Shown: in pieces, positions 1-64,000 of the stretch | Numbering within the stretch: position 1 is the stretch's first letter | How the letters are laid out: the number at the start of each line of letters is the position of its first letter | DNA from: Ovis canadensis | Lineage: Eukaryota; Chordata; Mammalia; Artiodactyla; Bovidae | Direction: 5' to 3' | DNA: 64,000 nucleotides | Assembly (NCBI RefSeq): GCF_042477335.2 | Contig: NC_091257.1 | Coordinates: 44,300,501-44,364,500, forward strand | Position numbers and translations under genes: made by a program | Notes under the pieces: generated by a model | What the model saw: only the letters and a program-made list of their open reading frames with translations | What the model was told of the DNA's origin: nothing | Database searches by the model: none

Positions 1-245
1 TGAATTGGCAGACTTGACATATAGACACTGCCATGCATAAATGGATAGCGAGTAAGCTGATGATAGCGCAGGGAGCTCAGCCCGGTGCTGTGCGGCAACC
101 TAGAGGGATGGGATGGGGGCATGGGGAGGAGGAGGGTGCAAGAGGGAGGGGAGATATATATATATATACATACATATAGCTGATTCACTTTGTTGTACAG
201 CAGAAACCAACACAACATTATAAAGCAATTATCCTCCAATAAAAA
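1..245 (+). repeat. L1 3' end (artiodactyl LINE-1), sense
   Basis: The segment reads as the 3' untranslated end of an artiodactyl L1: a G-rich tract, a short (TA)n run near 154-170, then the typical terminal stretch with ttgttgtacagcagaaacc and a final ccaataaaaataaag. The 5' part lies outside the window. Identified by recognition of the family consensus, not by alignment. Confidence 0.75.
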
Positions 246-377
246 TAAAGTTTTCAAAATGCGACAGAGAGCACACATGGATGAGTTACAGTATGAAATG
301 TGCTTCTTCCTGACCTATGTGTCAAGTCAAAAATGCTGAAAATCACTGCTTGGGCCCAGTCAGCCACACTCCAATTT

Positions 378-800
378 TAATCAGGGTCCTCCAGAGAGAT
401 CACCATCTGGGACCCAGATTCTCAGACATGCCCCCATCAGGCCAATTAGAGCAGATGCTTGGAACTCTTAACTGAGACCTCCATGCCCTACTCTTATAGA
501 ATGGGATAGAATACAATAGAACCAAAAGGCTGACTCTCCCTGGAATGACAGGGAAACTCCTGCCTAACCACATGAGTTGGGACAATGGTCTTTTTCTGTC
601 CTGAAATTTCAGCTCTTCTTAGATCCTGAACCCACTGGTTTTCAGACTGAAAGTTATACCATTCACTTTCCTCGGTTTCCAGCTTGCGGACTGTAGAGCT
701 TGGGACTTGTCAGGGTCCATAGACACCTGAGTCAACCCCTTATAGGATATTCTTTATATTTCCTGTTGGTCCTATTTCTTCAAAGAACCCTGACTAATAC
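378..800. repeat. Old interspersed element with imperfect terminal inverted repeats
   Basis: The left end (tcagggtcctccagagag, from 381) and right end (agaaccctgactaatac, 784-800) are imperfect inverted repeats, about 420 bases apart. The right-end sequence (ggagaaccctgactaatac type) is a common mammalian repeat terminus and recurs in diverged form near 62,078-62,112. I recognise the terminus but cannot name the family with certainty. An old DNA transposon or an LTR-like element are both possible. Confidence 0.45.
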
Positions 801-2007
801 AACCGTCCCACCAGAGGACCCACCATCCAGTCAAGGAGATAAACTCATGATGAACCGAGTAACAGGGCCCAGCAGCACATCATCTGATGCCAAAGCATGG
901 GTAGGAAAAAAAAAAGAAAGAAAGAAAGAATACTGTGGGCTGCAGAAATTAGGAGAAGCTTTTTTAGAGAGCTTGGGACATGAGCTGAATCTTGAAGGAC
1001 TAAAATCTGATCAGAATAGGTCTAGTCATAGGTAGAGAATGCCCAAACCTGTAATAGGTACTTCCTGTACCTGCACATAGGTCTTGCCAAATTAATTTCA
1101 AATTGGGTTAGGTGGCTCCTTGGGGAGCAGCAATAACAGCTTATTTGTGTTTGCACCCAAGGCACTGATGTGTGGTAAGTACTAAGTCAGCATTTGTTAA
1201 ATGAATAAAGGATGGTGCCAACAGAACTACCACAGTGAGAAATGCCACTGATAAGAGATTTAGGTGGACAAAGATGATGTAAGTAAATCCAACAGGGTTC
1301 GTTTCTCTACAGGAGAACATGCAATCAGATTGTACAGCAGTGATGGGTCTACAACTGGCAGACAACTTTCTGGGCTAAAGGTGACTCCAGCAAGCACTCA
1401 GCTATGGATGATAAGACTTGAGTAGCTGAGTATGGAGGAGGGTCATTCTCTCTCTGAAGAGGGCCAGCCTCATCTTCCTAGAGAACTTGTAAATGTGCCT
1501 TTTAGACTATGTTGGCAACCCTGCCACCTGGACCAAGTGTCCTTCTTCCATCCCAGGGTCTGTGCACATCCTCACAACCTCAGCCCTGCCCGCAGGCTTT
1601 GCTGAACCCAGTGTTGAGGCATGGTTGCTTCCTTCTTCGTAGGTCTAGGAGTTGGGCTCACAAGCTCTCAGAGGAGCTCTGAGACTCATCGGCAGTGTGG
1701 ATCACCCCACAGTTTTATCGGGGGCACAAGAAAAATCCTAAAGACAGACAGGAAGGATCATTGAGTGATCCAGAGTCTTCCTATGGTTTATTTATGGATT
1801 TGTTTCCTTGTGATTATCTTAATTGAAAGGGAATCAAAAACAAGCCTACCTTCTTTCGCTTTGGTATGAGTGGCTCTTCAGGGACTTATTAATACATCAT
1901 TTGAATGTTTCCTCAAAAATGTGTTCCTGCTCTCCTCTCAGAAACATTCATTTGTCCAGGCCCCACAGTTGAGGATCAGTTTATTTTAATTTATATTTTA
2001 AGCTCAA
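801..2007. other. No gene seen; unique intergenic sequence
   Basis: Only a short A-rich (GAAA)n tract at about 908-931 stands out. Open frames here are short, lack recognisable domains and have no splice context. Confidence 0.6.
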
Positions 2008-2690
2008 AAGTGTATTTTTAAATTGAAATATAATTGATTTACAATAATACGTCAATCTTCACTGTACAGCAAAGTAACTCAGTTATACACATACATACAT
2101 TTAAGAAATTCTTTCCCACTAAGGTTTACCCCAGGAAACTAGATATAGTTCCCTGTTCCCTGATCTTGTCATTTATCTAAATGTAATAGTATCTAAATTG
2201 CATCTACCAGCCTCAAACTGGCACTCCATCCCTCTCCCTTTTCTCCCCCGCCTTGGCAACCACACATCTGTTCTCTATGTCTGTGAGTCTATTTCTGTTT
2301 TATAGATAGGTTCATTTGCACCATATTTTAGATTTCATATGTAAGTGATACCACACGATATTTGTCTTTTTCTTTCTGACTACCTCACTTAGCATGAGAA
2401 TCTCTAGTTGTATCCGTGTTGCTGCAAATGGCCTTATCTCATTCTTTTAATGATTGAGTAGTATTCCACTGCATACATGGACTACATATATATATGGACC
2501 CTTTATCTGTCAATGGATGTATAGGTTGTTTCCATGTCTTGGCTATTGGGGTGCAGGTATCTTTTTGAATTACAGTTTTGTCTGGATATATGCCTAGGAG
2601 TGGGATTGCTGGATCATATGGTAGCTCGATTTTTAGTGTTTTGAGGAGCCTCCGTTCTGTTCTCCATAGTGGCTGCACCAACAATGTAGG
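2008..2690 (-). repeat. L1 3' end, antisense (ORF2 C-terminus plus 3' UTR)
   Basis: Read on the minus strand, 2439-2684 encodes the conserved C-terminal ORF2 stretch ([15 protein letters not shown]), followed towards lower coordinates by L1 3' UTR sequence (aattgatttacaataata on plus). It is a 5'-truncated copy, as most are. Confidence 0.9.
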
Positions 2691-3410
2691 AGAGTTCTGA
2701 AAGTCAATTTAGATTCCATGATCTTCCTTGGCCCCCAGGTCCTATTTGATTCCTCCCAAACAGGACATTTCTCTGAGCTCCCTAGAAGTTCTGTGTCCAT
2801 GTTGCCACCCTAGGCACCTACTCTTTCTGCATCATCACAACAACTTCCATTCTGATTTCCCAGCCTCCACTCTTGCCCCTTCCAGCCTATCATCCTTACC
2901 ATAGCCAGAGTGAACTTTCTAAACCACAGACACTTGGAAATTCCCTATCGTTCTTAAGACGAAGTATAAATGCTACTCAAAGTCCTCCATGGACCTTCAT
3001 AACCTTGTTGCTGCTTATTCCTTGGGCATCTTCTCTGAAAGCTTCCAATTTCCACATCTAATTGACCTTTTTTCAGACTGTTAAGGCATCTTATTGGCTG
3101 CCTGCTGCTCTCCTCACAGGCTAGACTGACGCTTTTTTCCTAACTGGCTTCCACTCCTCTCTCTATGCTCAACTGGGTCACATTTCAGAGGAAGCCTCTT
3201 CTCATAGTTCCCACTCTCCTCAGTCTGGGGTAGGTGTCCTTTCCCTGACACCTAAGTAACAGACATCTTTTATTTCAGCACTTGTCACATACTGTTGCAA
3301 AAGGTCTGTTTTTTCACTCCTCTTGCTCTACAAGACTTGAGCTCAAGGAGGCAGAACTCCCAGTGTTTATCCATCTTTGTGTGTCTTCGCATTGAAGTTC
3401 TAGTAAGGAT
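2691..3410. other. No gene seen
   Basis: Pyrimidine-rich unique sequence. Short open frames show no recognisable protein similarity. Confidence 0.5.
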
Positions 3411-3622
3411 GGGTGAAAGTGAAAGTTAATTGCATAGTCATGTCCAACTTTTTGCAATCCCATGGGCTGTAGCCCAACCAGGCACCTCTGTCTATAGAAT
3501 TCTCCAGGCAAGAGTACTAGAGTGGGTTGCCATTTCCTTCTCCAGGGGATCTTCTGACTCAGGGATCAAGCCCAGGTCACTTGCACTGCAGGCAGATTCT
3601 TTACCAACTGAGCCACTAGTGG
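3411..3622 (-). repeat. Bov-tA SINE, antisense
   Basis: Contains the antisense Bov-A part (catgtccaactttttgcaat) and then the tRNA-like head in reverse (ggcagattctttaccaactg). Ruminant-specific. Confidence 0.92.
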
Positions 3623-3861
3623 ACAAGTGAATGAATAATGTGAATACTAAACAAACTACTAAGACTGCTACTAATGACTAATAACTAACAAAAGTTGTTA
3701 CAAGTTAAATAGAGCCCTATGATACAAAGGTAGGGATAATTTATTACCAGAATAAACTGGATCCATTGGAAAATGGAATGCAAGTGGATTCTGAAATGAG
3801 AATTGCTTTTCCATGTTCCCAGCCTGGTGCCTTCCCCTGCTACTTTTCCTCCTGGATTCTG

Positions 3862-3950
3862 ATGCTGCTGAATCGCTTCAGTCGTGTCCGACTCTTCACA
3901 ACCCCATGGACTGCACCCTACCAGGCTCCTCCGTCCATGGGATTTCTGGA
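3862..3950 (-). repeat. Bov-A monomer fragment, antisense
   Basis: Begins gctgctgaatcgcttcagtc and runs through the Bov-A core to ccgtccatgggatttctgg. Half of a Bov-A2 dimer. Confidence 0.85.
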
Positions 3951-5364
3951 TCCTACTCAACTACTACTTTTGGGAAGTTCGGTGAAGGACCTTAGCCTTT
4001 TATCTCTCAGGGCTTCCCACTGGGAAACTGATTCTACAGTCTCGGATACCCTGCAATTTCAGCAATGGCCACAGTGGTACCCAAAGTGGACTCCCAAGAT
4101 GACAACTCATCAGTCTGTGGAGGACAGTATCTGCAAGACCAAGACGGCAGGTCCACAGACTGCTTCCCACCTCAGCGCACTCTGCCAGCGGCTAGTTTTC
4201 CTTCATCACCCTTAGACCCCAGAATGGCCTTGACTTTCTCCCCTCACTGCATCTTCTTTTGGAGTTCCTTGCCCATCAGAGAAGTTCTAATAATGTTGAA
4301 CTTCAAAAAGGGTAGAGTCTTCCCTCTCTTCTTAAATGCTCCTTTGGCTCCTGTAGAAATGTCTTCACCTCTTTCTCCACTAGCAGTTCCACATAAGGAT
4401 TATTGGGAGAGACAACCTTCTTTGAGTTAGAAAACTTAACTAACAGGGAGGGCTGTTCATGGGTTTTGTCAAAGAGCCAGCAGGCTCCCACATCCAGCAG
4501 CTTTCTTCAAGCATCCACCTTACCAGTCCCTGTCTGTCTGTCTTTTTCCTTTACTATCTCCACACCTCTCCCTCCCCCGCTTCTCTTCTTTTCTTCCTCA
4601 TTCTCTATCTCTTTCTATGCATGTGTTATTGATAAAGAAAGGAGACTGTCATGCCTCTATATACCTAGACTTTCACTCATGAAAGGATTTGGCCCTTTCC
4701 ATCACCCATTATCTTGATTAAGCATGTCTAGAAATCTGAATTTATGGACCTTAATAATTAAGGAACCACTGAGTCCTAGCAGCTATTCTTGCTAAATCCA
4801 AAATCCAAAGTCATGAAAATTGCTCAATGAAATCAGTACATTCCTTCCTTGATAGATCAGAATGAAGAAATCTGTTTTTCACACAAGATAGCGAGGTAGA
4901 GTGGGATTTAGTTCCTGCTTCTCTGAATTTAAGAATATACTGACCTATATACCTTTTGAGAACTACTTCAAAAATCCCTTCTTCTGCCAGAAATGGCAAT
5001 GGTGAGAAGCCTAATGCATCTGGCATTTTGAAGAGCAAGTCATAAATTTCTCTGTTAGGATCGTTTCACTTGCAGAGTATATTTGTGTTCTTGTTGAGCA
5101 TCACGCTAAGATTTGCGCAAACTGCCTGTTAATGTCTGGGCAATAAGGCAACACAGGAAAGATGCTGAGCAGTATCCATATGGCCCTCATGGCAGTTTCC
5201 ATTCAACTGTTTTCATCCTTGTTTTATAGATTATGTGCAGTAACAAAAGGAACTTTGTAGACCACTAAAAATCATCCTGTGAAAGATATAACAAGATAAC
5301 CAAACTTAAAATACCTTTTCTTCAATTGTAAAGGTCTAGGTAGCTATCATTTAGAAGAATAGAA
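3951..5364. other. No gene seen
   Basis: Unique sequence. A 149-codon plus frame (3766-4215) starts before the Bov-A fragment and reads through it, and has no domain or splice support, so it is not called. Confidence 0.5.
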
Positions 5365-5480
5365 AAGTATGGTGAGGGCTTTGAAGTCAAGGTTCCTGGT
5401 TCATGTTCTTCCTCTACCCTTGAACCAGCTCTGTGACCTGGAGCCAGTTACTGAATCTCTCTGTGCCATACAGGGTTATG
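5365..5480 (+). repeat. MIR SINE, sense
   Basis: Carries the MIR core pattern: ctgtgacctggagccagtta followed by ctgaatctctctgtgcc. An ancient mammalian element, diverged. Confidence 0.7.
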
Positions 5481-5624
5481 ATGAGAATTTGTGAGTCTCG
5501 AATTTTATCTGTTGTCCTTTTGATTAGAAATAAATATCATATATTATGAACCTTGTAACATATTTTGTATTTGAGCTCAAAAACATAGGTGACTTAACTT
5601 TTCCTACTCAAAATAATTTCCTAA

Positions 5625-5926
5625 ATGTTGTTTATTTTTTATGTTATTTCTTTATTTATGGCTGTGCTGTGCCTTTGTTGCTGTGTGCGGGTGTTCTCTA
5701 GTTGCAGAGAGCAGGGACTACTGTCTTATTGTGGTGCATGGCTTCTCATTGTGGTTACCTTCTCTTGTTGCAGCTCACAGGCTTTAGAGCACATGGAGTC
5801 AATAATTGTGGCACACAGCCTTAGTTGCCCCACAGCATGTGGTATCTTCCCAGACCGGGGATTGAACCTCATGTCCTCTACATTGGCAGACAGATTCTTA
5901 ACCACTGGACCATCGGGGAAGTCCCT
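5625..5926 (-). repeat. Artiodactyl tRNA-Glu SINE (CHR type), antisense
   Basis: Long form: T-rich tail at the left, 'ttgctgtgtgcgggtgttct', then the reverse of the tRNA-like head ending ccatcggggaagtccc. A CHR/ART-type SINE shared with whales and hippos. Confidence 0.88.
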
Positions 5927-6229
5927 AAATGTTTAATAAACATGAATCAGTTTCAAATGAAAAAAAGAAAAATAAAATTATTTTTATTTATCCATGCGAG
6001 TGGATTCTGAAATGAGAGAGAAAAAAGCCACAGACCAGAGAAAGCATGGTCTCTTAGGTCGGTGACATTCCAAATCCTGAAAACAGCATCGGCTACATCA
6101 TCTTTGGTGCCCACTTTTTCTTCCCCTTCAAAAGTGTCTCATCCTTTCTTTCTGTGGGGCTGTGCTGGGACCCCAGGAGGAAGTGCAGAGGAACTGCCCC
6201 TGTGGGACGGAAGGAACCCAAGCACATTG

Positions 6230-6450
6230 CATCCCAGGTGGCACTAGTGGTAAAGAACCCATCTGCCGATGCAGGAGACTTAAGAGCCGCAGGTTCAATC
6301 CCTGGGTTGGGAAGATCCCCGGGAAGAGGGCATGACAACTCACTGCAGTATTCTTGCCTGGAGAATCCCATGGACAGAGGAGCCTGGAGGGCTCCAGTCC
6401 ATAGGGTCACAAAGAGTCGGACACAACTGAAGCAACTTAGCATGCACACA
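6230..6450 (+). repeat. Bov-tA SINE, sense
   Basis: tRNA-like head (ggtaaagaacccatctgccg) joined to a Bov-A tail ending gagtcggacacaactgaagc. Confidence 0.92.
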
Positions 6451-6857
6451 TGCATACCATTTTCCAACTTAGAAAGTCATCAAATCAAAGAATGTTAGAA
6501 CTAACACAAGGCTCAGAGAACGCATGGCCCAGCACCCCTTCCTTTCCTGTTCACACCATCCTCAGATCTCACACCCATCCAAGTAAGGCAGTGGGAGGAA
6601 TTCAGGCCCACAGAAGTATGTGGTTTGCCCATAGCCTCAGGGTGGCCTAGATGCTACAGGAAGCTGAAACTCCTGCTCACCACAGTGGTGTCGGCCGGGA
6701 GGAGGAGGAAACACTGCAGCTGGACCTTTTCAGAGGCTGGTCCACAGGCTCATTAACTGTACATTTAAGTCACATTCCTGTCTACTTAATTATGGTCTCA
6801 GCTATTTCCTGAGATGTCAGATCCCCTAAGAATTATGATTAGAAAGAGTGATACATG

Positions 6858-7012
6858 GGACTTCCTTCACAGTCCAGTGGCTAAGACTGTGTGCTCCCAA
6901 AGCAGGGAGCCCGGGGTTCAATCCCTGGTCAGGGAACTAGAGCCACAACTAACAGATCCTATATGTGTTGTAACTAAGACCCACTGCAGCCAAATAAATA
7001 GATAAATAAAAA
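6858..7012 (+). repeat. tRNA-Glu SINE (CHR/ART type), sense
   Basis: Starts gacttccttcacagtccagt, contains the B-box-like ggttcaatccctggtcaggg, and ends in an A-rich aaataaataaataaa-type tail. Confidence 0.88.
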
Positions 7013-8251
7013 CAAATATTGTTTAAAAGAGAAAGAGCGATACATTACTAGCTGTCATTGTGACTGTTTGGGCAGGGAGTTCTACACAGGAAGACGTTGT
7101 ACCCTGGTGGCCTCTTCAACAAGACAAAACTCATTTCTCCCAAGCTCTCCATGGACAGTGGAAAAGCTGAGTGGGGCAAAGAAATGGTACGAGAGTCCTG
7201 CAAGCCCGAAGCTCCTGGTCCGAGTCTCTACATTTAGGAGGCACTGAACTTCAGCGGCCTCTTCAGTGTATGTGCTGGTCTCTACCCTGACAGCAACTTT
7301 GCCTAGGAACAAGACTTCTCGGAGATGTCCTCTGTACAGCCAAGGCAGAGAGCCAAAGTCCAAATCCATTGTCAAGATGGATCAGGAGAGGGGCACCCTA
7401 GCCCTTTGGTGCAAACAGAAGGGTGAGGCTCTGGCAACCTGACTCAAATTGGAGAGATTTCAGGAGAAAACACAGGAAGTATTAACAGTAACTAAGAGGG
7501 AATGTGGTGATGGCTCTGAAGGTCAGATTTTTAGAGAATTTGCCAAATGTCTGCAGCATGACTCCCCTCCCCCGCTCAACTCCACACTCTGGCAAAATGG
7601 GCAGCTCATAAAAAAAAGAAAAAAAGCTGGAATTTTAAATGTCTCCCTATAAAGCTGAGCTTGTAGGTGTGTTTTTTTGAGACCTTTGGCCTACATCTTC
7701 CTTCTGAGATTGTGTCCACACACTGATCAGAGGCTGGGCCCAGGCTCCTGTACCTCTGCCTGAGTGACTTCTTGCTTACTTTCTCTCCCACTTTCCCGGT
7801 TTCCCCATCCAGGCTTCTCTGTCTGCCGGCCACTTCAACACAAGTACAGCCAGGGCTCTGTCTTCTCCCATGTTCTTGTCACTCTTAACCTGAAAGCCAC
7901 TGACTCTCCGAGAATCTCTGAGGGCTTGAGGAAGGGGTCCACACCCCATCCCCCACTCCCACAAGGGCACCAGGCACCAATACAATGAATAGGCATGAGA
8001 AAAAATAGGCAGGGGTATATCTTCTAGAAAGAGGGTCTGCAGTACATGTCTGATTTGAAGGGCAGCCTCTGACCTCTCCCCCATCTCCACTCCCGGTGGA
8101 GACCACTGTTTTCCGTCCTCTCCCAGGCCTTCTCTCGTCCTCCCCTGGAGGCAGACAATCCCCAAATCTACTCCCAGACACGCTCCTGACATCCAGATCC
8201 CTGTGGCTGAATACTCTTTAGAAATCCCTCCATGGGTGCCTCACAGATGTT
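7013..8251. other. No gene seen
   Basis: Unique sequence, moderately GC-rich. Overlapping open frames on the minus strand at 7082-7375 and 7776-8192 have no recognisable domain and no paired splice sites that I can defend. Confidence 0.5.
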
Positions 8252-8335
8252 GCTGTTGAGTCTGTTCAGAGTCTTTGAGACCTCATGGATTGTAGTCTGC
8301 CAGGCTCCTCTGGCCCTACTGGAGTCCACCTTGGG
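8252..8335 (-). repeat. Bov-A fragment, antisense
   Basis: A partial Bov-A core (gacctcatggattgtagtct, ccaggctcctctggcc) directly abuts a sense Bov-tA, giving a back-to-back pair. Confidence 0.75.
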
Positions 8336-8508
8336 AATGGCAATGCAGGACCTGGATTAGATCTCTGGGTCGGGAAGATCCTCTGGAGGAGGGTAGGGCA
8401 ACCCACTCCAGCATTCTTTCCTGGAGAATCCCATGGACAGAGGAGCCTGGTAAGCTACAGCCCATGGGGTCACAGAGTCAGACATGACTGAGCGACTAAC
8501 ACTTAACC
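8336..8508 (+). repeat. Bov-tA SINE, sense, head-truncated
   Basis: Reads tctgggtcgggaagatcctc through catgactgagcgactaacac, the Bov-A terminus. Confidence 0.88.
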
Positions 8509-8724
8509 TACAGTCTGAAACTAAACCCCTCGCCTTTCCCCACAGTCCTCTCTCCTGTTTCCCATCTCAAGACAGCCACATGCCCCACCCATTGCCTAAG
8601 TGAGAAAGCTGGGAGTCACGCTATCTGTGGCTCTTCCACACTCACCATGTCCAATAAAGCACCAGGTCCCACAGATGCCAGGGAAGGAGGCTGCTGCGGC
8701 ACACAACGCGCAGTAGTAGCAGGC

Positions 8725-8850
8725 ACTGGGGTTTAAGAGCTTCTCAAGCCAGGCTAGCTGGGTCTACTCCTTGCCAACATATGTCTTCTAGTCACTGAAC
8801 CTCTCTGTGTCTTAGTTTCTTTATTTTCAAAATGTAGGTAATAATAATAC
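8725..8850 (+). repeat. MIR SINE, sense
   Basis: Diverged MIR with cactgaacctctctgtgtct and an A-rich ataataatacc end. Confidence 0.65.
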
Positions 8851-8854
8851 CTTC

Positions 8855-8936
8855 AGAATTCCCTGATGGTCCAGTGGGTTAGGAATCTGTGCTTCTACTG
8901 CGGGGGTGTGGGTTCAATCCCTGGTTGGGGACTGTA

Positions 8937-8979
<43 letters not shown>
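8855..8979 (+). repeat. tRNA-Glu SINE fragment followed by a (TG)n microsatellite
   Basis: SINE head (gaattccctgatggtccagt to ccctggttggggac) at 8855-8932, then an almost pure TG dinucleotide run at about 8945-8979. The microsatellite replaces the usual SINE 3' half. Confidence 0.85.
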
Positions 8980-8983
<4 letters not shown>

Positions 8984-9470
8984 ACATATGCAAACATATA
9001 AACAAATATATTTTATAATATATTATAAATTTATATAATAAATAAAATATAAATATATAATAAGAAATAAATTTTATATTATTTTTATATGTAGGGGCTT
9101 CCCTGGTGGCTCAGAGGTTAAAGCGTCTGCCTGCAATGCGGGAGACGTGGGTTCGATTCCTGGGTTGGGAAGATCCCCTGGAGAAGGAAATGGCAACCCA
9201 CTCCAGTATTCTTGCCTGGAGAACCCCATGGACGGAGGAGCCTGGTGGGCCACAGTCCATGGGGTCGCAAAGAGTCGGACACGACTGAGCCACTTCACTT
9301 CACTTCACATAAATATTTATATATTATATTTATATTATATAAAAATAAACTTATATGATTATATAATAAATAATAAATATATAATAAATTTATATAAGTT
9401 TATAAAGAAATTTGTATTATAAATTTATAATATATTTTATAACAATAAAAATAATATTTTATAATAATAC
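8980..9470. repeat. AT-rich low-complexity tract split by a Bov-tA
   Basis: Long runs of TATAAAT/ATTTATA repeats lie on both sides (8998-9090 and 9308-9470) of a Bov-tA copy at 9094-9308. AT-rich tails like this are typical insertion targets. Confidence 0.8.
9094..9308 (+). repeat. Bov-tA SINE, sense, near full length
   Basis: Starts ggggcttccctggtggctca and ends gactgagccacttcacttc. One of the best preserved copies here. Confidence 0.95.
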
Positions 9471-9526
9471 CTTCATCATGTGGGGCAAGAATGTTCACAT
9501 AATTGTAAAAATTAAAACACTTAATA

Positions 9527-10028
9527 TAGGATGTCCCCAATGGTCTGGTAGCTAAGACTTTGAGCTTCTAATGCAGGGGGCCCAGGTTCAATCCCCAGTC
9601 GAGGATCTAGATCCTGCAAACTGCAATTAAGATCCTGTGTGCTGGGCTTACCTGGTGGCTCAGTGGTAAAGAATCTGCCTGCCAATGTAGGAGACACAGT
9701 TTCGATACCTGATCCAGGAAGATCCCACTTGCCACGGAGCAACTAATCCCATGTGGCACAACTCCTGAGCTTGTGCTCTAGAGCCAGGGAGCTGTGACTA
9801 CTGAGCCCATGCACCCAGAGCCCGTGCCTGTGCTGTGCAGCTAGAGGAGCCACCACAATGAGAAGCCGTTGCGCCGCAACTAGAGGGTGGCCCCTGCTCG
9901 CCAGAACTAGAGAACAGCCCTCGCAGCAACGAAGACCCAGCGCAGCCTAAGCTAAATAAATAAAATTACTAAAAATAAAATCTCATGTGCTACAACTAAG
10001 ACCTGGCACAGCCAAATAAATAAGTTAA
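9527..10028 (+). repeat. Nested SINE pair: ART-type long SINE inside a tRNA-Glu SINE
   Basis: The host SINE runs 9527-9644 and resumes at about 9982-10028 (gtgctacaactaagacctgg). The insert (9645-9980) is a longer SINE beginning gggcttacctggtggctcag and ending in an A-rich tail. A short repeat of tgtgct type flanks it (before 9645 and near 9983), consistent with a target-site duplication. Confidence 0.8.
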
Positions 10029-10719
10029 CAAATACAATAAAAGACACTACATTAAAAGTATGAGTGATGCCTGGCCCTTAATAACTGTTCTGTAAGTGTT
10101 TCTTAATGTCAGAATGTTAGCCCAAGTCATCATCATCCTTTCTCTCCTGGATTATTACAAGCACCTCCTAACCTTCTCTTTGCTGTGATAACATTCTCTT
10201 GTTATCAGAGCCATCATCCTGAAAGGTGACGCATTATCCTGAAAGGATACGCAGTGATCACGGTATCTTCTCATGCATTCTCTTTGTTCTTAAGACCAAG
10301 TCCCAAATTCTTCAGACTGCTTGCTCACAAGGTTGGCCACAATCTGTCTCTGCCTTCCATCCATGCTCTGCCTTCCATCCATGCACAAATCCTTTTGATT
10401 TCTGAATTACCGTGCACCACCTCACCTCTGGGGCTAAGGCACCCATTGTTCTTTCTGCCTTGTTCTCTGTCACTCCTTTCCCCATGCCTTCTTTTCCATT
10501 GCCTAGCTGGTAGCTAATATGTTTCAGAACTTGTTTCCTCTGTGCCAGAGCCTGGCATTGACTATTTTACATTTGAAATTATTTTAAAATCTTAAGAATG
10601 ATATCTTTTTAGATACATCTTATATACCCAGCATTATAGCTGGAGTAGTTTTTAATCCAACCTGACAATTTTGCATCATACTTAGAGAACTTAGCTCATT
10701 AATATGTAATATAAAACTG
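10029..10719. other. No gene seen
   Basis: Unique sequence. A 12-base tandem (ccatccatgctc type) near 10,356-10,385 gives a small direct repeat. Confidence 0.5.
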
Positions 10720-10892
10720 GGACTTCCCTGGTGGTTTAATGGCTAAGACTTCTCACCCCCAGTGCAGGGTGCCTGGGTTTGATCATGGAACTAGATCTCA
10801 CATGCCTCAACTAAGAGTTCGCATGCTACAACTAAAGATCCTGTGTGCTACTACTAAAACCTGGCACAGTCAAACAAACAAGTAAAAGTATT
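10720..10892 (+). repeat. tRNA-Glu SINE, sense
   Basis: gggacttccctggtggttta through ctactactaaaacctggcac and an A-rich tail. Confidence 0.88.
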
Positions 10893-11409
10893 TTTAAAAA
10901 CACAGTCCGTGATATTCGGGGTTTAAATCTGCTATCTTGTATTGTGTTTTCTGTTTGTTTTACCTGTTCTATGTTTTTCCTTACTTTTCTCTTTTTGATT
11001 AACTAAACAGTTCTCTCTTCCAGTTCGGGTGGCATATGGGATGTTTCTATTCTTTTAAGGAACTTGCCTTAGAAATTAAAACATGCAATTTAAATTTAAT
11101 AAAACCTCAAAGATAAAAAGAAATTCCTTTATTTGCTCCTGACATATATATTATTTTTGCTCAATATTTTAATTCCATATATATTTAAGGCCAATTAGAA
11201 ATTACAGTTACTGCTTTATGCAATTAATGTTTATTTACATTCGCTCACTTATTTACCATTGTCTTCTAAAATTTCTTTTTGCATCTCAAATCTCCCATCT
11301 GCAGTCATTTACTTTCTGCCCAAAGTATTATATGTCCTTTAAAATTTCGTTTAGAGAATGTCTTCTGGGTGGCAAACTTAGAAAAGACACTTGAAAATGT
11401 TTTTATTTT

Positions 11410-12440
11410 GCCCTGCTTCTTTTGCTTATTGAAGTATAGTTGATTTACAATATTATATTATTTCCAGGTGTACAGTTGAGTGATTCAGTATTTTTGCAGA
11501 TTATACTCCATTTTTAGCATAAGACCATGGCTATAATCCCCTCTGCTATACAATACATCCTTGTTCCTTTCTACTTTATACTTAGTTGTCTGTATCTCTT
11601 AACACTAGATCCTTAATTTGTTCCTCCCCTTTTCCTCTCCCCTTTGGTAGCCCCAAGTTTTTTCTATATGTATGGCTCTATTCCTGTTTTGAATATACAC
11701 TCATTTGTATTATTTTTTAGATTCTATGTATATATAAGTGATATCATACAGTATTTGTCTTTTTCTGTCTGACTTATTTCATAATCTTTAGGTCTATTTG
11801 TGTTGCTGCAAATTGCAACATGAATTTCATTCATCTTTATGACTAAGTAATATTCCATTGTGATATCTATATATATAAAGTCAAAGTGTTAGTTGCTCAG
11901 TCATGTCCAACTCTTTGCGACCCCATGGACTGTAGCCTGCCAGGATCCTCTGTCCATAGAATTCTCCAGGCAAGAATACTGGAGTAAGTTTTCCCTTTTT
12001 CAGGGGATCTTTCCAACCCAGGAATCAAACCCAGGTCTCCTGCACTGCAGGCAGATTCTTTACTGTCTGAGTCACCAGGGATGTCCATCTATCTCTGTAT
12101 TATATCTTCTTTATCCATTCATCTGTCGATGGGCACTTAGGTTGCCCCCGTGTCTTGGATACTGTAAATAGTATTGCTATAAACACTGGGTTGGATGCAG
12201 CTTTCCAAATTACTGTTTTCAGTTTTTCTAGATAGATATACTGGATCATATGGTAGCTCTATAAACAAAACTCTGTACTGTTTTCCACAGTGGTTGCACC
12301 AATTTACATTTCCACCAACAGTGTGCAAGGGATCCCTTTTCTCCACATCCTTACTGACATTTATTATTTGTAGACTTTTTGATGACAGCCATACTAACAG
12401 GGGTGAGGTGATATTGCACTGTTGTTTCGATTTGCATGTC
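11410..12440 (-). repeat. L1 3' region, antisense, split by a Bov-tA
   Basis: Left part (11,410-11,879) is L1 3' UTR in reverse (gtatagttgatttacaatat). Right part (12,089-12,440) continues into ORF2 sequence (tggatcatatggtagctcta). The Bov-tA at 11,880-12,088 separates them. Confidence 0.88.
11880..12088 (-). repeat. Bov-tA SINE, antisense, inserted in L1
   Basis: gttgctcagtcatgtccaac at the left, reverse tRNA-like head (gagtcaccagggatgtcc) at the right. Confidence 0.93.
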
Positions 12441-12520
12441 TCTAGACAGAGAAGCCTGGTGGGCTGCTGTCCATGGGGTCGCACAGAATCGGACACGACT
12501 GAAGCGACTTAGCAGCAGCC
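12441..12520 (+). repeat. Bov-A2 3' end, sense
   Basis: gagaagcctggtgggctgct through gactgaagcgacttagcagc. Confidence 0.88.
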
Positions 12521-12537
12521 GTAATTAGTGGTGTTGA

Positions 12538-12800
12538 GGACTTGCCTGGTGGCTCAGTGATAAAGAATCTGCCTGCCAGTGCAGGAGACACAGGTACAAT
12601 CCCTGATCTAGGAAGATCCCATTTGCTGTGGAGCAACTTACGCCTATGCACTGCAAGTACTGAACCTGTGCCCCAGAGCCTGGATGCTGCAACCACAGAA
12701 GCCTACACACTGCAGCTAGAAAGTAGCCCCTGCTCACCACAAGTAAAGAAAGCCCCACACAAGCCAAAAATAAATCAATAAAATTTTAGAAAAAAAAAGA
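12538..12800 (+). repeat. ART-type tRNA SINE, sense
   Basis: Starts gaggacttgcctggtggctc, has the long ART middle (cctgtgccccagagcctgga) and an A-rich tail. Confidence 0.85.
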
Positions 12801-12804
12801 AGAA

Positions 12805-13247
12805 TAGGTTTTCTGCTGATTTTGGATGCAATGTCCTATAGATTGAGTCCAACTGCTGCACCGTGTCACTTAAGACTACCGTTGCCTGATTTTCTGTCTG
12901 GACAATCTGTTCATTGATGTCAGAGGGTATTATGCATTATTACAATAATACTATACGACTAACATGCTACTACTATCGTATTTTTATAATAATATACTAC
13001 TACCATTGTATTATTATAACGATATACTAATAACACACTACTATTGCTGTACTATTTTAATCTCTCCCTTAATGTCTGTTAGTATTTGCTTTATATGCTA
13101 GGTGCTCCTGCATTAGGTGTGTATATGTAAATGAGTGTAATATCCTCTTCTTGTATTGATTTTCTTATAATGCCTTTCTTTGCCTTTTGTTACAGATTTT
13201 GTTTTAGTCTATTTTGCCTGATATCTGTGTTGTTACACTTGCTCCAT
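12805..13247 (-). repeat. L1 ORF2 internal segment, antisense
   Basis: Matches the reverse strand of L1 ORF2: gattttctgtctggacaatc, then ttaatgtctgttagtatttg, then ttgttacagattttgtttta. A run of ACTA-type triplets (12,940-13,045) has expanded inside it. Confidence 0.8.
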
Positions 13248-13680
13248 GCAGGCTGGGGAACACATGGAGGTAGTTGGGGAAGACCTCTCCCCTCCTTGCC
13301 TGGGGGCCAGCCAGCACCTGTGCACTCTTGAGCGGTGTCTGGGCTGCGCCAGCCTTTTCACCTGTGCCAGCAATTCTCCAACCAGGCAAGGGGGCTTGTC
13401 TCCTCCACATAGGACCCCAGGACTGGGATGCTCAGTCTGAGCCTCAATCTGCTCACTCCCTGGGGCAGCATCCACACGTCCAATCCCCCTTTTCCTCTTA
13501 GCCCCCTTCAAGGGGCACAGGTCCTGACCCAATGCTTTTCTTCCTGTTTTACCCAATTATGTGTATATCTTTCTTACAGCCTTTATTGTTACAGGAGTCC
13601 TTGTGCTAGTGTCTAATTAGCTTTCAATAGGAACTATTCCACATCTGGATTTTGCTGTTATTATCTGGGTGTTTGGGGTT
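13248..13680. repeat. GC-rich segment resembling a dispersed repeat, unclassified
   Basis: An abrupt change from AT-rich L1 to GC-rich sequence (ggtgtctgggctgcgccagc, gggctatgc-poor) with no gene signature. Its wording looks like a repeated ruminant element, and a piece resembling its expected end (ggggaggtgagttttacatc) appears at about 15,615, beyond an L1/BovB insertion. Family not named. Overlapping open frames are not called as genes. Confidence 0.4.
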
Positions 13681-13689
13681 TTTTTTTTT

Positions 13690-15600
13690 TTTTCGGCCGT
13701 GCTATGCAATTTGCTAAACTGGAAACTGGCAATTTACAATAGTGTAGAAGGGCTCCCTTTTCTCCATACCCTCTCTAGCATTGATTGATTGTGGCTTTTT
13801 TGATGATAGCCTTTCTGGCTGGTGTGAGGTGACATCTTATTGTAGTCTTGATTTGCATTTCTCTAATAATTAGTGGTCTTGAACATCTTTTCACGTGCTG
13901 TTGGCCATCTGTATATCTTCTCTGGAGAAATGTCTTCTATTTATGCTTTCTGCTCATTTTTTGAGTGGGTTGTTTCTTTTGAGGCTGTTAAATATCATGC
14001 TCAGTTCAGTTGCTCAGTCGTGTCTGACTTTGCGACCCCATGAACCGCAGCATGCCAGGCTTCCCTGTCCATCAAAAACTCCTGGAGTCCACCCAAACCC
14101 ATGTCCGTTGAGTCGGTGATGCCATCCAACCATCTCATCCGCTGTCGTCCTCTTCTCCTCCTGCCCTCAATCTTTCCCAGCATTAAGCTCTTTTCCAATG
14201 AGTCAGCTCTTCGCATCAGGTGGCCAAAGGATTCGAGATTCAGCTTCAGCATTCCAATGAATATTCAGGACTGATCTCCTTTAGGATGGACTGGTTGGAT
14301 CTCCTTGCAGTCCAAGGGACTCTCAAGAGTCTTCTCCAACACCACAGTTCAAAATCATCAATTCTTCTGCACTCAGCTTTCTTTATAGTCCAACTCCCAC
14401 ATCCATACATGACTACTAGAAATACCATAGCCTTGACTAGATGAACCTTTGCTGACAAAGTAATGTCTCTGCTTTTCAATATGCTGTCTAGGTTGGTCAT
14501 AACTTTCCTTCCAAAGAGTAAGTGTCTTTTAATTTCATGGCTGCAGTCACCATCTGCAGTGATTTTGGAGCCCAGAAAAATAAAGTCTGTCACTGTTTCC
14601 ACTGTTTCCCCATATATTTGCCATGAGGTGATGGGACTGGATGCCATGATCTTAGTTTTCTGGATGTTGAGCTTTAAGCCAACTTTTTCACTCTCCTCTT
14701 TCACTTTCATCAAGAGGCTTTTTAGTTCCTCTTCACTTTCTGCCATAAGGGTGGTATCATCTGCATATCTGAGGTTATTGATATTTCTCCCAGCAATCTT
14801 GATTCCAGTTTGTGCTTCCTCCAGCCCAGCATTTCTCATGATGTACTCTGCATATAAGTTAAATAAGCAGGGTGACAATATACAGCCTTGATGTACTCCT
14901 TTTCCTATTTGGAACCAGTCTGTTTCTCCATGTCCAGTTCTAACTGTTGCTTCCTGACCTTTGCATACAGGTTTCTCAAGAGGTAGGTCAGGTGGTCTGG
15001 TATGCCCATCTCTTTCAGAATTTTCCACAGTTTATTGTGATCCACACAGTCAAAGGCTTTGGCATAGTCAATAAAGCAGAAATAGATGTTTTTCTGAAAC
15101 TCTCTTGCTTTTTCGATGATCCATCAGATGTTGGCAATTTGATCTCTGGTTCCTCTGCCTTTTCTAAAACCAGCTTCAAAATCTGGAAGTTCACGGTTCA
15201 CGTATTGCTGAAGCCTGGCTTGGAGCTGTTTGCAAATTTTGGAGACTAATCCCTTATTGGTTGCATCATTTGCAAATACTTTCTCCCAATCTGTGGGTTG
15301 TTTTTGTATTCTGTTTATTGTTTGTGTTGCTGTGTAAAAGCTTTTAAGTAGATCCTATTTGTTCATTTTTGGTTTTATTTCCGTTATTCTGGAAGACAAG
15401 TCAAAAAAGATGTTGCTATGCTGTATGTCAGGGTGTTTTTCCTATGTTTTCCTCTAGGAGTTTTATAGTGTTCAGTCTCACATTTAGGCTTTGAATCCCT
15501 TTTGAGCATATTTTTGTGCATGGAGTTAAAGAATGATCTGGTTTCATTTTTTTACATGTAGTTATCCAGTTTTCCCGTTGCAGAGACCGTCTTTCCAACA
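13690..15600 (-). repeat. L1, antisense, split by a BovB
   Basis: Left part 13,690-13,997 is reverse ORF2 (cttttttgatgatagccttt). Right part from about 15,222 continues in the same L1 (caaattttggagactaatcc, ctttctcccaatctgtgggt). The two halves join in the expected order once the BovB is removed. Confidence 0.85.
13998..15222 (-). mobile_element. BovB (RTE) LINE fragment with reverse-transcriptase coding remnant
   Basis: On the minus strand a 260-codon frame (15,028-14,246) covers the reverse transcriptase up to its C-terminal part. The catalytic motif YADDTTLMAE is readable, preceded by FQIGKGVHQGCILSPCLFNL. The upstream fingers region continues, frameshifted, to about 15,222. The 3' end with the tca-gttcagttgctcagtcg motif is at 13,998-14,030. 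5'-truncated, with no endonuclease domain, so it cannot move on its own. BovB entered ruminant genomes by horizontal transfer from squamates (established for the family). Confidence 0.93.
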
Positions 15601-15639
15601 TTGTGTAGTCTTGGGGGGAGGTGAGTTTTACATCCTTCT

Positions 15640-16194
15640 GCTACACATTTTGACCTCTCTCAAGCCTGATTCTTATGATTTTCCTTGCTTGAGAGTTGTT
15701 CTGAAAATCCCAATTTAGCAATTTTTCTTTTAGCACTTGAAGAGATTAGGCTCTCTTCTAGATTTCCATTCTGCTGTTCCTTCCAGATTATAGTTCATCC
15801 CCTCATCCTCTGGGATTTTAATATTTGCCCTTTGTCTTTGTTTTCCATTTTCATCATTACATACATTTCTTTCTTTGTAGTCTATTCTGCTCAGAATGTG
15901 CTGGGCATCTTTACTCTTTGGACTGGTATTATGCATCAGTTCTGGGAAAATCTAAGCCACTGTCTCTTGAATATTGTCCCTACCTCATCCCTCTCTTCTC
16001 TCCTCTAGGATTTCAATCAAATAGATGCTTCTATTGTTTTTTTCTTGAGGACAGAGCCACTATTACTTTTATCTGAGGATAACTGCAAATGTTGAGAAAT
16101 TACCCAGGACGTCAGTGATATCTATCGAAGTAAAATGTCAACTGAGTAAATTGACATTTACTCAATTGGCATGTCAAAAAAATGTCTATTAAGT
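15640..16194. other. No gene seen; old repeat-like sequence
   Basis: T-rich sequence of old-repeat appearance (cttgaatattgtccctacct, aggatttcaatcaaatagat) without confident family assignment. No coding support. Confidence 0.45.
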
Positions 16195-16456
16195 TTTTAA
16201 TTTTTATTTATTTTTGATTCCAATGGGTCTTTGTTGCTGTGCATGGGCTACTCTCTAATTGTGGTGCATGGGCTTCTCATCATGGTGGTTTCTCTTGTTG
16301 TAGAGCACAGACTCTAGCATGTGCAGGCTTCAGCACTTGGGGCATACAGGCTTAGCTGCTCTGTGACATGTGGGATCTTCCAGGACCAGAGACTGAATCC
16401 ATGTGCCCTGTGTTGGTAGGCAGATTCTCAACCACTGGACCACCAGGGAAGACCTA
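16195..16456 (-). repeat. CHR-type tRNA-Glu SINE, antisense
   Basis: gtgcatgggcttctcatcat in the body and ccactggaccaccagggaag at the reversed head. Confidence 0.9.
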
Positions 16457-17087
16457 TTAAGCAAGAGTAAACACTCCTCTTGCCTATAACTGATCACAAG
16501 ATGTGCCAAGTCAAAAATAAGGTGATATCAGAAAGAAGAATAGGTTTTACTTATTTCTATTAGAAACAGCTGATGGAATTTAGCCTCATTTTACTGAAGT
16601 TCTGTAGCCCTCAGTAAGAGCCTTCAGTCATAAACACTAAAAACATGCATCCAACCTCTGATTGCCAATTTTTCTTGGTAGGCAAAGCTGTCTCTTCTGG
16701 CATTTTATCTTTTCTTAAGGAGTCAGTGAAATCCTAATGAATCAAACAGGTGGTTTTTTGGGAGAATTTGTGATTTCTCCAGGCCATTCTTACTAAGAAA
16801 ACAGCCTGAGTGACAAAGTGATTCCCCACCTCTGGGAACTTTCTTCCTCTAGTTAAGCAGGTCTTTCAGTTCCTCAGGTGCCCTGCACTGCACTATAAGA
16901 AGTCAGCATACTGAGAGATCAGCCTGGTCTCTGGGAAACACTCCTGAGGCTCACAGCTGAGTGATCCAGGGCCTTGACATGATTCAAGGAGCTTCTAGGA
17001 AGTAAAAGGATAAAGTCCACTTGGGGGTGGTAATTATTCTTCCTTTCTTTTCTGAATATTTGCAGCTTGCAGAGTTGGAAGTTTGGC
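16457..17087. other. No gene seen
   Basis: Unique sequence between two SINEs. No splice-consistent coding segment recognised. Confidence 0.5.
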
Positions 17088-17378
17088 ATTTTATTTTTTT
17101 TTATCTGCTTATTTTTGGTTGCGCTGGTCTTCATTGCAGTGTGTGTGATTTTTTTAGTTGCAGCGAGTGGGGGCTACTCTTTATTGCGGTGCACGGGCTT
17201 CTTGTTGCAGTGGTTTCTCTTGTTGGAGAGCACAGGATCTAGGCACACAGGCTCAGTAGTTGTGGGGCATGGGCTTAGATGCTCCACAGCAGATAGAATC
17301 TTCCCAGACCAGGGGTTGAACCCATGTCCCCTGCATTAGCAGTGGCTTCTTATCCACTGAGCCAGCAGGGAAGTCCCA
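17088..17378 (-). repeat. CHR-type tRNA-Glu SINE, antisense
   Basis: ttttggttgcgctggtcttc at the left, ccactgagccagcagggaag at the right. It lies about 0.5 kb upstream of the first OLAH-like coding exon. Confidence 0.9.
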
Positions 17379-17864
17379 GAAGTTTAGGTATTAGCAGTAA
17401 AGTTTTTCTAAGACTTCCTAATTCTCCCTTAAGTTTTAAAACTTTATAAATATCTAGAAAATGAAGACACCAATATTTTAAAAGCAAACCTCTCCTCAGA
17501 CTCCAATTTTCTAGTAAGTATTGAGTGTTCTTGGCTTGATTTGGCTGCAGGGTGTTTACTAGCTAGAGTTTTAGTAATGTTCATCTTTGTGTTTCTCTGT
17601 GTTAGGCAGGGGTTCAGCTAATGGAAGCACTTCCTGATGACTGGATGTGAGCTGAGGAAGGTGACTCCAACATAACATCTGTCATGTTGCTTCTAATCCA
17701 TTTCTTCTCCTCTTTTTAAAATAGGGCTTGGAATAATAAAAATAATCAACAGATTTAAAAGTGTGCTCAAGGCTGATCAGACGTTTTATGTCCAAAGAGG
17801 TATTGAATTTGGCACTGACCAGAAAGTTCCTGAGAGGAGCAGTTTTGCACCATTTCCTCAAAAA

Positions 17865-17896
17865 ATGGAGAGGAGAGACAAAGCTGAGACAATCAG
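17865..17896 (+). pseudogene. OLAH: OLAH-like exon 1 (start codon, 11 codons), donor lost
   Basis: Encodes MERRDKAETIR up to the AG of Arg, matching the short OLAH N-terminal exon that precedes the NEK segment. The next bases are gggtgt instead of gt, so the expected donor is absent. Using the GT two bases further on would add two bases and break the frame. A 5' UTR exon may precede it, since an acceptor-like ttttaaaatag ends at about 17,724. Short, so less certain than the other blocks. Confidence 0.7.
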
Positions 17897-18029
17897 GGGT
17901 GTCACTGCGTGCAGTCTGGGTCTTTCCAGTCCCAGGTGCTCTAACACTCTGCCTTTGGAGGTTGCCCTTTTACATGGAAAGGGGCTTCTCAGAGAAAGCT
18001 CATTAGATGGCCATTGTCTCCAAGGCAAG

Positions 18030-18153
18030 GTATTTGTGTTTTTGCCACACCATGTGGCGTGTGGGATCCTAGTTTCCCCAACTAGGGACTGAACCCATGT
18101 ACCCTGCGTTGGAAGTGCAGAGTCTTAACCAATGGACCGCTAGTGAAGTCCTG
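18030..18153 (-). repeat. tRNA-Glu SINE, antisense
   Basis: ttgccacaccatgtggcgtg through gaccgctagtgaagtcct. It sits in intron 1 of the OLAH-like pseudogene. Confidence 0.85.
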
Positions 18154-18424
18154 TAAGGTATTGTAAATGGCACCAACTACTCACTATGTAAAATGGTACT
18201 GACTTGGTGGTGAGCTTAATGTGAAATTGTAAATCCATGACTTGGCCAAAAATGTGAAAGCAGGATTCCATTTACACCCAGACGTAGAGTAGAGGTCTGT
18301 GTCCCTGGCTCTGTCATCTGAAGCCTCCCAGGTATGCTATCCACTCCCTGCCACTTATAGGTCCACCTGTTTGTTGATGCTGAGAAAATAAGAAAAGGGC
18401 TAAAGTAGGGAAGTAGCTGTTAGG

Positions 18425-18545
18425 ATGAACAGGACTTGTGTTCCAATTCCTGACTTGTCACTGGCCAGGTGACCCTGGGCAAGTAACCTAATGTCTCTTG
18501 GCCTCAGTTTCTCCAACTGTCAAACCAGGATTAATAGAAAACATT
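18425..18545 (+). repeat. MIR SINE, sense
   Basis: Well-preserved MIR core: gtgaccctgggcaagtaacc and ggcctcagtttctccaactg. Confidence 0.85.
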
Positions 18546-18559
18546 CATTTTTGTTTTGT

Positions 18560-19053
18560 GGGTTACTAAAACTTTGCCGACTAAGGTCCATCTAGTCAAG
18601 GCTATGGTTTTTCCAGTAGTCATGTATGGATGTGAGAGTTGGACCGTGAAGAAGGCTGGGCGCTGAAGAATTGATGCTTTTGAACTGTGGTGTTGGAGAA
18701 GACTCTTAAGAGTCCCTTGGACTGCAAGGAGATCCAACCAGTCCATTCTGAAGGAGATCAATCCTGGGATTTCTTTGGAAGGAATGATGCTAAAGCTGAA
18801 AGTCCAGTACTTTGGCCACCTCATGCAAAGATTTGACTCATTGGAAAACACTTTGATGCTGGGAGGGATTGGGGGCAAGGAGGAGAAGGGGACGACAGAG
18901 GATGAGATGGCTGGATGGCATCACTGATTCGATGGACATGAATCTGAGTGAACTCCGAGAGTTGGTGATGGACAGGGAGGCCTGGCATGATGCAATTCAT
19001 GGGGTCGCAAAGAGTCGGACACGACTGAGTGACTGAACTGAACTGAACTGAAA
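18560..19053 (+). repeat. BovB 3' end, sense
   Basis: Starts ttgccgactaaggtccatct, covers the ORF2 C-terminal coding relic, and ends with the gaactgaactgaactgaa terminal repeat. Confidence 0.93.
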
Positions 19054-19212
19054 ACCAGGCTAAGTATTTTTGAGACATTTAATCAAAATGTAAGGAAGAT
19101 GCTATGATTGTCCTTATTTTACAGATGAGGACATTGAGACTTTCAGTCACTCAGGTCATTTTCCTAGTGTCATATCAACAGATTTGAATTCAGATCTCTT
19201 TATTTCCACAGG

Positions 19213-19412
19213 CTGTTGAAAGTGAAAGTCACTCAGCTGTAGTCTGACTCTTTGTGACCCCATGGACTATACAGTCCATGGAATTTTCTAGGCTAGAATA
19301 CTGGAGCGAGTAGCCTATCCCTTCTCCGACAGATCTTCCCCACCCAGGAATCAAACTCGGGTCTCGTGCATTGCAGGCAGATTCTTTACCAACTGAGCTA
19401 TCAGGCTGCTGA
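19213..19412 (-). repeat. Bov-tA SINE, antisense
   Basis: gtgaaagtcactcagctgta at the left, reversed head attctttaccaactgagcta at the right. Confidence 0.92.
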
Positions 19413-19867
19413 TAGTGAGTTAAATGATCACTAATCCCTCTCAACTCTAAAGTCTTAGAATTTTATGATTTAACCAAAACCAAAAATGAAGAAGGGGAAG
19501 ACAAAGAGAAGGCAAGTGCAGGTAGAAGGCTTCCACCCAGAGGACTGGCTCAGGAAGGTTAGCTTCTCTTGGTCTTCGTCTGTTTTCCTCAGGCAACACA
19601 GGAGATTGGATGGATGCAGAGGGCAGGCAAAAGCCCAAGAATGAGAGCGTTCTGCTTCATCCAGGCTTTGCAGCAATGAGCACTACCCTCCGTGGCTCTA
19701 CCTTCTTGTGAGATCTTGGCTGTGGGTTGCTATGGAGGACAGGCACCCCATCAATGTGGGTTCTGAGGGCCCACTGTGACACTGGCCTGGCTCTAAATAA
19801 GTGAAGGGAGCTCCTACCCCCACTCCCAAGGCAAAGAAAGGTGGTTTCATCTTGAAACGAATAATCA

Positions 19868-20090
19868 AATGGTTTCACTGGTGGCTCAGTGGTTAAGAAT
19901 CTGACTGCCAACACAGGAGACACAAGTTTGATCCCTGGATGCGGAAGATCTCCAGGAGAAGGAAATGGTAACCCAGTATTCTTGCCTGAGAAATCCCATG
20001 AACAGAGGAGCCTGGAGGGCTATAGTCCACGGGGTTCCAAAGAGTTGGAAATGACTTAGCAACTAAAAAAAAAAACAAAAACAAAAAACA
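19868..20090 (+). repeat. Bov-tA SINE with A-rich tail, sense
   Basis: Head tcactggtggctcagtggtt, Bov-A part to gaaatgacttagcaact, then an A/C-rich tail to about 20,090. Confidence 0.9.
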
Positions 20091-20600
20091 CAGCAATGAT
20101 CAAAGTGTCTACACCTAATTTTGTGTTTATGGCTTTGTATTGTTTTCCTTATAGAACTCCCCTATTTCTGCTGGTTACACAGTCTTCAGGTATGGCAAGA
20201 CTATTCTTATCCTGACATTTTTGTTCATGAGAATGCAAGTCATTGAAATAGACTGAAGTAGGGCTCCTTGGCTTTAAAAAATATGGACTGGTTTTAAAGT
20301 AATGTTGAATTCAAATCATTTTTCTAGACTCTTCAATAGCTTCCAGAAATAAGGTTCATAAAACGCACCCATTAGCTATGCAGTTTTTACCAAACTGTGG
20401 AAGGCACTATGGAAGGCTTTTGTATTCCTTTAAAAAATGACTCTAGCGTTTTTCCAGTAACTGGTTGATACCTATGAAGCTCTTATTTAGGGCTGATCCA
20501 TGGTCAGTGAGTTTGTTGATAATAGGATTAGTTAGAAGGAATGTAGCCTCAAGTACATAATGTCCCTCTTCACAAGAAAACATTAAAATTACCCCTTTGA
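20091..20600. other. No gene seen (pseudogene intron 1)
   Basis: AT-rich unique sequence inside the OLAH-like intron. No additional exon recognised. Confidence 0.5.
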
Positions 20601-20730
20601 GGGGACTTCCCTGACCATCCAGGAGTTAAGACTTTGCCCTCCAGTGCAGAGGGTGTGGGCCTGATCCCTGGTCGGGGAGTTAAGACCCCACATGCCCCAT
20701 GGCCGCCAAAAAACCAAAACATAAAAAACA
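20601..20730 (+). repeat. tRNA-Glu SINE, sense
   Basis: ggggacttccctgaccatcc to the ccatggccgccaaaaaacc tail. Confidence 0.88.
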
Positions 20731-21054
20731 TACTGTAACAAGTTCAATCAAGACTTAAAATGGCTCACATTAAAAAATCTTTTTTAAAAAATTGTCCTTT
20801 TGTTTTTTTCTCTTTAAATTAGCAATTATTAACATAAATGCCCTGATACAAGCCAAGGAGATTTTCTCCAAAAGTTATTCTTCCCCCCAAGAAAGGTTTT
20901 AACTTATGCTTAAGTTTGTGTAAAGTTTCTCATAATTGGTAGTGTTCTATTATTTTATCATGAAAACCAAAATCCTCTTTAAAGAACACATGTAAAGCTG
21001 ACAAAATCTCAATCATTGTTAGTTTTGGATGCTTGTAGAGATCAACTGGGCGTG

Positions 21055-21380
21055 CATCACCAGTAGTTCAGCTGGTAAAGAATCCACCTGCAATGCGGGA
21101 GACCCTGGTTCGATTCCTGGGTTGGGAAGATCCCCTGGAGAAGGGATAGGCTACCCACTCCAGTATTCTTGGGCTTCTCTGGTGGCTCAGAGGGTAAAGA
21201 ATCCACCAGCAATGCAGGAGACCTGGGTTCGATCCCTGGGTCGGGAAGATTCCCCTGGAGGGGGGCATGGTAACCCACTCCAGTATTCTTGCCTGGAGAA
21301 TCCCCATGGACAGAGGAGCTTGGAGGGTTACAGTCCATGGGGTCGCAAAGAGTCGGACACGACTGACTAAGCATAGTGCA
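21055..21380 (+). repeat. Bov-tA head-to-tail doublet, sense
   Basis: A Bov-tA that breaks off at ccactccagtattctt (21,170) is followed at once by a full Bov-tA starting gggcttctctggtggctcag. The same junction occurs at about 39,945. Confidence 0.9.
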
Positions 21381-22093
21381 GCACAGAGATCAACTGACTA
21401 AATGGGAACTTAAAAAAGAGAGAGGCGAGACAGATTTAATCACCATAGTAGAGCTGATTATCTCACATTTGACAAGACTATATAACTTTATAAATAATTT
21501 AATCATCAATTTGTAAACTTTACAGGAAGTGTTAAATTATGGATGATGCCAATGTATATATATTGAATGTTTTGTACATATATTTATGTTGAATATATAT
21601 ATATATATATTGAATTTTTAAAAAAGCAATTATCTGGAATACTAGGTGAAAGGATACTTGGACATTGTGGTAAAATTTCCAAAAATTATATGCTGATGCA
21701 AAAAGGTGTATTTAATTAACACTCAGAAGGGAGTGAAAATTACGTGCTTTGGAAAACTTACAGATGACTTGAAATTATGAAGACACTGAGATAAAACTGT
21801 GTAGATACAACTATTCCCTGAATTGGGAAAAAGGTGATTTCTAAATTAGCATGTCTATCCCTTTTAAATGTGCATATGAAATGTATTTCCTAAATATTAG
21901 ATATAATTGACTATTTCACTTACATCTATCAAAGTTTATATAAACTGTTAAAAATGAATCCATGAAAAAAATTTTTGGCCATTCTTGTTGGAAAAAAAAG
22001 GCAATCCCTTTATATATGAATACAGTCTCCTTATAATGAATTAAAATTTCTGTTAAAATACACCTAATTCAGTTAGGACAGGTGAACTGACTT
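21381..22093. other. AT-rich intronic sequence with a (TA)n run; no gene seen
   Basis: A pure TA run at about 21,595-21,610 lies between two gaat/tgaa half repeats. No exon recognised. Confidence 0.55.
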
Positions 22094-22365
22094 TGCTGCT
22101 GCTAAGTCGCTTCAGTCGTGTCCGACTCTGTGCGACCCCACAGACGGCAGCCCACCAGGCTCCGCCATCCCTGGGATTCTCCAGGCAAGAACACTGGAGT
22201 GGGTTGCCATTTCCTTCTCCAATGCATGAGAGTGAAAAGTGAAAGGGAAGTCGCTCAGTCCTGTCTGACTCTTAGCAACCCCATGGACTATTAGCCCACC
22301 AGGCTCCTCCATCCATGGGAGTTTCCAGGCAAGAGTACTGGAGTGGGGTGCCATTGCCTTCTCCG
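22094..22365 (-). repeat. Bov-A2 SINE dimer, antisense
   Basis: Two Bov-A units separated by the gtgaaaagtgaaagggaagt linker. It ends only about 45 bases before the exon 2 acceptor of the OLAH-like pseudogene. Confidence 0.95.
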
Positions 22366-22409
22366 GAACTGACTTTATATCATGTTAAATATTTGAATTT
22401 TCTCCCTAG

Positions 22410-22540
22410 GAATGAAAAAGTTGTGAACTGCTTACACCAGAATCTTAATGCACTTTTTAGGCTGGTTTGCTTTCCTTGGGGAAGAGGTGGCTCCACTTAC
22501 TTTGCCAAATGGGGCCAAGATATTCCTAATTTTGTGGAAG
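22410..22540 (+). pseudogene. OLAH: OLAH-like exon 2
   Basis: Acceptor tctccctag ends at 22409 and donor gtatgt starts at 22541, both intact. Reading after the leading G gives [11 protein letters not shown], then [17 protein letters not shown] and [12 protein letters not shown], a clear match to the OLAH N-terminal strand and oxyanion-region turn. The family motif CFPWAGGGS is altered to CFPWGRGGS, a Gly-to-Arg type change in a tight turn. Phase 1 at the end, as needed for block 3. Confidence 0.92.
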
Positions 22541-22847
22541 GTATGTGAACTTTTATCAGTAAGTAATTTGCAAGGTCAGATAACATGCACATACAAACAA
22601 TACAGGTTTCCTCACTGGGGGATAGTTAATATTAATAGATACTCAAGATTGCTCAATAATGTGATTTTTCTATTTCCAGAGCAAGAAATTCTGTTATCTT
22701 CCGCTACCAAATTAAACATGTTATACCATTTGTTAAGGCCAATAGGTCACTGAGATTCTGTTTAGACTCTGTTCAACTTTTTTCTGCCCCTTGTCTCTCT
22801 GTCTATTACGCTTTCTGTCTTAGGAATTATCTTTCTTTTTTTATTGT

Positions 22848-23040
22848 TGTTTAGTCTCTAAGTCATGTCTGACTCTTTTGCAATTCCATGGACTGCAGTC
22901 CATCAGCCTCTGTCCATGGGATTTCCCAGGCAAGAACACTGGAGTAGATTGCTATTTCCTTCTCCAAAAGATTTTCCTGACCCAGAGATCAAACCTGCGT
23001 CTCATGCATTGGCAAGTAGATTCTTTACCACTGAGCTTAT
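22848..23040 (-). repeat. Bov-tA SINE, antisense
   Basis: gtctctaagtcatgtctgac to ctttaccactgagcttat. Confidence 0.9.
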
Positions 23041-23197
23041 TGGTGGACTGTGAACTTGAACTTTTTCTCACAGCAGCATGAAAGTGAATTAAACACCACT
23101 CATTTTCTGATTATATTTTCTTATTCCCTGACATGGGTAGCTTAAGATAAGTCGAAAGCTTTGAGGGACAAAACACTGTACCTCTTACCTCTCTGAA

Positions 23198-23405
23198 ACT
23201 GTAAGTCGCTCAGTTGTATCCAACTCTTTGGGACCCCATGGACTGTAGTCTGCCAGGCTCCTCTGTTTACAGGATTCTTTAGGCAAGACTACTGGAGTGG
23301 GTTGCCATTTCCTTCTCCAGGGGATCTTCCCCACCCGGGGATCGGACCCAGATCTCCTACTTTGCAGGTAGATTGTTTATAGTCTGAGCCACCACAGAAG
23401 TCCCT
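23198..23405 (-). repeat. Bov-tA SINE, antisense
   Basis: gtaagtcgctcagttgtatc to gagccaccacagaagtccc. Confidence 0.92.
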
Positions 23406-23462
23406 TATATCTGAGGTCACAGCATCTAATTCTTGGCTGACATTGCAACACTGTTTTCTAAC

Positions 23463-23640
23463 TTTTGGCTCAGCTGGTAAAGAATCCGCCTGCAATGCAG
23501 GAGACCTGGGTTCAGTCCCTGGGTTGGGAAGATCCCCTGGAGAAGGGAAAGGCTACCCACTCCAGTATTCTGGCCTGGAGAATTCCATGGATAGTATAGT
23601 CCATGGGATTGCAAAGAGTCAGACACAACTGAGCAACTTG
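23463..23640 (+). repeat. Bov-tA SINE, sense
   Basis: ggctcagctggtaaagaatc to cagacacaactgagcaactt. With the antisense copy just upstream it forms an inverted SINE pair. Confidence 0.92.
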
Positions 23641-23984
23641 CACTTTTCCAACTTTTCCCTCTCTAGCCCTGTGGGAATACATACAGTGCTACTGACTTCT
23701 TGGCTTCTTAAAAGTAAAGCAACTATATTCCAACAGAAATTTAAAAAGAAAAAGTAGGCCTCCACCTGCAGTCTAGAACTTGCAACCTGTACCAGGTAAT
23801 TTACACATCTCTACAACAGGAAAGAGGCTGGAGAAATCGTACTTCACTTCTCCAGAATTTTCCTTTCTTCAGGGAGGTCCAGGTTGCCCCAGCAGTTCAA
23901 TGATCCCTTCAAACAGGTACTGTGTGTGTGTGTGTTATTCAGCTTCCCTACCTGTTCAATGAGAGGATGTTTCTTCTGTAAGAC

Positions 23985-24530
23985 ATTAAAAAAATTTTTT
24001 TATTGGATTATAGTTGATTTACAATGCTGCGTTAGTTTCACGTGTGCAGCAAAGGGACTCAGTTATACCTGTATTCACTGTTTTCTTTTTTTTCTTTTTT
24101 TATGGACACTTTCCCCATATAGGCTATTACAGAGTATTGAGTAGAGGTCCCTGTGCTATACAGCAGGTTATTATTTATTTTATATTTACTAGTGTGTATA
24201 TGTCAATCCCAGTCTTCCAATTTATATCCCTCTTATCCCTTGGTAACCATAAGTTTATTTTTTTACACCTGTGACTCACATCTATTTTGTAAATAAGTTC
24301 ATTTATAGTTTTTTAGATTTCACATATAAGCAATACCATATATTTGTCTTTCTGTGTCTGACTTACTTCACTCAGAGATTGACATCACTAGTGAAGATAA
24401 CAGTCTCTGAGTGAAGCAAGTGTCTGAAGTAGTGAATGTCATCTTCACTAGAGATGACAATCTCTAGGTCCTAGGTCCATTTATGTTGTGGCAAATGGCA
24501 TTGTTTCATTCTTTTCTTATGGCTGAATTA
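23985..24530 (-). repeat. L1 3' UTR, antisense, internally rearranged
   Basis: Begins ttattggattatagttgatt and continues as reverse L1 3' UTR. Between about 24,360 and 24,475 an extra ~70-base block made of inverted copies of the local sequence is inserted. A second short L1 3' end (attggaatacagttgattta) starts again at about 24,548. Confidence 0.85.
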
Positions 24531-24590
24531 TATTCTCTTTAATTTTTTATTGGAATACAGTTGATTTATAATGCTGTGTAAGGTACTTCT

Positions 24591-25554
24591 CAGAACTGGA
24601 AAGTTGGTTCAATAGCATAATCAAACAAACCATCAAGTATCAATTACTACTGTCTTTTCAATACTACTATTTTGAAATATTTGCTTCATATTTTATTTTT
24701 ACTTTTGATTAAGATCTCTATTAATCTTTTTAAAATGTAACTATTTTTAAAATGGTTTTAGATTTATGAAAAATTTGCAAAGTTGTTCTCAACTATCCCT
24801 CACCCAGCTTCCTCAATTATCTTCCACACACAGTTTCATGTCATTATATTTCAGAGACATTTACATGGATTATAATTTCAAATATTAGTTCTTTACCAGT
24901 ATTTTATCTTGTTTACCTTTCTTGAGAGTCGCCATTTATTCCTGTGTTGGAATACTTTCTGCCTTTTATGATTATCACCTTCTTTTGGGATCTTTTCCTT
25001 CTTTCTTTGTTTTCTTATTCCCAGCTCTTTTATTCCTATCCTCCATATCCATTTAAATACATTGCATCTATTACCTCACAGACAACATTCAGTCATTTTA
25101 AAAATCATTTTTGTCCCTTTAATCAATTTCTTTCCAGTATTCTGTCAGCCTTTGTGCAACTGTCTATTTCTGTTCAGGATGTTGAATTTCTGAGTTATAG
25201 TGTTTTTTCATATCTGCAATTTCTCATTTGAATTTATATTAGAGTTTTGTATTGTTTGCTTTGCTCTGTGAGCTTTTTAAAAAGCATGTTCAATCATTAG
25301 CTGAAAAAGTTTGACTCTTACTTTCTTCGTTTTGTGTGTTATGCTTACTTCTACTCATGATGAAGTACGTTGGATTTTCCTGACCCACAAAAACAGGTCA
25401 TTCTGGAACTTTGAGATGTTTTGAGGAATAAACTCAAGTTCTAAAACAGTGGGACTCAAATGCTACATTTTTGTAAGGAGGGGATGAGGAAGGAAATGAA
25501 CTTGCATTTACATATGCATAAAATACCTTTCAAGGCTTATGTTAATAATTGATA
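24591..25554. other. Old L1-like AT-rich sequence; no gene seen
   Basis: Part of it (gaaaaatttgcaaagttgtt, near 24,770) resembles an old L1 3' end in reverse. The remainder is unassigned. No OLAH-like exon is found here. Confidence 0.45.
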
Positions 25555-26068
25555 CCTTTGATTGCCCCTAGCATATTCAAAAGCAGAGACATTACTTTGC
25601 CGACTAAGGTCCATCTAGTCAAGGCTATGGTTTTTCCAGTGGTCATGTATGGATGTGATAGTTGGACTGTGAAGAAGGCTGAGTGCTGAAGAATTGATGC
25701 TTTTGAACTGTGGTGTTGGAGAAGACTCTTGAGAGTCCCTTGGACTGCAAGGAGATCCAACCAGTCCATTCTGAAGGAGATCAGCCCTGGGATTTCTTTG
25801 AAAGGAATGATGCTAAAGCTGAAAGTCCAGTACTTTGGCCACCTCATGCGAAGAGTTGACTCATTGGAAAAGACTGTGATGCTGGGAGAGATTGGGGGCA
25901 GGAGGAGAAGGGGATGACAGAGGATGAGATGGCTGGATGGCATCACTGACTCGATGGACGTGAGTCTGAGTGAACTCTGGGAGTTGGTGATGGACAGGGA
26001 GGCCTGGCGTGCTGTGATTCACGGGTTCTCAAAGAGTTGGACAAGACGGAGCAGCTGAACTGAACTGA
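25555..26068 (+). repeat. BovB 3' end, sense
   Basis: Nearly the same span as the copy at 18,560: starts with gcatattcaaaagcagagac and ends gcagctgaactgaactgaa. Confidence 0.93.
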
Positions 26069-26850
26069 AGAGCAAGATTTGGAGAGATTTTTGCATTGCA
26101 AGCCTTTTTGTACCTCTTGAATATTGAACCATGTATGAATTTAAAGTGCCCTGGAAATTTAAAAAAAAAATCTGTAAGAAAAAGCAAACCACCCAGTTAG
26201 TTGCTTACTCTGTTTATTAGTTCAAGGGTGCCCTCTTCTGTCACTATAAGTGATGTGCAGTTTATAAATAAATGACAACGTAGAGTTGGGGGGTTCATTC
26301 TTCTGATTCTTTGATGCTACCTGGCATCTGTAGGGCTTTTCTCTTCAGCCACTTCCTTCTTTATTTTTGCCATCAGGCCTGCAAGGGACGTCCCTCCCTT
26401 TCCAAGGTGCCTCTCTCAGCCACTACAACTCTGCTCCCTCATGCTTTCCAAGCCCCTTTCTCTCCATTTCCAGGTACCAACGCTCTGCCATGGAGGTCTC
26501 CCCAAAACCCATGCACTGGAGGAAGAGAGTCCCGCTACTAATATATAAATATATTTTACAAATTATTGAAGGCAATTTCATATGAGGTTTTCAATCAGCA
26601 GTTGACATAAGATAGATATTTCACATATTTTTCTGACTTTATATAAATGTAACGTACTGTAAATGTTCCTCTGAAGCTTGTTTTCTCCTCTGTTTTTTTT
26701 GAGATTCATCCCTTGGATATGTGACTACTTCACTGGCTTTTAACTAGGAATATATTATTCCACTGTGTGACTATATGTGTCTAGTCTTCTCTTTATAGGG
26801 ATTAAGGTCTTTTTCTGCTATGTGTAATAACTTCTGTGAGCAGTCTCATA
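26069..26850. other. No gene seen (pseudogene intron 2)
   Basis: Unique sequence plus a likely old L1 stretch (26,620-26,840: ggaatatattattccactgt). No exon recognised. Confidence 0.45.
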
Positions 26851-27072
26851 TACAGTTGACCTTTAAACAGTGCAGGGGTTAGGGATGATGAAGCTCTGCA
26901 CAGTTGAAAATCCACGTATAATGAGTAGCTGGCCCTCTGTTTTCAGGGTTCAGCATCTGCGGAATGAACCAGCTGCATTTCTTGTAGTACTGTAGTACTT
27001 ACTATTGAAAAAACTCTGCATATAAATGGACTCCCCCAGTTCAAACTCTTGTTGTTCAAGGGGCAACTGTAT
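26851..27072. repeat. Tigger-type (TcMar) DNA transposon remnant
   Basis: Ends are inverted repeats: tacagttgacctttaaacag on the left and gttcaaggggcaactgta on the right. The interior has the family's cagtgcaggggttaggg segment. Short, without transposase coding. Confidence 0.75.
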
Positions 27073-27291
27073 GTGTTCATGCATGCATGGGTAAAAATCT
27101 ATACTTAAAGGTGGAATTTCTGGGTATTGGAATAGGAATGTCTCTACTCCAAATCGTCCTCCAAAAGAACTGCAAAGATTTTTACTGCCAAACCAGCACA
27201 CGAAAATTCGTATCCCTTTATATCCTTGACAACACTGTTATTGCCAAGGCTTTTATTTTTTTGCCAATCTGTGCATGAAATTATTCTGATT

Positions 27292-27790
27292 TTGTTCTAT
27301 TATTTCCAGTGTTATTGAGATGTAAATGACTGGATAAGCTTGGAGCTTCCTAGGTGGCGTAGTGGTAAAGAATCCATCTGCTAAGGCAGGAAACGCAAGA
27401 GACGCAGGTTCAATCCCTGGATCGGGAAGATCCCTTGGAGGAGTAAACAGCAACTCACTCCAATACTCTTGCCTAAAAAATTCCATGGACAGTGGAGCCT
27501 GGAGGGCTACAGTCCACGGGGTTGCAAAGAGTCATACATGACTGAGTGACTGAGCACGCGCACACACACACACACACGCATGCACATGGTGAATAAGTTT
27601 AAGCTGAACGACATAACTTGATATGTATATATTGTGAAATGATCAACATGTAAGTTTAGTTAACATCTATCCTCTCAAATAGTTTCAGCTCTCTTTCCTG
27701 TGATAATTTTTTATCTATTCTCTTAGCAATTTTCAATATGCAATATAATATTGTTAACTATAGTCACCATGTTGTACATTATATCCCTAA
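27292..27790 (-). repeat. Old L1 3' UTR, antisense, split by a Bov-tA
   Basis: 27,292-27,340 (agtgttattgagatgtaaat) and 27,590-27,790 (attgttaactatagtcacca) are both reverse L1M 3' UTR. The Bov-tA and a CA microsatellite lie between them. Confidence 0.75.
27341..27585 (+). repeat. Bov-tA SINE, sense, with (CA)n tail
   Basis: Head ggagcttcctaggtggcgta carries a 10-base duplication around the caggaaacgcaagagacgca point. The SINE ends in gactgagtgactgagcac, then a CA-rich microsatellite. Confidence 0.9.
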
Positions 27791-27911
27791 AGTGTATTCA
27801 TAGTAATCAAAATAGTATCCTATTGACATAAAAACAGACACACAGGCAAATGCAATAGAATTGAAAGTCCAGAGATAACCTCCCAAATACAGTCAACAAA
27901 CATTTGACGAG

Positions 27912-28106
27912 AGCGATATGAAAGTCACTCAGTTTTGTTGGTTGCTTTGCAACCCCATGGACTATACAGTCCATGGAATTCTCCTGGCCAGAATACTGGA
28001 GTGGGCTGCCATGCCCTCCTCCAGGGGATCTTCTCAATGCAGGGATGGAACCCAGGTCTCCTGCATTGCAGGTGGTTTCTTTACCAGCTGAGCCACCAGG
28101 GAAGCC
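27912..28106 (-). repeat. Bov-tA SINE, antisense, in L1
   Basis: Left end gaaagtcactcagttttgtt, right end gagccaccagggaagccc. Confidence 0.93.
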
Positions 28107-29074
28107 CACAGAAAAGACAGTCTGTTCAATAAATGATGCAGGGAAAGCTGGATATTCACAGAAGGATGAATAGACCACTCTCACCACTCACTCAAAAAAT
28201 TAACTCAAAAAGAATGAAAGACTCAAACATAAGACCTGAAATCATAAAACTCCTAGAAGGAAACAAAGAAAAAGCTCCTTGACATTAATCTTGGTTATGA
28301 TTTTCCAGAGATTACACCTACAGCCCAAACACAAAAGTAAGATAAATAAATGAGATAACTCCAAACTAAAAAGCTTCTGCACCACAAAAGAATCACCAAA
28401 ATGACAAAGCAACCTACCAAATGGGAGAAAATATTTGCAAATAAAAACTCTAAGAAGGAGTTAATAGCTAAAACATATAAGGAACTCATACAACTCAATA
28501 CCAAAAAACAATGATTTTTAAATTGAATAAACAGAGGAACTGAATAGACATTTTCTGAAAGACAACTTACAAATGGCCAACAGGTGCAAGAAAAGATGCT
28601 CAACATCACTCATCATCAGAGAAATGCAAATCAAAACCACAAGCTATCACCTCACACCTGTTAAAATGACGGTTCCCAAAATGACAAAAGATAACAAGTG
28701 TTGATGAGGATGTGGGGAAAAGGGAACCCTTGTGCACTGTTGGTAGGAATATGAATTAGTGAAGTTACTCTGGCAAACAATATGGAAGTTCCTCAAAAAA
28801 TTAAAAATAGAACTACCATATGATCCAGCAATTCCACTTCTGGGTATATATCAAAAGAAACAAAACTGGTTATCTCAAAGAGATAGCTACACATCCCATG
28901 TTCATTAGAGCATTACTTACAATAGCCAAGACATGGAAGCAACCTAAGTGTCCATTGATGGATGAATGATATAGAAAATGTGATATCTAGATAGATAATG
29001 AAATAATAGTTAATACTGAGCTGACAAAAAGGAAATCCTGCCATTTGCAACATCATGGATGGACCTTGAGGGCA

Positions 29075-29355
29075 TTGCTGCTGCTGCTGCTAAGTCACTT
29101 CAGTCGTGTCCGACTCTGTGCAACCCCATAGACGGCGGCCCACCAGCCTCCCCCGTCCCTGGGATTCTCCAGGCAAGAACACTGGAGTGGGTTGCCATTT
29201 CCTTCCCCAATGCATGAAAATGAAAAGTGAAAGTGAAGTCGCTCAGTCGTGTCCGACTAGTAGCGACCCCATGGACTGCAGCCTACCAGGCTCCTCTGTC
29301 CATGGGATTTTCCAGGCAAGAGCACTGGGGTGGGGTGCCATCGCCTTCTCCGACT
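29075..29355 (-). repeat. Bov-A2 SINE dimer, antisense, in L1
   Basis: Begins with a (TGC)n run (ttgctgctgctgctgc) and contains both Bov-A units with the gtgaaaagtgaa-type linker. Confidence 0.95.
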
Positions 29356-29519
29356 AGGTAAAATAAGTCAGACAAATACTATATGGTATCACTTATATGT
29401 GGGATCTAAAAGAACCAATTCAGAGAGGTACAACTTCCAACTGCAACATAAATTACTCTGATTTTAAATGGAGCAATCCTTGTTATAGGTGAGACTGGCA
29501 TTTTTCATATATATGCATA

Positions 29520-29628
29520 GTTGTTGTTCAGTCGCTCAGTTGCGTCCGACTCCTTGTGACCCCATGGACTGCTGCAGCGTGACACACCTCCCTGTCCTTC
29601 ACAATCTCCTGGAGTTTGCTCAAACTCA
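29520..29628 (-). repeat. BovB 3' terminus, antisense
   Basis: gttgttgttcagtcgctcag through ctggagtttgctcaaactca. Confidence 0.85.
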
Positions 29629-29689
29629 TATTTCTATTTATGCTTCCTTTCCTGTGAGTTTCTCATCAGATTCTTATGCTTACTTTTCC

Positions 29690-30118
29690 ATTTGATTCTC
29701 TTCTTTTTATTGATGTATAGAAATTCTTTACATATTTAGGACCCTACTTTTTTAGGTATTGCAGGTTAAAATGTCTTTCCCAGTCAATGCCACCTCTTTC
29801 TTTACATGTTGTCTTTTGATTCATGGAAGTCTTAAATTTTAATATAGTCAAGTTTATCTCTCTTGAAGTTTGCACTTCTTACAGCTTACTCTAAAAAGTA
29901 TACCCTGTCAGTCACAAAGTTATTTGCCAATATTTTCTTCTCTCAATTTTAAGTATTTTGTCATATTTAAGTTAGAATTGACTTTTCTATATCATGTAAG
30001 AGCTAGGTATTTCTTGATTTCACATGAATAATCAGCTGACTTGGTTATTCAGAGACCTATACTTTCTTTCCCACTGATTTTAAATGTCAACACAGTTATA
30101 AAGTGAGTTCCCAGATTC
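29690..30118 (-). repeat. L1 fragment, antisense
   Basis: Reverse L1 ORF2/intervening sequence (tgatgtatagaaattcttta, tgccaatattttcttctctc). Old and diverged. Confidence 0.6.
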
Positions 30119-30190
30119 ATGTTGATGTATGGCAAAACAAATACAATACTGTAAAGTAATTAGCCTCTGATTAAAATAAATAAATTTATA
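30119..30190 (+). repeat. L1 3' tip, sense
   Basis: ttgatgtatggcaaaacaaa through aaataaataaattta, the last ~70 bases of a ruminant L1 with its A-rich tail. Confidence 0.8.
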
Positions 30191-30372
30191 TTTAAAAAAT
30201 AAAGTGAGTTCCCACATGTGTGTCGTCTATCTCTAAGCTCTTGATTCTGTGCAATTGGTCTATCTGCCTTTCCCATAAATTTAAGGCACTTCAATGCTTG
30301 TCCTTCTCAGCCACCCTTGAAACTTGGTGTCTTATACTCCTGATACAAGCCATGATGGTGTGATCACTCACC

Positions 30373-31890
30373 TAGAGTCCTGGATATCCTGGAGTGCAAA
30401 GTCAAGTGGGACTTAGGAAGCATCACTATGAACAAAGCTAGCGTAGGTGATGGAATTCCTACTGAGCTGTTTCAAATCCTAAAAGATGATGATGTTAAAG
30501 TGCTGCATTCAATATGCCAGCAAATTTGGAAAACTCAGCAGTGGCCACAGGACTGAAAAAGGTCAGTTTTCATTCCAATCCAAAAGAAAGGGAATGCCAA
30601 AGAATGCTCAAACTATGCACCATTGCACTCATTTCACACGCTAGTAAATTAATGCTTGAAATTCTCCAAACTAGGCTTCAACAGCACATGAACCGAGAAC
30701 TTCCAGATGTTCAAGCTGGATTTAGAAAAGGCAGAGACCAAATTGCCAACATCTGTTGGATCAAAGAAAAGATAAGAGAATTCCAGAAAAACATCTACTT
30801 CTGTTTCATTGACTACACTAAAGCTTTTGTCTATGTGGATCATGACAAACTGTGGAAAACTCTTAAAGACATGGGAATACCAGACCACCTTACCTGCCTC
30901 CTGAGAAACCTATATGCAGGTCAAGACACAACAGTTAGAACCAGACATGGAACAATGGACTGGTTCCAAATAGGGAAAGGAGTACATCAAGGCTGTATAT
31001 TGCCACCCTGCTTATTTAACTTATATGCGGAGTACATCATGTGAAATCCTTGGCTGGATGAAGCACAATCTGGAATCGAGATTGCTGAGAGAAATATCAG
31101 TAACCTCAGTTATGCAGATGACACCACTGTTATGGCAGAAAGTGAAAAGGAACCTCATCAAGAACCTCTGATGGAAGTGAAAGAGGAGAGTGAAAGAGCT
31201 GGCTTAAAACTCAACATTCAAAAAACAAAGATCATAGTATTCGGTCCCATCACGTCATGGCAAATAGATGGGAAAACAATGGAAACAGTGACAGACTTTA
31301 TTTTCCTGGGCTCCAAAATCACTGCAGATGGTGACTGCAGCCATGAAATTAAAAGACGCTTGCTTCTTGTAAGAAAAGCTGTGACCAACCTAGACAGCAT
31401 GTTTAAAAGCAGAGACATTACTTTGCTGACAAAGGTCGGTCTCTTCAAAGCTATGGCTTTTCCAGTGGTCATGTATGGATGTGAGAGTTGGACTGTGAAG
31501 AAGGCTGTGCACCGAAGAATTGATGCTTTTGAACTATGGTGTTGGAGAAGACTCTTGAGAGTCCCCTGTTCTGCAAGAAAATCCAACTCATCAATCCTAA
31601 AGGAAATCAGTCCTGAATATTCATTGGAAGGACTGATGCTGAAGCTGAATCTCCAATACTTTGGCCACCTGATGCAAAGAACTGATTCATTGGAAAGGAC
31701 CCTAATGCTGGGAAAGATTGAAGGCAGGAGGAGAAGGGGATGACAGAGAATGAGATGGTTGGATGGCATCACCGACTCGATGGACATGAGTCTGAGCAAG
31801 CTCCGTTAGATGGTGAAGGACAGGGAAGCCTGGTGTGCAGCAGTCCACAGGGTCGCAAAGAGCCAGACACAACTAAGCGACTGAACAACA
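30373..31890 (+). mobile_element. BovB (RTE) LINE, 5'-truncated, reverse-transcriptase relic
   Basis: The largest BovB here. Two open frames remain: 30,514-31,044 (fingers and palm, with GFRKGRDQIANI, CFIDYTKAF and FQIGKGVHQGC) and 31,132-31,743 (thumb and C-terminus). Between them the YADDTTVMAES motif is readable, but the frame is cut by a TGA just after ATG at 31,042 (Arg codon changed to stop). The 3' end is normal. Lies in intron 2 of the OLAH-like pseudogene, about 370 bases before its exon 3. No endonuclease domain, so immobile. Confidence 0.95.
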
Positions 31891-32257
31891 AGAAGCCGTA
31901 GACAGTCATTCTGTTAGCACAGGCTCATGACTGGAATTTTAAATTCCCTCTTATGTTTTTTCTCTTCTAGTTATACCATTTACCTTATTGTGAGTCAAAC
32001 TGCACACATGTGATTCATCCAGTGTTTCTAAATGTTTTTTAAAAATTCTAAATGTTGGAGAGTATTTTTCAGATATGTAGTCTGCTGTAGCTTGTGTTCA
32101 TTTACTCAGCAAATTCTAAAATGTTTCTCTCCTTACATTTAACTACTATTATTCACATCTTTGAAACTCTTCCCATCATACTAACATAAGCCCTTTCACA
32201 GTATCACAGCAACCCTCATGCCATCTGCACACGTTAACCGTCTTCCTTTACTTCCAG

Positions 32258-32394
32258 TGCATGCCATGCGGCTTGCTGGGAGAAAGCCGGTTTGAAGAAC
32301 ATTTTGCAAGTGACATGCATCAGGTGGTTGATGAAATTGCCTGTGCCCTGCTGCCGATTATCCAGGGTGAAAATTTCACATTTTTTGGCCACAG
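32258..32394 (+). pseudogene. OLAH: OLAH-like exon 3 with a 2-base frameshift
   Basis: Acceptor ttacttccag ends at 32257; donor gtattt starts at 32395. In the incoming frame it reads VHAMRLAGR and then breaks. From 32276 on, the other frame reads GESRFEEHFAS, then VVDEIACALLPIIQ and FTFFGH. Two bases are therefore missing in the AGR-E-S codons (about 32283). It ends with the GGC CAC AG that starts the GHSMG nucleophile elbow. Confidence 0.92.
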
Positions 32395-32416
32395 GTATTT
32401 AACCTCTGTTTTAATT

Positions 32417-32446
32417 TTTTTTTTTATTGTTGTTGTTGTTGTTTTT
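32417..32446 (+). repeat. (GTT)n simple repeat
   Basis: T run followed by attgttgttgttgttgtt, just downstream of pseudogene exon 3. Confidence 0.9.
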
Positions 32447-32893
32447 AAACCTCTGTTTTGAAAAACATTTGGGGGACTTTTTTCCACCACAGATCCATGG
32501 TTAATGTTGTTTTAGTTTGGTTTTGATGTTTTGTCATTGCTTGAAAGAATGATTGACTCAGTATGGTTAGAGCTCTTCTCAAATGAGAAAGTCAGACTGA
32601 AAGAAGTCCTAGTAGGGACTGAAAAGATGGAAAGGCCTAGTGCTGAAATGAACGAAACCTCTCCTTCAGGAGTGTGTAAATCCTAGGCTTCTCTTGGTAT
32701 CTTCTCTTTTGAAAATAGCCCCAGCATGTTGGGTAACTCCGACCAGCCATGGCTTTTACAATTGGCCAGTCTGTACAATCTGCCTTTTAGGCAGAAAGCA
32801 TTAAGATTTGTAAAATCAAGACTCTAGCAGCAACGTATATCCTATTTATTTTTTAAATTAAAAAGGATATAAATAGTATGTATTTCTTAAGCT
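32447..32893. other. No gene seen
   Basis: Unique intronic sequence. Confidence 0.5.
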
Positions 32894-33505
32894 AGTTCAG
32901 TTCAGTTCAGTCGCTCAGTCATGTCCGACTCTTTGCGACCCCATGAATCACAGCACGCCAGACCTCGCTGTCCACCACCATCTCCCGGAGTTCACTCAGA
33001 CTCACATCCATTGAGTCCGTGATGCCATCCAGCCATCTCATCCTCGGTCGTCCCCTTCTTCTCCTGCCCCTAATCCCTCCCAGCATCAGAGTCTTTTCCA
33101 GTGAGTCAACTCTTCACATGAGGTGGCCAAAGTACTGGACTTTCAGCTTTAGCATCATTCCTTTCAAAGAAATCCCAGGGTTGATCTCCTTCAGAATGGA
33201 CTGGTTGGATCTCCTTGCAGTCCAAGGGACCCTCAAGAGTCTTCTCCAACACCACAGTTCAAAAGCATCAATTCTTCAGTGCTCAGCCTTCTTCACAGTC
33301 CAACTCTCACATCCATACATGACCACAGGAAAAACCATAGCCTTGACTAGACGGACCTTAGTCGGCAAAGTAATGTCTCTGCTTTTGAATATGCTATCTA
33401 GGTTGGTCATAACTTTTCTTCCAAGGAGTAAGTGTCTTTTAATTTCATGGCTGCAGTCACCATCTGCAGTGATTTTGGAACCCCCCAAAATAAAGTCTGA
33501 CACTA
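32894..33505 (-). repeat. BovB 3' end, antisense
   Basis: Starts gttcagttcagttcagtcgc; minus-strand frame 33,503-33,276 keeps the BovB C-terminal coding. Inverted relative to the 30,373-31,890 copy, so the two bracket pseudogene exon 3. Confidence 0.94.
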
Positions 33506-34260
33506 AGCTGTAGAATTTTAAGGTTAAGTCATAAATATCAGAGTTCTGTCTGCCTCTTACTCAGTTCGACCTTTGGCAACTTCCTTGGGTTTCTGAATTA
33601 AGTTTCTTCCTATGTGAAACTTGAATGATAATGGCTCCATTTCTGAGGATTAAATGAATAATAACCATAAATTACTTGGCATTATGGTAAAGATTCAGTA
33701 CATTTTGGCTCCTGAATTATATATACACACAGATACGATTGAGGAAAAAAAAAGAAAAGAAAAATCGAAGTATCCATTATCCCAGATAATCCTTCAGAAT
33801 TTTGATGTGGCTCCATAGTATTTTTGCATGTGGGGATCCTATTTTATATTTCTTCCTAATTATTCCCCCCACTTAAACTATTGCTATGGAGATCTGCTAT
33901 CACCGCAAGATGACTATCAATTCCTTTTAAGATAATACTTATTTCTATCTTTTTTTCTGTTATAAAAGCACTCTGATGACATTTTTTGTAGAAAATTTAG
34001 TATACATTTCTTATAAATTTCTTAAGGATCACATGTCCAGAATTTAGGTTAATGATATACACACTGATAGAGCACTTGATAGAAATTTCCAAATCACCTT
34101 CAGTTTACACTCCAGCAGCAATGACCATGGAACTGAGTTTCCTTTGTTCATTGCCTGAAGATATTTGCAAAAAAATGCTCTCGATCAATACTGTCTACAA
34201 AATATAACTACGTAATGTCTACAGCAGTTCATAAACTTTTTATTCCTGGCATTGCTTTAA
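33506..34260. other. No gene seen (pseudogene intron 3)
   Basis: AT-rich unique sequence. No exon recognised. Confidence 0.5.
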
Positions 34261-34344
34261 TACTGGGTTGACCAAAAGGTTTGTTTGGGTGTTTCTGTAA
34301 CACAGTATGGAAAAACCCGAACAAACCTTTTGGTCAACCCAATA
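34261..34344. mobile_element. Mariner-type MITE, palindromic hairpin
   Basis: An 84-base near-perfect palindrome: left arm tactgggttgaccaaaaggt, right arm ccttttggtcaacccaata. It is bounded by TA, as expected for mariner insertion. RNA from either strand would fold into a long hairpin. Confidence 0.9.
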
Positions 34345-35112
34345 CTTCTAGGTGCATTGAGGGGATCAACGAGATTTTATGTGTGGTTTATCTATCAATA
34401 TTTACCATATTAGAAAATAAAACTATGAATCTTTCAAGATATTTAACATTAATAATCCCCTTATATGCCGATATAAAGAATACATATTTTATGCAAGACT
34501 ATATTCTCTCAAAAAAGCACTGTGGGAAGAGTGGCACTATTTTACACTTTGGCACACATTTAATGCCTGGCTTATTAGAAGGCAGCTAAGATTCTCTCTT
34601 TTGCATTCCAACTGTGCTGATAACCCATGACATACATAGCATATGGAAAACTCAACTATGCTCTCATAAAAAAAAAAAAAAGAGTTTAAAAGGGAAACAT
34701 TTTAGCAATATTCTAAAAATGGCTTTAACCTCACAGACCACCTGAAAAGGTGACAGGAACTCCTGCAAGTCCCCAGACTATACCTTGAAAACTGCTGATA
34801 AATATTAAATACATAGTGACATCTATCTTTCAGGGAGGAAAGGAAATTTAAATTGATTTCAAGACATGGTGGAAATCAGTACTCAATCTTAGTTTGAATT
34901 ATCTAGGATGTCTTGAAACACTGCTGATATGGCTGCAAATCATTGAAAACCTACCATTTACAAATAAGTTAGCTATTATTCAACTAATGTAAGCTCTCCT
35001 TTGGTCTGTTTCTTGATCGTTGCTGTGTTTATGCTTGTTCTTGTGGATTTCTGATGTATTACCATGAGTTTTGTTGAATAGTTATTATCATGTTTTTCTT
35101 CCCCAAATGTAG
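34345..35112. other. No gene seen (pseudogene intron 3)
   Basis: AT-rich. A 15-base A run is at about 34,668-34,682. No exon recognised before the acceptor at 35,112. Confidence 0.5.
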
Positions 35113-35211
35113 TATGGGATCTTATACTGCTTTTTTTACCGTGCTACATCTCAAATAAAAATATAATCTAGAACAGTACATTTATTTGTGTCAAGTATAA
35201 GCCCTCCTTAT
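35113..35211 (+). pseudogene. OLAH: OLAH-like exon 4 (catalytic serine exon) with stop and frameshift
   Basis: Acceptor aaatgtag ends at 35112 and donor gtaagt starts at 35212. Joined to exon 3 it completes GHSMGS and continues YTAFFTVLHLK. Then a TAA at 35156-35158 sits where the family has Glu. After KYNLE one base is missing (about 35174), and the shifted frame reads VHLFVSS. The active-site serine codon (AGT) is intact, but the product would end in this exon. Confidence 0.92.
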
Positions 35212-35564
35212 GTAAGTAATTTCATTTTCCTTAGGGAGGGTGGTGGAAAGGAGAGAAGTGCAGTGGGGAAATCAAGTCATTGTTTTCCTTTCTGGTGAGT
35301 TTTGATCCAGTAGACACCGTGATGAATAAAAGATAGTATTGGTTAATGAAACACTCAAATGTCTTTCACTGTCATCTTCTCATCTTTGCTCTGAAATGCA
35401 CTTTAACTGTTTCCTGGTCAGTGCCTGCACTGGCCCAGGCATCTCCGATGAAAACTATTGATTCTAAGTGTATTTTCCTCCATTCTGAGTCAAAAGAGAA
35501 CTTTCAGCAAACTAACTGGATCATTCTTTTCTTTTTAATAAAAAAATGTTTGTTTGTTTGTTTG

Positions 35565-36011
35565 TTTGTTTTTGGCTGTGCTGGGTCCTCATTGCTGTGC
35601 ACAGCTTCCCCTAAGTTGCAGAGAGCCAGGGCTATTCTCTAGTTGTGGTGCAGGCTTCTCATTGCGGGGGGCTTTGCTGTGGAAAGAGGCTCCAGGGCGC
35701 ACAGTCTTCAGTAGTTGCTGCACGTGGGCTCAGCAGTTGTGTCACACAGGCTTAGCTGCTCCCCGGCATGTGGGATCTTCCTGGACCAGGGATTGAACCA
35801 GTGTGCCCTGCACTACCAAGGCAGATTCTTGTCTGGTGGTCAGGTACTCCTGTCTGCCATCAGGTGATGTTCTGTAAGCACTTCTGTGTCTGAAGGTGTA
35901 GTCCTGACGTATCCCTGGAGAGAGACGTACTCTGCGTTCCACCTAGGTCTCCGCCATCTTGTTCTCCCCGCAAGGCAGATTCTTAACCCCTGGACCACCA
36001 GGGAAGCCCTG
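35565..36011 (-). repeat. CHR-type tRNA-Glu SINE, antisense, interrupted
   Basis: Host SINE occupies about 35,565-35,830 and 35,971-36,011. Removing the 140-base insert restores a normal CHR end (cagattcttaacccctggac). Confidence 0.92.
35831..35970 (-). mobile_element. L1 5'-end-only insertion flanked by a 14-bp target-site duplication
   Basis: Perfect direct repeats caaggcagattctt lie at 35,817-35,830 and 35,971-35,984. On the minus strand the insert starts ggggagaacaagatggcgga and looks like the first ~140 bases of an artiodactyl L1 5' UTR. It has no L1 3' end and no poly(A). The target site on that strand reads TT|AAGAAT, close to the L1 endonuclease consensus. The duplication and cut site are seen directly; the L1 5' UTR identity is by recognition. 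Confidence 0.7.
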
Positions 36012-36119
36012 ATCAGAGAATTCTCAAGTCACCAAAAGGCAGAGTAGAGAGCGTTCAGTGTCTGAACAGGTGCTTTAAATGAAATGTCAGACTAATGTTT
36101 TTACTGTTTCATGTCAAAG

Positions 36120-36284
36120 GCCCAAATTCGTTTCCTCAAAGATGATTTGTGTGAAGAAGAAATTGCCTTTGCACTAAAGAAAGTGGGAGGCATGCCTGAG
36201 GATTTTGTTGATGACGACGAACTGAGTCAAGAATCTGTTACCAGAGTGTTAGCAGATCTTCACATTTTGAATGATACCATCCAA
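36120..36284 (+). pseudogene. OLAH: OLAH-like exon 5
   Basis: Acceptor catgtcaaag ends at 36119. The block is fully open and reads AQIRFLKDDLCEEEIAF, then KKVGGMPEDFVDDDEL and LADLHILNDTI, equivalent to the family's lid/cap segment (…EEQ…GGTPKH… and …ADL…). The donor is unclear: the only GT nearby (36285) is in a weak context and leaves a phase that does not match exon 6, so the donor may have decayed too. Confidence 0.85.
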
Positions 36285-36513
36285 GTCATTAAGGCACGTT
36301 TTCTCTCTCTCTTTTTTAAAAAATTATCTATGGAAGACGCAGCTTGGCTGTTCTCTGAGGACGCTTATCCAGGAAGGCAGAGTTTGACTTGTTTTCTTTT
36401 GAGGCCCACCTGTGATATTTTTGTTGCCTTAAAATGGAGCCTGGGCATGGAAATTACATCAATCAAGGATGAACAGGGCATCTTTATCTTTTTTAAAAAA
36501 TGTGGTTCAATGT

Positions 36514-36596
36514 GTGTTGGGTTGGCCAAAAGTTTGTTTGAGTTTTTCCAGAAGATCTTACAAAATCCCCAAATGAACTTTTTGGCCAACCCAGTA
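36514..36596. mobile_element. Mariner-type MITE, palindromic hairpin
   Basis: Left arm gttgggttggccaaaagttt, right arm aactttttggccaacccagt. Same family as 34,261-34,344, in pseudogene intron 5. Confidence 0.9.
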
Positions 36597-38709
36597 TGCT
36601 TTATCACATAAAAAACATTAGTTGCATAAATTACTAATGTCAAAGGATGCTCATCTTCTTAGGGGAACAGCAGAAGGGGATCCCTACTTATTAAATATGT
36701 GGAGGTGATTCAGGACAAGGGAGTGATTTGCTTCTTGGGGGAATTTTGTTCCAGAACTCATTTGGCTCCATGACACCTGACTATTCCTGTCTCCTAAGAG
36801 GTCTCATTGACATATGATTCTTCTAATAGGACTGAAGTCCTAATGTTCCAGATACTGGCCCTAATAAACTGAAACCACAAGGTTCTCCCTTTTCTAACCT
36901 CCTCACAGCAGGTCCTGTGGGGCCAGCATTTGGCCCTCAGTCGCTATTATATACCATCATGCATTTCTTCAGTTTTGTCTGGCTCTTGTCTCCTTTGGGG
37001 AGGAGCTGGACACACAGGTCTGAGTTCCTTTTCTTTCTGCCACAAAGCCTGGAGCTGAACCTAGGGCCTCCACAGGCAGTGCCTGTGAGTAGAAGTTTAT
37101 ACAAATAGCTTTAAAAAAGAAAAAAAGTGGAGCAGACCTGAAGCACCTTGAGAACAGGGACAATCCTGTTCATGTTTATCACATCTCTGCGTTCACGCCA
37201 ATGCCCACCTCTACTCCACCATTAGGGCCACTAGCTGCCCCGGTCTGTCATCTCTCTCCATTTCTACCCCAACCGTCCGAGCAAATGTGGTCCCCACAGG
37301 GCTGTGCTGTCTGTCTTCCTGGCTTAGCAGAGTCAGAATCCAAGAAACACCATTCCAAGTCTGAGATCCCGTACCCCCACCAAAGGAAACGCAATCCAGA
37401 GCACTATGGACATTAGTGACATACTGTAGGCAAAAGCTGCTTTTTAATTAAGTCTCGTACAAACATGCCTTCTGTGGAGGCTGTTCACCAGGATCCAGAC
37501 CCCTGGCCTAGTGGCTGTGAGATTTGGACCCAGGGTCCCGTCTCTCAGAGGAAGGGATGCTGAGAGTAAACCCCTCAAGGTGTGGTGGGTGAGGATGCAA
37601 GGAAGTCATGTTTAGGAGACGCCGTGGATATGGCACACAACAAACCACCCTCGATTTTAAAAAATCCAACCCAACAATTCACTACCAGAGGTTCTGGTGA
37701 CTTTGGGGAATTAACATTTGTTAAGAAGAAGCTTGAGTGTTGGAAAGGGAGCCAAGGTTCAACAACAGACCCCGAGAGAAATTGAAATAGAGAAGTTCAT
37801 GACTCATGGGTCGTGGAGGAGGTCCACGGCGCACCTAGTGGAGCCACATGGGAAGGTCAAGGCCGACTGCAGGCAGAGAGGTGGCTGGACCTGACGGACA
37901 TGCCCTTAGGCGTGGGTGGAGAGCTTTGGGGTTCCCCGGCTAAGTCCGGATTGGTCAATTCGAACCCCGAAGAGCTGGTTTTGGTAAACTTCATGGGAGG
38001 TTTATCTAAAAGGTACACAAGGGAAGGCTCTAGGGGGCCCAGAGCAGCTGTCACCTAGGCCGCTGGGGGAGGGTCACAACAGGAACTCACCCGTTCGTGA
38101 CTCTGCACGTGCTCCAGGAGGGCTGAGTGTAAGGTCCAGGCTCTCACAAGCTGCCTGGCAGCACAGCATGGCTGCTGAGGCACCAATATTATAAAGCAGT
38201 TTAGCTAAACTCTCAAGAACTCTCAAAAGAAACCTCCCCCAGACTGAAAATAAAAGTCACTCACAAGGATATTCCACTCACAGAATAAAAAAAAAAAGTG
38301 TTTTAACAGTCTCACCCTCTCCGCAGCAAATCAAATCTCAGGAGCTACTTACAAGGATTCACATTCTCTCTTCAAATCTCAAATGTCCTAAGCTTGTTCT
38401 GGATTCTCTTCATTCTGCTTCTGCTCCTTCCCCTTCCTCGGTCTGCTTTCCTCTCTCCACCTCTCTGCAGCACTCAACTTTTCCCAATATACAGGAAATC
38501 AGGCCTGGAGTGTCCCTCCACCCTCTCCTTGCCCATCACCCACCCCCCAAGGCTCAAAGCCTGGAGGTCAAAAGAAAAATCCGAGGCAGGAGGGAAGGCT
38601 TTGCAGCTCCACTTCACTCAAGCTGTCCTCCTGTGCTACTCGGACGAACACACAGTCCTCTTCTCTCTCTGGGACCCTGACAACACACACGTCAGGCTGT
38701 CTGTCATCA
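36597..38709. other. No gene seen; includes a GC-rich unexplained block (37,560-38,330)
   Basis: Several short open frames have no recognised domain. The block at about 37,560-38,330 is more GC- and CpG-rich (cggctaagtccggattggtc, gaaccccgaagagctggttt) and has an aataaa at about 38,250. It could be an old LTR, but I cannot name it. Confidence 0.4.
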
Positions 38710-39340
38710 TCCCAGGGCTCTCAGATGTTCTCCTTAAAAAATTTTTTTTCTTTTCGTTTCTCTTTGGATCATTTCTATTAACCATCTTCACGTTGACTTT
38801 GCTCAGCTGTATCAAATCTACTGATGAGCTTGTCAAAGGAATGCCCTATTGCTGCTCCTGCTTATTTCTAGAATTTCTTTTGGACTCTTTCTTGCAGTCT
38901 TCACCTCTCTAGTGAACTTCCCTATTTGTTCACTTATGTCCATCTTTCCTATGAAACCCTTTGGCATCTCCATCATAGCGACTGTCAAGCCCTTGTCTGA
39001 CAATCCCAACATCTGGGTCTTATTTGAGTCTTGCACATGTGTGCTGAGTCACTTCAGTCATGTCCAACTCTGTGCAACCCTATGGACTCTAGTCTGCCAG
39101 GCTCCTCTGTCCGTGGGGTTCTCCAGGCAAGAATACTGGAGTGCGCTGCCATGGCCTCCTCCAGGGGATCTTTGCCACCCAGGGATTGAACCGGAGTCTT
39201 TTATGTCTCCTGTTTTGGCAGGTGGGTAAGTTACCACTGGGCCACCTGGGAAGCCCATTTAAATCTTATTCTTTTAATTACTTTGCCTCTTGACAATGGA
39301 GTCATTTCTTGCTTTTTGTGTCTGATCATCTTTTTTTAAT
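38710..39340 (-). repeat. Probable old LINE segment, antisense, split by a Bov-tA
   Basis: T-rich sequence (gctgtatcaaatctactgat, ggcatctccatcatagcgac) of old-LINE appearance, continuing after the Bov-tA as aaatcttattcttttaatta. Family not certain. Confidence 0.35.
39040..39257 (-). repeat. Bov-tA SINE, antisense
   Basis: gctgagtcacttcagtcatg to gggccacctgggaagccc. Confidence 0.92.
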
Positions 39341-39831
39341 TTAAAGCTAGGTATCATGCATAAAACAGATATTCTATTGAAAAATATCATGCATGAAACT
39401 AACATAAATATATTTTATGATTTGAGCACATCTCCTCTGGCAGGCCATGAATGTAGGGAGTTGGGTCAATCCAGACTGGAGCTGAGCTGAGTTTCAGTTT
39501 TGTTGCTACTATGGGTACACTTCAGGGCAATGGTTCTCCCAAGTTACTGTGTGCTTACTGTGGGGACTGGACTGGAGAATTTTTCTCAATTTTTCTGTCT
39601 CTCTCCAGGCTCTCCCCACTGACAGCTGTAGTTTGGCCCCCTGTGTGTGATGCTAGCCTCTGAGGTAACAAGGGGAGCTGTTGGACATCCGAGCCAATCT
39701 TCAGCTTCAGTCTTAGTCAGGTCCTCTGTGTCTAGGCCTTGTGGGTGGGTCTGGTGGGTATCGGGTCGAAGTTTCCAGTCCCTCCCCAGTAGTAGAAGAT
39801 TTTGCCTTGGCTTTTGTATAGAATTGGGGGC
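39258..39831. other. No gene seen
   Basis: Unique intronic sequence. The minus-strand frame 39,586-40,038 overlaps the SINE doublet and is not a gene. Confidence 0.5.
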
Positions 39832-40160
39832 CTGGTGGCTCAGCTGGTAAAGGATCCACCTGCAACGCAGGAGACCCCAGTTTGATTCTTGGGTCACGAA
39901 GATCCCTTGCAAAAGGGATAGGCTACCCACTCCAGTATTCTTAAGCTTCCCTGGTGGCTCAGATGGTAAAGAATCTGCCTGCCTGTGGGAGAACTGGGTT
40001 TTATCCCTGGGTTGGGAAGATCCTCTGGAGGAGGACATGGCAACACACTCCAGTATTCTTACTTGGAGAATCCCAATGGACAGAGGAGCCTGGCAGGCTA
40101 CAGTCTATGGTGTTGCAAGGATTCAGACACAACTGAGTGACTAAGCATAGCACAGGGGGC
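39832..40160 (+). repeat. Bov-tA head-to-tail doublet, sense
   Basis: First unit ends at ccactccagtattctt (about 39,943), and the second starts aagcttccctggtggctcag. Same junction as at 21,170. Confidence 0.9.
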
Positions 40161-40974
40161 CCAAGACCCTTCCCATTCCTTCCCCCAGGGTAGAGGGTTA
40201 TGTTTCCATCCCCTACATCCATGGGTCTTCCCATGTGCCCTGGGTGGGGGGCGTGGAGGGGGAGTGTTTGATGCCCCTGCTCCGACAACTGAGATTTCCG
40301 CTTGGTAGGAGGGGAGGACTTGACTGGGGGCAGGGTTAGTGTCCATCTGATGGTCATATCCAATTTCCTGCTGCCACCTGCCCTGGAGAGAGGGCTATTT
40401 CTGACCTCCTGCCTTGTTCCTAGTCTTTCTCATGAACCCCTAGTGGGGGCCGTGGACAGAAGCCTGTGAGTCAGTGTGGACTGCATCTGACACATCACCC
40501 CATGCTTGGTCCCCAGCACTTGAACATTTGCAGCTGGTTCCTTCTCACCCACATGGACAGCAGACACCCCTTCATCCTGTGCTCTGCCCACATGAGCCAG
40601 TCCATGTGACCCATCTCTCCTTAGAAGGGCCCAATTTTCCTTGGAGTTCGGTTTCTGGTTTGCCTTGCAAACTCAGCTTCCTGATGAGTTCAAGAATTTA
40701 TGGTTTTGCAGTTTGTAGGGCTTTTTTCTTTGTTAGGCTACAAGTGGTGCTCCTGGTTTTCTACATTCCAGGCAGAAGAGGGAATTCTCGCCCGGACTAT
40801 TGAAAGAGACAATCCTTTGTCCCCTTCAGTCTGCTCCACACATTGTACCAAAACGGATGACTGTCAAGTCCAGTCATGATGTGCCTTGCACTAAATCCTC
40901 CTGGTGGCTTCCTGACTCTCTTAGGATGACCAAATCCCTTCAGGAGACCTACACGTGGCCCTTGCTTGCTTATT
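40161..40974. other. No gene seen
   Basis: Unique intronic sequence of the OLAH-like pseudogene. Open frames lack any recognised domain. Confidence 0.5.
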
Positions 40975-41093
40975 ATTATTTCTTTTTGGGCACACCACGT
41001 TGCATGTGGGATCCTAGTTTCCTGACCCAGGATTGAACCTGCACCCCTTGCATTGGAAGCTTGGAGTCCTAACCACTGGACCACAGGGAAGTC
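40975..41093 (-). repeat. tRNA-Glu SINE, antisense
   Basis: gggcacaccacgttgcatgt to ctggaccacagggaagtcct. Confidence 0.88.
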
Positions 41094-41918
41094 CTCTCGC
41101 TTGCTTCTTTGACCTCAATTTATCCCAATTCTCCATTCACTCATGGAACAAAAGCCATCTGGTTTGTGCTCACCTGGTCCCTCTTCCCCTACCATCTCTC
41201 TGCCCTTTGCCAAGTTTTTCCTATCTATTCAGATCTCAAGTCTAACTCCATGTTCCAGGGAGTCCCTGCTTGATGTCACTCCACCCCCGCTTGTCAAGTG
41301 TTCACAGATCACCCTGAACTTGGTGACTCATCTGTTCAATCGTCTGGTGACTTCATTAATGTCTGTCTCCCCAGCCAGTCTCTAAGTGGCAGGAGGAAAG
41401 GGACCGTGCTTACCCAAGTGTCCCTAGGGACTAACACAGCACCCAGCACCAGCTCAGCGAATGGTTTCCTGCTGTTGTGATGAAACTGAGAATCAGCAGA
41501 ATCAACTCAGGGGCCCTATGTCCATAAATCTGCTTCTGTTCTGTGCACAGCAACCCTCTGCCAAACAATGGAGGGCTGGGGGATAGAGAGGTGGCCATTT
41601 CAGGGAAATGACAGTTAAAGATACTATATAGCTAGTCCCATTTTGTGTTGGACTGGGTACCCAGGTGCCACCTGACTGCACCTGACTATTCTAGAAGCCA
41701 GAAGATCTTGGAAAATAACCTGGACCACAGTGACTCTCAGACAGGTGCTGACATGTATATGTGCCATGGATTAAAAAAAATAAAATGTTTGTATTGCTGT
41801 AAACAGTAAAAGGGAAGGAAGTGAGGACTTGTTTGATTTAAATGAGCTTATTAATAGGAAAAGATTCTAGGGGGTGTCTATTATGAAATGTTACTAACCG
41901 GCTCCTTTATATTTGCAG
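41094..41918. other. No gene seen (pseudogene intron 5)
   Basis: Unique sequence up to the exon 6 acceptor. No extra exon recognised. Confidence 0.5.
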
Positions 41919-42001
41919 CTGTGACACACCCTCTAAGACTCGTCTTTCTTGTGACATAACATGCTTTTCTGGATCTGAAGATATACCAGTGGTTATGGAA
42001 G
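41919..42001 (+). pseudogene. OLAH: OLAH-like exon 6
   Basis: Acceptor tttatatttgcag ends at 41918 and donor gtgaaa starts at 42002. In frame from 41920 it reads CDTPSKTRLSCDITCFSGSE and then DIPVVME, a strong match to the OLAH strand carrying the acidic residue region (…SCDLTCFVGSED… in the family). Ends in phase 1, matching exon 7. Confidence 0.92.
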
Positions 42002-42096
42002 GTGAAATGATTTTGATGGTTTGAGGTGTTTTATTGAGATATCTGATGATTTCCATGCCAGAGGTGCTGGCATGCCTTACAGCACAGATCTGATTT

Positions 42097-42350
42097 ATTT
42101 TTTATTTTATTTATTTATTATTTTTTTAAATTTAATTTTTAAAAAATTTTATTTTTACTTTATTTTACTTTACAATACTGTATTGGTTTTGCCATACATT
42201 GACATGAATCCACCACGGGTGTACATGCATTCCCAAACACAGCCACTATGGAGAACAGTGTGGAGATTCCTCAAAAAATTGCAAATAGAACTGCCTTATG
42301 ACCCAGCAATCCCACTGCTGGGCATACACACCGAGGAAACCAGAATTGAA
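42097..42350 (-). mobile_element. L1 insertion with 5' inversion (twin priming)
   Basis: Direct repeats agatctgattt at 42,086-42,096 and 42,351-42,361 bracket the insert. Its left part is a T-rich tail plus reverse L1 3' end (tactgtattggttttgccat). At about 42,241 it flips to sense L1 ORF2 (atggagaacagtgtggagat through cccagcaatcccactgctgg). This is the classic twin-priming arrangement, in intron 6 of the pseudogene. Confidence 0.9.
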
Positions 42351-42556
42351 AGATCTGATTTTTTAAAACGTCCTGTACTAGTACATAAATCCAGTCACAC
42401 ACTTTTTTTCATACACTACAAGGGGATGTGTGATATCCATGCTTTTTATCCTTAAACTATTGCCATACTTCAAGTAAGTGTCTTTTTTAAACAATTCACT
42501 TGTATAAAAATGGTCTGGTCAGTATAGGGTACAAACGCCAAACAAAAGTATTAGTG

Positions 42557-42576
42557 TTAACAACAACAACAACAAA
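42557..42576 (+). repeat. (CAA)n microsatellite
   Basis: ttaacaacaacaacaacaaa, six repeat units. Confidence 0.9.
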
Positions 42577-42845
42577 ACTCTCAACTGGCAGTTACATGGA
42601 GGAGAAAAGTGGTCCCAGTTTTATCTAGTGTAAATGGAGAGATGTCAGTGGTGTGTAAAATGAGAGAAGGCAGGTGATACCGCTGTGTACTGATAGGTCT
42701 CTGAGAGATTAAAAATTCAGGATGCACGGAACATGAGCCCATGGAAGTAACCCTACCTCTAGTGAGCTCTTAGAAAAGTAACACCCGGAAGTAAATCTGT
42801 GGGTGGCGGCGTCATCTGTTATTAAACACAATTCTGTTTTTTCAG

Positions 42846-42976
42846 CCTGGAAAGATGTAACCAGTGGAAGTGTTGTGCTTCCAGGACACCACTTCTATCT
42901 TCTGGAACATTCCAACACAAGCTTCATCAAGAATTACCTAACCAAGACTCTAGAAATATCAGTGCTCGCCTCTTGA
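42846..42976 (+). pseudogene. OLAH: OLAH-like exon 7 (terminal coding exon, TGA at 42974-42976)
   Basis: Acceptor tctgttttttcag ends at 42845. With the G of exon 6 it reads AWKDVTSGSVVLPGHHFYLL, then FIKNYLTKTLEIS and a stop. The catalytic-His segment is present (GHHF for GGHF/GDHF). Relative to the family, three residues are missing just before VLPG (TSGNAKIYQLPG in human versus TSGSVVLPG). Frame fully open to a C-terminus of normal length. Confidence 0.93.
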
Positions 42977-44162
42977 CAGATATCTCCCCTTCTTGGCCTT
43001 AAAACAGTCCAGTTGATTGTCTGCTACTCATCTCCAGTTTTGCAGAGTAGCTTAGGAGTTTGTTTCAGAGATTGGAAAATGATACATTTGCTGCTGTCAG
43101 GGTGATGTGTTATCTACAAATGTATTTCCCCACAGAGCATTTACGTATCTAGGGGATGAAAGACGAATGGGTCAAGAATACTTCCGGGAGGGTCTTTCTT
43201 CTTTGTATTAGAATCTCATTTGAGTCTCATCTGTGGAAGGTTTGTCAATGAAATTCCTGCTTGGTCAATGATTCATTTCTTCCTTTTGGTTATTCTGATA
43301 GTGAAAATCACAGACAGGGGAAGTGCTTGAGACGAAATGACTGTTTCATTAACACACTGTGGCCCAAAGCCTGATCTCACATTTTGAAATGTGCCCCATT
43401 CAGTGAGGAAATGTAGCCTACTGTTAAAATAAGACAGCCCCGAATAATCATTGCTGCCTGTCCTGCCAAGTCCCTGGAATGCCCGTAGCCTTCTTAGGTT
43501 CTCTTCTAAGGCGATCCTCCAACCTGGATTGCCTGTTGTCTCTGTGTGTTCCTGCTGCTCTTTATGCAAGGACCAACTGGGACTCAGGGCAACTGTTTGG
43601 GGTCTAGCCCTTGGCGTACAGAGGGTCACACACAAATGCCAGACCCAACAGGCTGCCTCAGCTTCATGTGTGATCATCTGAACCAGACAGAGAAAGAAAG
43701 CACACCAGTTGGAAACAGACAGGAAAGAAAAGGGAAAAAATTAAATAGGAGAATGACTTGAGTCAGAGCAACGGCAGAACACCACTGGTAGGATTCACAG
43801 ATGCCTACTGCCCAGGATGGAGAGGCACCACATCCCCAGGGCTACGTGGGTCCCGCCATCTCTGCCAAGTCCCAAACTGTGTGTGTCTCTCGGAATCCTA
43901 TGTGTTCAATTGGCACCTTGATTTGTTATCTCCGTCTTCACAACAAAGCTCCTACTTCATGCAACCAGTGTCTCTTCCTTACGGCTTCAAATGCTTGACA
44001 CAGCTTGACACACTAAAATGTCACCTTCTAAAGCACGGATGTGTTTGGGATCACATAATATGGGGTTGTGTTTTTGTTGGTTTAAAAATAGTATATAGAG
44101 AATCTTAGTGAGTAAGATTAAGGGAAATGCACACAAGAGGGATTTTTTAGAATGTATCATTC
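42977..44162. other. 3' flank of the OLAH-like pseudogene; no other gene seen
   Basis: Would hold the former 3' UTR. The minus-strand 134-codon frame at 43,273-43,677 has no recognised domain. Confidence 0.5.
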
Positions 44163-44303
44163 TTTTTAATATTTATTTATTTCCTTGGCTGCAGTGGGTC
44201 TTAGTTGCAGCATGTGGGATCTAATTCCCTGACCAGGGATCAAACTCTGGCCGCTGCATTGGGACCTCTGAGTCTTAGCTACTGGACCACCAGGGAAGTC
44301 CCC
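44163..44303 (-). repeat. tRNA-Glu SINE, antisense
   Basis: ttggctgcagtgggtcttag to ggaccaccagggaagtccc. Confidence 0.88.
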
Positions 44304-44761
44304 ATTGTTTCTTTTTAACAAAGTGAAAATAATACAAAATTCATTGTGGCAGGGAGAAGGGTTTTGAGTTAGAATTCATGTAATACATTTGAGCTAAAGG
44401 TAACCTCAAGAAATTATGTTCCCTGTTTAGTACACACTGAACTGTGCTTTACTCGTTGGTAGGATACAGGGCTCCATTCTGGAAGGATTGGTGCTAAAGG
44501 AATCTAGATTTGTGATTATTCATTCGAACAACCTGTAGTTACTACAGTCCACAAATAGGAATCTCATGATGCAGCCAACACCAGGCTTTTGGGGTGGAGG
44601 TGAGGTCCACGCAGGAACAGCTCGAAGAGTTTCTGAGCCCTCCACTGGAAGAGGGTGTTGACTTCATCGTGGAAGACTTCTGTCTTTAGGCAACACTTAG
44701 TAGAGAGGAGAATCACTTTAACTTTCCAAACTTTTCCAGATTAGAAATCAAGCTAGATTTG
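44304..44761. other. No gene seen
   Basis: Unique sequence between the OLAH-like pseudogene and ACBD7, which converge here. Confidence 0.5.
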
Positions 44762-45235
44762 TTTTTCATTAAACTTTTTATTTTGAGAGAACTGTAGATT
44801 CACATGGGGTTCTAAGAAACAACACAGAGCTCCCTAGTTTCCCCAGATGGCAACATCGTGGGAAATTCTAGGGTCACTGCCCAACCAGGGGATGACACTG
44901 ATACAGAATATCTCATCACCAACAGATCCCTCCTGCTGGCCTTGTAACATCCTCCCCCACTCCCCTCCTCCTTGGCAATCCCTGTTCAGTCCTCAAGGTT
45001 TGTAATTTTGCCAATTCAAGAATGTTACATAAACAGGACCATACAATATACAACCTTTTGGGACTGGCTTTTTTTTTCACCCAACATAATTCCCTGAAAA
45101 TTCATCTAGTCGATCCAAAAATTTATTTCTTAAGTCACATGAAATCAATCTCTTACACAACACCAAACCTACACCCTTCAGCAGGGGACAGGCACCCTGT
45201 CTGGGAAGATTTCTAGCCTGTGGAATCTCAAACGG
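44762..45235 (-). repeat. Old L1 (L1M-type) 3' region, antisense
   Basis: gagagaactgtagattcaca, agctccctagtttccccaga and ggcaatccctgttcagtcct follow the reverse L1M 3' end. It may overlap the 3' UTR of ACBD7. Confidence 0.65.
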
Positions 45236-46097
45236 ATGTTAGGACTCTGAAAATGAGACCACCTTCTTTCAGAGAGCCTGTGGACAGCCAAGTGAGACTG
45301 CAAACTGGTCCAACAGACACTCCAGATTCTGCATTTTCACTCTGATAAAGCTGGACTTCAGAGGCATAGTGTACAGTCTGTCATCACCAGCTACTGCATT
45401 TCAGCCTGATGTTTTTGTCTTAAGCATAGAAACTTGAATAGTTGATAGCCCATGATAGCTTTTCTTCTTTCTTTGAAGAGCTTGAGACAGACTCATAAGG
45501 TTTGTGTTGCTTGCTATCAGCTTTTATATAGTACACACTTTAAAATGAAGGTAGGAAAATTATAGGTACCTCATTCAACTCCTACCCCCTGAGATCGACA
45601 TTTTCCCCTTACCCTAGAGATCAGCTTTGGCAAAGCTTCAGTAACTTGCCTTGGTTACCTATAAAGCAGTCACTGAAGGGAGCCTGGAGCAGGTGTGTCT
45701 GTATTGCCGAGGTTCCACCTTGGTGTGAACCCCAAAGCTACACAGTGAAACAAAGACCCTTGTGATTAGTTCTAATAAACTGTGCTGATTATACCAGTAA
45801 GACCAGTTCACTGCAGAAAAAACAGAGGAGTCAAAAGAACAGGCAATGATTAATGTCTTTATGTACACACTACCAGAGCAACACTTTAAAAAGAACTCTT
45901 AAAAATTGCCTGGTTTTAGCAAGTAAAATTTCGTTAAACATGTAGTTTCAGCATACCTCTAATTCAGAATGACAAGTCATGTTACTAGCAAAAATATTGA
46001 TGATCCGTCAAGAGTTACAGTGCATTTCTCCCCTAAGTATTAGGTCACGATACCATTATGAAGGCTTCAGAAGGAAAATTCTCTCACAGGCTGAATT
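45236..46097. other. Likely 3' UTR / 3' flank of ACBD7
   Basis: Downstream of the ACBD7 stop on the minus strand. I cannot fix the polyadenylation site. No other coding sequence recognised. Confidence 0.4.
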
Positions 46098-46171
46098 CTA
46101 GATTCCGTATTTTTCTATTAGCTCTTTTGCTTTAGAAATATAGGCGATCATGGCATCTTCCTTTGATAATC
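46098..46171 (-). CDS. ACBD7: ACBD7 coding exon 4
   Basis: Reads (G)LSKEDAMIAYISKAKELIE then KYGI and TAG at 46098-46100. The acceptor on the minus strand is tttctag. Enters in phase 1, completing a Gly codon. Confidence 0.96.
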
Positions 46172-49100
46172 CTAGAAAGATACAAACAGGTTGACTCACC
46201 GCCTGATGCATGTGGAAATTAAGACGGTTCGTGTAACGTTTAAAAACTAACTACCTTTTTGAAGGTTCCAGGCTTCCCACTTAGCCTTTCCTTTTAGATC
46301 TAACAGTGCTGGACACTCTGCCAAAAGAGGGACAGATATATTCACGGGATTACTTGTTATTTTATGCTTCTACACTGTTCAACAAAGTGTACTGTTATTT
46401 TTTAATATGACAGCACAATACCAATATCTATGTCTCCAATTACAGACTGTTTGTAGAGTCCATAGAGCGCTTTTAATTCCTCATCATCTGGCCTGGTTTT
46501 CAGCTTCCTCACGTCTTTGGCCGCCTTGTCAAAATCAGCCTAAAACAAAAAGACAGTGCATTTGCTAACTTTTGGCAGGTTTATCTGCTTCAGGGGAACT
46601 TAGGACAGGAAGCTTTCAATCAGAAACGAACTATTACTGCTCTGGTTCCACCAGAATTATCCTTATTTTAATTTGTGGATACTTCCTCTGGTCCTTACCT
46701 GTTACATGGACAATGCACCTATGTATTTGATACAGAGAACAAACTAAAATTCTTAATATTTAAAATGTTTATCTAAATGTTTAAAAACTGAAGAATACAC
46801 AAATAAATGGAAAGATATTCCCTGTTCATGGATAGAAAAAATTAACAGTTAGTAAAATGTTCATCTTACCCAAAGTCATCAACAAATTCAATGCAGTTCA
46901 TTATCAAAATTCCCATGGCATTTTTCACAGAAAGAGAAAAAGCAATCCTAAAATGTGTATGGAACCATAAAAGCTAAAGCAATCTTGAGAAAGAAAAACA
47001 AAGCTGGAGGCATCACAATTCCTGATTTAAAATAATATTACAAGCTATATAGTGAGCAAAATATATAGTATGGTGCTGTATGGTACTGACATAAAAACAG
47101 ACACAAAGATCCATGGAACAGAGTCAAGAGCCCAGAAATAAACCCGTGCATATATGGTCCATTTGTTTATGACAAAGGAGCCAAGAATATACACTGCAGA
47201 AAGGGCAGTGTCTTCAGTCAACAATTCTGGGAAAACTGAATACACATGCAAGAAAAATCAGACTGGACTCCATCTTACACCACATACAAAAATCGAATCA
47301 AAATGAATTAAAGACTTGAACATGAGATTCAAAATTGTAAACTACTAGAAAAAGACAGAGAACGTTCCTTGACATCATTCTTAGCAATGATTTTTGGATG
47401 TGACACTGAAAGCAAAACTAGTTAAAAGGAAAATAAATACAAGAGACGACAGCAACCAAAAATGCTCCTGCACAGCAAAGGAAACCATCAACAAAACGAA
47501 AAGGCAGCCTACGGCACGGGACAAAATATTTGCAAACTGTATCTGATAAGGGGCTAATTTCCATATATATACAGAACTCATATGACTGAACAGCCACAAC
47601 AACTAAAAAAGCAAAACAAAACAATCTGATGTTAAAAGAGTCAGGAGATTTTTCCACAGAAGATATATAAGGACCTGAAATGATGTTCCACATCATTAAG
47701 CATCAGGAAAATGAAAATCAAAACAACAATGACATATAGCCTCATATCTGTAAGAATGGCTATGATCAAAAAGGCAAGAAATAACCAGCGTTGATGAGGA
47801 TGTGGCGAAAAGGGTACCCTATACACCACTGGTGGGAATGTAAATTGGTGCAGCCACTGTGGAAAACAGTGTGAAGCTTCCTCAGAAAAATTTTAAAAAG
47901 AACTACTATATGATCTCACAACCCACTTTGGAGTATTTATCCAAAGGAAATGAAATCAGTATCTTGAAGAGACATCTAAATATACTGAAATGTGTCAATA
48001 TTAATGGCCTCTATTGGTAAGTTTCCTGTTTTTTAAAAAATACCATCTATACTCTCCAAATTTCCCATAATGTGCACATATTGTGTCTATAATAAGGACA
48101 AAGTTAAAATGCTACATCACTGCCCTCAGCTTCCTAAGGGCAGGACAGGGAGAGACTGTCCAGGAGGTATAAGGATCCTTCCCTTCAGGGGTGGCAGGCA
48201 TCTCGGGTGTTCTATTTGCTGTGAAGTCCCATGCCATCTTCCAATGACAGCAACTCAAGTCCTTTTGGCAAACTAAGCCTTGATACGAATTCTAAGGCTT
48301 TTCAGAAACCATGCTAACTCCCTGCCTTCCAGGAAGGAGTTTTTGAAAGACTGTGCTTCATGTTTTGAAGGGTATGGAACCATCTGACAAGCTCATGAAA
48401 GCCTTGCTCAGTTCAGTTCAATCGCTCAGTCGTGTCCGACTCTTTGCGACCCCATGAATCGCAGCACGCCAGGCCTCCCTGTCCATCACCAACTCCTGGA
48501 GTCCACTCAGACTCACGTCCATCAAGTCAAAAGTGGAGCCCCTGACCATTTCCCAGGCAATTTCAGGGGTTCCCTCTCTACTCTCTCCCCAGGCAGAGAA
48601 GAAAAACCCATTCCAGAGCAGGGCCCAGGGCCGGTCTTTCTCTCCAGCATGCCCTTCCCTGGCACCCCAACGTGATACACATGTGTTTTACATGGCAGTT
48701 TCGATGTGCCTTCTCCCAGCCTAACCACGATGAGCTGTGGTGGGAAAAACATCGGGCTTGCATCAGCATCCTGGATTTTAATTCTAGCTTGGAGACACAC
48801 TGCCCTGGAACCCTGTGTAAGCAATGGAGAAATCTGGCTTCAGCTCAAAAAAAAAGGCATCAACCTCAGCCGGGAAGCGTGAGGATGAAACAAGAATAAG
48901 ACCGTAAATATTCTTGACTTCATTCTGTTGACTCTGCCGGCCCAGAGCTCACCACTTGTATCACACTATTGATTTAATATGTATTGAACACCTCTGAGGG
49001 GCCAGGCCTTGGGAGAGCAAACAGGGATGAACAGGGCAGCCAGCTTTCACAAAGCTCAGCGTCCTGTGGGAGATGAGTGGGTCACAGTGATTATGTGATA

Positions 49101-50996
49101 CTTGCTCAAGCAGAGGAGCAGCGGGTGCCCTGGGAGAAGGGAGCAGTCGAGAGGGTGGAAGGCACCTTCTCCGAGGAGATGATGCTTAGCTGAGCCTGGG
49201 GAGGGGTGAGTGCCTAGGGGATGGGCAGAGACAGGGAAGGGGGTTCTAGGCAGCCCCAACAGTATCTATTAGGGCTCAGCACAAGGGCTGGTGGGAATGT
49301 ATTTGTTCCCCCCAAGTATTCAGAACAGAGGATAGGCACAAACGTTCATTTCAGTAGCAAGAGCCTTGCCTTACAGAGTGCTGGCAGGTGGTAGGAGCCC
49401 ATCTGAGCCCTGTACCTCCCTGTTGAATACATGAATGAAAAGTGAGTAGATATTAGGAGAGTCTGAAATTATCATAGGTGAGAAACAGATTTTTCTTTTT
49501 CTTTTAATCTTTGGCCACACCTCACCACATGCAGGTTCTTAGTTCCCTGACCGAGGATGGAACCTACACCCCCTGCAATGGAAGCACAGAGTCTTAACCA
49601 CTGGACCACCAGGGAAATCCCAGAAACAGGGATTTAAAGGTACAGTCATTTACACTTAATTCCAAGCACTCTGGGCCAAAGGGAAAGTTGGATAATGCTG
49701 TCGTGCTGCTGCAGAGCTGGGCTCGCAGCTCTGGGTGAGGAATTTCAACCTCCGTTAAGCTCACTCTGCTGGAGTCGAGTCCTCAGCACCCTGTCTGAAA
49801 GCTGACCCACTGGATTTCCCGGGCGCCTGTGTCTGAAGGGTCTTCAAAACAACTCCCTTAAAACCTCTCCTTACACCCTCTCCCGTTCATGTTTTCACAA
49901 GGCCCCCCGACCCCGCCCTTGGTGTAGCAGTGATCCTGGTGTCACCGATGTCACATGGGGTGCACCCTGCCATGTACCCAATGCAGGCATTTAAACATTT
50001 TAAAGAATATTTAGTGGTGACAAAAAGCTCATAGTACCAAAAAAAAAAAAGAGAGAGAGCGAGAGCAAAATTATATAAAAAGCAGTGTGTGTATAAACAT
50101 ATATATTCACATATCACAAAGATGTCTCTCGAACACTTGAGAAAGTAACTTAGTGCTACTGTGGTTATCACTTGGGTGAAGGAATGCCTGATGTTTTACT
50201 TTATATTATGGGCTTCCCTGGTGAAGAATCCGCCTGGTTTCATATCTGGGTTGGGAAGATCCCCTTGAGAAAAGAATAGCTACCCACTCCAGTATTCTTG
50301 CCTCGAGAATTCCATGGACAGAAGAGCCTGGCGCGTCCATGGGTCAGAGTCGGACAGGCCTGAGAAACTGACACTTCCCCTTTTTTTCTTTTTTACTTCT
50401 TATTTGTTCCCTTTCCCCCAAATTTCCACCCTGAATATACATAGTTTTTCCTCCAAAGATCACAAGAACAGTATTTTAAGATTGTGATTTTTCCAGATCT
50501 CTGCACTTGCCTGGGAGAGCCCCAAGAGGTTCCAAGGAGCAAGGGGAGGCCGCAGCCGCTCACACCTCCCTCTCCAGGATGGGAAGAGAGCGCTGGGCAG
50601 GGCCCGCCGGGTCCGCCGGGTCCGCCGGGTCCGCCGGGAGCAGCCCCTCGCCCGCCCTCCCCGGGCCGGTGCCTAGTTTGCGTCTAACCAGTCCCCGGGG
50701 TTCACAAGAGTTGCTATAGGGAGCCCGGCACGCCGTCAACAGAGTGCACCGGTGCGGACTCCGCGCAATAAGGGGGCGCTGGGGATGGGGTGGGCGTGTC
50801 TCGGGGGTCCCCGCGGACAGCCACCGGGGACAAAGGCGACTGCCAGCAGCGGCCCGAAGCGGCGGGTCAGAGATGCGCCGCGCCCCCAGGGGGGCGTCAC
50901 GCCGGCCCCACGCCCCACTCGAGCGCTTTTCTCCGGGACGGACGCTCCTCCCCGCCCCTAGCAGCGGTAGCACACCCAGCTCACCTGCAGGGACAT
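46098..50996 (-). CDS. ACBD7: ACBD7, acyl-CoA-binding domain-containing protein 7 (complete, 4 exons, 88 aa)
   Basis: Coding exons on the minus strand are 50985-50996, 46422-46539, 46255-46317 and 46098-46171, all with GT/AG introns and matching phases. The product starts MSLQADFDKAAKDVRK and ends AKELIEKYGI, 88 residues, the same length as human ACBD7. It is a single acyl-CoA-binding (ACBP) fold of four helices. Visible binding-site elements are LYGLYKQ (helix 2, Tyr and Lys of the CoA/acyl pocket), LKGKAKWEAWN (Lys for the CoA phosphate) and AYISKAKEL (helix 4 Tyr). A small cytosolic protein that binds long-chain acyl-CoA. Residues 35-52 correspond to the octadecaneuropeptide region of its paralogue DBI. 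No frameshift or stop. Transcribed convergently with the OLAH-like pseudogene. Certain from sequence match and intact splicing. Confidence 0.96.
46255..46317 (-). CDS. ACBD7: ACBD7 coding exon 3
   Basis: Encodes (E)CPALLDLKGKAKWEAWNLQ and K, 63 bases. Acceptor ttggcag and donor gtagtt on the minus strand. Confidence 0.96.
46422..46539 (-). CDS. ACBD7: ACBD7 coding exon 2
   Basis: Encodes ADFDKAAKDVRKLKTRPDDE and on to VIGDIDI, 39 codons plus one base. Acceptor tgttttag, donor gtattg. Confidence 0.96.
46790..47975 (+). repeat. L1 ORF2 3' half, sense, in ACBD7 intron 1
   Basis: gaatacacaaataaatggaa, cataaaaacagacacaaaga and ggaatgtaaattggtgcagc follow L1 ORF2. Opposite in direction to ACBD7. 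Many stops. Confidence 0.88.
47976..48407. other. No gene seen (ACBD7 intron 1)
   Basis: Unique sequence. Confidence 0.5.
48408..48524 (-). repeat. BovB 3' terminus, antisense
   Basis: gttcagttcaatcgctcagt to cactcagactcacgtccatc. Confidence 0.9.
48525..49489. other. ACBD7 intron 1; L2-like patch, no exon seen
   Basis: 48,970-49,090 (gtattgaacacctctgaggg, ccaggccttgggagagcaaa) resembles an L2 3' end. The rest is unique. Open frames on both strands lack domain support. Confidence 0.5.
49490..49621 (-). repeat. tRNA-Glu SINE, antisense
   Basis: tggccacacctcaccacatg to ggaccaccagggaaatccc. Confidence 0.9.
49622..50209. other. ACBD7 intron 1; A-rich (GA)n tract, no exon seen
   Basis: A run plus gagagagagcgagagc at about 50,040-50,066. 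No other feature. Confidence 0.5.
50210..50374 (+). repeat. Bov-tA SINE, sense, internally deleted
   Basis: gggcttccctggtgaagaat lacks the middle of the head. Ends gagaaactgacac. Confidence 0.88.
50607..50640. repeat. GTCCGCCGG minisatellite in the ACBD7 CpG island
   Basis: About three and a half direct copies of the 9-base unit gtccgccgg, followed by a diverged copy. Lies in intron 1, about 345-390 bases downstream of the start codon. Confidence 0.9.
50985..50996 (-). CDS. ACBD7: ACBD7 coding exon 1 (four codons)
   Basis: ATG at 50996-50994, then TCC CTG CAG and donor gtgagc: M-S-L-Q. This four-codon start exon ends in phase 0, exactly what exon 2 needs, and lies in the middle of a CpG island. 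Too short to be found by open-frame length. Confidence 0.9.
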
Positions 50997-51130
50997 GGCG
51001 GCTAAACCTGGACGATGCCTGTCTCCAAGCGCCGGGTTCCCGGGACCCCGCGCCCAGCGGCTCCTTAAAGGGCAGCGCGCCTCCGCCCGCCGGCTCCCGT
51101 TGGGCGCGCTCCCGGGCCCGGCCTATGCCC

Positions 51131-51135
51131 ATTGG
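51131..51135 (-). promoter_or_regulatory. ACBD7: CCAAT box upstream of ACBD7
   Basis: Plus-strand attgg (CCAAT on the ACBD7 strand, in gaccaatggg context), about 135 bases upstream of the ATG. Typical NF-Y spacing for a TATA-less promoter; function inferred. Confidence 0.6.
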
Positions 51136-51230
51136 TCGCTGGCCCGCGAGGGCGAGGCTGGGCGGTGAGTGACACCCTCCGGGCGCGCTGAGCCGCGCTC
51201 TTCTCCCAGCCCAAGCCCTACAGAGAGTTG

Positions 51231-52067
51231 TGCGCTGCCAGGGGTTGCAACTGGCAAGGCGCAGGGAAGAGAATATAAATGAGCTCCTCTCTGCCCCTGA
51301 CTCGCTGTATTCATTCTCTAGAAGTTGTTTGCAGGAAGTCCTGAGAGGTCTCTCCAGGGCACTGACCTCACTTGGGATTCCTTTTGATATATACCTCTGT
51401 CCTCTGCATGATTCTAAGAACTTAGATGGCAGACAGCATTTATCTGATGTCTCTGTCTCCCGACCCGTCTTTAGGCACAGCCCATCAGGAATGAAAAGAG
51501 GTAGTTTGCCTCTTTTCTCCTCGTTATAAAAGGAGAGCCACTTATATTCGGAACACGCTCTGCAGTTATCCCAATTGGATTTCAATTAGGGAAAAAAAAA
51601 AAAAAAAAAGCACAGGACTCTTCAACATGACCCCATTCTCCAGGGGAACAAACCCAGTGTCACTCGTCTGCAGACACAGAACGGGGTTGTAATTCACATC
51701 TGATTAAATTTTCGAAGAACTGGAACTGCATTTTCTGGTCATCTGAGGAGTTCATTACATGGAAGTCTTCGTGGAGCAAAGTGATTGGAAGAAAGGGCAA
51801 ACTCAGTTTTAAGAAAGCTATTGATTTGAAATGTCTAACAATGTAACAAGATACAGGAGTTCAAGGGCCTAAAACGGTTTGCCTTGTTTTTGCATAAGAA
51901 ACATTTTACCTTGTTTTTGCATAAGATTACACTTAAAAATTATTTGCTACATCTTCATGTAAATCCCTTGGTTTTTTATTTTCTCCTCAAAACTATTTTC
52001 ATGGTGAAATCAATGAGTTTCCAAATAAGGGACAAAAAGCAAATTTTAGAACAATATACAGAAAGGA
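51231..52067. other. No gene seen (upstream of ACBD7)
   Basis: GC falls quickly. An 18-base A run is at about 51,592-51,609. No coding signal. Confidence 0.5.
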
Positions 52068-52215
52068 GAATTCCCTGGTGGTCTCGTAGTTAGGGCTCTG
52101 CGCTTTCACTGCTGAGGGCCAGATTGGATCCCTGGTTGGGGAACTAAGATTCCACAAGCCATGTGGTGTGCACCGCCCCCCCCCCCCAAAAAAAAAGAAA
52201 AGAAAAAAGAAAAAG
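52068..52215 (+). repeat. tRNA-Glu SINE, sense, with C- and A-rich tail
   Basis: gaattccctggtggtctcgt to gccatgtggtgtgcaccg, then a run of about 13 C and an A-rich tail. Confidence 0.88.
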
Positions 52216-52894
52216 AAATTGTTTTTTCTGTACTGGGCAGAACTTTTTTCAAAATTTCCCAGTGATGAGAAGCACGCTAAAAGGCACAATGAAAATAGCA
52301 GCTGAAGAAGAGCAAGTGCTCTGTCTGCTGGGGAAAACCCTCTTTATCAGGGTGTGTGAGTTGGGAAATACTGCAGTGAGCTCTGGCATCGCTGTGCATC
52401 TGCAGCTGAGACATTTTGATATAGTCATTATAAAAACTCAGGAGGAAAAGAGAGGGAAGATACACTGTGCTCCATTTTATTCTCTAAGTCTAGAATGTTA
52501 TTTTAAGCACTCTTTTCAAGACATGTTCTTCTCTTGAGTTGCCATCCTCCTACTGGTTGCCAGAGCCATGACTGGCCTGTCTCAAGGAGCAAAAAGAAAC
52601 AACAGAAACATCAATGTCCCCTGTTCAGTGATCATAATTTACTGCGTACAATGAAAACTCAGTTTTGTGGAACCCTTAGGGAGTCAGTCAAGCTGGACAA
52701 TAAAGATTTTTATTTTCATTATTATTAAATATTGGTTATAAACCAGTATGCATACATACACATGTATTTTTTAAAATAAACCGCACATTTATGAACATAC
52801 CACCAATTTATGAAATAGAACCTTCCCCTTTACCTCTGTGACTCTCCTGGTTCCAGTCCATCCTATCCTCCTTATTCTCTCACGCTTTCATTCA
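52216..52894. other. No gene seen
   Basis: Unique sequence. The 124-codon plus frame at 52,163-52,537 begins inside the SINE and is rejected. Confidence 0.5.
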
Positions 52895-53133
52895 TCTAAT
52901 CAAACAGTTATTGAGTGCCAACATGAGCCAGGCACCCTTCTAGGTTTTTGAGAAACATCAGTCAGCAAAACAAACAAGAATCCCTATCCTTGTGTTACAT
53001 TTTGGTAGGGGATGACAGATAATAAACATATAAAAAAAGCAAATTATACAATCTATTGAAAGATGTTAGGTGATAGGTGCTATTTTCTTTTGCAAAGATT
53101 TTCTTGACTTGGACCAGTTTTAAAGTCTTTATT

Positions 53134-53458
53134 GGGCTTCCTTAGTGGTCCAGTGGTTAAGAATCTGCCTGCCAATGCAGGGGACACAGGTATGCCCTAG
53201 TCCAGGAACTAGATCCCACATGCTGCGGAGTAATTAAGCCCATGCACCACCACTACTGAGCCTGCACTTTAGACCCCGCGAGTTGCAACTACTGAAACCC
53301 AAGTGCCTCGGTCCGGTGCACTGAAACAAGAGAAGCCACTGCAATGAGAAGCCTGTGCACTGCAACCAAGCGTAGCCCTTGCTCACCACAACTAAAGCTC
53401 TCATGCAGTAGTGAAGACCCACCACAGCCCAAAATAAAAATAAACATTAAAAAATAAA
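53134..53458 (+). repeat. ART-type tRNA SINE, sense
   Basis: ttgggcttccttagtggtcc, long ART middle, then aaataaaaataaac tail. Confidence 0.88.
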
Positions 53459-53459
53459 A

Positions 53460-53615
53460 TCTTTATTGAATTTGTTACAGTATTGCTTCCATCTTATGAT
53501 GTTCTGGGGTTTTGGCCATGAGGCATGTGGGATCTTAGCTCTCTGACCAAGGATCGAAACTGCGCCGCCTGCATTGGGATGTGAAGTCCCAACCACTGGA
53601 CCGCCAGGGAAGCCC
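53460..53615 (-). repeat. tRNA-Glu SINE, antisense
   Basis: Its tail abuts the tail of the preceding sense SINE. Ends gaccgccagggaagcccc. Confidence 0.88.
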
Positions 53616-54351
53616 CTGATGGGTGCCGTTTTCAAAAAGAGCAGAGCGAAGAGATGGAGAATCTTGTGCATGTGGAGTGAGGAGGTGACTTGCCGTTATA
53701 AACATGGTCATCAGGATGGGTCTCTTGGGAAGATGACATTTGAGTAAAAGTTGAAGGAGGTGAGGAAGTGGCCTGGAAGATCCCTGGGGAAGAGATTCCC
53801 TTGCAAAAACAGCATCCAGCACAAAGGTACTCAGAAATGAGCTTCCTGGCAGGTGTGATATGCCAACGGGGCTGGAGCAGAGTAGCAAGAGAAGAGGTCA
53901 GACGATAGGAGATGGAGACCTAATCACACAACACCTTGCCTGAAGGCATTTGGATTCAAGGGGGAGTCAAACAGAACCACTGAGGGTTCTGAGTGAGGAC
54001 TGACATGATCTGACTATATTTATTTATTGTTTTCTAAAGAATCTCTTCTGTTACTATGACTACAAAAAACAACATTGGAAGCAAGAGTCTTACCGTAATA
54101 ATAAATCCAGGGGAGAACTTAATGGGTGTCTCCAACTCAGGTGGCAGCAGTGGAGGCGGTGAGATGTTCAGATTCTGCATTTATTCTGAAGGTAAAGTCA
54201 ACAGGAGTCCCTGATAGATTCTATATTGGTATGAAAGAAAGAGAGGAGTCAGGACAGCTCTGAGATGTTTGCCTTGAGTAACTGGAAGGACTATAGGTGG
54301 AGTTGGCCTGATGGGGTGGCAAAGATCAGAGAGTGCCTTAGACAGCAAGAT

Positions 54352-54645
54352 CAAACCAGTCAAATCCCAAAGGGAATCAACCCTGAATATTCATTGTAAG
54401 GACTGTTGCTAAAGCTGAAGCTCCAATACTTTCCCCACCTGATGCAAAGAGCTGACTCATTGGAAAAGACCCTGATGCTGGGAAAGATTGAAGGCAAAAG
54501 GAAAAGAGGATGAGATGGTTGGATAGCATCACCGGTTCAGCAGACATGAACTTGGGCAAACTCCGGGAGATAGTGAGGGACAGGGAGGCCTGGCGTGCTG
54601 CAGTCCATGGGGTTGCAAACAGTCAGACATGACTCAGCAGCCGAA
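54352..54645 (+). repeat. BovB 3' end, sense
   Basis: tcaaatcccaaagggaatca to cagcagccgaacaacagcaa. Confidence 0.9.
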
Positions 54646-54996
54646 CAACAGCAACAAACATCAGAAGTTCCACTGTGGACATGCTGCATTTGAGATATCA
54701 GACATCCAAGTGGAAATGTGAAATGGGCAGTTAGATATTCAAGTCTCGATTGGTCTGGGTATATAGATCTGGAACTCAAAGGTTCAACTTCTGAAACGAG
54801 ATAGGATGGCCCTAGAAACTCAGTGTGTATGGAGGAGAGATGGAAACAGAACTGAAGAGTGAGCCATGGGAAATTTCAACACTAAATATTTGGGGAGAAG
54901 AGCACGAAGGAGACAGAAAAGTGATCACTGAGGTGAGAGAAAAACCAAGAGAATGCAGTGTTGAGAAAACATCATTAGTGAGAAAGTATGTTTCGT

Positions 54997-55110
54997 TGTT
55001 GTTGTTCAGTCACTAAGTCAAGTCCAACTCTTTGCAATAGCATGGACTGCAGCATGCCAGGTTTCCCAGTCCCTCACCATCGCCTGGAGTTTGCCCAAGT
55101 TCATGTCCAA
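54997..55110 (-). repeat. BovB 3' terminus, antisense
   Basis: gttgttgttcagtcactaag to gtttgcccaagttcatgtcc. With the sense copy at 54,352 it forms an inverted pair. Confidence 0.88.
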
Positions 55111-55263
55111 AGTATGTTAGGTTAGATGAAGACTGAGAATTAGCTATTGGATTTAGGTCATTCTCCAGATCACTGACTGATGACTTGAAGGGAAGTTTTA
55201 AAGCAGTCATGGGTGTGGGGGCTGGGGGAACAAGCCTGATTAGGGTGGGTTTAAGAGAAATCA

Positions 55264-55478
55264 TGGGCTTCCCTGGTGGCTCAGAGGGTAAAGCATCTGC
55301 CTGCAGTGCGGGAGACCCGGGTTCAATCCCTATGTTGGGAAGATCCCCTGGAGAAGGAAATGGCAACCCACTCCAGTACTCTGGCCTGGAAAATTCCATG
55401 GAGAGAGGAGCCTGGTAAGATATAGTCCATGGGGTCCTGAAGAGCTGGACACGACTGAGTGACTTCACTTTCACTTAA
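55264..55478 (+). repeat. Bov-tA SINE, sense
   Basis: gggcttccctggtggctcag to cgactgagtgacttcacttt. Confidence 0.94.
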
Positions 55479-55839
55479 GAGAAATCATGAGAGATAACAT
55501 ATTAAGTTTCTGGGGCTCTGCATTTGTTTATCCCCCCACCGACATCACATTGTCTTAATTATTAAAGCCTCCTAATTTTGTTCTTCAGGAAGGCCTGTCC
55601 TTGGCACCTTGCTCTTCTATATAAATTTTAATATCCATGAGTTGAGTTCCATAGAAGATTCTTGAATTTCTCTTGTCATTGCATGGAAATTATAGCACAT
55701 ACAACAAGCTGGGGAAGCATCCTCTCGTTTTTGTATTCTGGAAGAAATCAAGTAGAATGGGGAAAAAATGACAAACGAGAGGTTGCCCAGCCATCAGTGA
55801 TTTGCGCTGACCTTGTTCTTGCTGTCTCCCTCACTGTCC

Positions 55840-56340
55840 TTGCGATAAGAGGCCACTTTCAAAACACAAAGAGAACTTGGCCGCTTATCCTTCGAGTCTC
55901 TAACCTACAGCCAGAACGAGCGTCCTATAACGCAAACAGCATCGCAGTGCCTGCTGCGCGCACATTTCCGTTTCATCCCGGCTCTCTTATGATCAACTCC
56001 AAACTCTCTTCGGCACAATGGTCGCTGTAATACTAGTCAGGCCTGCTCAGCAAAACTCGCCCAAGAGATGTTCCCCGGAAGCACCCGTTAGGGGTTCTGA
56101 TACGGTACCAAACCGCCCTCTCGCAACCCTGGCTTCCCTCCCCCACAAGCACGAAAGCAGAGCCGGCGCCGAGATGCGCGGCCAGGCGGCCCGGATGCAG
56201 TCAGGTGCGGGGGCAAGGACTGCCCCACCTTTTGTCTCCGTAGAGGCTCCTGGCCACTTTTTGAAGGCAGAAGATGCAATGATTTTTTTAGCGAGGAGGA
56301 GTGGAGACAATGCTTTCCAAATCCGCAGAAGCTCAGCTCT
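55840..56340. promoter_or_regulatory. CpG-rich patch with ETS motif; candidate promoter of the next gene
   Basis: CpG frequency is well above the surroundings (cagccagaacgagcgtccta, gagccggcgccgagatgcgc). A CCCGGAAG ETS-family motif is at 56,074-56,081. In human, RPP38 and its divergent transcript start roughly this far beyond the ACBD7 start, so this may be their shared promoter. No RPP38 coding sequence is visible downstream, so this is position-based inference. Open frames through it (e.g. 56,018-56,536) run on into the MARK2 relic in antisense and are not called. Confidence 0.4.
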
Positions 56341-56349
56341 CCACGGAAA

Positions 56350-58345
56350 AGGAGCTACGTTGAGAGGCGGCCATGATCGTTTGGACCCCTGTCCTCTTGG
56401 CCCCGGTGCCAGGCATTCACAGCAGCGCAGGCCTCCTGCTCAGTTCGCACTGACCGCCCTTTGCTTCCAGCGCCTGGTTGAAGACCTGCACCTTCTCGCT
56501 GGGCTCCATGAAGTTCACAGTCTTCAAGTGTCCTGAGCACGACCTGGCCTTCCCACGGTTTTTCTTTGTCACTGCCTGTGCTCCCACTCCATGCGGGGGA
56601 AGTGTCTCCCTGCCTCATACTGTCAAGATTTCTTTTGACAAAGCCAAAACACAGAAGTTTCAGTATGAACTTGAACTTGAACCTGGTGAAGAAGCCCTTG
56701 CTGGTCCTTCGAAAGAAAGGCTGGGGTGGCTTATCCTTCAGAGGTTTCCCCGATGGATGGAGCTTCCTTTGGACACACCCTGGAGGACGCTGGTTCCTTC
56801 TGTGGCTCTGCCACTACTGCTGATGTGTGGGTGGAAGAAAAGGACACCCTTGGGAGTCTGGGCTGGGGACACATCCCAGCTTCCCTGTAGGGCATGGCCC
56901 TGAGGCCTTGGTGAGGCGTAATGCGTGGATCTCTATGCAGGCATGGCTTTGTCAGGGAGACTGAGGTGTTGGGAGATTGCAGACACCTTAGAGCCCTTGA
57001 CCTTGGCAGGGTTAGGCTGCCTTTGCCCTTTTGCATGGAGGCCTGGCCCAGGCTTGCTCACTCCCAAAGCAGACAATTCCTGCACTGATTTGTGCTGGAG
57101 GCTAGGTGGTCTCTTCCCCTCTTTGGCTTGTCCGCTACCCTTCTGCCCTACACTTGGTCCTCTTCAGGTGGCTTATGTTCTGTGTTACCCCTCTGAGTAT
57201 TCTTAGAATAGGAATTAGTGGAAGGGGCTGCCAGCTTGCCGACACCTCACTGTTGTGTGTTAGCAGAAACTTCGGGTGGTTCCTTGGTGGGCTGCTGTTG
57301 ATTAGATTTACCAAAGTCTGGGGTTTTGGGGCAATGACGTGGCCCTCCTGCTCGGCTCTCTTGTACCTCAGAAGCAGATAGATGGCCATCACTTGGTTGT
57401 GCTTCCAGCCATCAGTGAGCCTTGGACTTCTTCCCTTTTGTCACACTGGACACCACCATCAGGGTTCCTGGTAGTCAAGAGAGTGGCTCCATGTAAGGTT
57501 TGGTTCGTCTTCATGACCTGTGTTTATCCATGGATCTTTCCTGATGAGCTATAAAGTGCCTTTTTTGCTGGGATTGAGAATGAGAAACTTCTTGAGCAGT
57601 TTTTTCACATTTCCTGGACATGTGAAAGGGCATATGGTCTACTTCATTAAGTACTGACTCCTGCAGCTCCTTGAAGAAAGGGGTCCATCAAAAGGTAAGG
57701 GGTTTGCAGACCAGTGTATATAGGATGATCGTCAGATTCCACACATCTACTGTGGGTCTATCTTATTTGGACTTGGAAGACTTCCAGGGCAGCCTAAAGG
57801 GGAATGGCCAATGAAGATATCTAGTTTGTTGCCAAAGGTGAATGTAACACCAAAGCCATAGTCTTCAATGTTTTTTTCATATCAGTATCCAAAAGCAGGT
57901 GCTCTGCCTTTAACTCTATGAGCAATGCACTTCTGGTGACAGTATGACACTGATGGAATTTGCCAGAACCTCTTTTTCTTACGGATTTCCATGAGCCACT
58001 AGGTCCTCAAATATGTCTCTTCCATTGAGTAATTCCTCAAGGAAGGCAGAATGGATCACTACAAATAACTGTTTGGGGAGGACTCAAGTCTTTCATGGTT
58101 CTTACTCAAGGGACTGTCTCTGGAGTCCGGAGGAGTTTGGCTAAGTCTTGTCAATGATCTGCCTGACTGCCTCTTTCCTAAGTCAGGATGTACTGAGCCA
58201 GCTTTAGCTTGGTCATGTTGCCCGTGGCGATGGTCTTGACTGTCGGTGATTGTCAATATGGCAGTCATCCTCAACAGAAATGTCTGAGAGGCCAGGCGCG
58301 TGTTGGACTTACTGCTGACCTGGGAGTCAAGGTGTCTCAAGGTCA
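56350..58345 (-). pseudogene. MARK2: MARK2 serine/threonine kinase processed pseudogene
   Basis: Read on the minus strand, from 58,345 downwards, MARK2 segments appear in protein order with no introns: LRHLDSQVSSKSN (N-terminus), LLKTI and HILT-like glycine-loop region, SYCHQK, then GFGVTFTFGNKLDIF (activation-segment start), PLTF and ILNPSKKGT-like kinase C-lobe, GHEDE-like linker, MAIYLLLRYK (UBA end), KPQTLVNLINSS and GKGSLTLPRSRA (MARK2-type spacer), VKRNL and GSTGSDKEK, then traces of the KA1 domain (near MPGT, about 56,390). Frames shift repeatedly, with many stops. The HRD catalytic loop is HRV and DFG is DYGFG-like. 5'-truncated by about 20 residues and lacking the extreme C-terminus. 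The spacer favours MARK2 over MARK1, 3 or 4. No clear poly(A) remains. Confidence 0.85.
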
Positions 58346-58827
58346 ACTTAAAATTGAGGAAAGCTGGTCAGAAACTTGACCTAAATCACCTCAAAGAAAA
58401 TCACTTCCCAATGCCCTCTGATGAACTGATCCTTATAATGGAACCAAAACATAATGCCAGACATGCCAATAAACAAAACCAAATACTGACAAATCTAAAT
58501 AAGAGAAAACAAAGTTTTAAAAAGGAAAAAAGTGAGAAAAAGAAAAAAAGTAAAGATGAAAATGAAGAAAAGAGTTTTTAAAAATGAAGGAAAAAAGAAC
58601 CAAGAGAAAATGGGGAAGTAAAAGTAAAAATTAGTAACAGCCAAAAACTCTGTGTCTACAAGAAACATTGGTCAGAGTTCTGGTCACTGAAAACCAGTTT
58701 CTTGAGCTAGAAGAACTGAAAAGCAGCCCAGCCAGAGAGTTAGAGGATTGAAATTTTATAATGATTGTCTCTTGTGAGACTGTATCAAGAAATGGGCCCA
58801 TTTCCTCATTTTGGGGACTCTAGATCT
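58346..58827. other. A-rich sequence; no gene seen
   Basis: A Lys-rich plus frame at 58,300-58,581 overlaps the retropseudogene start and an A-rich stretch (aagaaaaaaagtaaagatga). No recognised domain; not called. Confidence 0.5.
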
Positions 58828-59070
58828 GGAAAATTCCATGGATGGAGGAGCCTGGAAGGCTGCAGTCCATGGGGTCGCAAAGAGTTGGACATGACTGAGC
58901 TACTTCACTTTCACTTTTCACTTCCATGCATTGGAGAAGGAAATGGCAACCCATTGCAGTGTTCTTATCTGGAGAATCCTAGGGACAAGGGAGCCTGGTG
59001 GGCTGCCGTCTATGGGGTCGCACAGAGTTGGACATGACTGAAGCAACTTAGCAGCAGCAGCAGCAGCAGA
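58828..59070 (+). repeat. Bov-A2 SINE, sense, with (AGC)n end
   Basis: Two Bov-A units (ggaaaattccatggatggag, ggagaatcctagggacaagg), ending in a pure AGC run at 59,050-59,069. Confidence 0.94.
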
Positions 59071-60079
59071 TCATTTTACTCTTTTAAATAAATTATTGAA
59101 GATCCCCCAAGAGTTTTTTGATTAATGGGTTATAGTTATAAACATTACCTTATTAGAAACTAAATCCTGTAGGCTTTTCATTTTCAGTGGCTTTTTCATC
59201 TCTAGCTTAAAAAGTTGTAATAATGCTTGGCTTAGAAGAGCTCATATTGGCTACACACACACAAAAAGTTATATATGAAGCAAACTGCATTATTCAAAGA
59301 TTTTCTTTTACACATAGATTAAAATTTTCTACCCATTTTATTTTTTTCCTACTTTGTTACGTTTTCTATGATGAGATTCACCTTATTATTTTACTAGTCA
59401 CTAATCAGAAATATTAGCTTTTTCCATAAATATAAGTGGTTTTAAATGTGACATTAACAATTATGATGGTTAGAAATGGTTCTCCATTTCTGATATCTGG
59501 TTTTGTGTGACTGGCTGTATTTGCTCAAGGTCTGATTGGCCTAAACAGCTGTTGATTATGAATATTCACAAGGAAGGAAGTGAAAATACTCATACTTGTG
59601 TTATTTATTTGAAATAAGTCTACTAGTGCTACCAAATTCATTATAAACAGGTCCATGGGAAGAAAATCAAAACAGGATTCTTAGTACCTTATGGCGAACC
59701 AATGAGGTCAAGTTACTTCTAAACTAATAAAGTTACAAAATCAGTGATGTCCTAACACTGAATTGGTGATATGTCAGGTGACTATGTCACAGGTTAGGTA
59801 CAGGTGACTATGTTACAACTTCAGATAAATAATTTTCTACAACAAACATCTTAATAAATATAACTTCCCTGAAACCACAGACAACTAATACCATTTCCCA
59901 AAGCAAACAACTAAGAAGGCATAGCCAGGAAGATCACATTTCACATTATTTTAAAATTAATATGTTTGAAAACTCATTGCAAAAAACTAACCAGGATGAT
60001 CTCACTGTAACTAGCTTCAGAAAAAGACTGTGTCTGACAGGAGGCACTTTTACTTTTGTTTGGTTTAACATTATTATTT
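59071..60079. other. No gene seen
   Basis: AT-rich unique sequence. A small duplicated segment, ggtgactatgtcaca / ggtgactatgttaca, is at about 59,777-59,818. Confidence 0.5.
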
Positions 60080-60273
60080 TGGGCTTCCCTGGTGGCTCAG
60101 ATGGTAAAGAATCTGCCTGCAATGCAGGAGACATGGGTTCGATCTCTGGGTTGGGAAGATCTCCTGGAGAAGGGAATGGCTACCCACTTCAGTATTCTTG
60201 TCTGGAAAATTCCGTGGACAGAAGAGCCTGGTAGGCTATACAGTCCATGGAGTCCCAAAGAGTTGGGTATGAC
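60080..60273 (+). repeat. Bov-tA SINE, sense
   Basis: gggcttccctggtggctcag to aaagagttgggtatgactg. Confidence 0.94.
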
Positions 60274-61249
60274 TGTTATTTTAAAAGAGTTTTCGAAGTA
60301 AAGGTTCATGAATACCTTCCAGCTTTTACCCAGTTTAACAAGATGCAATGGCTAGCTCAGGGCTTTTATCTTCTCAAGGCACCAGTGCCAACAACCTCTC
60401 ATGAATTTAATATTCCTCATTAAACTCGTGTCATTTTTAGGCTTGGTTTCAATGATAATTCATAGACAGGGCTGAATTAAATTATAGCGGCTCATCATTT
60501 TATTTCCACCCTGATCATTTGGCTGTTATATTGCATGTTTTATGTATGTGTCCAATTAAAGTATTCTGCAACTGAACTCCACTGAACAAAATGTCTCCCT
60601 ACTAGAGATATTAATGTATTGATTCCCCACCTAGCAGCCATTTCCCCCTTCATTTTTGTCAATAATCCTACTTTCATTTAGTTATGGAGCCATATTTTGC
60701 TCCATCTCCAAGAGAAGGCTCATAACCAGTCTCAGCGAGTCTCATTTGATGCACTCACCCCAGCCAGGGACTGGTTTCGGTATGGGCATGTGACTGATAC
60801 TGACCAGTGAGCCACAGAAGGAAGTCTGTTAGGCCTTCTTTGGAAGATGTTTCTTTCTAATAGAAAGAAATGCACGAGGGAAACTTCTGCTTCCTGCCAC
60901 GTGTTTGTGTGGATTGTGATGATGAGAGCTGTGACCACTAAACCGTGAGCTTGAGAGGACAAGCTTGAGGCCCAATGTCAAGAGTCAGAGGATGGCAAAG
61001 GAGAAGGACAGAAAGTCCTTGGGATTTTGAGGAGATGTTGTGTAAGCCAATGAGCCAGTCTTGGAAAAGATCCAGACTTTGAAGACAGATAAAAACCACA
61101 AACTAACCACATTCAGAAGGAGGCTTTGTTAACTGCATACTGAAAAGGTCATTGAGTTTGTAGCTCATCACAAAAGTTATTCTAGTCACTGATTTTAAAA
61201 TAACATTATTGTTTATATAACAATTATTATGTATGATACAGTAACCATC
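60274..61249. other. No gene seen
   Basis: Unique sequence with no recognised coding or repeat family. Confidence 0.5.
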
Positions 61250-61349
61250 ACACCGTGATGGTTAATTTTATGTGTCAACTTGACTGGCCTGATTAAACAT
61301 TATTTCATTATTTCTGGGTGTATCTGTAGGGGTTCTTCAAATCAGGTAG

Positions 61350-61567
61350 CCAAAGTATTAAAGTTGACTCATTGGAAAAGATCCTGATGCTGAGAAAGAT
61401 TGAAGGCAAAAGGAGAAGAGAGGGGCAGAGGATGAGATGGTTAGATAGCCTCCTGACTTAATGGACATGAATTTGAGCAAGCTCCAGGAGATAGCGAAGA
61501 ACAGGGAAACCTGCAGTCCATAGAGTCACAAAGAGCTGAACACAACTTAGCAACTGAACAGCAAGAA
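61350..61567 (+). repeat. BovB 3' end, sense
   Basis: gttgactcattggaaaagat to cacaacttagcaactgaac. Confidence 0.9.
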
Positions 61568-61621
61568 CTGTGGAGGTGTTTCTGGAAAAGACTAGCAGTT
61601 GAATCAGTGGACTCAGTAAAA

Positions 61622-61707
61622 TATTGGGTTGGCCAAAAAGTTTCTTTGGGTTTTTCCATAACAACTTATGGGGAAAAACTTGAATGAAGTTTCTGGCCAA
61701 CCCAATA
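61622..61707. mobile_element. Mariner-type MITE, palindromic hairpin
   Basis: tattgggttggccaaaaagt and its inverted partner tctggccaacccaata bound an 86-base hairpin. Best preserved terminal repeats of the three copies. Confidence 0.93.
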
Positions 61708-61761
61708 GACCCCTCCTCCCCAGGCGAGGTGAGCACCATCCAATCCACGAACTGCATTTCA

Positions 61762-61822
61762 TGCTCAGTCGTGTCCGGCTCTCTTGTGACCCCATGGACT
61801 GCAGCCTGCCAAGCTTCTCTGT
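61762..61822 (-). repeat. Bov-A fragment, antisense
   Basis: tgctcagtcgtgtccggctc to gcagcctgccaagcttctct. Confidence 0.8.
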
Positions 61823-62112
61823 TTAGAAAGGGCTTGAATAAAACAAAAGTCAGAGGAAGGAGGAATTGCCCCGCTTGTTTCTTGCTTCCCTGATTGAGCT
61901 GGGACATCCCATCTCACCTTCTCCTGTCCTTGGAATGAGATTTTTAAACTGTCAGCTCCCATGATTATCAGGCCATTGGGTTTAGACTGAAATGACATCA
62001 CTAGCTTTCAGGGTTTCCAGCTTGCAGACAGCAGACTGTGGACCTTCTCAGGCTCCATAACTCACATCTGTATTTCCACTGGTTCTGCTTCTCTGGAGAA
62101 CTCTAATGCACG

Positions 62113-63710
62113 CACACACAGAGCAAAGATGAGGATGCCACAGAGGGAAAGAAGAGTCTGCTGCTCAATTCTACATTCTTCTATTGACAAACTTTCCAGC
62201 TGGTAACTTTCTTTCAACAAAAAATTGTGGTTAATGATAAAACATAGCCAGGTCTCTTAAATGACTCTTACCTCATGGCAAGCATATAAACCTAACTGTA
62301 GTCCAATTCTAGAATGAATATAAAAAGAACACTTTGTTATTCAAAGACAAATTGAGTTCACAGGGTAACATAACAGAGTAACAGCTATTATTAAAAAGTA
62401 AACTGATTGGTATAAGATACCAAATATATGTTAAAGTGATAACTTGAAAACTATGTTTGGGAAATATAGGGAAAAATGTTATATGAAAAGAAAATCAGAA
62501 CATGAAATTTATATTATTTTAACAATGTAAGTGCACACTTATATGTGAAACAAATTAGAAGGAAACATTGAAAGGAAATGAGTTTTGAGGTAATTGGGTC
62601 ATGGGAAAATTTTTTTAAAAACTTTTTTGTTGCAGTGTTTGTACGATACAAATAGGAGAGAAATTACCTTTGAAATGCAGTCATTGTAGCAACATTCTTG
62701 TGGAAATTTTGTTGCTTAGTCTTCAAACAGAACAAGGCACTAAAATCATAGAGGCTTAATTTTTATTAACCTATTATCTCTGGATTCAGGTTGCTACTGG
62801 ATCCATCGGTTCTATTTATGAAGCATTCTGTATGTATCAGGCACTGTGCTAAGCATTTTAAGTAGATTATTTCTTCTAATCCTCACAACAGGTACTATTT
62901 TTATCTTCATAGACAGGTTTAATTAGTTTGCTTTAGAGTCATGTGATGATGAGGTTAAGATCTTGAGCTTAGCTGGTCTTGATCCAGAGTCATGGATATA
63001 GTGGCTGCAAATCTTCACAGAGTAAATATAAACTGAAATGGTACTCAAGCTATAAATCTGAAACCTTAGGGGGACAAAAGCTTACACATATTTCCTTCCC
63101 ATTACTTTAGCATTTCAATCTGATGTGTTTCTGTCATACAGCTTAAAAGCTGGATCTGAGACTTTATTATTTTTTTAGGTTTTAAAATATTTATTGGAAT
63201 ACTTTTTTTTTTAAAGACTCATAATACTTCATTCTTTTAAAATTATTACCTTCCACTTTGGTTGAATAATTTCTTATCTTTTTATCCAAAAATTTCTACT
63301 GAGAGTTTTAAAACTTCTATTTAGTGGCACTACTTAACATGTGATTTACCCTCATCATTATTTAATCTTTGAAATGATACTTTATAATTTTAAAATCGGT
63401 GTGAGTTAATTGAAGGTTTGAGACTCTGTAGGACTAAGTCATTAACCTGCAATTTTACAGTAGATAAAGTACTGTTTTCATTACTTTGAAAAAAAAAATA
63501 ACATTGTGATTGGCTGTTACATTTAACATTTTAATCTCAGCTTGCCACCATTAAATATAACTGATTACACTGACCACATAAGAAGCCAGAAAAAAAATCA
63601 CTGCGTTGCAAGTTAAGCTAATTCAGTTTAAATTTAACAAAGACAGCCATAATCAGCAATTTAACAAATCAAAAGCCAGGGTTAAGTTATATTCAAAACT
63701 AGCAATTTGG
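62113..63710. other. No gene seen; L2/MIR-like patch at about 62,810-62,930
   Basis: ggcactgtgctaagcatttt and cctcacaacaggtactattt match the L2/MIR type 3' end. The remainder is AT-rich unique sequence. Confidence 0.55.
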
Positions 63711-63836
63711 AGGACTTCCCTGGTGGTCCAGCGGTTAAGACCCCAGCTTCTAATGCAGGGGATGCAAATTCAGTCCCTGGCAAGGGACCCAAGATCTCTC
63801 ATGCTGTGTGGCTCAGCCAAACAAGAAAAAAGAAAG
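63711..63836 (+). repeat. tRNA-Glu SINE, sense
   Basis: gaggacttccctggtggtcc, ctaatgcaggggatgcaaat, then an A-rich tail. Confidence 0.9.
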
Positions 63837-64000
63837 TTGATTAATGTTTTTCAAGGGTTGAATGATTTATGAAGGTTATAACCTAACACAGTACTGAGCC
63901 TACAAACAGGTCTTGTTTCACGTGACCTGCTTTAGGGTCTAGTATCACAGCTTTTTACCAATCGTAGTAGAAATTCTAGCTGTCACCGAAGATTTTAAGT

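Follow-up and report, generated by a model that had tools for sequence, protein, structure and literature searches.

The 64,000-nucleotide stretch of sheep DNA analysed here (hereafter the window; contig C13, 44300501-44364500) contains, in their proper order, the remains of OLAH, the gene for thioesterase II or medium-chain fatty acid synthase thioesterase, as located by tblastn with the human protein. We conclude, for the one assembly to which our analysis is confined, that the locus is very probably an OLAH unitary pseudogene, the sole copy found, situated between MEIG1 and ACBD7. As such it is a known and ordinary kind of thing. Exons 3 and 4 each carry a frameshift, exon 4 has a stop codon besides, and two splice donors are lost. 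Any transcript that keeps exons 1-3 in frame ends at a TGA in exon 3, before it reaches the catalytic serine, so that this copy is unable to make full thioesterase II.

Seven OLAH exons between MEIG1 and ACBD7

The human OLAH query is identical at 265/265 residues to PDB 4xjv_A. The pieces that it matched are collinear, lie without exception on the plus strand and touch human residues 11-115, 123-132 and 135-264. The stronger ones are found at 22408-22539 (E 9e-15), 32248-32286 and 32282-32392 (E 3e-9), 36114-36362 (E 9e-5, the part beyond ~36271 being intron), 41914-42000 (E 1e-6) and 42845-42973 (E 2e-10). The remaining two, 35093-35155 and 35176-35205, are weak when taken alone (E 0.23), and the assignment of exon 4 to this place rests on order and splice phase.

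From these matches and from splice phase, seven exons can be laid out on the plus strand. The exon 1 remnant (17865..17896) consists of 32 nucleotides with a start codon; it is the weakest assignment of the set, its 11 residues ranking second among 1201 plus-strand ATG starts, and despite this weak sequence score its place and phase fit OLAH. Exon 2 (22410..22540) is open and has its splice sites. Exon 3 (32258..32394) carries the GH of the GHSMG motif together with a frame change and a TGA, and exon 4 (35113..35211) retains the remainder of the motif and carries a TAA and a second frame change. Exon 5 (36120..36271) is open and has no donor. Exon 6 (41919..42001), also open, retains the aspartate equivalent to human residue 212 (codon at 41980), and exon 7 (42846..42976), which has a 3-residue gap relative to the human protein, is open up to its own stop and encodes the histidine equivalent to human residue 237 (codon at 42890); the numbering of the three catalytic residues is the one we assume for OLAH. 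The acceptor AG is present at 6/6 sites and good donors at 4/6, those of exons 2, 3, 4 and 6.

The neighbours agree with this identification. ACBD7 lies downstream as three exon pieces on the minus strand (46101..46539; 77-88% identity to the human protein), and MEIG1 ends the interval on the other side, ~4.2-8.6 kb before the window and thus ~22 kb or more upstream of exon 1. The order MEIG1, OLAH, ACBD7 is that of the human genome as well. The preliminary description of this DNA had proposed seven OLAH exons in order next to ACBD7, and the collinear matches, the splice phase and the position of ACBD7 bear this out, with exons 1 and 4 weak on their own.

The window holds other features besides. 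Intron 2 of OLAH contains a reverse-transcriptase remnant (30499..31740, plus strand; Pfam PF00078, in two open stretches), and a second PF00078 remnant is present at 14249-15028 on the minus strand. A 340-codon open frame at 50560-51582 (minus strand) occupies a GC-richer stretch (0.49-0.56); it had no match in Pfam and none in the PDB up to E 1, and is probably open by chance, in the neighbourhood of a promoter.

Lesions and residual coding capacity

Five lesions interrupt the gene. The first is at the exon 1 donor, where CAG is followed by ggg in place of GT; this site scores -0.4 bits, compared with 5.6 to 9.5 bits for the donors of exons 2, 3, 4 and 6, all scores being computed with assumed splice-site frequencies. 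Exon 3 has a 2-base frame change at ~32283 and, after it, an in-frame TGA at 32293-32295. In exon 4 a TAA at 35156-35158 is followed by a 1-base frame change at ~35174. The fifth lesion, additional to the four first reported, is the exon 5 donor, which reads TGATAC (-20 bits) at the position indicated by phase and the human protein. The 2-base loss in exon 3 and the stop and 1-base loss in exon 4 are as the preliminary description gave them. Its claim of a lost exon 1 donor holds as far as the absent GT is concerned; the lesion need not be disabling by itself, because a cryptic donor GT at 17936..17937 on the plus strand (exon end 17935; CAG followed by GTGCTC, 3.6 bits) would let exon 2 be read in frame. 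The donor after 18029 scores higher (5.5 bits) but does not join exon 2 in frame. The product made through the 17935 donor ends at the exon 3 TGA after 79 residues.

A transcript that splices around the lesions into a full open frame had been named as the observation that would overturn this picture, and such splicing was modelled with 400 exon combinations in which exon 7 was always retained, exons 1 and 5 had four donors each, and annotated acceptors and spliced introns were used. The resulting set contained 4320 ATG-started frames encoding 114 distinct peptides. A full frame occurred in 0/400 modelled transcripts, in keeping with the earlier claim that this copy cannot make a full protein. 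The longest modelled frame, of 195 codons, arises when exons 2, 3, 4 and 6 are skipped and is without the serine and the aspartate. All three catalytic codons occur together in 26/4320 frames, corresponding to 4 distinct peptides of 97-171 residues, the upper value being reached by skipping exons 2, 4 and 5; 26/26 of these frames are without exons 4 and 5 and without the GHSMG motif. Exons 5-7 (36120-42976) are open to the stop and, were splicing to take place at the lost donor, would give a frame of 97 codons that starts at an ATG of exon 5.

It is conceivable, and in our estimation improbable, that the locus still yields a short peptide, an exon-skipped product or a non-coding transcript. 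Open frames for such products exist, of 79 residues by way of the cryptic donor, 97 across exons 5-7, up to 171 with exon skipping, and 195 codons at most, but no modelled frame joins GHSMG with the other catalytic residues. A functional type II thioesterase would show GHSxG, Asp and His within a single open frame, whereas at this locus the codons for these residues survive in a broken one. We take this as a gene without a functional enzyme and consider it unlikely that the remnants would fold into a hydrolase.

A single OLAH locus found in the assembly

Whether the locus is a unitary pseudogene or a decayed duplicate depends on the rest of the genome, which comprises 2.97 Gb in 42 contigs. 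With human OLAH as query, E<=10 and scoring of the best candidates, 5 matches were obtained, 5/5 of them at this locus with 37-59% identity. An intact copy should have shown in this search, because four of the locus matches reach 53-59% identity. DNA searches with exons 2, 3, 5 and 7 (4/7 exons) gave 1 genome match each, the locus itself; masked bases, which include some in the flanks, are invisible to searches of this kind. Since all human OLAH matches fall here and four of the seven exons are single-copy, a unitary pseudogene is the most likely explanation. In a single scan of a prokaryote collection, exon 5 found no relative.

Among the tblastn matches above 22 bits in 160 kb of flank (100 kb upstream, 60 kb downstream) are three more to OLAH, all weak (E 0.46, 1.4 and 2.4). 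As candidates for a second copy these were rejected as noise.

The preliminary description had left room for an intact tandem copy upstream, which would make the present locus a decayed duplicate. Neither the genome search, the flank search nor the searches with four exons uncovered a second copy, and we regard an intact OLAH elsewhere in this genome as highly improbable, to the extent that the assembly is complete and unmasked; a copy that is masked or missing from the assembly would be the one way to revive the idea. A search with the family profile PF00975 adds little in either direction: its silence elsewhere says little because the same profile missed the OLAH exons of this locus too. Genome-wide, only two PF00975 matches were found at E<=0.001, both free of stops and lying within C11:58991492-58992320, and we read these two pieces as fatty acid synthase. 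Fatty acid synthase on 11 together with OLAH on 13 would agree with the chromosome numbering of sheep.

Past constraint, timing of loss and ruminant milk fat

The decay of this OLAH copy is far from complete, because positions shared among thioesterases have been retained more often than the rest. Placement by hand from the tblastn matches located 244 of the 265 residues, 134/244 of which match the human protein. Positions common to human OLAH, RifR (3fla) and the thioesterase 7e3z are retained in 30/39 cases, versus 104/205 elsewhere (p 0.003); under two alternative definitions the figures were 48/69 versus 86/175 and 64/94 versus 70/150 (p 0.004 and 0.0015). Of the 9/39 changed positions, which were judged against these thioesterases rather than an intact ruminant OLAH, one falls within the LPGR motif and another is next to the catalytic histidine. 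Codons for all three catalytic residues persist, and exons 2, 5, 6 and 7 have stayed open. The exons give the impression of long constraint and shallow decay.

A lesion clock gave point estimates of 15-34 million years with limits of 5-79 million years, the upper limits ranging over 35-79 million years. The clock counts 5 lesions, with both lost donors included, and uses assumed rates; its indel ratios span those of local repeats, taken in 224 kb from repeat pairs that overlap and so are not independent. Because the limits are too wide, it cannot separate loss on the ruminant stem from loss in bovids or in sheep and goats. Two accounts of the timing, both of them versions of the unitary pseudogene explanation, may be set beside it.

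OLAH helps some other mammals to make medium-chain milk fats. The first account places its loss early, on the ruminant stem or in the ancestor of Pecora, together with the shift of chain release to fatty acid synthase, so that some of the lesions would be shared relics; we think this quite possible, at somewhat less than an even chance. According to one report, bovine fatty acid synthase goes on making short chains unaffected when the thioesterase is blocked, and a mammary-specific thioesterase transcript is not seen in cattle (PMC11816880). Other papers describe chain release in the ruminant mammary gland as independent of thioesterase activity (PMC11898469) and name the malonyl/acetyl transferase domain as the part that ends the chains in ruminants (PMC9104349). 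These statements favour early loss, as do the upper limits of the clock and the count of 0 occurrences of "OLAH" in the main text of PMC11816880. Against it stand the small number of lesions, just 5, with four exons open, and point estimates that lean younger than the ruminant stem.

Loss may instead have come later, in the bovid or the sheep/goat line, either once selection on the gene was relaxed or through a change in another tissue. We give this account close to an even chance: the point estimates of the clock and the constraint still visible in the exons speak for it, and against it stand the very wide limits and the assumed rates of that clock.

The broken sole copy of OLAH fits the reported mode of ruminant milk-fat synthesis, and the order and cause of events are not given by it. 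OLAH may have died since the release switch left it without a use, or owing to events in other tissues. We infer from published statements that its loss would have been tolerated since the mammary fatty acid synthase itself releases short and medium chains. The broader proposition, that all ruminants lost thioesterase II and that its decay marks genetically when mammary fatty acid synthase took over short- and medium-chain release, seems to us doubtful. Among the titles listed we found no report of OLAH loss, which is no proof of absence, the gene symbol being also a surname. The locus gives a genetic footing to the published claim that ruminant mammary chain release proceeds without a separate thioesterase, and lesion comparison between species would make it datable. 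The animal would also be a natural knock-out of OLAH, which has been studied in the human placenta (PMC9495588).

Three known systems put the sheep locus in perspective. Human OLAH (4xjv) is alike in exon order, in 134/244 placed residues and in its neighbours MEIG1 and ACBD7, and its catalytic Ser, Asp and His codons are also present in the sheep copy; by comparison with it, the sheep copy has two frameshifts, one stop and two lost donors, and is not translatable through. The thioesterase domain of fatty acid synthase, which releases mainly C16 chains, belongs with OLAH to Pfam family PF00975, but it is a fused domain, whereas OLAH is a separate medium-chain enzyme. The whey acidic protein gene of cattle provides a precedent, being likewise a milk-related gene that a frameshift has destroyed in a ruminant (PMC2688934); its product is a milk protein, whereas OLAH is an enzyme of lipid synthesis.
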